Shown piece by piece: positions 1 through 64,000 of a DNA stretch of 64,000 nucleotides. Origin of the DNA: Henricia sp. BOLD:AAB3569 (lineage: Eukaryota > Echinodermata > Asteroidea > Spinulosida > Echinasteridae); contig JBBELK010000105.1 of assembly GCA_037783545.1 (NCBI GenBank), positions 434,001 through 498,000 of the forward strand. The letters run 5' to 3'. The position numbers and the translations under genes are program-made. Below the pieces are notes generated by a model. That model was not told the DNA's origin and ran no database searches. It worked only from the letters and a program-made list of their open reading frames with translations. Every line of letters starts with the position of its first letter. Position 1 is the stretch's first letter.

Positions 1-154
1 GCGTACGGCCAGGGCTTTGGTCCGATACAGCTCGATGATTTGGCTTGCTCGGGCCTGGAGAGTTCTCTTTTCCTCTGCCCCCACGCTGGGATTCAGCAGC
101 ACAACTGTAGACATACTGAAGACGCAGGGGTCCAGTGCGCACCGCCGTCGGATG
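1..154 (+). CDS. SRCR exon 1 (3' part of a domain, cut by window edge)
   Basis: Frame 1 from the first base. It shows [10 protein letters not shown], then [13 protein letters not shown], the C-terminal half of an SRCR domain with the last four of the six cysteines. Donor GTAACT at 155 leaves phase 1. The 155-601 intron is AT-rich and holds nothing I recognise. Confidence 0.9.
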
Positions 155-3100
155 GTAACTTCTAACTAGATTCTTTTCCTTTTGGCATTAATGTGAGACA
201 AAATAAAATAGTAGTCTTAAATATCAAAATGCAAATACCTTTCGTTTTTTACAGCTTGACGTCCAGATTTACAAAAAAAAACCTGTGTTTTGTTTTTTAA
301 TCATAGGATTAAATAATAATAATAAAAAACTAATGCGCAGTTGCCTCTTTTTTATGGTCATCATGTGTAACGATCATTGGCTGAAAACGATTTAACATTT
401 CCCGCATTGTTTTAAAATAGGAGTATCTTGTTCATGTGTAAGAATCTTTAAATCTCTTTTTAACCATCTGATGTTCGTGTACCATTTATGGTTTTTAGCA
501 GTAAAAACCCGGGGACAAAGTAATATCAAAGTTATCCTTGTGACTCCTAGTTTTATTTTCATAAAAATCGTTGCAATATTTTTGTTTTTCGTTGTGATCA
601 GATAAAAATGACAACGTGAGGCTTGTCAATGGTCCGAACAGCCACAGCGGCCGCGTGGAGATCAAAGTAAACAGTGTTTGGGGTACCGTCTGTGACGATA
701 TGTGGGACATGAGAGACGCGATTGTCGTATGTAGATCTTTGGGTTTTCCCGGAGCTCGATCGGCCTTGGTGCGGTACGGCACCGGCTCGGGACCGATCTT
801 GCTGGATGATCTGATTTGTAACGGCCAGGAAGACTCGCTGACTGACTGTCCTCATAATGGTCTGGGGAACCATAACTGCGGACATTATGAAGACGTGGGT
901 GTGGAGTGCTCCACGCAAGTAGGTACGTCAGGCCCGTTGTTGACAAATTTAAACAAGAAAAGTTGCCCAACAAGATGGCAACTCTTCAATACGGTCTGGA
1001 TTTGCTTGGGCAGTGCTGCCGCTGGGATTTGTTTGACCAGACTTTGCTTTACCAGACTTTGCTTGGTCTTTGGTTAAGCTAGCAAGTCTTTTACTCCTCT
1101 ATCAATTGTTCAGAGTACAGAGTATACACTTCGAAACGTCCAGTAATTCACACTCACTGGTTCTTTTCAGAACCATCCACACATCTTCAAAAGAGATATA
1201 TTTCACATGACGCTGCCGCAAATAATTCGCACATTGATAGATAATAAATCTTAGCCTATATACTTATCCTAGAAACTTAAACAAAGCATGGTAATTAAGA
1301 GACACCCATGCATGTGCCTCCTACTAGTTTCTAGGAGTAGGCTTTGCTTGTCTGGCTGGACCGGATGTTGCTGAGTTGGGGTGGGTTGAGTTAGGCTTTT
1401 TGTAGGGGTGTGGGGGTGGGGCTTTGCTGGGGTGGGGGGGGGGGGGGGGTTTGCTATTTTTAGGTGGCTAAAAATAATTCCTATTGTAAAATAATTTGTC
1501 CATATCACGCCTGGATCCCCTTCATCTTTTCTTGGATCTTTTACAAAATGTTTAGATCCAGTGGTCCAAGTTCGTCTTCAAGGCGGCACAATTGAGAACG
1601 AAGGTCGCCTGGAGATCAACATCAACGGAGGGACCTGGGGAACAGTCTGTGATGACAGTTGGGGACTGGAGGAGGCACGAGTAGCTTGCCGTATGCTGGG
1701 ATTCCCAGGCGCGGTGGCTGCGAAGTCATTAGCGTTTTTTGGACAGGGTTCTGGCCCGATATACCTGGATGATGTCCACTGTGTTGGTTCAGAGTCATCC
1801 TTGCTGACGTGCTCTTACGTTGATCGCTTCAGCCACAACTGTGGACATAATGAGGATGCGGGTGTGGTTTGCGAACCTTTAGGTAGGTACAGTGAAATGC
1901 ATCATTAGGGTGAGGTGGGGCTTTGCTGGGGTGAGGTGTGGCTATTCGATACGGTCTTAACCACTTGACCACCAAGCTGGCTGATGTTGAATTATGGTTT
2001 TAAAAAAGAAGCTTAAATTTCCCCAAGATTTGAATTGTGTGTGCATGTTTCTGATTGTTTTTATGCAGTTCGTCTGGCAGGCGGTGATAGGCCCAACCAG
2101 GGGCGAGTGGAGCTGTACCACGACGGAGTCTGGGGCACGGTTTGTAACGACCAGTGGGGTATGGAAGAAGCAGGGGTCGTGTGTCGCATTCTGGGGTTCT
2201 ACGGAGCCACTGCGGTGGCGGGTTCCAGTCGATTTGGACAAGGAACCGGAGACATCTTACTGGATGGTTTAGGCTGCCTGGGATGGGAGGCCAGTCTCTT
2301 TGACTGCTTGCATTCTGGCATTGGCAATCATAACTGTGATCACTCGCAAGATGCTGGTGTCATCTGTAATCTCAACGGTATTAGCTTTTATTATTATATT
2401 TAATTCTTTCTGGTATTGAAACTTCCTTAAAACTGCCCATGGCGCTGTAGCTTGTAAGCCTAGGATGTCTAGTATGTTGTTTAAGGCACTAAATCCCAGA
2501 GCATTCATCGAAAAAGAGCAGGGGATTCTCCCCAGTATTTTTGGTAGTGGCTTGGCCGCCTAGGGCACCACCCGCCTAAGGCACCACCCGCCTAGGGCAC
2601 CACCCGCCTAAGGCACCATGCACCCGCCTAAGGCACCACCCGCCTTAAGGCGCGTTCACACTATCGCGGAAAATTCACACTTTCGCGCTGCGCTCACCGC
2701 ATTGCATGAGCTCCCAATCGCCGATTATTCCAAAATAGAAAATTCCACTCTGGTAACTTGGGGCTTCTCTGCTACCTCACTGGCTGTATGCGCGTTGGAA
2801 AGGTCAGCGCACCGCGGTCAAAGTTCAACAAATTTGAACTTTGACCCAGCTCAAAACGTTTTGCGCGTCGCGATAGGCCGCGCACAAGCGGAAAACCAGT
2901 TTGTGTACAAACCAATGGCACAGTGTGATTTTTCCGCGATAGTGTGAACGCCCCTTAAGGCACCACGTACCCGCCTATGTACTTTGATGTTTGGGCGGTT
3001 CCTGATAGTTATAAAGCGCATTGAGATGTTGCCAGACACGATGTGCGATGTAAAAAGTAGCTATTATTATCATTGTATTTTAGGTTTCTGGTTGAGAAAC

Positions 3101-6100
3101 AAAACAGCACGATATTAAATTGAGGTAACGTTTTGCATGTCTTTGCCACCGACACAGTGCGTCTTGTCGACGGGGCCTCCCCTTCCGAGGGCAGAGTGGA
3201 GATTTACTACCAGGGAACTTGGGGAACAGTTTGCGATGATGGCTGGTCATTGAACGATGCAAGAGTTGTCTGCCGCCATCTTGGATTGGGAAGTGCCCAG
3301 GAAGCTACGATGAATGCTCGCTTTGGTGCTGGAACCGGTTCAATCTTCCTAGATGACGTTGGGTGCCTGGGAACTGAGCAGAGTTTAGTGGACTGCAACC
3401 ATCTGCCGATTGGAACCCACGATTGCTTCCATTTTGAAGATGCGGGGGTCATTTGTGAAGCTCAGTGTAAGTGAACTATTGTTACCATACCTCATACATA
3501 TTCATGACTGAGGGCCAAATTGGAGGAGTTGATCAGAATTTTTGTCTTTAAAATGACTCATCAGGCATCGGTAAATGCAGATTTGATGAGAAAACCCAAA
3601 ATTACTGCTGAGAAAAATTTAAGATTTCGTGAGGAAACGCTTATAAATTTTTCAACCAGTTTCACATGTTTGGTGCACATAGTCTGAAGCCATGATCAAC
3701 TTCTCAATTATTTTCCCAAATTGACCGGTGCATTATAATGGTTACCTTGGCTGTGTTCCACTTGCGTAAACATTGCCAACGTTCGTTATTGGTTACAGTA
3801 CTTTTCTGCACTCGTCTATGGGCAGCCGGGTACCTGTTGTTGGCAAATAACGCGTTTCGCGAGTTAGTACAAATTGTCAACTAACCACCGAGACCTGGGC
3901 TGCATTCAACTTATGCGAATGTTGCCAACGTTCGTCACTGGTTACAGTACTTTTCTGCATTTGTCTATTGGAAGCCAGGTACCTGTTGTTGGCGGGCGAA
4001 CGTTGCAAACATTTTATTTTATTATTTTTAAAATATTTATTCACCACATCCAACAGCGGAGTGACCGCCAATTACAGGAATAGGAGCAAGTGTGGTTGAG
4101 TGCCTTGCTCAAAGGCACAGGTGCCACAACCTGTCACGGCCCGGAATCGAACCTACATTCTAGTACTAGCACAGGAACTTAAGTTTGACGCACTGGACCG
4201 CTCGGCCATAACACCCCACAATATATATTTGCAATATCCGCGTATTTGGAATGCAACCCTGGATTGACAGGATGACAGAAAACCAATTTACTAAAATAGT
4301 AAAGCGCAACCTTGAGTATTACATATGTAAATTCATAAACGTCACAGAACCTTAAATGCCCAACCTTTATTTCACTGTGTTTCTCAAAGCTGTTTGACAA
4401 GTTGACAAGCATCTCGGGCTCTATCAGTTGTAAATTTACAGAGGTTGTTAAGACAAGAAGGTCTCACCCTTTCTTGTTCCTGGTCTTGGGCTTGATTTTT
4501 CTATCTTGTCCATAAATAAGAAAAGGGCACCATATCAACTTGGTAGGAGGAAACTTGAGCGCTGCGTGTAGGGGAAAATGAAACCATCGCCTGCATAAAA
4601 TTTCTTCTCTATTTGACTCTGTTTTTATGGAGAAATTGCTTCTTTTTCTTTCTTTCTAGCTTCAATTCGATTGGTCGGTGGTGACAATAACCGCGAGGGT
4701 CGAGTAGAGGTGTTTTACAATAGCATTTGGGGGACGATTTGTGACGATTTGTGGGACCTACAGGACGGCAACGTGGCTTGTCGTCAGCTTGGATTTACCG
4801 GTGCTCAGGAGGCCACTGTTGGGGCGCGCTTCGGCTCAGGTGCAGATCCGATTTTTCTAGATCAAGTGGAATGTACGGGGACCGAGAACACGCTGATGGA
4901 TTGCAGCCATTCTAGGATCGGACGTCATGATTGCGGGCACGGTGAAGACGCAGGAGTTGTCTGTAACTCTCGAGGTAAAAATCATTAATTAGTCATTTAT
5001 ATGGTCCACATTTCACATGGATATGTTCACATTACTTTTAGAAGGCTAAAAGTGATTTTTTGACGTTTACATGTGGACGGAATTATTCACTTTTAGCTGA
5101 TTTGCTATTTACTACATGTCCTTTCTCGTCAAAAAGCACGTGCCTGAAATATCACCTTACATTCCAAATCAAACATTGAAAAAACACCATGGAGGTCCTT
5201 GGAATCTCCAGAATTCTGGGCATGGTCGGTTTTTCCCGATGAATTTTCTAAACAGCAAAAAACTTGTCCACCGTAATTTTTCTTTAGATTCTCCAGCAAA
5301 CTGCTTCGATGTCGAAATTCAATAGCCTGATTAATTGCGACCCAACCATTGCATAGCTAGCCCGCCTTCTTGTGGTCGACTCATTGTATGATGTCACTGC
5401 AGTACAATGAGATGACCACAAGAGGGTCAAAAATTCGTCAAAATTTCATTTTTAGCCTTCTAAAAGTATGTTCACATACGTGTGCTGGACGTTATAATAG
5501 GTTTTGTGAAGCTAAGTGTCTTCCACCAAAACATCGAGATACATAGGTGGGTGGCACCATTGGCAGCCGACAGCCAGAGACACCAGGGAATCCCCTTACT
5601 CCTTACGAAAGAGTACTCTGGGATCACAACAAACTGGACCAACAGCTTTACATCCCTTCCAAGGAATGGAGCATTTCTGCCCTCGCCCATAGTTCTGTTT
5701 GTTTTTTGGTGTTATTTCTTCAAGGTCATATACAGAGGGTTGAAGTGAAGATTTCTCCTTTATATATCACATTGGGAGAAGCATCTTGTGTCTTGACTGT
5801 TTGTTCACTTAATGCAGCACACAAGATAATCTAATGAACTTAAATTTTTTATTTTTAGTTGAACTTCGTCTTGTCAACGGGAGTGCCCGTAATGAAGGTC
5901 GAATTGAGATTTTCCTGAAAGGCGAATGGGGTACAATCTGTGACGATTCCTGGGACTTACAAGATGCTAAAGTTGCTTGCTTACAGCTTGGTTTCCCCGA
6001 TGCACTCACGTCTGTAGGTCAAGGGCGATTCGGTAGCGGAACAGGGCCGATTCATTATGATGAAGTTACGTGTGTGGGTCATGAAATCAACTTTGCAAGC

Positions 6101-9100
6101 TGCCAACATCTCGGGGTCGGTGTTCATGATTGCAGTCACACGGAGGATGCAGGCATTGTGTGTGCTCCGGCTGGTAGGCAATTTTTAAAACTCATTGAAT
6201 TGATTCTAGGAATTTTGTGTGTGTTTCTTTAGGGTGGATTTACACTGAGTCTTTGCATGCATTAACGCGAGTCGCTTTGAGGAAAAGTGCCGACAAGGAA
6301 AATTAGCATTTTTATGGGATTCTGTGGTTTTCACTCCAAATTTCCTCCACATTCCTTTTTCTCAAAATACGTGCAAAAAGGCTTGATATGAATGCACCCT
6401 TATAAACCTACCACTTACGGAGTGAGAGGAAAATCAAATGTCCTCAACGGGATTCGAACCTGAGCCCTCTAACAACATAGGAAGACGCTGTACCAGCTGA
6501 GCTGTCAGGCACAGTGATATTATTGTCCTAAAATGTTCCTAGGACACAGACGTCTTTCGGTGTTGCAGTGATATACACTGCTGGACGAAGTAATGAAAAT
6601 ATACTGTACCTCTGCAGTGCAACTTTTCTTTGCTCCAATGTGTGATGTAAGATTCAAGAATTGCTAAACTAAAGCTATCAAAATATGTTGATTGCATTTT
6701 TAATTCGTCTGCCCATTTACATTTGTAAAGTGCACATATTTTTTTTTTTAAACTAAAGCTATCAAAATTCAACTTTGGTAGGGCAGTGAGAATAAGCACA
6801 TACGTTGAAATATGTTGATTGCATTTTTAATTCGTCTGCCCATTTACATTTGTAAAGTGCACATATTTTTGTTTCCTTATTAAGTTCGTCTTGTTGGTAG
6901 CACAAAGCCGAATGAAGGACGTGTTGAAGTGTTCTCTGAAAACGGCGTTTGGGGAACCATTTGCGATGATAACTGGGACGAAAACGATGCCACCGTCGTC
7001 TGCCGAGAACTCGGCTTCATTGGAACCGTTGAGGCCACGTCACAAGCTACTTTTGGCCCTGGGATAGGCCTGGACATTCTCTTGGATAATGTGGCGTGTC
7101 AGGGGGACGAGGAAACGATCTTTAAGTGTCAGCATAATGGACTTGGAAATCACAACTGCGGACATGTTGAAGATGCTGGGGTGCGCTGTGGATTGGCAGG
7201 TCAGCTTGACAACGTTTTATTATGCCCATCTTTGTTTGACTACCCCTTGCAATAGACCCTATGCACCACCGGACATGACAGGGGGCAGGTTTTCATATTT
7301 AAATAATGTGACAATAGATCCACAAAGTGCCTACTCGTGTATGATGATAGGGTTAATGGTACATGTACGGGAAACGCACACGGACCGGAAAAACTTCTTT
7401 TAGCTATTTTATCTGACACAATATAAATATAAGAAGTTCACGTAAATAAGCTCGTGCACACATACGCACATTTCTTGAATAACGACATACATTTGTGATA
7501 CAACTACCCAGTTTTTCCAAGCCGCATACGTTTCATGTATGCGTGACTGCCCCCTGTCATGGCCGCCTATGCAATGTATTTTGTTTGATTTCTTGGATAT
7601 AGTTCGACTTGTTGGAGGCTCAATGCCGAGTGAAGGTCGCGTAGAGGTCTTTGCCGGAGGCTACTGGGGGACGATATGCGATGACGGGTGGGGTCAAGAA
7701 GATGGTCGCGTTGTTTGCCGTCAGTTGGGGTTTACGGACGTCCAGGAAGTTACGCAACTGGCTCGTTTTGGCAGAGGCACAGGGCTAATTCTGTTAGATA
7801 ATGTCATCTGTTTAGGGGATGAAAGCCAAATTGTTGAATGTTCGCACGCTGGTATCGGGGTGCATAACTGTAATCACGCGGAGGATGCAGGCGTGGTGTG
7901 CGCTGGTGTCGCAGGTTAGTGAGTCACTTTTCCTAACGTGAATATTTTAGCATAAATAAATCTTATGCGCATTTGCAAAGGTTCGTGGGATTGGATGATG
8001 TCAGCAAAGTGTGTGTAAACTCAACACTTTTTAAAAAAATTTCATAAAAACTAAAAATAGTTCAATTATCAATCTTTCAGATTATTTTCGTCAAAACGTA
8101 TCAAGTATATTGATCAGCAAGTCCTGATTTAGAAAAGGTAGTGCCACATGCATTGCAACCTGGGCTGTATAAGCTTGGCACTGGTTGCATTACACATGTG
8201 TGGCTGCTAAGTGGGGTTTCAGACTAGCATGTGAGCATTTTCGTTTGGAGGGTGGGTCAAAACTCATGACCTTTCTCTTGCTCTGTGTTCTGATTAGAGA
8301 GCATCCGTCTCGTGGGAGGATCAAGCGACTTCGAGGGTCGCGTTGAGATACTTCACAACGGTCGTTGGGGCACAATTTGTGACGATAATTGGGACATCGT
8401 AGATGCCAACATTGCGTGTCGTCAACTCGGCTTCACCGACGGGGCACGACGGGTCCCTGTTGGGGCTGAATTCGGCGCTGGTACAGGGACTATCTGGCTG
8501 GATAATCTAGGCTGTAATGGGAACGAGGATTTGTTGATAGATTGTACACACACAACCATTCATGACTGTAGCCATGCACAGGACGCAGGAGTTGTGTGTG
8601 TAACTGAAGGTAATATGGGAATAATCGTTAAAAGGATAGATATGTGAACAAATGTCTGGGATTCGAACCGCGGACCTGCTGCTTAACGTGCAGATACTCC
8701 AGTATTCAAGCTATGAAGCCAATTGGTGGCCTCGAAACATGGTATTGCAGTTGACTTGTTCTTCACTGATTAGAAGAGTTAAAGTTAACATTTTTAAATG
8801 TAATGCTTTTTATGCAAGACCGAGGCTCTATTTTTAAATCAAATCAGGGGAATAATAGAGCATTCCACTGTGGCTTATTTCATGACATTAAACCATACAC
8901 AATTATTAGATAGACAAACTTTATGTAGTGGAAAAATTTATATCAATTAAGACTGAATGTTAATTAATAGTTTGTTTTTGCCCTTATCCGACGTAATTTG
9001 TAACAGTGTATACTCATTGCTTTCCTGAGACACTATGAAAAACTTTATAACGTGCTCGGGTGGGACTCGAACCCACCCATTTGCTTCGGAAATGGTTACC

Positions 9101-12100
9101 GAGCTCAGTAGAAACACGTTCATTGAGAGTGGATCTTTATGTTGAATTATGATTTCTTGGTTTGTTTTTTTCGTCTCCAGGCCACCTCCGCCTCGTGGGT
9201 GGCTCAACGTTCAATCAGGGCAGAGTTGAGCTCTTGTATGAGGGCGTTTGGGGCACAATCTGTGATGACGACTGGGATATAAATGACGCGCAGGTGAGGT
9301 CCAGTGTTTAAAACAAAACCTGCTGGGTTAAAAAACAACCAAATTCATGTAGAGTCATTATGATGTTACTTTAGTAGAGGAATATTTTGTCTTATAATGT
9401 GTTGCCTCTTGTCACACCTCCTGTAATCTGGAAAAACCTAGTAAGTCAAATTTTTGTGAAAATTGAGTTAGACCCATATTTGGACTTTCTTGGTTTTCCC
9501 CTTCAGTTAAAAATGTTAAACTCAATTTTCATCAAAATTTGACTTACTACTAGGTTTTTTCCAGATTACAGGAGACATTTTCACAGTTCTAGTAGTATTT
9601 TTCGAGACCCCCCTCCCTCCCTCCCCCCCCAAATACTACTTATCAACATTTTTCTGTCGGTACCATGAAGTGTCAACATTTTACAGTGCATGTCGTACGC
9701 GGCCCTCGAACCCCCGAGGTTCCACCCTTCATACGCTTTGTAGAACTGTGAAAATACTGACAATTTTGGATGGCCCTGGTGTACTTTTTTGAAACAGATT
9801 TTTCTTTTAAATGTCTGCTACATTTTGTAACCCTTAACGTGATTATCCAGCTGCTAATTAATTGACCTGTTTATGACTGGGCAGGTCGTGTGTCATCAGC
9901 TGGGATTCTATGAAGCAGAGGGTGCTTATCAAGGGGCAGGGTACGGCGAGGGAACCGGTCCAATTCACTTAGACAACGTTCAGTGTCGGGGTGATGAGAC
10001 GAATGTTATGCTGTGTCGACACAATGGTGTCGGCGTTCACAACTGCGGTCATGCGGAGGATGCCGGGGTATCGTGCCGAGTTGCAAGTAAGATTATTCAG
10101 TCTCTCAAATTATCATGAAGGCTGAATGATTCAGAACACTGTTGATATATTTCTGAAGTTATTCGTCTAAGTTTTGCATTTTAGTAACATGTATTTAAAT
10201 TCTGAACTTGGAACGAAAGAAAAATCGTAAGGGCATTATTGGGATTTTAACCCAAGACCTCTGACTTACTGGGCAGATGCTCTACCAGCTGAGCTCTGAG
10301 GCACAGTGGTATTGAGCTTGTGTGGATCACCACACACATGCATTTTCTGTGTTGTTTTTGGAGTCGAATTAACCACGTCACAATGTATTAAGCGCGTGTT
10401 GCGCCTTTTCAAACAAGGACGTACAGCACACCAATGAGATGCCTTAATTTTGACTCTCAAAATGGCAGTTTACGCAGGTGTACGGTGGTTCACACAAGCG
10501 CAATACTCTCTCAGGTTTTCCCTATGAACCCAATTTTATCTCTAGGTGTTGCATGGGAGCACAACTGGGCAAAGTAACCAGTTATTATATTTTGAATATA
10601 TTTTGAATATATTTTGAATATATTTTGAATATATTTTGAATATATTTTGAATATATTTTGAATATATTTTGAATATATTTTGAATATATTTTGAATATAT
10701 TTTGAATATATTTTGAATATATTTTGAATATATTTTGAATATATTTTGAATATAATAACTTGGATGATGTTCCTTTTCTTTATGACCAACAGTTCGTCTT
10801 CAAGGAGGCAATAGTCCCAACGAAGGCCGAGTGGAGGTGTTTGACCAGGGAAGTTGGGGCACCGTATGCGACGATTTGTGGGACCGAAACGATGCCCTGG
10901 TCGTTTGTCGCCAGTTGGGTTATCCCGTCGTCGAATCAGTGTATAGCTCAGCTCATTTTGGGGCTGGAACTGGCCGCATTCTGCTTGACGATGTTCAGTG
11001 TAATAGCACTGAGAATACCTTGGGGGAGTGTCCACATTCTGGGCTTGGAGTGCACAACTGTGGACATCATGAGGATGCAGGAGTGAAGTGTAGCTTGTCT
11101 GGTGAGTTTAGTAAATCATTTTTTAAAAAGTAAAGTTGTTTCACGAGCGAAGCTGGCTCACACGGCCGGTACGCATCCCCAGTTTCCAAGGCATGGAGTT
11201 GTTGTTGTTGTTGTATATTTTATGGCATCTTCGGCAACTAAGGCCCTTTATGCCATCAACTATACGATTTTAGCTTTAACTATACTTTATTATCAACTTG
11301 AGATGACGAAGAAGGAGTTGCAGTTTTAGAAGTGGGAGGAAGGAAAACCCCCAGAGAAATGCCCCAGGGGAAAACCCACGCGGTCAAGTAGGGACTGCCA
11401 ACCCAATCCACATATACGCCCCGGATTCGAACCCGGGACCCCAGAGGTGAAAGGCGAGGAAAGAACCCGTACGCCAACCCGACCGCCCAAGGCATGGAGT
11501 GACTAAGAGCATTGCTATTCCCCCTGGATGGGATGCCAGTCCATCACAGGTTTACCCCATCAGTTAGTTGGGTTTCCCAACCAATATTTACCGGTACCCA
11601 TTTATACTCCTGAATGGAGAGAGACAATATAGGGAGTAAAGTGTCTTGTCTAAGGACACAACGCAATAGCAGTGACCAGGCTTCGAACCACGGACCTATC
11701 ACCCGAAAGTCTGATGCGCTATCCACTAGACCACCACGTCTCCACAGGTGTATAGTGCCAACATTTACGATTTGGGCCTAATTTGTACGATTGTTTCAAC
11801 CAATTACAATCAGTATTGTCTCATAATGGGAGACTTTTGAAACGCGTGGTGGCAGCAAACAAACCAGCAGCCGATTTCACGAATCCTTATGCACTGCGTA
11901 AGCCCGCTTGCGCAACTTTTTATTGCGTAAGCTGCGCAACATTCCTGTGATAATTACACGCATGCCTATGGAGCTTGTGCCATTTTCAAAAGTTACGCAA
12001 GCTACACAATTTTTTGTGAAGTCGAGCTTTTCCATTGTCTTCATCATATTGAGCATGCACACTTTAGCTCAACGCGACGTAAACAATGGAGAAGGACCAG

Positions 12101-13286
12101 TTTGCTTGCTGCCAAAAAGCGTCTCAAAAGTCTCTCATTGTAAGATCTGAATGTGGTGTTTTAAAAGCGAATTCTTTTAAAAGTTGTAATTTGGAAATTT
12201 GTTTGTCTAAGGTTAAGTAAGGCAAACACCTCTTGACATATTTTTCTCTTTTTCGATTTGCAACGTCCGTCCAATTAGTTGGTTGAAAGATTTTTATTTA
12301 GCTTGTTGATTAGGTATTAATAATTGAATTTAAAGTTATATTGGTTGTGATGTTAAGGAGCTTGTCCAGATTTTTTCTAGAAAATGTATTTCGTTCTAAC
12401 CTAACAATCATATAAAATACCTCCCCAAAATACTATCCATGGAAAGAATCACTGCACTGCTTTATGTAACTAGATAAATTAGTTTACAAAACAGCAGTGG
12501 ATTTTGTTATGATATCCTTAAAAATATACGTGTTGAGAGCGCGAAATTGCAGAATGGTAATGAAAACAATATGACATGATATGGTTATCAAAATCTCAAA
12601 ACCCACAGGAAAAATAGGGGGTTCAAAAATGTGATCTGGACACGCTCCTTCACAAACAAGACACAAGCAATCGTTTCTTTCTTTGTTTAGCTGGTGGGTA
12701 TATTTTGAAGGCATAATTTTGTCATTTTTATTTTATTCTATTTTTTTTTACATTAACAGCGATCCGTTTAGTAGGCGGCTCATCGCCAAAGAACGGTCGC
12801 GTCGAGGTCTTAATAAACGGCCAGTGGGGAACAGTTTGCAGTGACGGTTGGGATCTCATTGATGCACAGGTCGTTTGTCGCGAGCTCGGTTACCGGGGAG
12901 CATTGGAAGCAGTCTCTAATGCACGATACGGCATGGGGACCGGGGATATCTTACTGGCTGATGTAGCGTGTACTGGCCAAGAAACGGAGCTTACTAGCTG
13001 CTCGCATAAGGGAGCTGGGGGGCATAACTGTGGTCATTCGAAGGATTCCGGAGTGGTGTGTTTTAATGGTGAGTCAAAGCTTCAAGTACACTACTCACAA
13101 TAAGTTAGGGATATTGTGGGGTGTACGCAGATATTTTAAAGGTATTCCGCTTGATTGATCCGCGGGACTGTGAGTGACCACAAGAGGGTCATATTTCCCT
13201 CGGCCTTTGGCCTCAAGAAATAGGACCCTCCTGTGGTCACTCGCAGTCCCTCGGGGCACATTTGACCTTATTGCCAGTCCATATGT

Positions 13287-13318
<32 letters not shown>

Positions 13319-14732
13319 TCTTTCTGGTATTCATATCAAGGATTCCTCAATAGTGCTCATTGCACTGTCACTCGCAAGCGTGAGGAAACCCATGAAGAAT
13401 TCTAATTAGAATTAGAAATGGCCAGAGACACCGGGGATAATCCCCCTTGCTCTTTACGAAAGAATGCTCTGGGATCTTTAGAGTGCGTTTCCATTCAACC
13501 TAACACACTGGACCAACGGCTTTACATTCCTTCCGAAGGATGGAGCAAGTGTGGTTGAGTGCCTTGCCCAAGGGCACATGTACCATAGCGAAAAATCTCA
13601 AGTTTTCGCAACTATAACTAGAAATCAGCGGTGGATCCAGACCCATTAAATTAAGAAAATATAATGGATATTCTGGGCAGTAGCCAGGTAACGCCTGTAA
13701 TATTATACAAATATTTACTGCAATGAGAGGCATGGTTAAGATTATAGGCCCAAGGTGATCTCGAAGCCATGACTATGCCCCGAGGCGGAAGCCGAGGGGC
13801 ATAGTCATGGCTTCGAGATCACCTTGGGCCTATAATCTTAACCATGACCCGAATAAACAGCAGTCAATATTTGTTTTATATACCGAATGTGTAGATTTTT
13901 GTCATCTGGTTGGTTAAGAGTAACGATGCATCAGTCATGACAGTGGTCCTTCGAGTTTCGATTTTGGAAGCTGGTCTATGGCAGAAAAGTTGTATATTTA
14001 CAGCAAACATTTGTAGCATTATCAACCGGCACTATAGTGGCACATTTCACCTGACACAGTTTTCACTGTAGGCCACTTCTCTTACTTTCTTAAGGACTTC
14101 ATCATCTACGACAGACGTCGAGATTCCGCCATTACCGTCCTGATGATATGTATGTGCACAGCTATGCTAACACATGTAATGCGCGCGTCCGGAACCCGCT
14201 AAATGACTATGCCCGGGGCATGGCAAAGACTATTGCGCGGTGGGCATATACGAGCCGGGTCAAGCCGATTCAATGCCCCCACTTTTAACCAATCAGATCA
14301 CAGGAATCTACGCATGAGGTATATAATTTGGGTTACGGCCCAGAAATTCTATTTTTTTTTCCTTAATATTTTACCATTTTAAATTATCATCAGATGTCCC
14401 AGTCCGTCTTGTTGGTAGCCAACTGCCAACCGAAGGCCGAGTGGAGGTCCTGCGCAACGGGGATTGGGGTACAATCTGCGACGATGGATGGAGCAACGAG
14501 GATGCCAGAGTCATTTGCCATCAGTTGGGCTACCCCGGTGGCGTAGCGTTCCAGGGTAACGGCCATGAATGGGGTAGTGGGTCGGGACAGATCTGGTTGG
14601 ACAATGTGGAGTGTTCAGGAACGGAAGAAACCGTGTGGGACTGCGACCACAGAGGGGCCGGAATGCATAACTGTGCTCACAGTGAAGATGCCGGGGTTAG
14701 GTGTGACGGGAATACGCTCATCCCGGGAAGAG
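1..14732 (+). CDS. Giant multi-SRCR-domain protein (DMBT1/scavenger-receptor-like), partial gene
   Basis: Fifteen exons encode one partial and 13 complete SRCR domains, about 1,420 codons in the window; the gene continues to the left. Exons: 1-154, 602-922, 1556-1882, 2069-2377, 3158-3466, 4660-4974, 5859-6173, 6885-7199, 7603-7914, 8298-8609, 9181-9293, 9885-10086, 10793-11101, 12760-13068, 14394-14732. Every complete single-exon domain is a multiple of 3 (309-339 bp) and is bounded by phase 1 introns. Domains show the family pattern: RLVxG, GRVE, WGT(V/I)CDD, VCRQLGF, LDxVxC, HNCGHxEDAGVxC. Each complete domain has six cysteines (the group A set) although encoded by single exons, which is the group B gene layout. 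SRCR proteins are secreted or surface ligand binders; an immune/recognition role is inferred. No signal peptide, membrane segment or other domain type is visible. The 3' end is uncertain: the last exon either splices at 14733 or runs to a TGA at 14753. Confidence 0.93.
602..922 (+). CDS. SRCR domain exon 2
   Basis: The acceptor follows a T-rich tract ending AG at 600-601; donor GTACGT at 923 is strong and keeps phase 1 (the alternative GTAGGT at 919 would break phase). Contains [15 protein letters not shown] and HNCGHYED, so the acidic residues of the family's cation site are all present. Six cysteines. Confidence 0.93.
1370..1449 (+). repeat. G-rich tract with 16-G run
   Basis: Within intron 923-1555. 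GGGGTGGGG-type runs lead into 16 consecutive G (1434-1449), a potential G-quadruplex on the sense strand of the SRCR transcript. A shorter copy of the GGGGTGAGGTGGGG theme lies at 1907-1940. Confidence 0.8.
1556..1882 (+). CDS. SRCR domain exon 3
   Basis: Acceptor AG at 1554-1555, donor GTAGGT at 1883, phase 1-1, 327 bp. Contains [16 protein letters not shown] and [13 protein letters not shown]. Slightly longer than its neighbours because of extra residues in the [10 protein letters not shown] segment and before HNC. Six cysteines. Confidence 0.93.
2069..2377 (+). CDS. SRCR domain exon 4 (weakened cation site)
   Basis: Acceptor TTATGCAG ends at 2068; donor GTATTA at 2378; phase 1-1. Six cysteines and a normal fold pattern, but the usual CDD is CND, LDD is LDG and the E of EDAG is Q (HSQDAGVIC). 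Three conserved acidic positions are therefore changed in one domain. Confidence 0.92.
2559..2648. repeat. 17-bp tandem repeat (CACCACCCGCCTAAGG-like)
   Basis: About five tandem units alternating CCTAGGGCACCACCCG and CCTAAGGCACCACCCG. The array resumes at 2959 after the MITE at 2649-2954, which therefore inserted into a unit. Confidence 0.8.
2649..2954. mobile_element. piggyBac-type MITE with TTAA target duplication
   Basis: 306 bp with terminal inverted repeats (GTTCACACTATCGCGGAAAA at the left; its complement precedes GAACGCCCC at the right) and TTAA on both sides (2645-2648, 2955-2958). No transposase. TTAA duplication is characteristic of piggyBac-like elements; assignment to that superfamily is inferred from it. 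Confidence 0.8.
3158..3466 (+). CDS. SRCR domain exon 5
   Basis: Acceptor GACACAG ends at 3157; perfect donor GTAAGT at 3467; phase 1-1. Contains [16 protein letters not shown] and [13 protein letters not shown]. Six cysteines. The acidic residues are intact. Confidence 0.93.
3750..4005. repeat. Diverged direct duplication (about 145-bp period)
   Basis: Two copies (about 3750-3855 and 3893-4005) share TTGCCAACGTTCGT, TTACAGTACTTTTCTGCA and GGTACCTGTTGTTGG. Intron 3467-4659. No coding signal. Confidence 0.65.
4029..4213 (-). mobile_element. tRNA-derived SINE (tRNA-Leu/Ser-like head), antisense to gene
   Basis: On the - strand, 4213 to about 4134 reads as a class II tRNA-like head: A-box-like TGGCCGAGCGGTCCAGTGC and B box GGTTCGATTCC (4143-4153). 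The body (GAGCAAGGCACTCAACCACAC) is shared with fragments at 5540-5695 and 13375-13590, making a dispersed family. Confidence 0.75.
4660..4974 (+). CDS. SRCR domain exon 6
   Basis: A long polypyrimidine run precedes acceptor AG at 4658-4659; donor GTAAAA at 4975; phase 1-1. Contains [16 protein letters not shown] and [13 protein letters not shown]. Six cysteines. It shares 'AQEAT..ARFG' with exon 5, suggesting the two are close duplicates. Confidence 0.93.
5020..5480. mobile_element. Foldback MITE with internal hairpin
   Basis: Ends are imperfect inverted repeats of about 43 bp containing CTTTTAGAAGGCTAAAA and its complement (5040-5056, 5452-5468). A second inverted repeat (GTGGTC..GACCAC, about 5371-5421) lies inside. 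In SRCR intron 4975-5858; non-coding. Confidence 0.7.
5540..5695 (-). mobile_element. SINE body fragment
   Basis: Matches 13405-13550: AGAGACACC, CTCTGGGATC, TGGACCAAC, TTTACATCCCTTCC. Belongs to the same family as the SINE at 4029-4213 but lacks a recognisable tRNA head here. Confidence 0.6.
5859..6173 (+). CDS. SRCR domain exon 7
   Basis: Acceptor ATTTTTAG ends at 5858; donor GTAGGC at 6174; phase 1-1. Contains [16 protein letters not shown] (the usual L before D is Y) and [13 protein letters not shown]. Six cysteines. Confidence 0.93.
6440..6512 (-). mobile_element. tRNA-like SINE head, antisense
   Basis: The - strand carries A-box-like CAGCTCAGCTGGTACAGCG and B box GGTTCGAATCC (6450-6460). 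Stem pairing is degraded, so it is read as a SINE relic, not a tRNA gene. Confidence 0.65.
6680..6872 (+). repeat. Recent direct duplication next to exon 8
   Basis: A block of about 61 bp starting ATATGTTGATTGCATTTT occurs at about 6681 and again at about 6808 with essentially no differences. The second copy abuts the polypyrimidine tract of the exon 8 acceptor (6884). Confidence 0.85.
6885..7199 (+). CDS. SRCR domain exon 8
   Basis: Acceptor TTATTAAG ends at 6884, 14 bp after an intronic duplication. The donor GTCAGC at 7200 is weak but is the only one giving phase 1. Contains [16 protein letters not shown] and [13 protein letters not shown]. Six cysteines. The GxGLD segment before LLDN is two residues longer than usual. 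Confidence 0.92.
7260..7573. mobile_element. MITE, CATGACAGGGGGCAG inverted ends
   Basis: CATGACAGGGGGCAG near 7274 and its exact complement near 7547-7561 bound a 314-bp element in intron 7200-7602. A related, shorter copy in opposite orientation lies at about 53567-53692 in the last PAXX intron. Confidence 0.7.
7603..7914 (+). CDS. SRCR domain exon 9
   Basis: Acceptor TTGGATATAG ends at 7602; donor GTTAGT at 7915; phase 1-1. Contains [16 protein letters not shown] and [13 protein letters not shown]. Six cysteines. The following intron (7915-8297) shows nothing I recognise. Confidence 0.93.
8298..8609 (+). CDS. SRCR domain exon 10 (shortened loop)
   Basis: Acceptor CTGATTAG ends at 8297; donor GTAATA at 8610; phase 1-1. 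Contains WGTICDDNW and WLDNLGC. The loop before the fifth cysteine is shortened to THTTIHDC, losing the usual G(V/I)G, and EDAG is QDAG. Six cysteines remain. Confidence 0.92.
8656..8722 (-). mobile_element. tRNA-like SINE head, antisense
   Basis: The - strand B box GGTTCGAATCCCAG (complement at 8658-8671) with an upstream A-box-like CATAGCTTGAATACTGGAG. Degenerate. Intron 8610-9180. Confidence 0.55.
9056..9118 (-). mobile_element. tRNA-like SINE relic just upstream of exon 11
   Basis: The - strand has a T-arm-like GGTGGGTTCGAGTCCCACC stem-loop and an A-box-like ACTGAGCTCGGTAACC. It ends about 60 bp from the exon 11 acceptor. Confidence 0.6.
9181..9293 (+). CDS. SRCR domain, N-terminal half (exon 11, split domain)
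   Basis: Acceptor CGTCTCCAG ends at 9180. The exon covers HLRLVGG through WGTICDDDW to NDAQ and ends with donor GTGAGG at 9294 in phase 0. The rest of the domain is in exon 12. It is the only domain in the window interrupted by an intron. Confidence 0.92.
9418..9574. mobile_element. Hairpin MITE inside the split SRCR domain
   Basis: Long inverted arms (CTCCTGTAATCTGG...TAGTAAGTCAAATTT and complement) enclose a short loop; almost the whole 157 bp is arm. It lies in intron 9294-9884, the intron that interrupts the exon 11/12 domain. Non-coding. Confidence 0.8.
9885..10086 (+). CDS. SRCR domain, C-terminal half (exon 12, split domain)
   Basis: Acceptor GGGCAG ends at 9884 and starts in phase 0 with VVCHQLGF, exactly completing exon 11. 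Contains HLDNVQC and [13 protein letters not shown]; donor GTAAGA at 10087, phase 1. Together the halves make 315 bp, six cysteines. Confidence 0.93.
10236..10303 (-). mobile_element. tRNA-like SINE head, antisense
   Basis: The - strand reads GAGCTCAGCTGGTAGAGCA (A box, good match) and GGGTTAAAATCCC (altered B box). Too diverged to be a functional tRNA. Intron 10087-10792. Confidence 0.65.
10587..10755. repeat. 11-bp AT minisatellite (ATATTTTGAAT)n
   Basis: About 15 near-perfect units. Ends about 37 bp before the exon 13 acceptor. It is open in all three minus frames with an 11-residue period, which is a by-product of the repeat. Confidence 0.95.
10793..11101 (+). CDS. SRCR domain exon 13
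   Basis: Acceptor GACCAACAG ends at 10792, only 37 bp after an AT minisatellite; donor GTGAGT at 11102; phase 1-1. Contains [16 protein letters not shown] and [13 protein letters not shown]. Six cysteines. Confidence 0.93.
11200..11486 (-). mobile_element. Intact tRNA-SINE with 14-bp target duplication
   Basis: On the - strand the element starts near 11486 with a tRNA-like head (B box GGTTCGAATCC, complement at 11425-11435) and ends in an (AAC)n tail, seen as (GTT)n at 11200-11215. It is flanked by exact direct repeats CCAAGGCATGGAGT at 11186-11199 and 11487-11500, the mark of LINE-mediated insertion. Confidence 0.9.
11501..11755 (-). mobile_element. Second tRNA-SINE, antisense, hosting the SINE at 11200-11486
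   Basis: The - strand head (about 11749-11680) has GTGGTCTAGTGGATAGCGC and GGTTCGAAGCC; the body includes the AAGTGTCTTG..AAGGACACAA motif common in invertebrate SINEs. The left boundary is unclear; the other SINE inserted close to or inside its 3' part. Confidence 0.75.
12355..12650. mobile_element. MITE family A, copy 1
   Basis: 296 bp with inverted ends AAGGAGCTTGTCCAGAT / complement of ATCTGGACACGCTCCTT. Internal ATTTCGTTCTAACC and TAGATAAATTAGTTTACAA recur in copies at 57983-58305 and 60327-61072. No coding capacity. Confidence 0.8.
12760..13068 (+). CDS. SRCR domain exon 14 (cation site lost)
   Basis: Acceptor ATTAACAG ends at 12759; donor GTGAGT at 13069; phase 1-1; no internal stop. 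All six cysteines are kept, but CDD is CSD, LDD is LAD and HxEDAG is HSKDSG, so all three conserved acidic clusters are altered at once. Likely folds but does not bind cations in the usual way (inference). Confidence 0.92.
13159..13257. repeat. Foldback, 40-bp arms
   Basis: CGGGACTGTGAGTGACCACA and a near-complement (GTGGTCACTCGCAGTCCC) flank a short loop in intron 13069-14393. The GACCACAAGAGGGTC core also occurs at 5413-5428. Confidence 0.75.
13288..13318. repeat. (ATT)n microsatellite
   Basis: About ten uninterrupted ATT units in SRCR intron 13069-14393. Confidence 0.95.
13375..13590 (-). mobile_element. SINE body fragment
   Basis: Shares GAGCAAGTGTGGTTGAGTGCC with the SINE at 4029-4213 and AGAGACACC/CTCTGGGATC with 5540-5695. 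No tRNA head. Confidence 0.6.
13731..13846. repeat. Near-perfect 51-bp-arm palindrome
   Basis: Arms 13731-13781 and 13796-13846 are complementary over their length, with a 14-bp loop. Would extrude as a cruciform or form a long RNA hairpin in the SRCR pre-mRNA. A partly related ATGACTATGCCC stretch occurs near 14202. Confidence 0.93.
14394..14732 (+). CDS. SRCR domain exon 15 (last recognised)
   Basis: Acceptor ATCATCAG ends at 14393. Contains [16 protein letters not shown] and [13 protein letters not shown]; six cysteines. A donor GTGATA at 14733 would give the gene's usual phase 1. If unspliced, the frame stops at TGA 14753-14755 after a short tail. No clear poly(A) signal or later SRCR exon is seen before the repeats, so either reading is possible. 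Confidence 0.88.
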
Positions 14733-14892
14733 GTGATACCATTTCAGTGAATTGAAATGAGAGATTTGAAATGAACGCTTCTTTATTTTATAAACACTGC
14801 GTATTGCTTTATAAGCTCAACCAAAATTAGCATAAATATTAACCGTAGTTAATTGAAAACGGCTTTTACAAAAATTACCCAGAGTGTTTCAG

Positions 14893-16665
14893 ATGTTTAA
14901 TAGAATAAGCCAGAAACATCCATGAGAAGGTGGGCTTCTCAGATTGTATTGATTGCTTTCCGTGACGTAGAACATCCGGGAATGTTTGGTGGTCACGCAC
15001 GTAAACGCGCGCGCCACTAGACGCACACGGGTAAAATTATACTCGCCAGCGACTTTATTTTTTGGCCGGTATAATTACTCGAGCCAAGTGGGTCAGGAAA
15101 AATGACAGCCAAAATGGTGGATGGAAGGGGTGACGTCACCGGAAAGCAATCAATTGGTCAATAAACTGAGCCAGAAACATAAATGCCCCGCTTTCTCAGA
15201 TTGTATTGGCCAATAGAATGAGCCAGAAACATCTATGCCCCGCCTTCTCAGATTGTATTGGCCAATAGACTGAGCCAGAAACATCCATGCCCCGCTTTCT
15301 CAGGTTGTATTGGCCAATAGACTGAGCCAGAAACATAAATGCCCCGCTTTCTCAGATTGTATTGGCCAATAGAATGAGCCAGAAACATCCATGCCCCGCC
15401 TACTCAGATTGTATTGGCCAATAGAATGAGCCAGAAACATCTATGCCCCGCCTTCTCAGATTGTATTGGCCAATAGAATGAGCCAGAAACATCTATGCCC
15501 CGCCTTCTCAGATTGTATTGGCCAATAGAATGAGCCAGAAACATCTATGCCCCGCCTTCTCAGATTGTATTGGCCAATAGAATGAGCCAGAAACATCCAT
15601 GCCCCGCTTTCTCAGGTTGTATTGGCCAATAGACTGAGCCAGAAACATAAATGCCCCGCTTTCTCAGATTGTATTGGCCAATAGAATGAGCCAGAAACAT
15701 CCATGCCCCGCCTACTCAGATTGTATTGGCCAATAGAACGAGCCAGAAACATCCATGCCCCGCCTTCTCAGGTTGTATTGGTCAATACACTGAGCCAGAA
15801 ACATAAATGCCCCGCTTATCTCAGATTGTATTGGCCAATAGAATGAGCCAGAAACATCCATGCCCCGCCTTCTCAGATTGTATTGGCCAATAGAATGAGC
15901 CAGAAACATCCATGCCCCGCCTTCTCAGGTTGTATTGGCCAATAGACTGAGCCAGAAACATCCATGCCCCGCCTTCTCAGGTTGTATTGGCCAATAGAAT
16001 GAGCCAGAAACATCCATGCACCGCCTTCTCAGGTTGTATTGGCCAATAGACTGAGCCAGAAACATCCATGCCCCGCTTTCTCAGATTGTATTGGCCAATA
16101 GAATGAGCCAGAAACATCTATGCCCCGCCTTCTCAGATTGTATTGGCCAATAGAATGAGCCAGAAACATCCATGCCCCGCCTTCTCAGGTTGTATTGGCC
16201 AATAGACTGAGCCAGAAACATAAATGCCCCGCTTTCTCAGATTGTATTGGCCAATAGAATGAGCCAGAAACATAAATGCCCCGCCTTCTCAGATTGTATT
16301 GGCCAATAGAATGAGCCAGAAACATCTATGCCCCGCCTACTCAGATTGTATTGGCCAATAGACTGAGCCAGAAACATCCATGCCCCGCCTTCTCAGGTTG
16401 TATTGGCCAATAGACTGAGCCAGAAACATAAATGCCCCGCTTTCTCAGATTGTTTTGGCCAATAGAATGAGCCAGAAACATCTATGCCCCGCCTACTCAG
16501 ATTGTATTGGCCAATAGAATAAGCCAGAAACATCTATGCCCCGCCTTCTCAGATTGTATTGACCAATAGAACGAGCCAGAAACATCCATGCCCCGCTTTC
16601 TTAGACTGTAGTGGCCAGTAGAATGATACAAAAACATCCCTGACCAGCAGGCTTCTCTAGTATTG
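14893..16665. repeat. 52-bp minisatellite, about 28 units, CCAAT palindrome in each
   Basis: The unit runs AGCCAGAAACAT, CCATGCCCCGCC, TTCTCAGATTGT, ATTGGCCAATAGAATG. Regular from about 15156 to 16600; flanking units are diverged. Variants alternate (CATAAATG, CATCTATG, CATCCATG; CTTTCTCAG, CCTTCTCAG, CCTACTCAG) in patterned blocks. Lies just 3' of the last SRCR exon; no evidence of coding. Confidence 0.95.
14949..15153. mobile_element. MITE family B, copy 1, inside the first minisatellite unit
   Basis: Inverted ends TTGATTGCTTTCCG and CGGAAAGCAATCAA. Removing it rejoins TTGTA to TTGGTCAATA, restoring a minisatellite unit, so it inserted into an existing unit. A 3' half copy lies at 59997-60103 (shared CAAAATGGTGGATGGAAGGG and TGACGTCACC). 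Confidence 0.8.
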
Positions 16666-17246
16666 ATTTAAAAGGTGTCCGAGATCAGCTATTGCTTTCC
16701 TTTAAAAATATACAATCAACTTTTGCTCTGAAACAAGAGTGTAACTTTACGAGATTTAGATAACTGTATTAAAGCAGTGTGCAGAACAGATTTTTACTCC
16801 AAACATATTTTCTTTATCATGACTTGTTTTGTTCATTGAGTATAAGCTTCTATCTAGAATTGGGCGTGTTTGTTTCGGACGGATCCAGATTCAGATCGGC
16901 GCATATCCAAGGTGAACTCGTTCACTTCGCGCACATCCTGATCGAGGTCTGTGATCTGTGGAATCCTTCTCGAGAGATGGTTCAGCGCTAGATCCAAAAT
17001 GGCGACGTAAGCATCATGCAGATTTTGTGTGAGTAAAACCGTGTCGTTTCAGAGGCAACACACGATACAAACAAATTTAGAATGCTTGTTTATTTACGAC
17101 GAATGTCGTGGGATCAATTTGGAACAGAAATTTGACAAATTTGGTAAATAAATTGCAATTCACGTGATTTGAGATCCGAGTTGAGAGCGGTTTCGTTTGT
17201 TTCTGCGCGGTAAAACAGATCGGGATCTGGATTCGGATCTGTCATG
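16666..17246. other. Non-coding stretch, possible foldback
   Basis: No exon recognised. CGGATCCAGATTCAGATC near 16880 and a near-complement GGGATCTGGATTCGGATC near 17221 suggest an old foldback of about 370 bp. The open frame at 16779-16991 resembles nothing known to me. Confidence 0.4.
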
Positions 17247-17795
17247 AAACAACCACGCCGCGGCCAAGACACTCCCCATTTCCGATGGACATTAACCATC
17301 CTCCCAGACAGCGACTACCATCTCGTAAATCCATCTGGACCAACTGTGAAACAAGCTATGACAGCTTCCAACTCCGGCGGGAGGGAATGGGACAAGAGCA
17401 GCCCTACAGGCGCTGGGGCCGTATTCATAAAACACACTTAAGTGCAACTTGGCTAAGGGATTCCCTTAAATGTGGGAAATTTTCAGGATTACACTTAAGT
17501 GTTTTTTTAATATCACTTGAGGGATATCACTTAGTTAAGGGAATCCCTTAAAAGTTAAGTTTAAGTATTGCACTTAAGTTAAGTGTGTTTTATGAATACG
17601 GCCCCTGGACCCGACAGAGGAAGAGCAATACACCCCCTCTCTGTACCTGTGGTGTTGAGGCAATGATAAAACATATTCCGCAGGAGTGTCCTCTTCAGAA
17701 GTTCCAAGGCGGCCGGCCTCCTGGCACTTCATCTCGCAGATGACGTGGCTTTGCCAGACAACCATTGGCAAATAGCATTCGGGCAACAGCATTCG
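17247..17795 (+). pseudogene. Degenerate non-LTR retrotransposon 3' end, split by a MITE
   Basis: The + strand reads RQRLPSRKSIWT before 17415 and, after 17605, TPPLCTCGVEAMIKHIPQEC, then PLQKFQGG. The C-x-C-G-x(2)-E-x(4)-H-x(4)-C-P pattern is typical of the cysteine/histidine motif after the reverse transcriptase in several LINE families. Only a few dozen codons survive. Family not assignable. Confidence 0.5.
17415..17605. mobile_element. MITE with GGCCGTATTCATAAAAC inverted ends
   Basis: 191 bp; both ends carry GGCCGTATTCATAAAAC in inverted orientation and the inside is rich in ACTTAAGT. It interrupts the LINE relic; a CTGG beside each end may be the target duplication, but this is not certain. 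Confidence 0.8.
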
Positions 17796-20700
17796 AATTT
17801 TCCAAATTTCCTATTTTATTTTCTGGATGACCAGTCAAGGTTAAATTCAAGGAATATCATCTATGGGTCCTAAGCAACATTTCCTGCAATTTTAAGATAA
17901 ATCTAAATCATCAAATTTTTTGCCAAATTACAAGGGGTTTTTAATAGCCCATCAATTTTTATCAAAATTGGCCAAAAATTGATGTTTTTGAAAATGTCTT
18001 AGAAATGACTCATAATGAAAATTTAGCCCGTCTGGAACCTTATTTCTAAGAAAAATTAAAATTTGGCAAAAAAACGACAAATTTTCTCAAAATCTAATTT
18101 GTTTTCAAATTTCATATTTTATTTTCTGGATGACCAGTCAATGTTAAATTCAAGGTATATCATCTATGGGTCCTCAGCAACATTTCCTGCAATTTTAAGG
18201 AAAATCTAAATCATAACATTTTTGGCCAAAAATTAAAAAAATCACAAGGGGTTAGCCCATCAATTTTTATCAAAATTGGCCAAAAATTGACGTTTTTGAA
18301 AATGTCTTAGAAATGACTCATAATGAAAATTTAGACTGTCTGGAACCTTATTTCTAAGAAAAATTGACAATTTGGCAAAAATTCAACCAATTTTCTCAAA
18401 ATCTAAAAACTTTTCAAAATTTCATATTTTATTTTCTGGATGACCAGTCAGTGTTAAATTCAAGGTATCTCATCTATGGGTCCTAAGCAACATTTCCTGC
18501 AACTTTAAGGAAAATCTAAATCATAACATTTTTGGCCAAAAATTAAAAAAATCAATTTTTATCAAAATTGGCCAAAAATTGACGTTTTTGAAAATGTCTT
18601 AGAAATGACTCATAATGAAAATTTAGACTGTCTGGAACCTTATTTCTAAGAAAAATGGACAATTTGGCCAAAATTCAACAAATTTTCTCAAAATCTAAAA
18701 ACTTTTCAAAATTTCATATTTTATTTTCTGGATGACCAGTCAATGTTAAATTCAAGGTATATCATCTATGGGTCCTAAGCAACATTTCCTGCAATTTTAA
18801 GGAAAATCTAAATCATAACATTTTTGGCCAAAAATTGAAAAAATCACAAGGGGTTAGCCCATCAATTTTTATCAAAATTGGCCAAAAATTGACGTTTTTG
18901 AAAATGTCTTAGAAATGACTCATAATGAAAATTTAGACAAATTTTCTCAAAATCTAAATCATTTCCCAAATTTCATATTTTATTTTCTGGATGACCAGTC
19001 AATGTTAAATTCAAGGTATATCATCTATGGGTCCTAAGCAACATTTCCTGCAATTTTAAGGAAAATCTAAATCATAACCTTTTTGGCCAAAAATTAAAAA
19101 AATCACAAGGGGTTAGCCCATCAATTTTTATCAAAATTGGCCAAAAATTGACGTTTTTGAAAATGTCTTAGAAATGACTCATAATGAAAATTTAGACTGT
19201 CTGGAACCTTATTTCTAAGAAAAATTGACAATTTGGCAAAAATTCAACCAATTTTCTCAAAATCTAAAAACTTTTCAAAATTTCATATTTTATTTTCTGG
19301 ATGACCAGTCAATGTTAAATTCAAGGTATATCATCTATGGGTCCTAAGCAAAATTTCCTGCAATTTTAAGGAAAATCTAAATCATAACATTTTTTGCCAA
19401 AAATTAAAAAAATCACAAGGGGTTAGCCAATCAATTTTTATCAAAATTGGCCAAAAATTGACGTTTTTGAAAATGTCTTAGAAATGACTCATAATGAAAA
19501 TTTAGACTGTCTGGAACCTTATTTCTAAGAAAAATGGACAATTTGGCCAAAATTCAACCAATTTTCTCAAAATCTAAAAACTTTTCAAAATTTCATATTT
19601 TATTTTCTGGATGACCAGTCAGTGTTAAATTCAAGGTATCTCATCTATGGGTCCTAAGCAACATTTCCTGCAATTTTAAGGAAAATCTAAATCATAAAAT
19701 TTTTGGCCAAAAATTAAAAAAATCACAATTTTTATCAAAATTGGCCAAAAATTGACGTTTTTGAAAATGTCTTAGAAATGACTCATAATGAAAATTTAGA
19801 CTGTCTGGAACCTTATTTCTAAGAAAAATGGACAATTTGGCCAAAATTCAACCAATTTTCTCAAAATCTAAAAACTTTTCAAAATTTCATATTTTATTTT
19901 CTGGATGACCAGTCAGTGTTAAATTCAAGGTATCTCATCTATGGGTCCTAAGCAACATTTCCTGCAATTTTAAGGAAAATCTAAATCATAAAATTTTTGG
20001 CCAAAAATTAAAAAAATCACAATTTTTATCAAAATTGGCCAAAAATTGACGTTTTTGAAAATGTCTTAGAAATGACTCATAATGAAAATTTAGACAAATT
20101 TTCTCAAAATCTAAATCATTTCCCAAATTTCATATTTTATTTTCTGGATGACCAGTCAATGTTAAATTCAAGGTATATCATCTATGGGTCCTAAGCAACA
20201 TTTCCTGCAATTTTAAGAAAAATCTAAATCATAACATTTTTGGCCAAAAATTAAACAAATCACAATTTTTATCAAAATTGGCCAAAAATTGACGTTTTTA
20301 AAAATGTCTTAGAAATGACTCATAATGAAAATTTAGACTGTCTGGAACCTTATTTCTAAGAAAAATGGACAATTTGGCCAAAATTCAACAAATTTTCTCA
20401 AAATCTAAAAACTTTTCAAAATTTCATATTTTATTTTCTGGATGACCAGTCAATGTTAAATTCAAGGTATATCATCTATGGGTCCTAAGCAACATTTCCT
20501 GCAATTTTAAGGAAAATCTAAATCATAACATTTTTGGCCAAAAATTGAAAAAATCACAAGGGGTTAGCCCATCAATTTTTATCAAAATTGGCCAAAAATT
20601 GACGTTTTTGAAAATGTCTTAGAAATGACTCATAATGAAAATTTAGACAAATTTTCTCAAAATCTAAATCATTTCCCAAATTTCATATTTTATTTTCTGG

Positions 20701-23700
20701 ATGACCAGTCAATGTTAAATTCAAGGTATATCATCTATGGGTCCTAAGCAACATTTCCTGCAATTTTAAGGAAAATCTAAATCATAACCTTTTTGGCCAA
20801 AAATTAAAAAAATTACAATTTTTATCAAAATTGGCCAAAAATTGACGTTTTTGAAAATGTCTTAGAAATGACTCATAATGAAAATTTAGACTGTCTGGAA
20901 CCTTATTTCTAAGAAAAATTGACAATTTGGCAAAAATTCAACCAATTTTCTCAAAATCTAAAAACTTTTCAAAATTTCATATTTTATTTTCTGGATGACC
21001 AGTCAATGTTAAATTCAAGGTATATCATCTATGGGTCCTAAGCAAAATTTCCTGCAATTTTAAGGAAAATCTAAATCATAACATTTTTTGCCAAAAAATA
21101 AAAAAAACACAAGGGGTTAGCCAATCAATTTTTATCAAAATTGGCCAAAAATTGACGTTTTTGAAAATGTCTTAGAAATGACTCATAATGAAAATTTAGA
21201 CTGTCTGGAACCTTATTTCTAAGAAAAATGGACAATTTGGCCAAAATTCAACCAATTTTCTCAAAATCTAAAAACTTTTCAAAATTTCATATTTTATTTT
21301 CTGGATGACCAGTCAGTGTTAAATTCAAGGTATCTCATCTATGGGTCCTAAGCAACATTTCCTGCAATTTTAAGGAAAATCTAAATCATAAAATTTTTGG
21401 CCAAAAATTAAAAAAATCACAATTTTTATCAAAATTGGCCAAAAATTGACGTTTTTGAAAATGTCTTAGAAATGACTCATAATGAAAATTTAGACTGTCT
21501 GGAACCTTATTTCTAAGAAAAATGGACAATTTGGCCAAAATTCAACCAATTTTCTCAAAATCTAAAAACTTTTCAAAATTTCATATTTTATTTTCTGGAT
21601 GACCAGTCAGTGTTAAATTCAAGGTATCTCATCTATGGGTCCTAAGCAACATTTCCTGCAATTTTAAGGAAAATCTAAATCATAAAATTTTTGGCCAAAA
21701 ATTAAAAAAATCACAATTTTTATCAAAATTGGCCAAAAATTGACGTTTTTGAAAATGTCTTAGAAATGACTCATAATGAAAATTTAGACTGTCTGGAACC
21801 TTATTTCTAAGAAAAATTGACAATTTGGCAAAAATTCAACCAATTTTCTCAAAATCTAAAAACTTTTCAAAATTTCATATTTTATTTTCTGGATGACCAG
21901 TCAGTGTTAAATTCAAGGTATCTCATCTATGGGTCCTAAGCAACATTTCCTGCAATTTTAAGGAAAATCTAAATCATAACCTTTTTGGCCAAAAATTAAA
22001 AAAATCACAAGGGGTTAGCCCATCAATTTTTATCAAAATTGGCCAAAAATTGACGTTTTTGAAAATGTCTTAGAAATGACTCATAATGAAAATTTAGACT
22101 GTCTGGAACCTTATTTCTAAGAAAAATTGACAATTTGGCAAAAATTCAACCAATTTTCTCAAAATCTAAAAACTTTTCAAAATTTCATATTTTATTTTCT
22201 GGATGACCAGTCAATGTTAAATTCAAGGTATATCATCTATGGGTCCTAAGCAAAATTTCCTGCAATTTTAAGGAAAATCTAAATCATAACATTTTTTGCC
22301 AAAAATTAAAAAAATCACAAGGGGTTAGCCAATCAATTTTTATCAAAATTGGCCAAAAATTGACGTTTTTGAAAATGTCTTAGAAATGACTCATAATGAA
22401 AATTTAGACTGTCTGGAACCTTATTTCTAAGAAAAATGGACAATTTGGCCAAAATTCAACCAATTTTCTCAAAATCTAAAAACTTTTCAAAATTTCATAT
22501 TTTATTTTCTGGATGACCAGTCAGTGTTAAATTCAAGGTATCTCATCTATGGGTCCTAAGCAACATTTCCTGCAATTTTAAGGAAAATCTAAATCATAAA
22601 ATTTTTGGCCAAAAATTAAAAAAATCACAATTTTTATCAAAATTGGCCAAAAATTGACGTTTTTGAAAATGTCTTAGAAATGACTCATAATGAAAATTTA
22701 GACTGTCTGGAACCTTATTTCTAAGAAAAATGGACAATTTGGCCAAAATTCAACCAATTTTCTCAAAATCTAAAAACTTTTCAAAATTTCATATTTTATT
22801 TTCTGGATGACCAGTCAGTGTTAAATTCAAGGTATCTCATCTATGGGTCCTAAGCAACATTTCCTGCAATTTTAAGGAAAATCTAAATCATAAAATTTTT
22901 GGCCAAAAATTAAAAAAATCACAATTTTTATCAAAATTGGCCAAAAATTGACGTTTTTGAAAATGTCTTAGAAATGACTCATAATGAAAATTTAGACTGT
23001 CTGGAACCTTATTTCTAAGAAAAATTGACAATTTGGCAAAAATTCAACCAATTTTCTCAAAATCTAAAAACTTTTCAAAATTTCATATTTTATTTTCTGG
23101 ATGACCAGTCAGTGTTAAATTCAAGGTATCTCATCTATGGGTCCTAAGCAACATTTCCTGCAACTTTAAGGAAAATCTAAATCATAACATTTTTGGCCAA
23201 AAATTGAAAAAATCACAAGGGGTTAGCCCATCAATTTTTATCAAAATTGGCCAAAAATTGACGTTTTTGAAAATGTCTTAGAAATGACTCATAATGAAAA
23301 TTTAGACAAATTTTCTCAAAATCTAAATCATTTCCCAAATTTCATATTTTATTTTCTGGATGACCAGTCAATGTTAAATTCAAGGTATATCATCTATGGG
23401 TCCTAAGCAACATTTCCTGCAATTTTAAGGAAAATCTAAATCATAACATTTTTGGCCAAAAATTAAAAAAATCACAAGGGGTTCCCCTATCAATTTTTAT
23501 CAAAATTGGCCAAAAATTGACGTTTTTGAAAATGTCTTAGAAATGACTCATAATGAAAATTTAGACTGTCTGGAACCTTATTTCTAAGAAAAATTGACAA
23601 TTTGGCCATAATTCAACAAATTTTCTCAAAATCTAAAAACTTTTCAAAATTTCATATTTTATTTTCTGGATGACCAGTCAATGTTAAATTCAAGGTATAT

Positions 23701-26700
23701 CATCTATGGGTCCTAAGCAACATTTCCTGCAATTTTAAGGAAAATCTAAATCATAACATTTTCGGCCAAAAATTAAAAAAATCACAAGGGGTTAGCCCAT
23801 CAATTTTTATCAAAATTGGCCAAAAATTGACGTTTTTGAAAATGTCTTAGAAATGACTCATAATGAAAATTTAGACTGTCTGGAACCTTATTTCTAAGAA
23901 AAATTGACAATTTGGCCATAATTCAACAAATTTTCTCAAAATCTAAAAACTTTTCAAAATTTCATATTTTATTTTCTGGATGACCAGTCAATGTTAAATT
24001 CAAGGTATATCATCTATGGGTCCTAAGCAACATTTCCTGCAATTTTAAGGAAAATCTAAATCATAACATTTTCGGCCAAAAATTAAAAAAATCACAAGGG
24101 GTTAGCCCATCAATTTTTATCAAAATTACCAAAAATTGACGTTTTTGAAAATGTCTTAGAAATGACTCATAATGAAAATTTAGACTGTCTGGAACCTTAT
24201 TTCTAAGAAAAATGGACAATTTGGCCAAAATTCAACCAATTTTCTCAAAATCTAAATCATTTCCCAAATTTCATATTTTATTTTCTGGATGACCAGTCAA
24301 TGTTAAAATCAAGGTATATCATCTATGGGTCCTAAGCAACATTTCCTGCAATTTTAAGGAAAATCTAAATCATAACATTTTTGGCCAAAAATTAAAAAAA
24401 TCACAAGGGGTTAGCCTATCAATTTTTATCAAAATTGGCCAAAAATTGACGTTTTTGAAAATGTCTTAGAAATGACTCATAATGAAAATTTAGACTGTCT
24501 GGAACCTTATTTCTAAGAAAAAATGGACAATTTGACCAAAATTCAACCAATTTTCTCAAAATCTAAATCATTTCCCAAATTTCATATTTTATTTTCTGGA
24601 TGACCAGTCAATGTTAAATTCAAGGTATATCATCTATGGGTCCTAAGCAACATTTCCTGCAATTTTAAGGAAAATCTAAATCATAACATTTTTGGCCAAA
24701 AATTGAAAAAATCACAAGGGGTTAGCCCATCAATTTTTATCAAAATTGGCCAAAAATTGACGTTTTTGAAAATGTCTTAGAAATGACTCATAATGAAAAT
24801 TTAGACTGTCCGGAACCTTATTTCTAAGAAAAATTGACAATTTGGCAAAAATTCAACCAATTTTCTCAAAATCTAAAAACTTTTCAAAATTTCATATTTT
24901 ATTTTCTGGATGACCAGTCAGTGTTAAATTCAAGGTATCTCATCTATGGGTCCTAAGCAACATTTCCTGCAACTTTAAGGAAAATCTAAATCATAACATT
25001 TTTGGCCAAAAATTGAAAAAATCACAAGGGGTTAGCCCATCAATTTTTATCAAAATTGGCCAAAAATTGACGTTTTTGAAAATGTCTTAGAAATGACTCA
25101 TAATGAAAATTTAGACAAATTTTCTCAAAATCTAAATCATTTCCCAAATTTCATATTTTATTTTCTGGATGACCAGTCAATGTTAAATTCAAGGTATATC
25201 ATCTATGGGTCCTAAGCAACATTTCCTGCAATTTTAAGGAAAATCTAAATCATAACATTTTTGGCCAAAAATTAAAAAAATCACAAGGGGTTCCCCTATC
25301 AATTTTTATCAAAATTGGCCAAAAATTGACGTTTTTGAAAATGTCTTAGAAATGACTCATAATGAAAATTTAGACTGTCTGGAACCTTATTTCTAAGAAA
25401 AATTGACAATTTGGCCATAATTCAACAAATTTTCTCAAAATCTAAAAACTTTTCAAAATTTCATATTTTATTTTCTGGATGACCAGTCAATGTTAAATTC
25501 AAGGTATATCATCTATGGGTCCTAAGCAACATTTCCTGCAATTTTAAGGAAAATCTAAATCATAACATTTTCGGCCAAAAATTAAAAAAATCACAAGGGG
25601 TTAGCCCATCAATTTTTATCAAAATTGGCCAAAAATTGACGTTTTTGAAAATGTCTTAGAAATGACTCATAATGAAAATTTAGACTGTCTGGAACCTTAT
25701 TTCTAAGAAAAATTGACAATTTGGCCATAATTCAACAAATTTTCTCAAAATCTAAAAACTTTTCAAAATTTCATATTTTATTTTCTGGATGACCAGTCAA
25801 TGTTAAATTCAAGGTATATCATCTATGGGTCCTAAGCAACATTTCCTGCAATTTTAAGGAAAATCTAAATCATAACATTTTCGGCCAAAAATTAAAAAAA
25901 TCACAAGGGGTTAGCCCATCAATTTTTATCAAAATTACCAAAAATTGACGTTTTTGAAAATGTCTTAGAAATGACTCATAATGAAAATTTAGACTGTCTG
26001 GAACCTTATTTCTAAGAAAAATGGACAATTTGGCCAAAATTCAACCAATTTTCTCAAAATCTAAATCATTTCCCAAATTTCATATTTTATTTTCTGGATG
26101 ACCAGTCAATGTTAAAATCAAGGTATATCATCTATGGGTCCTAAGCAACATTTCCTGCAATTTTAAGGAAAATCTAAATCATAACATTTTTGGCCAAAAA
26201 TTAAAAAAATCACAAGGGGTTAGCCTATCAATTTTTATCAAAATTGGCCAAAAATTGACGTTTTTGAAAATGTCTTAGAAATGACTCATAATGAAAATTT
26301 AGACTGTCTGGAACCTTATTTCTAAGAAAAATGGACAATTTGACCAAAATTCAACCAATTTTCTCAAAATCTAAATCATTTCCCAAATTTCATATTTTAT
26401 TTTCTGGATGACCAGTCAATGTTAAATTCAAGGTATATCATCTATGGGTCCTAAGCAACATTTCCTGCAATTTTAAGGAAAATCTAAATCATAACATTTT
26501 TGGCCAAAAATTGAAAAAATCACAAGGGGTTAGCCCATCAATTTTTATCAAAATTGGCCAAAAATTGACGTTTTTGAAAATGTCTTAGAAATGACTCATA
26601 ATGAAAATTTAGACTGTCTGGAACCTTATTTCTAAGAAAAATTGACAATTTGGCCATAATTCAACAAATTTTCTCAAAATCTAAAAACATTTCAAAATTT

Positions 26701-28984
26701 CATATTTTATTTTCTGGATGACCAGTCAATGTTAAATTCAAGGTATATCATCTATGGGTCCTAAGCAACATTTCCTGCAATTTTAAGGAAAATCTAAATC
26801 ATAACATTTTTGGCCAAAAATTATCAAATTTTTGGCCAAAAATTAAAAATTATCAAAATTGGCCAAAAATTTACGTTTTTGAAAATGTCTTAGAAATGAC
26901 TCATAATGAAAATGTAGACTGTCCGGAACCTTATTTCTAAGAAAAATTGACAATTTGGCCAAAATTCAACCAATTTTCTCAAAATCTAAAAACTTTTCAA
27001 AATTTCATATTTTATTTTCTGGATGACCAGTCAATGTTAAATTCAAGGTATATCATCTATGGGTCCTAAGCAACATTTCCTGCAATTTTAAGGAAAATCT
27101 AAATCATAACATTTTTGGCCAAAAATTAAAAAAATCACAAGGGGTTAGCCCATCAATTTTTATCAAAATTGGCCAAAAATTGACGTTTTTGAAAATGTCT
27201 TAGAAATGACTCATAATGAAAATTTAGACTGTCTGGAACCTTATTTCTAAGAAAAATGGACAATTTGGCCATAATTCAACAAATTTTTTCAAAATCTAAA
27301 AACTTTTCAAAATTTCATATTTTATTTTCTGGATGACCAGTCAATGTTAAATTCAAGGTATATCATCTATGGGTCCTAAGCAACATTTCCTGCAATTTTA
27401 AGGAAAATCTAAATCATAACATTTTTGGCCAAAAATTAAAAAAATCACAAGGGGTTAGCCCATAAATTTTTATCAAAATTGGCCAAAAATTGACGTTTTT
27501 GAAAATGTCTTAGAAATGACTCATAATGAAAATTTAGACTGTCCGGAACCTTATTTCTAAGAAAAATTGACAATTTGGCCAAAATTCAACAAATTTTCTC
27601 AAAATCTAAAAACTTTTCAAAATTTCATATTTTATTTTCTGGATGACCAGTCAATGTTAAATTCAAGGTATATCATCTATGGGTCCTAAGCAACATTTCC
27701 TGCAATTTTAAGGAAAATCTAAATCATAACATTTTCGGCCAAAAATTAAAAAAATCACAAGGGGTTAGCCCATCAATTTTTATCAAAATTGGCAAAAAAT
27801 TGACGTTTTTGAAAATGTCTTAGAAATGACTCATAATGAAAATTTAGACTGTCCGGAACCTTATTTCTAAGAAAAATTGACAATTTGGCCAAAATTCAAC
27901 AAATTTTCTCAAAATCTAAAAACTTTTCAAAATTTCATATTTTATTTCTGGATGACCAGTCAATGTTAAATTCAAGGTATATCATCTATGGGTCCTAAGC
28001 AACATTTCCTGCAATTTTAAGGAAAATCTAAATCATAACATTTTTGGCCAAAAATTAAAAAAATCACAAGGGGTTAGCCCATCAATTTTTATCAAAATTG
28101 GCCAAAAATTGACGTTTTTGAAAATGTCTTAGAAATGACTCATAATGAAAATTTAGACTGTCTGGAACCTTATTTCTAAGAAAAATGGACAATTTGGCCA
28201 AAATTCAACAAATTTTCTCAAAATCTAAAAACTTTTCAAAATTTCATATTTTATTTTCTGGATGACCAGTCAATGTTAAATTCAAGGTATATCATCTATG
28301 GGTCCTAAGCAACATTTCCTGCAATTTTAAGGAAAATCTAAATCATAACATTTTTGGCCAAAAATTAAAAAAATCACAAGGGGTTAGTTAGCCCATCAAT
28401 TTTTATCAAAATTGGCCAAAAATTGACGTTTTTGAAAATGTCTTAGAAATGACTCATAATGAAAATTTAGACTGTCCGGAACCTTATTTCTAAGAAAAAT
28501 TGACAATTTGGCCAAAATTCAACCAATTTTCTCAAAATCTAAAAACTTTTCAAAATTTCATATTTTATTTTCTGGATGACCAGTCAATGTTAAATTCAAG
28601 GTATATCATCTATGGGTCCTAAGCAACATTTCCTGCAATTTTAAGGAAAATCTAAATCATAACATTTTTGGCCAAAAATTAAAAAAATCACAAGGGGTTA
28701 GTTAGCCCATCAATTTTTATCAAAATTGGCCAAAAATTGACGTTTTTGAAAATGTCTTAGAAATGACTCATAATGAAAATTTAGACTGTCCGGAACCTTA
28801 TTTCTAAGAAAAATTGACAATTTGGCCAAAATTCAACCAATTTTCTCAAAATCTAAAAACTTTTCAAAATTTCATATTTTATTTTCTGGATGACCAGTCA
28901 ATGTTAAATTCAAGGTATATCATCTATGGGTCCTAAGCAACATTTCCTGCAATTTTAAGGAAAATCTAAATCATAACATTTTTG

Positions 28985-29018
28985 GCAAAAATAATTGATG
29001 GGCTAACGCCCATCAATT
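28985..29018. repeat. Private hairpin in one satellite monomer
   Basis: Arms 28993-29003 (AATTGATGGGC) and 29008-29018 (GCCCATCAATT) are perfectly complementary with a TAAC loop. Other monomers have only the right arm here, so the left arm is a local inverted copy. Confidence 0.95.
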
Positions 29019-32000
29019 TTTATCAAAATTGGCCAAAAATTGACGTTTTTGAAAATGTCTTAGAAATGACTCATAATGAAAATTTAGACTGTCTGAAACC
29101 TTATTTCTAAGAAAAATGGACAATTTGGCCATAATTCAACAAATTTTCTCAAAATCTAAAAACTTTTCAAAATTCCATATTTTATTTTCTGGATGACCAG
29201 TCAATGTTAAATTCAAGGTATATCATCTATGGGTCCTAAGCAACATTTCCTGCAATTTTAAGGAAAATCTAAATCATAACATTTTCGGCCAAAAATTAAA
29301 AAAATCACAAGGGGTTAGCCCATCAATTTTTATCAAAATTGGCCAAAAATTGACGTTTTTGAAAATGTCTTAGAAATGACTCATAATGAAAATTTAGACT
29401 GTCTGGAACCTTATTTCTAAGAAAAATGGACAATTTGGCCATAATTCAACAAATTTTCTCAAAATCTAAAAACTTTTCAAAATTTCATATTTTATTTTCT
29501 GGATGACCAGTCAATGTTAAATTCAAGGTATATCATCTATGGGTCCTAAGCAACATTTCCTGCAATTTTAAGGAAAATCTAAATCATAACATTTTTGGCC
29601 AAAAATTAAAAAAATCACAAGGGGTTAGCCCATAAATTTTTATCAAAATTGGCCAAAAATTGACGTTTTTGAAAATGTCTTAGAAATGACTCATAATGAA
29701 AATTTAGACTGTCCGGAACCTTATTTCTAAGAAAAATTGACAATTTGGCCAAAATTCAACCAATTTTCTCAAAATCTAAAAACTTTTCAAAATTTCATAT
29801 TTTATTTTCTGGATGACCAGTCAATGTTAAATTCAAGGTATATCATCTATGGGTCCTAAGCAACATTTCCTGCAATTTTAAGGAAAATCTAAATCATAAC
29901 ATTTTCGGCCAAAAATTAAAAAAATCACAAGGGGTTAGCCCATCAATTTTTATCAAAATTGGCCAAAAATTGACGTTTTTGAAAATGTCTTAGAAATGAC
30001 TCATAATGAAAATTTAGACTGTCCGGAACCTTATTTCTAAGAAAAATTGACAATTTGGCCAAAATTCAACCAATTTTCTCAAAATCTAAAAACTTTTCAA
30101 AATTTCATATTTTATTTTCTGGATGACCAGTCAATGTTAAATTCAAGGTATATCATCTATGGGTCCTAAGCAACATTTCCTGCAATTTTAAGGAAAATCT
30201 AAATCATAACATTTTTGGCCAAAAATTGAAAAAATCACAAGGGGTTAGCCCATCAATTTTTATCAAAATTGGCCAAAAATTGACGTTTTTGAAAATGTCT
30301 TAGAAATGACTCATAATGAAAATTTAGACTGTCTGGAACCTTATTTCTAAGAAAAATTGACAATTTGGCCATAATTCAACAAATTTTCTCAAAATCTAAA
30401 AACTTTTCAAAATTTCATATTTTATTTTCTGGATGACCAGTCAATGTTAAATTCAAGGTATATCATCTATGGGTCCTAAGCAACATTTCCTGCAATTTTA
30501 AGGAAAATCTAAATCATAACATTTTCGGCCAAAAATTAAAAAAATCACAAGGGGTTAGCCCATCAATTTTTATCAAAATTGGCCAAAAATTGACGTTTTT
30601 GAAAATGTCTTAGAAATGACTCATAATGAAAATTTAGACTGTCCGGAACCTTATTTCTAAGAAAAATTGACAATTTGGCCAAAATTCAACCAATTTTCTC
30701 AAAATCTAAAAACTTTTCAAAATTTCATATTTTATTTTCTGGATGACCAGTCAATGTTAAATTCAAGGTATATCATCTATGGGTCCTAAGCAACATTTCC
30801 TGCAATTTTAAGGAAAATCTAAATCATAACATTTTTGGCCAAAAATTATCAAATTTTTGGCCAAAAATTAAAAATTATCAAAATTGGCCAAAAATTGACG
30901 TTTTTGAAAATGTCTTGGAAATGACTCATAATGAAAATGTAGACTGTCCGGAACCTTATTTCTAAGAAAAATTGACAATTTGGCCAAAATTCAACCAATT
31001 TTCTCAAAATCTAAAAACTTTTCAAAATTTCATATTTTATTTTCTGGATGACCAGTCAATGTTAAATTCAAGGTATATCATCTATGGGTCCTAAGCAACA
31101 TTTCCTGCAATTTTAAGGAAAATCTAAATCATAACATTTTTGGCCAAAAATTACAAAAATCACAAATCACAAATCAAAAATCACAAATCACAAATTTTTA
31201 TCAAAATTGGCAAAAAATTGACGTTTTTGAAAATGTCTTAGAAATGACTCATAATGAAAATTTAGACTGTCTGGAACCTTATTTCTAAGAAAAATGGACA
31301 ATTTGGCCAAAATTCAACCAATTTTCTCAAAATCTAAAAACTTTTCAAAATTTCATATTTTATTTTCTGGATGACCAGTCAATGTTAAATTCAAGGTATA
31401 TCATCTATGGGTCCTAAGCAACATTTCCTGCAATTTTAAGGAAAATCTAAATCATAACATTTTTGGCCAAAAATTAAAAAAATCACAAGGGGTTAGCCCA
31501 TCAATTTTTATCAAAATTGGCCAAAAATTGACGTTTTTGAAAATGTCTTAGAAATGACTCATAATGAAAATTTAGACTGTCTGGAACCTTATTTCTAAGA
31601 AAAATTGACAATTTGGCCATAATTCAACAAATTTTCTCAAAATCTAAAAACTTTTCAAAATTTCATATTTTATTTTCTGGATGACCAGTCAATGTTAAAT
31701 TCAAGGTATATCATCTATGGGTCCTAAGCAACATTTCCTGCAATTTTAAGGAAAATCTAAATCATAACATTTTTGGCCAAAAATTAAAAAATCACAAGGG
31801 GTTAGCCCATCAATTTTTATCAAAATTGGCCAAAAATTGACGTTTTTGAAAATGTCTTAGAAATGACTCATAATGAAAATTTAGACTGTCCGGAACCTTA
31901 TTTCTAAGAAAAATTGACAATTTGGCCAAAATTCAACAAATTTTCTCAAAATCTAAAAACTTTTCAAAATTTCATATTTTATTTTCTGGATGACCAGTCA

Positions 32001-35000
32001 ATGTTAAATTCAAGGTATATCATCTTTGGGTCCTAAGCAACATTTCCTGCAATTTTAAGGAAAATCTAAATCATAACATTTTTGGCCAAAAATTGAAAAA
32101 ATCACAAGGGGTTAGCCCATCAATTTTTTATCAAAATTGGCCAAAAATTGACGTTTTTGAAAATGTCTTAGAAATGACTCATAATGAAAATTTAGACTGT
32201 CTGGAACCTTATTTCTAAGAAAAATTGACAATTTGGCCATAATTCAACAAATTTTCTCAAAATCTAAAAACTTTTTAAAATTTCATATTTTATTTTCTGG
32301 ATGACCAGTCAATGTTAAATTCAAGGTATATCATCTATGGGTCCTAAGCAACATTTCCTGCAATTTTAAGGAAAATCTAAATCATAACATTTTTGGCCAA
32401 AAATTAAAAAAATCACAAGGGGTTATCCCATCAATTTTTATCAAAATTGGCCAAAAATTGACGTTTTTGAAAATGTCTTAGAAATGACTCATAATGAAAA
32501 TTTAGACTGTCTGGAACCTTATTTCTAAGAAAAATTGACAATTTGGCCATAATTCAACAAATTTTCTCAAAATCTAAAAACTTTTCAAAATTTCATATTT
32601 TATTTTCTGGATGACCAGTCAATGTTAAATTCAAGGTATATCATCTATGGGTCCTAAGCAACATTTCCTGCAATTTTAAGGAAAATCTAAATCATAACAT
32701 TTTTGGCCAAAAATTAAAAAAATCACAAGGGGTTAGCCCATCAATTTTTATCAAAATTGGCCAAAAATTGACGTTTTTGAAAATGTCTTAGAAATGACTC
32801 ATAATGAAAATTTAGACTGTCCGGAACCTTATTTCTAAGAAAAATTGACAATTTGGCCAAAATTCAACAAATTTTCTCAAAATCTAAAAACTTTTCAAAA
32901 TTTCATATTTTATTTTCTGGATGACCAGTCAATGTTAAATTCAAGGTATATCATCTTTGGGTCCTAAGCAACATTTCCTGCAATTTTAAGGAAAATCTAA
33001 ATCATAACATTTTTGGCCAAAAATTGAAAAAATCACAAGGGGTTAGCCCATCAATTTTTATCAAAATTGGCCAAAAATTGACGTTTTTGAAAATGTCTTA
33101 GAAATGACTCATAATGAAAATTTAGACTGTCTGGAACCTTATTTCTAAGAAAAATTGACAATTTGGCCATAATTCAACAAATTTTCTCAAAATCTAAAAA
33201 CTTTTTAAAATTTCATATTTTATTTTCTGGATGACCAGTCAATGTTAAATTCAAGGTATATCATCTATGGGTCCTAAGCAACATTTCCTGCAATTTTAAG
33301 GAAAATCTAAATCATAACATTTTTGGCCAAAAATTAAAAAAATCACAAGGGGTTAGCCCATCAATTTTTATCAAAATTGGCCAAAAATTGACGTTTTTGA
33401 AAATGTCTTAGAAATGACTCATAATGAAAATTTAGACTGTCTGGAACCTTATTTCTAAGAAAAATGGACAATTTGGCCAAAATTCAACCAATTTTCTCAA
33501 AATCTAAAAACTTTTCAAAATTTCATATTTTATTTTCTGGATGACCAGTCAATGTTAAATTCAAGGTATATCATCTATGGGTCCTAAGCAACATTTCCTG
33601 CAATTTTAAGGAAAATCTAAATCATAACATTTTTGGCCAAAAATTAAAAAAATCACAAGGGGTTAGCCCATCAATTTTTATCAAAATTGGCCAAAAATTG
33701 ACGTTTTTGAAAATGTCTTAGAAATGACTCATAATGAAAATTTAGACTGTCTGGAACCTTATTTCTAAGAAAAATGGACAATTTGGCCATAATTCAACAA
33801 ATTTTCTCAAAATCTAAAAACTTTTCAAAATTTCATATTTTATTTTCTGGATGACCAGTCAATGTTAAATTCAAGGTATATCATCTATGGGTCCTAAGCA
33901 ACATTTCCTGCAATTTTAAGGAAAATCTAAATCATAACATTTTTGGCCAAAAATTAAAAAAATCACAAGGGGTTAGCCCATAAATTTTTATCAAAATTGG
34001 CCAAAAATTGACGTTTTTGAAAATGTCTTAGAAATGACTCATAATGAAAATTTAGACTGTCCGGAACCTTATTTCTAAGAAAAATTGACAATTTGGCCAA
34101 AATTCAACCAATTTTCTCAAAATCTAAAAACTTTTCAAAATTTCATATTTTATTTTCTGGATGACCAGTCAATGTTAAATTCAAGGTATATCATCTATGG
34201 GTCCTAAGCAACATTTCCTGCAATTTTAAGGAAAATCTAAATCATAACATTTTTGGCCAAAAATTACAAAAATCACAAATCACAAATCAAAAATCACAAA
34301 TCACAAATTTTTATCAAAATTGGCAAAAAATTGACGTTTTTGAAAATGTCTTAGAAATGACTCATAATGAAAATTTAGACTGTCTGGAACCTTATTTCTA
34401 AGAAAAATTGACAATTTGGCCATAATTCAACAAATTTTCTCAAAATCTAAAAACTTTTTAAAATTTCATATTTTATTTTCTGGATGACCAGTCAATGTTA
34501 AATTCAAGGTATATCATCTATGGGTCCTAAGCAACATTTCCTGCAATTTTAAGGAAAATCTAAATCATAACATTTTTGGCCAAAAATTAAAAAAATCACA
34601 AGGGGTTAGCCCATCAATTTTTATCAAAATTGGCCAAAAATTGACGTTTTTGAAAATGTCTTAGAAATGACTCATAATGAAAATTTAGACTGTCTGGAAC
34701 CTTATTTCTAAGAAAAATGGACAATTTGGCCAAAATTCAACCAATTTTCTCAAAATCTAAAAACTTTTCAAAATTTCATATTTTATTTTCTGGATGACCA
34801 GTCAATGTTAAATTCAAGGTATATCATCTATGGGTCCTAAGCAACATTTCCTGCAATTTTAAGGAAAATCTAAATCATAACATTTTTGGCCAAAAATTAA
34901 AAAAATCACAAGGGGTTAGCCCATCAATTTTTATCAAAATTGGCCAAAAATTGACGTTTTTGAAAATGTCTTAGAAATGACTCATAATGAAAATTTAGAC

Positions 35001-38000
35001 TGTCTGGAACCTTATTTCTAAGAAAAATGGACAATTTGGCCAAAATTCAACCAATTTTCTCAAAATCTAAAAACTTTTCAAAATTTCATATTTTATTTTC
35101 TGGATGACCAGTCAATGTTAAATTCAAGGTATATCATCTATGGGTCCTAAGCAACATTTCCTGCAATTTTAAGGAAAATCTAAATCATAACATTTTTGGC
35201 CAAAAATTAAAAAAATCACAAGGGGTTAGCCCATCAATTTTTATCAAAATTGGCCAAAAATTGACGTTTTTGAAAATGTCTTAGAAATGACTCATAATGA
35301 AAATTTAGACTGTCTGGAACCTTATTTCTAAGAAAAATGGACAATTTGGCCATAATTCAACAAATTTTCTCAAAATCTAAAAACTTTTCAAAATTTCATA
35401 TTTTATTTTCTGGATGACCAGTCAATGTTAAATTCAAGGTATATCATCTATGGGTCCTAAGCAACATTTCCTGCAATTTTAAGGAAAATCTAAATCATAA
35501 CATTTTTGGCCAAAAATTAAAAAAATCACAAGGGGTGTTAGCCCATCAATTTTTATCAAAATTGGCCAAAAATTGACGTTTTTGAAAATGTCTTAGAAAT
35601 GACTCATAATGAAAATTTAGACTGTCTGGAACCTTATTTCTAAGAAAAATGGACAATTTGGCCATAATTCAACAAATTTTCTCAAAATCTAAAAACTTTT
35701 CAAAATTTCATATTTTATTTTCTGGATGACCAGTCAATGTTAAATTCAAGGTATATCATCTATGGGTCCTAAGCAACATTTCCTGCAATTTTAAGGAAAA
35801 TCTAAATCATAACATTTTTGGCCAAAAATTAAAAAAATCACAAGGGGTTAGCCCATAAATTTTTATCAAAATTGGCCAAAAATTGACGTTTTTGAAAATG
35901 TCTTAGAAATGACTCATAATGAAAATTTAGACTGTCCGGAACCTTATTTCTAAGAAAAATTGACAATTTGGCCAAAATTCAACCAATTTTCTCAAAATCT
36001 AAAAACTTTTCAAAATTTCATATTTTATTTTCTGGATGACCAGTCAATGTTAAATTCAAGGTATATCATCTATGGGTCCTAAGCAACATTTCCTGCAATT
36101 TTAAGGAAAATCTAAATCATAACATTTTCGGCCAAAAATTAAAAAAATCACAAGGGGTTAGCCCATCAATTTTTATCAAAATTGGCCAAAAATTGACGTT
36201 TTTGAAAATGTCTTAGAAATGACTCATAATGAAAATTTAGACTGTCTGGAACCTTATTTCTAAGAAAAATTGACAATTTGGCCATAATTCAACAAATTTT
36301 CTCAAAATCTAAAAACTTTTTAAAATTTCATATTTTATTTTCTGGATGACCAGTCAATGTTAAATTCAAGGTATATCATCTATGGGTCCTAAGCAACATT
36401 TCCTGCAATTTTAAGGAAAATCTAAATCATAACATTTTTGGCCAAAAATTAAAAAAATCACAAGGGGTTAGCCCATCAATTTTTATCAAAATTGGCCAAA
36501 AATTGACGTTTTTGAAAATGTCTTAGAAATGACTCATAATGAAAATTTAGACTGTCTGGAACCTTATTTCTAAGAAAAATGGACAATTTGGCCAAAATTC
36601 AACCAATTTTCTCAAAATCTAAAAACTTTTCAAAATTTCATATTTTATTTTCTGGATGACCAGTCAATGTTAAATTCAAGGTATATCATCTATGGGTCCT
36701 AAGCAACATTTCCTGCAATTTTAAGGAAAATCTAAATCATAACATTTTTGGCCAAAAATTAAAAAAATCACAAGGGGTTAGCCCATAAATTTTTATCAAA
36801 ATTGGCCAAAAATTGACGTTTTTGAAAATGTCTTAGAAATGACTCATAATGAAAATTTAGACTGTCCGGAACCTTATTTCTAAGAAAAATTGACAATTTG
36901 GCCAAAATTCAACCAATTTTCTCAAAATCTAAAAACTTTTCAAAATTTCATATTTTATTTTCTGGATGACCAGTCAATGTTAAATTCAAGGTATATCATC
37001 TATGGGTCCTAAGCAACATTTCCTGCAATTTTAAGGAAAATCTAAATCATAACATTTTCGGCCAAAAATTAAAAAAATCACAAGGGGTTAGCCCATCAAT
37101 TTTTATCAAAATTGGCCAAAAATTGACGTTTTTGAAAATGTCTTAGAAATGACTCATAATGAAAATTTAGACTGTCTGGAACCTTATTTCTAAGAAAAAT
37201 TGACAATTTGGCCATAATTCAACAAATTTTCTCAAAATCTAAAAACTTTTTAAAATTTCATATTTTATTTTCTGGATGACCAGTCAATGTTAAATTCAAG
37301 GTATATCATCTATGGGTCCTAAGCAACATTTCCTGCAATTTTAAGGAAAATCTAAATCATAACATTTTTGGCCAAAAATTAAAAAAATCACAAGGGGTTA
37401 GCCCATCAATTTTTATCAAAATTGGCCAAAAATTGACGTTTTTGAAAATGTCTTAGAAATGACTCATAATGAAAATTTAGACTGTCTGGAACCTTATTTC
37501 TAAGAAAAATGGACAATTTGGCCAAAATTCAACCAATTTTCTCAAAATCTAAAAACTTTTCAAAATTTCATATTTTATTTTCTGGATGACCAGTCAATGT
37601 TAAATTCAAGGTATATCATCTATGGGTCCTAAGCAACATTTCCTGCAATTTTAAGGAAAATCTAAATCATAACATTTTTGGCCAAAAATTAAAAAAATCA
37701 CAAGGGGTTAGCCCATCAATTTTTATCAAAATTGGCCAAAAATTGACGTTTTTGAAAATGTCTTAGAAATGACTCATAATGAAAATTTAGACTGTCTGGA
37801 ACCTTATTTCTAAGAAAAATGGACAATTTGGCCATAATTCAACAAATTTTCTCAAAATCTAAAAACTTTTCAAAATTTCATATTTTATTTTCTGGATGAC
37901 CAGTCAATGTTAAATTCAAGGTATATCATCTATGGGTCCTAAGCAACATTTCCTGCAATTTTAAGGAAAATCTAAATCATAACATTTTTGGCCAAAAATT

Positions 38001-41000
38001 AAAAAAATCACAAGGGGTGTTAGCCCATCAATTTTTATCAAAATTGGCCAAAAATTGACGTTTTTGAAAATGTCTTAGAAATGACTCATAATGAAAATTT
38101 AGACTGTCTGGAACCTTATTTCTAAGAAAAATGGACAATTTGGCCATAATTCAACAAATTTTCTCAAAATCTAAAAACTTTTCAAAATTTCATATTTTAT
38201 TTTCTGGATGACCAGTCAATGTTAAATTCAAGGTATATCATCTATGGGTCCTAAGCAACATTTCCTGCAATTTTAAGGAAAATCTAAATCATAACATTTT
38301 TGGCCAAAAATTAAAAAAATCACAAGGGGTTAGCCCATAAATTTTTATCAAAATTGGCCAAAAATTGACGTTTTTCAAAATGTCTTAGAAATGACTCATA
38401 ATGAAAATTTAGACTGTCCGGAACCTTATTTCTAAGAAAAATTGACAATTTGGCCAAAATTCAACCAATTTTCTCAAAATCTAAAAACTTTTCAAAATTT
38501 CATATTTTATTTTCTGGATGACCAGTCAATGTTAAATTCAAGGTATATCATCTATGGGTCCTAAGCAACATTTCCTGCAATTTTAAGGAAAATCTAAATC
38601 ATAACATTTTCGGCCAAAAATTAAAAAAATCACAAGGGGTTAGCCCATCAATTTTTATCAAAATTGGCCAAAAATTGACGTTTTTGAAAATGTCTTAGAA
38701 ATGACTCATAATGAAAATTTAGACTGTCTGGAACCTTATTTCTAAGAAAAATTGACAATTTGGCCATAATTCAACAAATTTTCTCAAAATCTAAAAACTT
38801 TTTAAAATTTCATATTTTATTTTCTGGATGACCAGTCAATGTTAAATTCAAGGTATATCATCTATGGGTCCTAAGCAACATTTCCTGCAATTTTAAGGAA
38901 AATCTAAATCATAACATTTTTGGCCAAAAATTAAAAAAATCACAAGGGGTTAGCCCATCAATTTTTATCAAAATTGGCCAAAAATTGACGTTTTTGAAAA
39001 TGTCTTAGAAATGACTCATAATGAAAATTTAGACTGTCTGGAACCTTATTTCTAAGAAAAATGGACAATTTGGCCAAAATTCAACCAATTTTCTCAAAAT
39101 CTAAAAACTTTTCAAAATTTCATATTTTATTTTCTGGATGACCAGTCAATGTTAAATTCAAGGTATATCATCTATGGGTCCTAAGCAACATTTCCTGCAA
39201 TTTTAAGGAAAATCTAAATCATAACATTTTTGGCCAAAAATTAAAAAAATCACAAGGGGTTAGCCCATCAATTTTTATCAAAATTGGCCAAAAATTGACG
39301 TTTTTGAAAATGTCTTAGAAATGACTCATAATGAAAATTTAGACTGTCTGGAACCTTATTTCTAAGAAAAATGGACAATTTGGCCATAATTCAACAAATT
39401 TTCTCAAAATCTAAAAACTTTTCAAAATTTCATATTTTATTTTCTGGATGACCAGTCAATGTTAAATTCAAGGTATATCATCTATGGGTCCTAAGCAACA
39501 TTTCCTGCAATTTTAAGGAAAATCTAAATCATAACATTTTTGGCCAAAAATTAAAAAATCACAAGGGGTGTTAGCCCATCAATTTTTATCAAAATTGGCC
39601 AAAAATTGACGTTTTTGAAAATGTCTTAGAAATGACTCATAATGAAAATTTAGACTGTCTGGAACCTTATTTCTAAGAAAAATGGACAATTTGGCCATAA
39701 TTCAACAAATTTTCTCAAAATCTAAAAACTTTTCAAAATTTCATATTTTATTTTCTGGATGACCAGTCAATGTTAAATTCAAGGTATATCATCTATGGGT
39801 CCTAAGCAACATTTCCTGCAATTTTAAGGAAAATCTAAATCATAACATTTTTGGCCAAAAATTAAAAAAATCACAAGGGGTTAGCCCATAAATTTTTATC
39901 AAAATTGGCCAAAAATTGACGTTTTTGAAAATGTCTTAGAAATGACTCATAATGAAAATTTAGACTGTCCGGAACCTTATTTCTAAGAAAAATTGACAAT
40001 TTGGCCAAAATTCAACCAATTTTCTCAAAATCTAAAAACTTTTCAAAATTTCATATTTTATTTTCTGGATGACCAGTCAATGTTAAATTCAAGGTATATC
40101 ATCTATGGGTCCTAAGCAACATTTCCTGCAATTTTAAGGAAAATCTAAATCATAACATTTTCGGCCAAAAATTAAAAAAATCACAAGGGGTTAGTTAGCC
40201 CATCAATTTTTATCAAAATTGGCCAAAAATTGACGTTTTTGAAAATGTCTTAGAAATGACTCATAATGAAAATTTAGACTGTCTGGAACCTTATTTCTAA
40301 GAAAAATTGACAATTTGGCCATAATTCAACAAATTTTCTCAAAATCTAAAAACTTTTTAAAATTTCATATTTTATTTTCTGGATGACCAGTCAATGTTAA
40401 ATTCAAGGTATATCATCTATGGGTCCTAAGCAACATTTCCTGCAATTTTAAGGAAAATCTAAATCATAACATTTTTGGCCAAAAATTAAAAAAATCACAA
40501 GGGGTTAGCCCATCAATTTTTATCAAAATTGGCCAAAAATTGACGTTTTTGAAAATGTCTTAGAAATGACTCATAATGAAAATTTAGACTGTCTGGAACC
40601 TTATTTCTAAGAAAAATGGACAATTTGGCCAAAATTCAACCAATTTTCTCAAAATCTAAAAACTTTTCAAAATTTCATATTTTATTTTCTGGATGACCAG
40701 TCAATGTTAAATTCAAGGTATATCATCTATGGGTCCTAAGCAACATTTCCTGCAATTTTAAGGAAAATCTAAATCATAACATTTTTGGCCAAAAATTAAA
40801 AAAATCACAAGGGGTGTTAGCCCATCAATTTTTATCAAAATTGGCCAAAAATTGACGTTTTTGAAAATGTCTTAGAAATGACTCATAATGAAAATTTAGA
40901 CTGTCTGGAACCTTATTTCTAAGAAAAATGGACAATTTGGCCATAATTCAACAAATTTTCTCAAAATCTAAAAACCTTTCAAAATTTCATATTTTATTTT

Positions 41001-44000
41001 CTGGATGACCAGTCAATGTTAAATTCAAGGTATATCATCTATGGGTCCTAAGCAACATTTCCTGCAATTTTAAGGAAAATCTAAATCATAACATTTTCGG
41101 CCAAAAATTAAAAAAATCACAAGGGGTTAGCCCATCAATTTTTATCAAAATTGGCCAAAAATTGACGTTTTTGAAAATGTCTTAGAAATGACTCATAATG
41201 AAAATTTAGACAGTCCGGAACCTTATTTCTAAGAAAAATTGACAATTTGGCCAAAATTCAACCAATTTTCTCAAAATCTAAAAACTTTTCAAAATTTCAT
41301 ATTTTATTTTCTGGATGACCAGTCAATGTTAAATTCAAGGTATATCATCTATGGGTCCTAAGCAACATTTCCTGCAATTTTAAGGAAAATCTAAATCATA
41401 ACATTTTTGGCCAAAAATTGAAAAAATCACAAGGGGTTAGCCCATCAATTTTTATCAAAATTGGCCAAAAATTGACGTTTTTGAAAATGTCTTAGAAATG
41501 ACTCATAATGAAAATTTAGACTGTCTGGAACCTTATTTCTAAGAAAAATTGACAATTTGGCCATAATTCAACAAATTTTCTCAAAATCTAAAAACTTTTC
41601 AAAATTTCATATTTTATTTTCTGGATGACCAGTCAATGTTAAATTCAAGGTATATCATCTATGGGTCCTAAGCAACATTTCCTGCAATTTTAAGGAAAAT
41701 CTAAATCATAACATTTTTGGCCAAAAATTATCAAATTTTTGGCCAAAAATTAAAAATTATCAAAATTGGCCAAAAATTGACGTTTTTGAAAATGTCTTAG
41801 AAATGACTCATAATGAAAATGTAGACTGTCCGGAACCTTATTTCTAAGAAAAATTGACAATTTGGCCAAAATTCAACCAATTTTCTCAAAATCTAAAAAC
41901 TTTTCAAAATTTCATATTTTATTTTCTGGATGACCAGTCAATGTTAAATTCAAGGTATATCATCTATGGGTCCTAAGCAACATTTCCTGCAATTTTAAGG
42001 AAAATCTAAATCATAACATTTTTGGCCAAAAATTAAAAAAATCACAAGGGGTTAGCCCATAAATTTTTATAAAAATTGGCCAAAAATTGACGTTTTTGAA
42101 AATGTCTTAGAAATGACTCATAATGAAAATTTAGACTGTCCGGAACCTTATTTCTAAGAAAAATTGACAATTTGGCCAAAATTCAACAAATTTTCTCAAA
42201 ATCTAAAAACTTTTCAAAATTTCATATTTTATTTTCTGGATGACCAGTCAATGTTAAATTCAAGGTATATCATCTATGGGTCCTAAGCAACATTTCCTGC
42301 AATTTTAAGGAAAATCTAAATCATAACATTTTCGGCCAAAAATTAAAAAAATCACAAGGGGTTAGCCCATCAATTTTTATCAAAATTGGCCAAAAATTCA
42401 CGTTTTTGAAAATGTCTTAGAAATGACTCATAATGAAAATTTAGACTGTCCGGAACCTTATTTCTAAGAAAAATTGACAATTTGGCCAAAATTCAACCAA
42501 TTTTCTCAAAATCTAAAAACTTTTCAAAATTTCATATTTTATTTTCTGGATGACCAGTCAATGTTAAATTCAAGGTATATCATCTATGGGTCCTAAGCAA
42601 CATTTCCTGCAATTTTAAGGAAAATCTAAATCATAACATTTTTGGCCAAAAATTAAAAAAATCACAAGGGGTTAGCCCATCAATTTTTATCAAAATTGGC
42701 CAAAAATTGACGTTTTTGAAAATGTCTTAGAAATGACTCATAATGAAAATTTAGACTGTCTGGAACCTTATTTCTAAGAAAAATGGACAATTTGGCCATA
42801 ATTCAACAAATTTTCTCAAAATCTAAAAACTTTTCAAAATTTCATATTTTATTTTCTGGATGACCAGTCAATGTTAAATTCAAGGTATATCATCTATGGG
42901 TCCTAAGCAACATTTCCTGCAATTTTAAGGAAAATCTAAATCATAACATTTTTGGCCAAAAATTAAAAAAATCACAAGGGGTTAGCCCATCAATTTTTAT
43001 CAAAATTGGCAAAAAATTGACGTTTTTGAAAATGTCTTAGAAATGACTCATAATGAAAATTTAGACTGTCTGGAACCTTATTTCTAAGAAAAATGGACAA
43101 TTTGGCCATAATTCAACAAATTTTCTCAAAATCTAAAAACTTTTCAAAATTTCATATTTTATTTTCTGGATGACCAGTCAATGTTAAATTCAAGGTATAT
43201 CATCTATGGGTCCTAAGCAACATTTCCTGCAATTTTAAGGAAAATCTAAATCATAACATTTTTGGCCAAAAATTAAAAAAATCACAAGGGGTTAGCCCAT
43301 AAATTTTTATCAAAATTGGCCAAAAATTGACGTTTTTGAAAATGTCTTAGAAATGACTCATAATGAAAATTTAGACTGTCCGGAACCTTATTTCTAAGAA
43401 AAATTGACAATTTGGCCAAAATTCAACAAATTTTCTCAAAATCTAAAAACTTTTCAAAATTTCATATTTTATTTTCTGGATGACCAGTCAATGTTAAATT
43501 CAAGGTATATCATCTATGGGTCCTAAGCAACATTTCCTGCAATTTTAAGGAAAATCTAAATCATAACATTTTCGGCCAAAAATTAAAAAAATCACAAGGG
43601 GTTAGCCCATCAATTTTTATCAAAATTGGCCAAAAATTGACGTTTTTGAAAATGTCTTAGAAATGACTCATAATGAAAATTTAGACTGTCCGGAACCTTA
43701 TTTCTAAGAAAAATTGACAATTTGGCCAAAATTCAACCAATTTTCTCAAAATCTAAAAACTTTTCAAAATTTCATATTTTATTTTCTGGATGACCAGTCA
43801 ATGTTAAATTCAAGGTATATCATCTATGGGTCCTAAGCAACATTTCCTGCAATTTTAAGGAAAATCTAAATCATAACATTTTTGGCCAAAAATTAAAAAA
43901 ATCACAAGGGGTTAGCCCATCAATTTTTATCAAAATTGGCCAAAAATTGACGTTTTTGAAAATGTCTTAGAAATGACTCATAATGAAAATTTAGACTGTC

Positions 44001-47000
44001 TGGAACCTTATTTCTAAGAAAAATGGACAATTTGGCCATAATTCAACAAATTTTCTCAAAATCTAAAAACTTTTCAAAATTTCATATTTTATTTTCTGGA
44101 TGACCAGTCAATGTTAAATTCAAGGTATATCATCTATGGGTCCTAAGCAACATTTCCTGCAATTTTAAGGAAAATCTAAATCATAACATTTTTGGCCAAA
44201 AATTAAAAAAATCACAAGGGGTTAGCCCATCAATTTTTATCAAAATTGGCCAAAAATTGACGTTTTTGAAAATGTCTTAGAAATGACTCATAATGAAAAT
44301 TTAGACTGTCCGGAACCTTATTTCTAAGAAAATTTGACAATTTGGCCAAAATTCAACCAATTTTCTCAAAATCTAAAAACTTTTCAAAATTTCATATTTT
44401 ATTTTCTGGATGACCAGTCAATGTTAAATTCAAGGTATATCATCTATGGGTCCTAAGCAACATTTCCTGCAATTTTAAGGAAAATCTAAATCATAACATT
44501 TTTGGCCAAAAATTAAAAAAATCACAAGGGGTTAGCCCATCAATTTTTATCAAAATTGGCCAAAAATTGACGTTTTTGAAAATGTCTTAGAAATGACTCA
44601 TAATGAAAATTTAGACTGTCTGGAACCTTATTTCTAAGAAAAATTGACAATTTGGCCAAAATTCAACCAATTTTCTCAAAATCTAAAAACCTTTCAAAAT
44701 TTCATATTTTATTTTCTGGATGACCAGTCAATGTTAAATTCAAGGTATATCATCTATGGGTCCTAAGCAACATTTCCTGCAATTTTAAGGAAAATCTAAA
44801 TCATAACATTTTTGGCCAAAAATTAAAAAAATCACAAGGGGTTAGCCCATCAATTTTTATCAAAATTGGCCAAAAATTGACGTTTTTGAAAATGTCTTAG
44901 AAATGACTCATAATGAAAATTTAGACTGTCTGGAACCTTATTTCTAAGAAAAATTGACAATTTGGCCAAAATTCAACAAATTTTCTCAAAATCTAAAAAC
45001 TTTTCAAAATTTCATATTTTATTTTCTGGATGACCAGTCAATGTTAAATTCAAGGTATATCATCTATGGGTCCTAAGCAACATTTCCTGCAATTTTAAGG
45101 AAAATCTAAATCATAACATTTTTGGCCAAAAATTAAAAAAATCACAAGGGGCCAAAAATTGGCCAAAAATTGACGTTTTTGAAAATGTCTTAGAAATGAC
45201 TCATAATGAAAATTTAGACTGTCCGGAACCTTATTTCTAAGAAAAATTGACAATTTGGCCAAAATTCAACAAATTTTCTCAAAATCTAAAAACTTTTCAA
45301 AATTTCATATTTTATTTTCTGGATGACCAGTCAATGTTAAATTCAAGGTATATCATCTATGGGTCCTAAGCAACATTTCCTGCAATTTTAAGGAAAATCT
45401 AAATCATAACATTTTTGGCCAAAAATTAAAAAAATCACAAGGGGTTAGCCCATCAATTTTTATCAAAATTGGCCAAAAATTGACGTTTTTGAAAATGTCT
45501 TAGAAATGACTCATAATGAAAATTTAGACTGTCTGGAACCTTATTTCTAAGAAAAATTGACAATTTGGCCAAAATTCAACAAATTTTCTCAAAATCTAAA
45601 AACTTTTCAAAATTTCATATTTTATTTTCTGGATGACCAGTCAATGTTAAATTCAAGGTATATCATCTATGGGTCCTAAGCAACATTTCCTGCAATTTTA
45701 AGGAAAATCTAAATCATAACATTTTTGGCCAAAAATTAAAAAAATCACAAGGGGCCAAAAATTGGCCAAAAATTGACGTTTTTGAAAATGTCTTAGAAAT
45801 GACTCATAATGAAAATTTAGACTGTCCGGAACCTTATTTCTAAGAAAAATTGACAATTTGGCCAAAATTCAACAAATTTTCTCAAAATCTAAAAACTTTT
45901 CAAAATTTCATATTTTATTTTCTGGATGACCAGTCAATGTTAAATTCAAGGTATATCATCTATGGGTCCTAAGCAACATTTCCTGCAATTTTAAGGAAAA
46001 TCTAAATCATAACATTTTCGGCCAAAAATTAAAAAAATCACAAGGGGTTAGCCCATCAATTTTTATCAAAATTGGCCAAAAATTGACGTTTTTGAAAATG
46101 TCTTAGAAATGACTCATAATGAAAATTTAGACTGTCCGGAACCTTATTTCTAAGAAAAATTGACAATTTAGCCAAAATTCAACCAATTTTCTCAAAATCT
46201 AAAAACTTTTCAAAATTTCATATTTTATTTTCTGGATGACCAGTCAATGTTAAATTCAAGGTATATCATCTATGGGTCCTAAGCAACATTTCCTGCAATT
46301 TTAAGGAAAATCTAAATCATAACATTTTTGGCCAAAAATTAAAAAAATCACAAGGGGTTAGCCCATCAATTTTTATCAAAATTGGCCAAAAATTGACGTT
46401 TTTGAAAATGTCTTAGAAATGACTCATAATGAAAATTTAGACTGTCTGGAACCTTATTTCTAAGAAAAATGGACAATTTGGCCATAATTCAACAAATTTT
46501 CTCAAAATCTAAAAACTTTTCAAAATTTCATATTTTATTTTCTGGATGACCAGTCAATGTTAAATTCAAGGTATATCATCTATGGGTCCTAAGCAACATT
46601 TCCTGCAATTTTAAGGAAAATCTAAATCATAACATTTTCGGCCAAAAATTAAAAAAATCACAAGGGGTTAGCCCATCAATTTTTATCAAAATTGGCCAAA
46701 AATTGACGTTTTTGAAAATGTCTTAGAAATGACTCATAATGAAAATTTAGACTGTCCGGAACCTTATTTCTAAGAAAAATTGACAATTTGGCCAAAATTC
46801 AACCAATTTTCTCAAAATCTAAAAACTTTTCAAAATTTCATATTTTATTTTCTGGATGACCAGTCAATGTTAAATTCAAGGTATATCATCTATGGGTCCT
46901 AAGCAACATTTCCTGCAATTTTAAGGAAAATCTAAATCATAACATTTTTGGCCAAAAATTAAAAAAATCACAAGGGGTTAGCCCATCAATTTTTATCAAA

Positions 47001-47661
47001 ATTGGCCAAAAATTGACGTTTTTGAAAATGTCTTAGAAATGACTCATAATGAAAATTTAGACTGTCTGGAACCTTATTTCTAAGAAAAATGGACAATTTG
47101 GCCATAATTCAACAAATTTTCTCAAAATCTAAAAACTTTTCAAAATTTCATATTTTATTTTCTGGATGACCAGTCAATGTTAAATTCAAGGTATATCATC
47201 TATGGGTCCTAAGCAACATTTCCTGCAATTTTAAGGAAAATCTAAATCATAACATTTTTGGCCAAAAATTAAAAAAATCACAAGGGGTTAGCCCATCAAT
47301 TTTTATCAAAATTGGCCAAAAATTGACGTTTTTGAAAATGTCTTAGAAATGACTCATAATGAAAATTTAGACTGTCCGGAACCTTATTTCTAAGAAAATT
47401 TGACAATTTGGCCAAAATTCAACCAATTTTCTCAAAATCTAAAAACTTTTCAAAATTTCATATTTTATTTTCTGGATGACCAGTCAATGTTAAATTCAAG
47501 GTATATCATCTATGGGTCCTAAGCAACATTTCCTGCAATTTTAAGGAAAATCTAAATCATAACATTTTTGGCCAAAAATTAAAAAAATCACAAGGGGTTA
47601 GCCCATCAATTTTTATCAAAATTGGCCAAAAATTGACGTTTTTGAAAATGTCTTAGAAATG

Positions 47662-50600
47662 ACTCATAATGAAAATTTAGACTGTCTGGAACCTTATTTC
47701 TAAGAAAAATTGACAATTTGGCCAAAATTCAACCAATTTTCTCAAAATCTAAAAACCTTTCAAAATTTCATATTTTATTTTCTGGATGACCAGTCAATGT
47801 TAAATTCAAGGTATATCATCTATGGGTCCTAAGCAACATTTCCTGCAATTTTAAGGAAAATCTAAATCATAACATTTTTGGCCAAAAATTAAAAAAATCA
47901 CAAGGGGTTAGCCCATCAATTTTTATCAAAATTGGCCAAAAATTGACGTTTTTGAAAATGTCTTAGAAATGACTCATAATGAAAATTTAGACTGTCTGGA
48001 ACCTTATTTCTAAGAAAAATTGACAATTTGGCCAAAATTCAACAAATTTTCTCAAAATCTAAAAACTTTTCAAAATTTCATATTTTATTTTCTGGATGAC
48101 CAGTCAATGTTAAATTCAAGGTATATCATCTATGGGTCCTAAGCAACATTTCCTGCAATTTTAAGGAAAATCTAAATCATAACATTTTTGGCCAAAAATT
48201 AAAAAAATCACAAGGGGCCAAAAATTGGCCAAAAATTGACGTTTTTGAAAATGTCTTAGAAATGACTCATAATGAAAATTTAGACTGTCCGGAACCTTAT
48301 TTCTAAGAAAAATTGACAATTTGGCCAAAATTCAACAAATTTTCTCAAAATCTAAAAACTTTTCAAAATTTCATATTTTATTTTCTGGATGACCAGTCAA
48401 TGTTAAATTCAAGGTATATCATCTATGGGTCCTAAGCAACATTTCCTGCAATTTTAAGGAAAATCTAAATCATAACATTTTCGGCCAAAAATTAAAAAAA
48501 TCACAAGGGGTTAGCCCATCAATTTTTATCAAAATTGGCCAAAAATTGACGTTTTTGAAAATGTCTTAGAAATGACTCATAATGAAAATTTAGACTGTCC
48601 GGAACCTTATTTCTAAGAAAAATTGACAATTTAGCCAAAATTCAACCAATTTTCTCAAAATCTAAAAACTTTTCAAAATTTCATATTTTATTTTCTGGAT
48701 GACCAGTCAATGTTAAATTCAAGGTATATCATCTATGGGTCCTAAGCAACATTTCCTGCAATTTTAAGGAAAATCTAAATCATAACATTTTTGGCCAAAA
48801 ATTAAAAAAATCACAAGGGGTTAGCCCATCAATTTTTATCAAAATTGGCCAAAAATTGACGTTTTTGAAAATGTCTTAGAAATGACTCATAATGAAAATT
48901 TAGACTGTCTGGAACCTTATTTCTAAGAAAAATGGACAATTTGGCCATAATTCAACAAATTTTCTCAAAATCTAAAAACTTTTCAAAATTTCATATTTTA
49001 TTTTCTGGATGACCAGTCAATGTTAAATTCAAGGTATATCATCTATGGGTCCTAAGCAACATTTCCTGCAATTTTAAGGAAAATCTAAATCATAACATTT
49101 TTGGCCAAAAATTAAAAAAATCACAAGGGGTTAGCCCATCAATTTTTATCAAAATTGGCCAAAAATTGACGTTTTTGAAAATGTCTTAGAAATGACTCAT
49201 AATGAAAATTTAGACTGTCCGGAACCTTATTTCTAAGAAAATTTGACAATTTGGCCAAAATTCAACCAATTTTCTCAAAATCTAAAAACTTTTCAAAATT
49301 TCATATTTTATTTTCTGGATGACCAGTCAATGTTAAATTCAAGGTATATCATCTATGGGTCCTAAGCAACATTTCCTGCAATTTTAAGGAAAATCTAAAT
49401 CATAACATTTTTGGCCAAAAATTAAAAAAATCACAAGGGGTTAGCCCATCAATTTTTATCAAAATTGGCCAAAAATTGACGTTTTTGAAAATGTCTTAGA
49501 AATGACTCATAATGAAAATTTAGACTGTCTGGAACCTTATTTCTAAGAAAAATTGACAATTTGGCCAAAATTCAACCAATTTTCTCAAAATCTAAAAACC
49601 TTTCAAAATTTCATATTTTATTTTCTGGATGACCAGTCAATGTTAAATTCAAGGTATATCATCTATGGGTCCTAAGCAACATTTCCTGCAATTTTAAGGA
49701 AAATCTAAATCATAACATTTTTGGCCAAAAATTAAAAAAATCACAAGGGGTTAGCCCATCAATTTTTATCAAAATTGGCCAAAAATTGACGTTTTTGAAA
49801 ATGTCTTAGAAATGACTCATAATGAAAATTTAGACTGTCTGGAACCTTATTTCTAAGAAAAATTGACAATTTGGCCAAAATTCAACAAATTTTCTCAAAA
49901 TCTAAAAACTTTTCAAAATTTCATATTTTATTTTCTGGATGACCAGTCAATGTTAAATTCAAGGTATATCATCTATGGGTCCTAAGCAACATTTCCTGCA
50001 ATTTTAAGGAAAATCTAAATCATAACATTTTTGGCCAAAAATTAAAAAAATCACAAGGGGTTAGCCCATCAATTTTTATCAAAATTGGCCAAAAATTGAC
50101 GTTTTTGAAAATGTCTTAGAAATGACTCATAATGAAAATTTAGACTGTCTGGAACCTTATTTCTAAGAAAATTTGAAATTTGGCCAAAAAAGGACAAATT
50201 TTCTCAAAATCTAAAAAAATTCAAATTTCCCATTTTATTTTCTGGATGACCAGTCAAGGTTAAATTCAAGGAATATCATCTATGGGTCCTAAGCAACATT
50301 TCCTGCAATTTTAAGATAAATCATCAAATGACTCATAATGAAAATTTAGACTGTCTGGAACCTTATTTCTAAGAAAAATTGACAATTTGGCCAAAATTCA
50401 ACCAATTTTCTCAAAATCTAAAAACCTTTCAAAATTTCATATTTTATTTTCTGGATGACCAGTCAATGTTAAATTCAAGGTATATCATCTATGGGTCCTA
50501 AGCAACATTTCCTGCAATTTTAAGGAAAATCTAAATCATAACATTTTTGGCCAAAAATTAAAAAAATCACAAGGGGTTAGCCCATCAATTTTTATCAAAA

Positions 50601-52999
50601 TTGGCCAAAAATTGACGTTTTTGAAAATGTCTTAGAAATGACTCATAATGAAAATTTAGACTGTCTGGAACCTTATTTCTAAGAAAAATTGACAATTTGG
50701 CCAAAATTCAACAAATTTTCTCAAAATCTAAAAACTTTTCAAAATTTCATATTTTATTTTCTGGATGACCAGTCAATGTTAAATTCAAGGTATATCATCT
50801 ATGGGTCCTAAGCAACATTTCCTGCAATTTTAAGGAAAATCTAAATCATAACATTTTTGGCCAAAAATTAAAAAAATCACAAGGGGCCAAAAATTGGCCA
50901 AAAATTGACGTTTTTGAAAATGTCTTAGAAATGACTCATAATGAAAATTTAGACTGTCCGGAACCTTATTTCTAAGAAAAATTGACAATTTGGCCAAAAT
51001 TCAACAAATTTTCTCAAAATCTAAAAACTTTTCAAAATTTCATATTTTATTTTCTGGATGACCAGTCAATGTTAAATTCAAGGTATATCATCTATGGGTC
51101 CTAAGCAACATTTCCTGCAATTTTAAGGAAAATCTAAATCATAACATTTTCGGCCAAAAATTAAAAAAATCACAAGGGGTTAGCCCATCAATTTTTATCA
51201 AAATTGGCCAAAAATTGACGTTTTTGAAAATGTCTTAGAAATGACTCATAATGAAAATTTAGACTGTCCGGAACCTTATTTCTAAGAAAAATTGACAATT
51301 TAGCCAAAATTCAACCAATTTTCTCAAAATCTAAAAACTTTTCAAAATTTCATATTTTATTTTCTGGATGACCAGTCAATGTTAAATTCAAGGTATATCA
51401 TCTATGGGTCCTAAGCAACATTTCCTGCAATTTTAAGGAAAATCTAAATCATAACATTTTTGGCCAAAAATTAAAAAAATCACAAGGGGTTAGCCCATCA
51501 ATTTTTATCAAAATTGGCCAAAAATTGACGTTTTTGAAAATGTCTTAGAAATGACTCATAATGAAAATTTAGACTGTCTGGAACCTTATTTCTAAGAAAA
51601 ATGGACAATTTGGCCATAATTCAACAAATTTTCTCAAAATCTAAAAACTTTTCAAAATTTCATATTTTATTTTCTGGATGACCAGTCAATGTTAAATTCA
51701 AGGTATATCATCTATGGGTCCTAAGCAACATTTCCTGCAATTTTAAGGAAAATCTAAATCATAACATTTTTGGCCAAAAATTAAAAAAATCACAAGGGGT
51801 TAGCCCATCAATTTTTATCAAAATTGGCCAAAAATTGACGTTTTTGAAAATGTCTTAGAAATGACTCATAATGAAAATTTAGACTGTCCGGAACCTTATT
51901 TCTAAGAAAATTTGACAATTTGGCCAAAATTCAACCAATTTTCTCAAAATCTAAAAACTTTTCAAAATTTCATATTTTATTTTCTGGATGACCAGTCAAT
52001 GTTAAATTCAAGGTATATCATCTATGGGTCCTAAGCAACATTTCCTGCAATTTTAAGGAAAATCTAAATCATAACATTTTTGGCCAAAAATTAAAAAAAT
52101 CACAAGGGGTTAGCCCATCAATTTTTATCAAAATTGGCCAAAAATTGACGTTTTTGAAAATGTCTTAGAAATGACTCATAATGAAAATTTAGACTGTCTG
52201 GAACCTTATTTCTAAGAAAAATTGACAATTTGGCCAAAATTCAACCAATTTTCTCAAAATCTAAAAACCTTTCAAAATTTCATATTTTATTTTCTGGATG
52301 ACCAGTCAATGTTAAATTCAAGGTATATCATCTATGGGTCCTAAGCAACATTTCCTGCAATTTTAAGGAAAATCTAAATCATAACATTTTTGGCCAAAAA
52401 TTAAAAAAATCACAAGGGGTTAGCCCATCAATTTTTATCAAAATTGGCCAAAAATTGACGTTTTTGAAAATGTCTTAGAAATGACTCATAATGAAAATTT
52501 AGACTGTCTGGAACCTTATTTCTAAGAAAAATTGACAATTTGGCCAAAATTCAACAAATTTTCTCAAAATCTAAAAACTTTTCAAAATTTCATATTTTAT
52601 TTTCTGGATGACCAGTCAATGTTAAATTCAAGGTATATCATCTATGGGTCCTAAGCAACATTTCCTGCAATTTTAAGGAAAATCTAAATCATAACATTTT
52701 TGGCCAAAAATTAAAAAAATCACAAGGGGTTAGCCCATCAATTTTTATCAAAATTGGCCAAAAATTGACGTTTTTGAAAATGTCTTAGAAATGACTCATA
52801 ATGAAAATTTAGACTGTCTGGAACCTTATTTCTAAGAAAATTTGAAATTTGGCCAAAAAAGGACAAATTTTCTCAAAATCTAAAAAAATTCAAATTTCCC
52901 ATTTTATTTTCTGGATGACCAGTCAAGGTTAAATTCAAGGAATATCATCTATGGGTCCTAAGCAACATTTCCTGCAATTTTAAGATAAATCATCAAATT
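47662..52999. repeat. 2.67-kb higher-order duplication at the right end of the array
   Basis: Diagnostic variants repeat at a constant offset of about 2,668 bp: the GGGGCCAAAAATTGG junction (48216 and 50884), AAGAAAATTTGACAATTT (49237 and 51905) and AATTTGAAATTTGG (50170 and 52839). The first copy ends at about 50330, where an edge-type monomer is fused to a core monomer. The left boundary given is approximate. Confidence 0.85.
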
Positions 53000-53199
53000 T
53001 TTGGCCAAAAATTAAAATAATTACAAGGGGTTAGTCCAGCAATTTTTATCAAAATTGGCCAAAAATTGATGTTTTTGAAAATGTCTTAGAAATGACTCAT
53101 AATGAAAATTTAGCCCGTCTGGAACCTTATTTCTAAGAAAAATTTTGCCAAAAAACCAACAAATTTTCTTAAAATCTGAAAATTTTCCAAATTTCCTAT

Positions 53200-53205
53200 T
53201 TTATT
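53200..53205 (-). promoter_or_regulatory. Candidate poly(A) signal for PAXX in the last satellite monomer
   Basis: AATAAA on the - strand, about 252 bp after the PAXX stop and inside the diverged terminal monomer. It is the first one met downstream of the stop in my reading. The same hexamer is in every monomer. Use by PAXX is inferred. The 53217-53456 stretch between array and stop codon holds no other feature. Confidence 0.45.
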
Positions 53206-53456
53206 TACTGGATGATAATGACGAATTAGCTTTCCACTTGGGCAACATACATGTGCACAAACGTTCAAGCAAAAACGCCTTTGGTTAGTTGTCTGGTTCC
53301 ATGCAAAACACTACATCAACTCAATACCTGATGAGTAACAGTGACCAGCGCAACCGTGCCCTGTTGGCTAGACCGAGTTTGATTGGAATCAAACGTTCTT
53401 TTGACATCAATGTATCAGACAAAGTGGTATATTTTCAAACAGCAAGCACTGTGATC

Positions 53457-53490
53457 TCAGTCAAATTCAACACCAGTTGCAGCTTTCCGT
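53457..53490 (-). CDS. PAXX: PAXX exon 7 (Ku-binding C-terminus)
   Basis: 34 bp to the stop (TGA 53459-53457); acceptor CCTTAAACAG. Encodes RRKAATGVEFD. The V-x-F needed for Ku binding in human PAXX is kept, but three final residues of the human protein are absent. Confidence 0.85.
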
Positions 53491-56400
53491 CTGTTTAAGG
53501 AAAAAGAAAGGAAAAAATGAGTAATTCAGAGGAGAGGAAATAATTATGAAATGAAAAGTATAGACACTTTGCACGGACGGCCATGACAGAAGGCAGTCAC
53601 ATTGTAACTTTGTGTTATGCACGAGTGGTCACTTTGTGGATCTATAAAAACCTGCCCCGTCATGGCTGCCGGTGAAAATGGTCTATCCAACTATTATAAA
53701 GTCACGTTTGTCCTAAACCCACCTTTTACTGCTGGGGTTTACTATGCTATGACCTTGCTGCTTGTGAACTTTGACCTGGCCTGACCTCTTCTTGGTGTCA
53801 AGATCTGAAATAGAAGCATGATTGTGTTCAATACTAAAAAGAGCACCTCACACTAAACTACCAAAGGCATGTTTTAAAAACAGACAATTCTTAATGCAAT
53901 GTATCATCAGGAATTGAACATTTCGTTTTTACGAGCGTATTAAAGAAATGAGTATTATAAGGAAACTAGAAAACTGGGGGAGCAAAGGTAACATAATACA
54001 GATTCCCCAAAATAGAGATTAAATTCTTATAAAATGTACAACTTTTTCAACAATCTGGTCGTCTTTTTTTAAATGAGTTATCCCCAATCTGGAAATAATC
54101 TCAGGAGTTATGACATATTGGAAAAAATACCATACACCAAGTCTATGGAGCAGGACATAAAAATTGTGTTTAAAAAGTTAAACTTGAAATTTTTTTCGCT
54201 GCTAAATTCATGTTTCCTCACCATATTTACACTTTCTGGGGTGTTATGTCATACAAAGAATTAGTGGCGAGGGTGTATGGTATTTATACCTGACATACTT
54301 ACCAGGCAAGACGGTACCAACACTCGGCGCTCCTTTCTGCTTTTTTACTGCACTCAATTCTTCTTCACATTCTTTGAAAAATAAAAGAAAATTAGTAAAA
54401 GCCACAGTAAAATTAACTGACAAATATGTTTTCTTAAATAAGTTGTCAGTTCTTAGCAGGGGGTAAGGGGAGAGGGGATTGGCAAGTGGATGGAAGTTTT
54501 ACTTACTCTGGCACAATTAAACCTCTAAGATACTTATCCCGAAGCTGCAGTGAAGCTTAATTTCAGTTCGGGGTCCAATTTCATATAAAGCTGTTTTGCA
54601 GGAAAAAAAATTGCTTAATCCAAAATTTTGATTAAGCACATTTATTTTGCTAAACAGCTTTTATGAAATTTGTGTTACTCCACTGACCTCTAAACAATGG
54701 ATGGGATTTAAACAAATGGATGGGATCTATACAATGGATGAACTATTAGCCTCTGTCACACACTCAAGCGTGACCGACTAAAGCGGACCCCTTTGCTAAA
54801 CCCTTTGTTCCATTCGCCATATTGACATTTGTCCACTCTCGGTCCTCAATGCGCAAGCGCACTGGTCACGCTTGAGTGATATGACATAGGCTAATGCAAG
54901 AATTAAAGCAATGTGTCCGCCATCTTACTCGATTTTCCTAGACTGCTCTCCGGTCCATACAATTGCTTGCAATCCACTTACCACATGTACTCCCATGAAA
55001 GTAGCCTAACCAGGCAAGGCATTGGGTCGAATACATAAAAACTAGCAATTGCTAATAAGAAGCACCGAGCAAATGCATAAGCTCATCAAGCAGAAGCAAA
55101 TGCAAAAGCAATTGCTTGAAAACATATTCATAACCTCTTGCTTTGGCCGACAGCTTTTTCTAAAGCTTCCTTGGGGTTCTGAACAATGGAGCTATTCATT
55201 ATGTAACAACTTTGTATAGACGCTTAGTGGCAAAAGCAAAATTTTTGTTTTTATGTACAGGTATACATTTTTAAGCAATTGCTAATCTAGGAAGCTTTTG
55301 CTTTAAAGAAATTAGCTCTTGCTTTTGCTTCAAAGTAGAAGCTTTTGCTTGTGAGCACTTGCTTTTTTTTTATGTATAAGAATGCAAGTAAAAGCCTAGA
55401 AAAAGCAATAGCTAGTTTTTATGTATTCAGCCCATTGTTTTACCTGGACTCGAGCAAGATGGCGGAATATTGCTTCAATCAGGTTGTGACTTATCCAGTC
55501 CATAGTAATCAAGTCAGTGAAAACTGCCGCTTAAAGGCCCTGTAGATGATCTGTTTTTGAGCGATTCTGCGCATAAAACCATTAGAAAATCAAAAGAAAG
55601 ACGTCAACAAACTCATCCGAAGAAATTTCAGCTCTGTCAAATGTACCACGTTTAAAAAAACAATGAAAATCCATATGCATTTTCCTGGTCTTGGCGGGGT
55701 GTTTCAAATATCCGTTCTCAGTTGATCGGGTACTATGTGGCTTGCATCATACACTCTGTGGCGCACATACTGCGTGTGCGCGCGATCCATAAAAATGCAT
55801 CGCGTTGGAACACGCACACGCAGTACACGGCGCCCATGCATTTTGGACCGCGTAGATGCGAACCAAAAATAAGTAAATCGTTTGCAAACGATCTAAATAA
55901 TTTCATCTTTACGGCTTATTTTCTGGTAAAATTATATCATTTTGAGCGAAAACCTTTCGTTGGATAGTTGCTATTAATTCAATCTTTACTTTCAGAACTT
56001 TTCCCCTGTAAACTCGTCGATTACTTTTTGGGTCATTGCAAATGATCCACTGGGCCTTTAATACTCACTTGAAAGTTTTTTGGTCACGTCAGAAACCGTA
56101 TCGGCCAGCCAGAACAGGGCAAACTTGAGATCTGCTTTTCTTTCGTTCGCCGTTGCCTCATACAAGTCATACTTGAGAGCTGTTGATCCCGTACCGACAC
56201 TCAAGCTGACTTTGTGGGCTTGCCTCGTCACCAGCAGATCTCCAAGCGTAAACGCTTTCCTGCAATGAAGAATTCATGTTCTTTTATTTCCGATGACGTG
56301 AATTGGGGTAGTCTTGTGGTTGAACACTGCCGTCATAAGGATTTTTCAATTCTAAAAGTCATAAAATTAAAAATGTGGAATACCCACGTACTTGAATTTT

Positions 56401-57425
56401 GTGAAGTAAGTTTCAAAGCTTTCTACTTCTGCCAACTCTTTCTAAAATTAAAAAAAAATTCAAGAATAAAAATTCAAATAAACATATCTGGGACAATAAA
56501 ATTATCACCTGCCATCTCTTGACTAGAATTTCAATAACTAGGCATTGCTGAATATTACTTCCCCCAAATAACCAGCAATCGAAGGAGCAACAAAAAATTA
56601 TAATTATAATAATATAATAAAAATAAAACATCTCAGTCAATAATAAAGTACCACTTACGTGAGAGTCGAGACTCGATTGGTCCATGATTAATCTCCAGAC
56701 ATCAATGCCATCCGTCACGCTGTACAATTTGTCAGAAAATTATGTCATGATCAGGTTTTTTATACGATGACAGTTTAACATTAATACCTGCCCCAATAAA
56801 TGAAGGAACGAGACCTGCTAATTACTAACAATATTGTTCATTAGGCCAGGGTAGCCTAAGCCAGTTTACAGTCAACTTGACCCAAAGTCGACCGCTTGCC
56901 AACTAGACTGTTTACGGCAGTTCGCCAAAGCGAAGGCCAATCATAAGTGAAATTGACTATGACGTCAAAGAACCTTTGGGCAGCAAGCTAAACTAGTAGT
57001 AAAACATTTGGCAAATTCGCAGCGCAAAAATTTCACAGTTTTGTGTTCTGCTGGCGCGGCTGCGCACCCAAATCAATGCAACCATCGTTGCATATGTGGC
57101 TTGCCAGCGGCAGCGCAGCTCGCCGGCACATAACGCTCGACAAAGGAACGGAAAAGACCTGATCACTTATTTTTGCAAATTTTTGTGGTAAATTTCTGTG
57201 CAACCGCCGCAAGAGTGGTACGCACAACGGTCGAGTTGGCCATTTGTTCGAGTCGAGTTGGCAAACGGTCGAGTTGACTGTAAACCAAAATTAGCATGCT
57301 TACTGAATAATCCACGATTCCCTAACACACGACGTAAAGCACAGGAACCGCCCCGCTCCGCAATCCACCACGGAGTGTAGCTGAACAACATTGCCTTCCT
57401 CCGCCAAGGTTCGAGCAGACGACAT
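53457..57425 (-). CDS. PAXX: PAXX, non-homologous end-joining factor (complete, 7 exons)
   Basis: XRCC4-superfamily accessory factor of classical non-homologous end joining; it binds Ku at nuclear double-strand breaks and helps ligation. Exons in gene order: 57425-57304, 56719-56659, 56441-56392, 56259-56069, 54371-54303, 53804-53723, 53490-53457. All have GT-AG borders and compatible phases (2,0,2,1,1,2). They total 609 nt, 202 codons plus stop; human PAXX is 204. Recognisable segments: RFLCFTSC and HVTDGIDVW (residues about 26-49; human RFVCYC and YVTDAAELW), a head-domain strand KVSLSVGTGSTALKYDL, the helix start LADTVSDVTKKL, HSIVNPSSKRRKAA, and the C-terminal Ku-binding GVEFD (human GGVDFDET). 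An in-frame TGA lies 9 nt before the ATG, fixing the start; A at -3. Introns are packed with MITEs. Confidence 0.88.
53567..53692. mobile_element. MITE copy in the last PAXX intron (family of 7260-7573)
   Basis: GGCCATGACAGAAGGCAGTCAC at the left and CCTGCCCCGTCATGGC at the right are inverted. CACTTTGTGGATCTAT matches the complement of the 7310-7330 region of the SRCR-intron copy. Confidence 0.65.
53723..53804 (-). CDS. PAXX: PAXX exon 6
   Basis: 82 bp; CTATTTCAG acceptor, GTGGGT donor. Basic tail with GHSIVNPSSK, aligning with human GESLINPGFK. Confidence 0.85.
54303..54371 (-). CDS. PAXX: PAXX exon 5
   Basis: 69 bp; TTTTCAAAG acceptor, perfect GTAAGT donor. Encodes KCEEELSAVKKQKGAPS, the end of the coiled coil and start of the disordered tail. 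Confidence 0.85.
54571..54675. mobile_element. Small foldback MITE, PAXX intron 4
   Basis: AATTTCATATAAAGCTGTTT at the left and AACAGCTTTTATGAAATT at the right are inverted, with a central TTAATCAAAATTTTGATTAA-like hairpin. Confidence 0.75.
54745..54895. mobile_element. Foldback element, PAXX intron 4
   Basis: ATTAGCCTCTGTCACACACT and CACTCAAGCGTGACC are mirrored at the right by GGTCACGCTTGAGTG and GACATAGGCTAAT. Confidence 0.75.
55024..55433. mobile_element. MITE, 30-bp inverted ends, PAXX intron 4
   Basis: Ends: GAATACATAAAAACTAGCAA and the complement of AGCTAGTTTTTATGTATTC. ATT lies on both sides, a possible 3-bp target duplication. The inside is rich in GCAATTGC/TTTTGCTT. Confidence 0.8.
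55531..56061. mobile_element. MITE with TTAAAGGCCC ends, PAXX intron 4
   Basis: About 530 bp; the left begins TTAAAGGCCCTGTAGATGATC and the right ends GATCCACTGGGCCTTTAA. TA or TTAA target duplication. Abuts the donor of PAXX exon 4. Confidence 0.8.
56069..56259 (-). CDS. PAXX: PAXX exon 4 (head-domain core)
   Basis: 191 bp; ATTGCAG acceptor, GTGAGT donor. Encodes KAFTLGDLLVTRQAH through KVSLSVG, LKYDLYEA and the long helix FALFWLADTVSDVTKKL. Its donor lies only about 7 bp from the end of a MITE. Confidence 0.92.
56392..56441 (-). CDS. PAXX: PAXX exon 3 (50 bp)
   Basis: AATTTTAG acceptor, GTACGT donor, phase 0 to 2. Encodes KELAEVESFETYFTKF, in the place of the human helix after TPDSL. Confidence 0.85.
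56659..56719 (-). CDS. PAXX: PAXX exon 2
   Basis: 61 bp; TTGTACAG acceptor, perfect GTAAGT donor. Encodes VTDGIDVWRLIMDQSSLDSH, matching human VTDAAELW at the same place. Confidence 0.88.
56866..57287. repeat. Foldback with GTTTACAGTCAACT arms, PAXX intron 1
   Basis: The left arm (about 56868-56914) and the right arm (about 57240-57286) are inverted around TCGACCG(C/T)TTGCCAACT. Its right end is about 17 bp from the exon 1 donor. Confidence 0.7.
57304..57425 (-). CDS. PAXX: PAXX exon 1
   Basis: ATG at 57425-57423 with an upstream in-frame stop. Encodes the first 40 residues, including GAGRFLCFTSC. Donor GTAAGC at 57303, phase 2; the split codon becomes H before VTDG. Confidence 0.82.
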
Positions 57426-57611
57426 TTTTTGTCAAATATCAACACAAACATCCAGAAAAAAGGGACACGTCTCGACTCCGCGTACAAAAAACGTGAACAT
57501 GTCTATCTAGCTGGTCGAGTTCTGTTGAAGCGCCCTCTCTTGGCCAAAAACTTTATGATTCAGATTTTCTTTTAAAAAAAATTCATTTGTATTTTTGTCT
57601 AAACTAGCAAA

Positions 57612-57860
57612 CTAGGTTCCAAAAGTGCAAAATTTTTGTTAGGTGTAATTTCTGAAACATTTTCAAAATTTAAATTTTTGGTAAATTTTGATAAAAATTT
57701 CTGGAATAACCCCTTCGATTTTTTTTATTTTTTTTGCCAAAAATGTTGAATCGGATTTTTTTTCAAATTTGCTGGAAAGGTTACTCAGGGCGCATAGATG
57801 ATATTCCTTGAACTATCAGAGTGATCAGGTACTTGCACCAGAAAATGTAATTTATGTTTT
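57612..57860 (-). repeat. Isolated, diverged satellite monomer in inverted orientation
   Basis: The complement matches the 35-kb array unit across most of its length: GGTTCC, ACATTTTCAAAA, TTTTGATAAAAATT, AACCCCTT, GCCAAAAATGTT, CATAGATGATATTCCTTGAA and CCAGAAAAT, in order. Heavily diverged. GATATTCC equals the edge-monomer variant, not the core one. Confidence 0.85.
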
Positions 57861-57982
57861 ATTGCAACACTACAGTTAAACGATAAAAATAAAAACCTTA
57901 CATCACATATAATATAGTACATTCTCTTGATTAATGTTTCATTGATGCAGATGAGTATTTTTTAATTGTTACTTTACGCATA

Positions 57983-58305
57983 AAGGAGCTTTTTTTCCAG
58001 AAAATGGATTTCGTTCTAACCCGACAATCATAAAATATCTCCCAATCCACTCCCCCCCCCCCCCCCCCCCCCCCCACCCTCCAGTTTGGATGTTGAAGCA
58101 AAAAGGTTGGTGTAATCACTGCGCTGGTGTATAAAACCAAATAAATTAGTTTATAAAACATCGGTAGTTTTGTAACGATATCCCTACAATTATATGGATT
58201 GAGAGCACAATTTGTTTTTAAAATAGCAATGAGAATAATTTGGTATCATAATCTCAACACTCATGGAAAAAATGGGGGTAAAAAAATATAATCTGGACAC
58301 TTTCT
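57983..58305. mobile_element. MITE family A, copy 2, with long C run
   Basis: Homologous to 12355-12650 (ATTTCGTTCTAACC, ATAAATTAGTTTA). About 24 consecutive C at 58052-58075 expanded inside it. Confidence 0.75.
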
Positions 58306-58391
58306 TATATTAGCAAATATTTAGCACCTTTTTAAACATAGCACTCTCATAGCACTATTCAAGAAGCCGAACTAATGCAAGCCTAGTATAC

Positions 58392-58698
58392 ACCAATCCG
58401 GTAACTAAGTTCTCCTTCCCTGTACATCCGCCATAGCTGGGGTGCTTCCACTGAATGAACTGTATGTTTTTGCTGAAGCTGCATTTGTTTACTTCGAACA
58501 AGTTGCGCGTCTTGATGGTAGGGTTGTGTACGCGAAGGCGGGCGCGTCGCGTCGCGTGTACGCGAAGGAGGAGCGTTCGTCCATGTAATGGTTGAGCACT
58601 TTTCGTTCTAACAGCAACACAAAATGCACAGCCCATGCACTGGACGACCCCAGCTATGGCGGATAAACAGGGAAGGAGACCTTAGTTACCGGATTGGT
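58392..58698. mobile_element. Foldback with 53-bp arms and GC-rich middle
   Basis: Arms 58392-58444 and 58645-58698 begin and end ACCAATCCGGTAACTAAG / complement. The middle has CGTCGCGTCGCG and repeated TGTACGCGAAGG. Confidence 0.85.
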
Positions 58699-58815
58699 CT
58701 ATTATATCCAGAGAGTCCTATAACCAATGAGAGTCCTATAACCAGTCCTATAACACAATAAATAGAGTAATGGCCGGGACCAAGAAAAAGGGACCTATAT
58801 ATCAGGCGGACGTTA
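58699..58815. repeat. Dispersed repeat, also at 61157-61245
   Basis: Shared TTATATCCAGAG, TATAACCAATG, AGAGTAA and GAAAAAG in the same order. Nature unknown. Confidence 0.55.
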
Positions 58816-58861
58816 TAACGAGAATTGACTGTAAATCTGCATGCCACAGGTTCATTTGTAC

Positions 58862-59342
58862 TCTTTGTGAAAGACGTTTTAACGTTGTTTGTTTCGTGTA
58901 CGTGCTCGCGGTCGACATTGCATAGTGCGGACAGGGAACTAGTCTATGCGCCAGCTGACTGCTGTTTGTTAGAACGTCTTTGGAATCCTCTCACAAGGTT
59001 TGCTCGCAAAATTCCGGGCACATGTTTCACGCATACCATGTCAACACGGTCACGATCTACCATATAGAATCCTCAAATTACCGCGCACATTTTTTTTTAT
59101 ATGTCGTGACGTCGTTACGAAGAACGGGTGGACTTACGATGGCAGATCGTGACCATTTGACATGGTATGCATGGAATGTGCTCGGAATTTTGCGAGCAAA
59201 CCACGTGACTCGTGAGAGGATTCCAAAGACGTTCTAACGAACAGCAGTCAGCTGGTGCATAGACTAGTTCCCTGTCTGCACTATGCAATGTCGACCACGC
59301 GCACGTACACAAACCAAACAACGTTAGAACACCTTTCACAAA
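58862..59342. repeat. Large inverted repeat, about 203-bp arms, just 3' of PIF1
   Basis: Arms 58862-59064 and 59139-59342 are highly similar inverted copies (TCTTTGTGAAAG, TCGACATTGCATAGTGC, AGGGAACTAGTCTATG, GAACGTCTTTGGAATCC, TCGCAAAATTCC) around a 74-bp spacer. The nearer end is 58 bp after the PIF1 stop codon. Confidence 0.92.
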
Positions 59343-59399
59343 GACTAGTTCATTTGGGGAGGGATGTTCCTTTTCCTCCTACGCCAAGATGTTCAACAG

Positions 59400-59642
59400 C
59401 TAATAGCGAGGTCCAACATTCTCCTTATCAGCATATTCATTAATGCTCGTCTGCATCATGCGTTGCTCTCGCTGCAAGTGGGAGTAGAACCTCAGCACGT
59501 CCGGATGAGCGCGCACGCAGGCTCGGTCAAAGTCAATCACACGTAGACCCTCCAGATTGCGAGCACGTGACAGCGCCACGTAGGCCTGGCCGCACTCAAA
59601 GACGCGGGAGAGCGATATCTCAACACAATCTAGCGTCATCCC
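59400..59642 (-). CDS. PIF1: PIF1 last exon (motif VI and C-terminus)
   Basis: [20 protein letters not shown], then [15 protein letters not shown], and a tail ending [10 protein letters not shown]. 80 codons plus TAG; acceptor CTTGACAG. Confidence 0.96.
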
Positions 59643-62600
59643 CTGTCAAGCAAGAGAAAACAAATAAGATACATAGGGGGAAAGTTGTCGGGGTTCATTA
59701 ATGTTTCAGGGAGCACTGGCCATACAATGCCCAAAATGAGCCTTTTGCATGTTTCACGTTAATTAATAGCGTCTTGTATACTGACATATTTCCTTACACA
59801 TGCACACTTAGTATCCAAAGGACCGGACAAAATTTTTGTTGCCATGTACAAGCAGCATTTTAGCCGACTTATTGGCATGCACTGCAGCTTGTAAAAACGA
59901 AAGTGCTTTAGCTTGATCACAATTTTTAGCCTGAAGAATTACATTTTTATCGAACATAAAGCAAGGTTAAGTAACAGAGGTAAGTGCAGCCAATGCGCTT
60001 TTATTGCTTTTTTGGCCAGTTATTACTCGAGCCACGTGGGTCATAAATAAATGACAACCAAAATGGTGGATGGAAGGGGTGACGTCACCGGAAAGCAATC
60101 AAGAGCAATTGGGAGAGGAGTGTGTGTACTGACCTGGCTCTTGTGTATGGAGATAGCCCAGGCAAATTTAAGTGGCAGCTGCCTTCGGTTCAAGACGAGT
60201 CCTGCCCCAGCTCTGATGGGCCAACGTTCCTTTTGTATGGCCTGCTCAATGCCGCACATGAACTTGACAATTGGGAGACCTGAAACAAATAACAACTTCA
60301 CAGTTTTACCACCATTGGTCTTGTTAAAGGACCGTATTTTCATTGTTACGGAAAATAGATTTCGCTCTTACCTAACAATCATATAAAATAACTCCCCATA
60401 CTATCCATGGAAACTAAACAGGACATTTGCAATCTCCAATTTGGGTTGGGAAGCAAAAAGGTTGGTGTAATTAGGCTTGAGGTCAAAATAGAAACGGTCT
60501 GTATACCGGTAAATGATTTGAGTTAATCCCTCTTCAAATCATTTCTCTGTTGACGGAAAAACGGGTGCCGGTTTGAAGGGAACCGTTTCCAACTTGCTAG
60601 GTTGGTCGATGATTGACAGGTTTACAACTAGCCGCCTGCACGAAGGGAACGACTTCAAATGAATGGGTTGTGGTTAAACACCCTTGTTCGGGCCGTCACA
60701 TGATAAACAGCGGCAGCGAGTCAGCGAGGAGTAGTCACACAATGGCCCGTAATCCGATAAGCTCTCTATTGTTCAGCGAACTTGGGACGGGTTGAACATT
60801 GCCAATTGTCTGGCCAGACAAGTTTAACCGTTTGCTTGCTCACTTAAAACCATGTAGCGGTGTATCGTTTATGTACCGTTTCACAGAGAAAATACTGTTT
60901 CTATTTTGACCTCGCGCCTTACTGCACTGCTTTATGGAACCAGATAAATTAGTTTACAATACAACGGTGGTTTTTTGACGATATCCTTGAAAATATACGT
61001 AATGAGAACACGAAATTTCGAAATGATAATGAGAAAAATGGGGTGTTCAAAAATGTGATCTAGACACGCTCCATTAAATGCGTCGCATTCATTCACATTG
61101 TTGTGCGTCAATTTATTTTTCTTTAAAAGTACACTTCAAGGGACCAAATTATCGTGAGCTTTATATCCAGAGCATTATAACCAATGCATACACAATGACA
61201 AGAGTAACAACCTGGACTTAGAAAAAGGAGCTTTATATCAGGAAAGGCTTGTACTGTATGTACTAACCCGAGTCGCCTGCAGCAAATCCCGTCACCACTC
61301 CCCGAGCGCCATTCACTAAACCCTGCTGTACGTCCAGATTCTTAGCAAGCATAACCTGAGCACCGACGCGGAGCTCTAGCCTCGCAGGGACTGGGCACTG
61401 GCTGTTGATGACCGCTACAAGGTTAGGGTCGCTGTCTGATGATTCAAACAATCGTGAATTGCCTGATGTGGAAACAAAATGTTCCAGAAAATCTTTAAAT
61501 ACCAAGTTTCTCCAGTTAACCCAGCTAATGCTATGTTTACACCGAAGCATGACCAAGTTAGGGTCGACTTACGAGTTGTAAAATTCTGTATTTCTTGAAC
61601 TTGTAAGTGGTCATTAAACTTTTGTCAGGGGGGCGACCAAGAAAGTTTCCTGACATAGGATGTCTTGAAGTAAGAAGGGTCAGAACAGAGTTTGACAAAT
61701 TTCCAGAATAACAATTCACTCATGTACATACAGTTGAAGTCAGAATTTTACATACATGTACACCACTACCATCATCACCCAAAATGGTAAACAGGACTAC
61801 CCGAACCATTGCAAGGTATGCAAGCTATGTTTTAAGTACTGCAAGCACTTAAAAATCACGACTTTAGTAAAGACTGTTACAAAAATGGTGATTACGCAAG
61901 TTAAACACACCAGTTTTAACACAGTTAAACTTCTGACTACAACTGTATATGTACACATCGTAGCAATTTATCAAAGCTATATATGATCTAACCTGTGAGT
62001 TTCTTCAAGTGAACTTGATTCAAGACGTCAACGTCCTCTTTGTGCGTGCATAGCCGTGTTGCCAGGATGCCGTTTCTGTCAATGCTGTGTTTGGCCGTTG
62101 CAGTCAATCTGTCACACAGATCCTGGGAACATCTGAAATGGCATTCAATAAATTGGACTGTTGAAATTTACACAACGGCATAAGTCCACTTTGACAACAT
62201 TTCACTGTATAATCTGCATAATAATTGCACACCCATTACTGCTTTCAAAAGGTACACAAGCTATATGTACTTTTTCATGAAACTGGCTGCTGAATTTGAT
62301 ATTTGAAACATGTCTTGTTGAAATTAATAATATATTTTGCTCAATAATCACTTTAAATTAAAATAAATCAATGTCTTATTTCTTCTTTAACAGACTACAT
62401 GTATTTTGGAACCAGACTGTGTGCAGCTCCATAACAAAACAGACATGTAAACAAAGGCTTCATAGCCACCTTTGTGCTTCTATTAGTCATCTATTCTTAC
62501 CTGCCAGTGCGGATGTTTTGCAACATGTTAATGAAGACGGGGTCGTCTTGTCGTTTGACTTGAGTCAGTTCCAGGGTCATTTGTATGCATCGCTGCCATG

Positions 62601-64000
62601 CTTGGGACTAAAAGGCGACAGGAAAATGAGTACAATTACTCCAGGTGTTTTGATAGGATTCTGTCAAAGCATATGTGATCTAGTGGGTACACAACTGTGC
62701 CCATGATCGAGAGGTTAAGGGTTTTAGCCTCACTGCCAAAGTGTTTGTGTTCGTGGGCAAGACACGATCTCAACTGCCTCGTCAAACCAAGTGATATTTG
62801 GGGAGCTGTTTTTTTGGAGTCTAACTGTTGATAGGGTTTTGCACCTTGCCCAGTGTTTACCTGGAAGCAGAATTTGCGTTTTTCCCCCGGCTTGGTGACC
62901 GGCGGTAGTTGCAGAAAGTCCCCACAGATGACGAGTTGAATGCCGCCGAATGGTTTTTCGTTACCCCTAACTGCCCTCGCAATGGCCTGCAGGAGAATGG
63001 TACACAACACACAAAGTAAGATGGTAATGAAAACTTTAGCCCTATCCTCCTAATTTTCATAAAGACAGTGGCAACCGTTAACTTGGTTTTGGTGGTCTTT
63101 TACAAAACATCAAAATTACCCTTCACAGTAAACAAATACAATTTACTTTCAGAAGCAAAATTACAGGCCATTAAACTTGACCACACAAAGCACATTCCAC
63201 ATGTTTCGGAGCTGTTTCGTGCAGGTTGTGCTATTATACTTTTTAAAAAAGAATTACATAATCTTGTCACACTTGGAGTAACACATTCTCTAGTAACAAA
63301 TTAAATCATCTACCTCCAACTTGGAGAACAGGTCGCCATCAACCATGGAAATCTCGTCTATAATCAGATGTTTGCATTTCTTCCACTGCTTTTTGCGTGC
63401 TGGACGAGAGGCCAACTCGATGCACTTTGGTAGTGGATGGTTTCCTGAGCCAATTCCTTTACAAAATAAGTGAAATTTACTTAAAATTGAGCACAGGTAC
63501 AAACAGGGTACTAACTGAGACATTCAGCTTTGTGTTGCCATTATACCAAAATCCCAAGTACTTTTTTGTTTTAGTCCAAAGCCATAAGGTAAGGAAAATC
63601 AAATTCACTTCACAGATTAAATATTTTGAGGAAGTTACAACTTCCTTAAACTTAAAAATTTTAATCATTGGAAAAATTACTGCAAACTGTGACATAAGTT
63701 AAAAATTTAAAAATTGTTGAAATAGTTAAAAATTGTTCAAATAGTTAAAAAAAATTCAAATTTTATTTAAAAAGTAGATTTTTTCTTCTTCAAAGAATGA
63801 CCTGCAAATTGGTGAAGTGTCATGCCGCCAATATGACACGCTGCAACGCCGGTACTCGCTGTGGCATATGTTCCTTCAGGAGGGAGGGCACCAATGGTCT
63901 TCTTGAGGAGGTACGACTTTCCCGTACCGGCGCTGCCAGTGAAGAAGACATTATGACCAGCTAGGACGGCATTAAGAACCCTGGACTGCTGGGGGTTGAG
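59400..64000 (-). CDS. PIF1: PIF1 5'-3' DNA helicase (C-terminal 432 residues; 5' end outside window)
   Basis: Superfamily 1B helicase that unwinds G-quadruplexes and forked DNA in nucleus and mitochondria. Exons in gene order: 64000-63802 (cut by the edge), 63456-63314, 62986-62861, 62607-62501, 62132-61993, 61462-61268, 60279-60134, 59642-59400; phases 1,0,0,2,1,1,0. Motifs: Walker A GSAGTGKS, Ia [11 protein letters not shown], Walker [28 protein letters not shown] (III), ATRLCTH (IV), [15 protein letters not shown] (V), [18 protein letters not shown] (VI). Alignable to human PIF1 from the Walker A segment to the C-terminus. The multi-exon structure and closeness to the cellular protein exclude a Helitron helicase. 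About 200 N-terminal residues must lie to the right. Stop TAG 59402-59400; the tail contains KEN. Confidence 0.95.
59997..60103. mobile_element. MITE family B, half copy in the last PIF1 intron
   Basis: Near-identical to the 3' half of 14949-15153 (TTACTCGAGCCA, CAAAATGGTGGATGGAAGGG, TGACGTCACC). Its intact end is 30 bp from the donor of the adjoining PIF1 exon. Confidence 0.8.
60134..60279 (-). CDS. PIF1: PIF1 exon with motif V start
   Basis: [15 protein letters not shown], then [16 protein letters not shown]. Acceptor TTGTTTCAG, donor GTCAGT, phase 0. Confidence 0.95.
60327..61072. mobile_element. MITE family A, copy 3, interrupted by a younger element
   Basis: 60327-60473 and 60919-61072 join to about 298 bp, the length of copy 1 (296 bp). 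Shares ATTTCGCTCTTACCTAACAA and TAAATTAGTTTACAA. PIF1 intron. Confidence 0.8.
60474..60918. mobile_element. PIF/Harbinger-type MITE with TTA target duplication
   Basis: 445 bp; inverted ends GAGGTCAAAATAGAAAC (from 60479) and its complement GTTTCTATTTTGACCTC (to 60913), GGC/GCC at the extreme ends, and TTA on both sides (60471-60473, 60919-60921). A 3-bp TWA duplication is the Harbinger hallmark. No transposase. Confidence 0.8.
61268..61462 (-). CDS. PIF1: PIF1 exon, VGAQVML segment
   Basis: Encodes [20 protein letters not shown], then [12 protein letters not shown]. Acceptor CCACATCAG, donor GTTAGT. Confidence 0.95.
61731..61945. mobile_element. Tc1-like MITE with TA target duplication
   Basis: 215 bp. 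Ends CAGTTGAAGTCAGAATTTTA and complement of AAACTTCTGACTACAACTG, flanked by TA (61729-61730, 61946-61947). The terminal CAGTTGAAGTC matches the Tc1/Sleeping Beauty-type end. Non-autonomous. PIF1 intron. Confidence 0.85.
61993..62132 (-). CDS. PIF1: PIF1 exon with motif IV
   Basis: [19 protein letters not shown] then [11 protein letters not shown]; matches human DGIVATRLCTHQDDV. CATTTCAG acceptor, GTTAGA donor, phase 1. Confidence 0.94.
62501..62607 (-). CDS. PIF1: PIF1 exon, [12 protein letters not shown] segment
   Basis: Encodes [20 protein letters not shown] and then [23 protein letters not shown] acceptor, perfect GTAAG donor. Intron 62133-62500 shows nothing recognised. Confidence 0.93.
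62861..62986 (-). CDS. PIF1: PIF1 exon with signature and motif III
   Basis: [36 protein letters not shown]; 42 codons, phase 0-0; acceptor CTCCTGCAG, donor GTAAAC. Confidence 0.96.
63314..63456 (-). CDS. PIF1: PIF1 exon with Walker B
   Basis: [19 protein letters not shown] then [19 protein letters not shown]; donor GTAGAT, phase 0. The intron to the right (63457-63801) is AT-rich with nothing recognised. Confidence 0.95.
63802..64000 (-). CDS. PIF1: PIF1 exon with Walker A
   Basis: Begins [17 protein letters not shown], then [16 protein letters not shown] and [14 protein letters not shown]. Donor GTCATT, phase 1. Its 5' border is beyond the window. Confidence 0.95.

What the first reader, a model, noticed from the sequence alone, without database searches (positions are those of the whole stretch)
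17797..53216. 35-kb uninterrupted satellite array between two convergent genes
About 115-120 head-to-tail monomers with no inserted element, while flanking introns are crowded with MITEs and SINEs. Absence of insertions and near identity of inner units suggest active homogenisation. Its position between the 3' ends of the SRCR gene and PAXX, not in an obvious gene desert, is unusual.
Basis: seen in the sequence. Interest (0 to 1): 0.75.

Follow-up and report, generated by a model that had tools for sequence, protein, structure and literature searches.

The report
Layered gene-side satellite array
A 35-kilobase stretch of one 310-letter DNA unit repeated about 117 times sits between ordinary genes in what is probably a sea star; it is one of many such arrays in that genome, and its make-up suggests that a repeat variant shared with an array near by replaced the middle of an array of another variant.

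Summary
In detail: window 17798-53215 is an uninterrupted head-to-tail array, 117 monomer matches, modal unit 310 bp. It is not a lone oddity. The satellite or its more distant relatives were seen on 26 contigs, and a 35-base core has 2,220 exact copies in the 740.7-Mb assembly. Less ordinary is the anatomy. The first and last monomers are closer to another subfamily (B, 297 bp, which has an array of its own on contig C19); nearly all between is subfamily A. A 40-base mark of this interior (A1) has 140 copies genome-wide; 138 lie here and in one other array locus, about 448 kb away on the same contig in opposite orientation, counting three contigs that carry that locus. 108 of 109 monomers find their nearest relative inside the array, and exact block duplications up to 2.7 kb occur. 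Best reading: a dispersed satellite, homogenised within arrays and exchanged locally, whose A1 block displaced a B array. No function is shown. New member of a known kind. Read support and misassembly could not be tested, and no second haplotype through the array was found.

The parts
17798..53215 (+). satellite array, 117 monomer matches, modal unit 310 bp
17798..18100 (+). left terminal monomer, closer to subfamily B (14 B, 5 A, 1 other of 20 diagnostic sites); change to A between 18100 and 18114
18114..50146 (+). subfamily A (variant A1) interior, monomers m2-m105 and most of m106
50190..50325 (+). internal B stretch: second copy of the right-hand A/B change, ending at an out-of-phase joint (209-bp monomer)
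47657..52998 (+). exact tandem duplication, unit 2,669 bp, 2,673 bp identical, 4-bp microhomology AAAT at the joint
50330..52815 (+). subfamily A stretch, later part of m107 to earlier part of m115
52859..53215 (+). right terminal B (end of m115 and m116; m116: 12 B, 4 A, 1 other of 17 readable sites)
57577..57880 (-). isolated diverged relative of the monomer, about 80% identical over about 200 bp, antisense, near the PAXX-like exon
14327..14752 (+). last SRCR exon found of the left neighbour gene
56061..56273 (-). PAXX-like exon, below Pfam cut-off

Best explanation
This is one array of a dispersed, AT-rich satellite DNA family (unit about 300 bp) of a probable sea star. Shown: the array has a B-A1-B layout, with about one B monomer at the left end and just over one at the right; the A1 mark is almost confined to this array and to one other array locus about 448 kb away on the same contig in opposite orientation; monomers are most similar to others of the same array; exact block duplications exist. 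Inferred: a short B array stood here; an A1 segment made at, or shared with, the near-by array entered it by homologous exchange (a circle or ectopic repair, since the orientations are opposite) and grew by unequal exchange and by tandem duplication at microhomology, leaving B only at the ends, where homogenisation is weakest. No gene-regulatory or centromere role is shown; the default is neutral or selfish turnover.
For: End monomers are 96.3% and 97.5% to the B consensus against 93.3% to A; a B array lies at C19; diagnostic letters change inside m1 and m115. A1 40-mer: 140 copies in the assembly; 73 window, 53 C204, 10 C105 start, 2 C216 = 138, and 0 in six other arrays counted, while the family core 35-mer has 2,220. 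Longest exact match of the window array to other DNA: 431-492 bp at the three copies of that locus, at most 233 bp in 11 other fetched sets. 109 of 115 window monomers are closer to that locus than to five other arrays, 2 tie, 4 (m1, m55, m106, m115) are not. 108 of 109 monomers are nearest to one in the same array. 284 maximal exact self-repeat pairs of 300 bp or more, longest 2,673 bp, with AAAT at its joint. The partner locus differs in array length between contigs: 3.24 kb (C216), 19.0 kb plus insert (C204), at least 3.66 kb cut by the contig end (C105). A review says homogenisation is less efficient at array ends (PMC10048060, passages seen).
Against: Direction of transfer is not shown. 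The A1 mark rests mainly on one substitution. One search compares 76 monomers of the A1 locus with 80 of five arrays, but 56 of the 76 come from one contig. The two changes lie at different phases (between 288 and 303 on the left, between 216 and 261 on the right), not the single phase that one crossover predicts. m1 carries 5 A letters of 20, m116 4 of 17, so the ends are not pure B; and B is not shown to be older than A. Array-specific similarity is not universal: nearest neighbour in the same array for 4 of 11 monomers in C105 start, 10 of 13 and 0 of 11 in the two C204 parts (those are copies of one locus), 6 of 9 in C216, 17 of 17, 15 of 15, 19 of 19, 8 of 9 and 15 of 16 in five others. 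The haplotig C216 stops 535 bp left of the array, so the array is seen once only.
Confidence: 0.6

Rival explanations
1. The array is the expanded central repeat of a mobile element (Helentron or MITE-like), which placed it here.
For: Array starts share nearly one phase (286-291) at the window, at the C105-start locus and at C384 although the flanks differ; a CGAATT hexamer spans the left edge (17794) and another stands 6 bp outside the right edge (53222); oyster Helentron elements carry such repeats (PMC7492417, passages including parts of the abstract).
Against: Within 4 kb on each side (less at contig ends) the window array shares with the other sampled arrays only satellite and dispersed repeats of up to 541 bp. 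Other array ends sit at many phases (20, 46, 104, 130, 139, 152, 173, 257; some after deletions or at inversion joints). In genome searches with the two flanks the listed rows hold no other copy of them, apart from a dispersed repeat of about 160 bp (the listing is capped).
Confidence: 0.12
2. A1 was already present at both loci, by descent from one local variant, and was amplified at each without a later transfer.
For: Both loci are on one contig and both hold the same two variant classes at sites 288-289, as an inherited mixture would.
Against: B-like monomers flank A1 at the window while the other locus has other, more diverged end monomers; an identical 310-bp monomer is shared by window and C204.
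Confidence: 0.2
3. Assembly artefact: the length of the array or the A/B joints are mis-built.
For: Exact repeats of up to 2.7 kb; arrays at the start of C22, C105 and C239 and at the end of C329 coincide with contig ends; no second haplotype runs through this array.
Against: Sequence that is not satellite continues on both sides in one contig; the A/B changes lie inside monomers in phase.
Confidence: 0.12
4. The array is a functional element (centromere, boundary or factor-binding platform; a TGACTCAT site recurs in the unit).
For: The stretch with the AP-1-like site is the least variable across ten arrays (the AP-1 motif is recalled).
Against: More diverged relatives have CTCCTAAC-type letters there, so the site looks recent; low variation is expected between young relatives; arrays are dispersed, several on one contig (C23).
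Confidence: 0.05

Closest known systems
Dispersed satellites of the oyster Crassostrea gigas (CgiSat01 and others; PMC8268682, passages seen)
   Same: arrays scattered through the assembled genome; longest standalone array 232 monomers, about 40 kb (that one holds an assembly gap)
   Different: 91.4% of CgiSat01 cases are tied to mobile elements there; no such link was found here; shorter unit
Layered expansion of centromeric satellites (named in PMC10910784, two passages seen; human alpha satellite recalled)
   Same: one subfamily in the middle, another at both edges
   Different: a 35-kb array beside genes, no centromere evidence; about one monomer of the other subfamily on each side; relative age not shown
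Euchromatic 1.688 satellites on the Drosophila X (recalled; paper not held)
   Same: local spread of array variants between sites on one chromosome is proposed there
   Different: different sequence and host; array lengths were not compared

Membership tests
satellite DNA | head-to-tail units of more than 60 bp in an array | tested here: met
satellite DNA | same unit at several genomic places | tested here: met
   the unit or its relatives on 26 contigs
satellite DNA | concerted evolution: units more alike within an array than between arrays | tested here: met
   for the window: 0.980 within, 0.951-0.976 to nine others; 108 of 109 nearest neighbours inside; not met for the parts of the C105-start locus, which are copies of each other
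satellite DNA | heterochromatic state | not testable with these tools
   no chromatin data
Helentron or MITE central repeats | recurring flanking modules around arrays | tested here: not met
   limited to 4 kb of flank and to listed rows
centromeric satellite | CENP-A binding or one major site per chromosome | not testable with these tools
   no ChIP, no chromosome map; several arrays on one contig (C23) speak against it
layered satellite array | older subfamily on both sides of a younger core | tested here: inconclusive
   B-like ends on both sides, but that B is older than A is not shown: at several diagnostic sites more distant arrays have the A letter

The most novel reading that the evidence does not exclude
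Satellite arrays can be transplanted as blocks over hundreds of kilobases along one chromosome and recombine, in either orientation, into a resident array of another subfamily, replacing it from within; this array would be a frozen case with both joints preserved.
Probability: 0.3. Interest if true: 0.6.

Novelty: new member of a known kind. Interest (0 to 1): 0.36.

Why it matters
How satellites move between sites and replace each other is mostly inferred from bulk data. Here two subfamilies, both joints, a candidate partner locus on the same contig and length-variable copies of that locus are visible in assembled sequence, so local exchange can be tested in one animal and its relatives. It would not change what satellites are known to be.

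Tried and rejected
Internal half-unit duplication of the 310-bp monomer: the best half-to-half score was reached by 23 of 100 randomised sequences, rejected. A protected protein-binding box: rejected as evidence, since none of 20 A/B differences falling in a 43-bp stretch has a chance near 5% for a window fixed beforehand (own arithmetic), and more diverged relatives lack the site. Mobile-element ends: array starts first looked phase-locked but other ends are not. At the C105-start locus the apparent start follows an inverted-repeat insertion, with another short satellite piece beyond it. Non-LTR retrotransposon remnant at 17.2-17.8 kb: suspected by eye, no Pfam hit in two frames. Edge against interior identity in ten array parts: lower at the window (92.3 and 96.7 against 98.9), at one end of C105 start, of C204b and of C216; not lower in the other six; that test dropped units outside 280-330 bp, so partial or strongly diverged end units are missing from it. 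A count of B copies genome-wide was asked once, not answered, and not repeated. No paper on sea-star satellites of this kind stood out in the listings (15 of 46 shown; 10 of 846 shown); no such paper was opened, and that is no proof of absence, as only open-licence papers are held.

Dropped rows: the nearest-neighbour test used 109 of 115 window monomers (280-330 bp only). The array was not searched for in any other species.

Full report
The array. Tandem Repeats Finder and an anchor search find an unbroken head-to-tail array at window 17798-53215. The consensus unit is 310 bp. Of 115 spacings between anchors 75 are exactly 310 bp; the others run from 209 to 323 bp. No foreign element interrupts it. 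All 18 units shorter than 300 bp lie among m3-m25 (13) and m90-m109 (5).

Where it lies. The genome holds 740.7 Mb in 2,104 contigs; the window is C105:434001-498000. A mitochondrial COX1 reads through with the echinoderm code, and ND1 lies antisense upstream of it (Pfam E 6.8e-52), which is the sea-star gene order as I recall it; the tRNA search there printed nothing. So a sea star is likely, the species unknown. The left neighbour is an SRCR gene whose last exon found ends at 14752 (+); on the right, on the - strand, are a weakly supported PAXX and a PIF1-like helicase.

A dispersed family. Searches with three stretches found the satellite or its relatives on 24 contigs, a pattern search on two more; the listings are capped. 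Several places are single matches at about 80%, so not each is shown to be an array. A 35-base core has 1,288 + 932 = 2,220 exact copies and no copy of the reversed control; at one unit each that is about 0.7 Mb, a lower bound. Units of about 287-291, 297, 307-310 and 320 bp occur. So an array between genes is not exceptional here.

Homogenisation. For 108 of 109 window monomers of 280-330 bp the nearest relative lies in the same array, where 109 of the 229 monomers compared come from; mean identity is 0.980 within the window array and 0.951-0.976 to the nine others. Other arrays vary: 17 of 17, 15 of 15, 19 of 19, 8 of 9 and 15 of 16 in five, 6 of 9 in C216, and 4 of 11, 10 of 13 and 0 of 11 in parts of the C105-start locus, which are copies of each other. 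Exact self-repeats of 300 bp or more make 284 pairs; the longest, 2,673 bp at a lag of 2,669, is a tandem duplication with AAAT shared at its joint, which leaves a 209-bp unit out of phase.

Two subfamilies. An array at C19:861-869 kb has 297-bp units that match the window's left edge at 94-95%. With 20 sites that separate the two consensus units, the first window monomer reads B at 14 of 20, the last at 12 of 17 readable sites, and m2 to m105 read A except for scattered single letters and deletions. The left change lies between 18100 and 18114. The right one lies between 52815 and 52859; a site between them reads A, but it reads A in both B ends too and so tells nothing. The 2,669-bp duplication carries a second copy of the right change at 50146-50190. 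B need not be older than A: sampled distant arrays share some letters with each.

A local variant. The interior carries a variant (A1). Its 40-base mark has 76 + 64 = 140 copies in the assembly. Counting in fetched DNA gives 73 in the window, 53 in C204, 10 at the start of C105 and 2 in C216, that is 138 of 140, and none in six other arrays counted. C105 start, C204 and C216 carry the same locus: aligned pieces next to the array are mostly 94-99% alike, and a stretch about 70 kb away matches at 93-97% in the same order. They are most likely haplotypes, three in number, or a large duplication. In C105 that locus lies about 448 kb left of the window array, in the opposite orientation. Longest exact matches agree, as do closest monomers (109 of 115).

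Mechanism. Shown: layout, local variant, within-array similarity, block duplications, and different array lengths at the partner locus (3.24 kb; 19.0 kb with a 4.94-kb insert; at least 3.66 kb). Inferred: exchange between the two loci, entry of A1 into a B array, later growth. Opposite orientation makes simple sister-strand exchange unlikely as the carrier and fits a circle or ectopic repair. The two changes are at least 27 bases apart in phase, so one clean crossover does not suffice. Direction is open.

Known kinds. The array meets the tests of a satellite DNA. Scattered arrays are known in the oyster (PMC8268682, passages), and a review describes weak homogenisation at array ends (PMC10048060, passages). 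Carriage by a mobile element, as in oyster Helentrons (PMC7492417, passages), was looked for within 4 kb and not found. I rate it a new member of a known kind.

Limits. No reads, no chromatin, no chromosome map, no other species. The right flank has no second copy in the assembly apart from a dispersed repeat, and the haplotig C216 ends 535 bp before the array, so length and joints rest on one contig. Many genome searches did not complete, so the survey is partial.

Noticed in passing
window 15153-16639: 52-bp minisatellite, 28.6 copies, between the SRCR gene and the array; the C216 haplotig has a shorter version, about 600 bp by the alignment. Its unit and the satellite unit both hold TTGGCCAA.
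   Followed up: partly
L058:1008-1266 (C204:1901008-1901266): A roughly 256-bp insertion present in C204 but absent from the colinear places in C105 and C216; 37 other listed rows match it at 95-99%: a young, probably mobile, small element.
   Followed up: no
G000:C955: Contig with three COX1 copies spaced exactly 16,221 bp apart: probably a mitochondrial genome assembled as a concatemer; a fourth copy lies on C2104.
   Followed up: partly
G000:C105, C204, C216: Three versions of one locus in the assembly, mostly 94-99% alike: more than two haplotypes, or a large duplication.
   Followed up: partly
L037 (C19:860001-870000) near C19:863600; C329:5714634-5714716: Head-to-head inversions inside satellite arrays.
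   Followed up: no
window 17415-17605: Inverted-repeat element (MITE-like, 27-bp perfect arm stretches) just left of the array.
   Followed up: no
window 10586-10754: Perfect 11-bp tandem repeat TATATTTTGAA, 15.4 copies, between SRCR exons.
   Followed up: no
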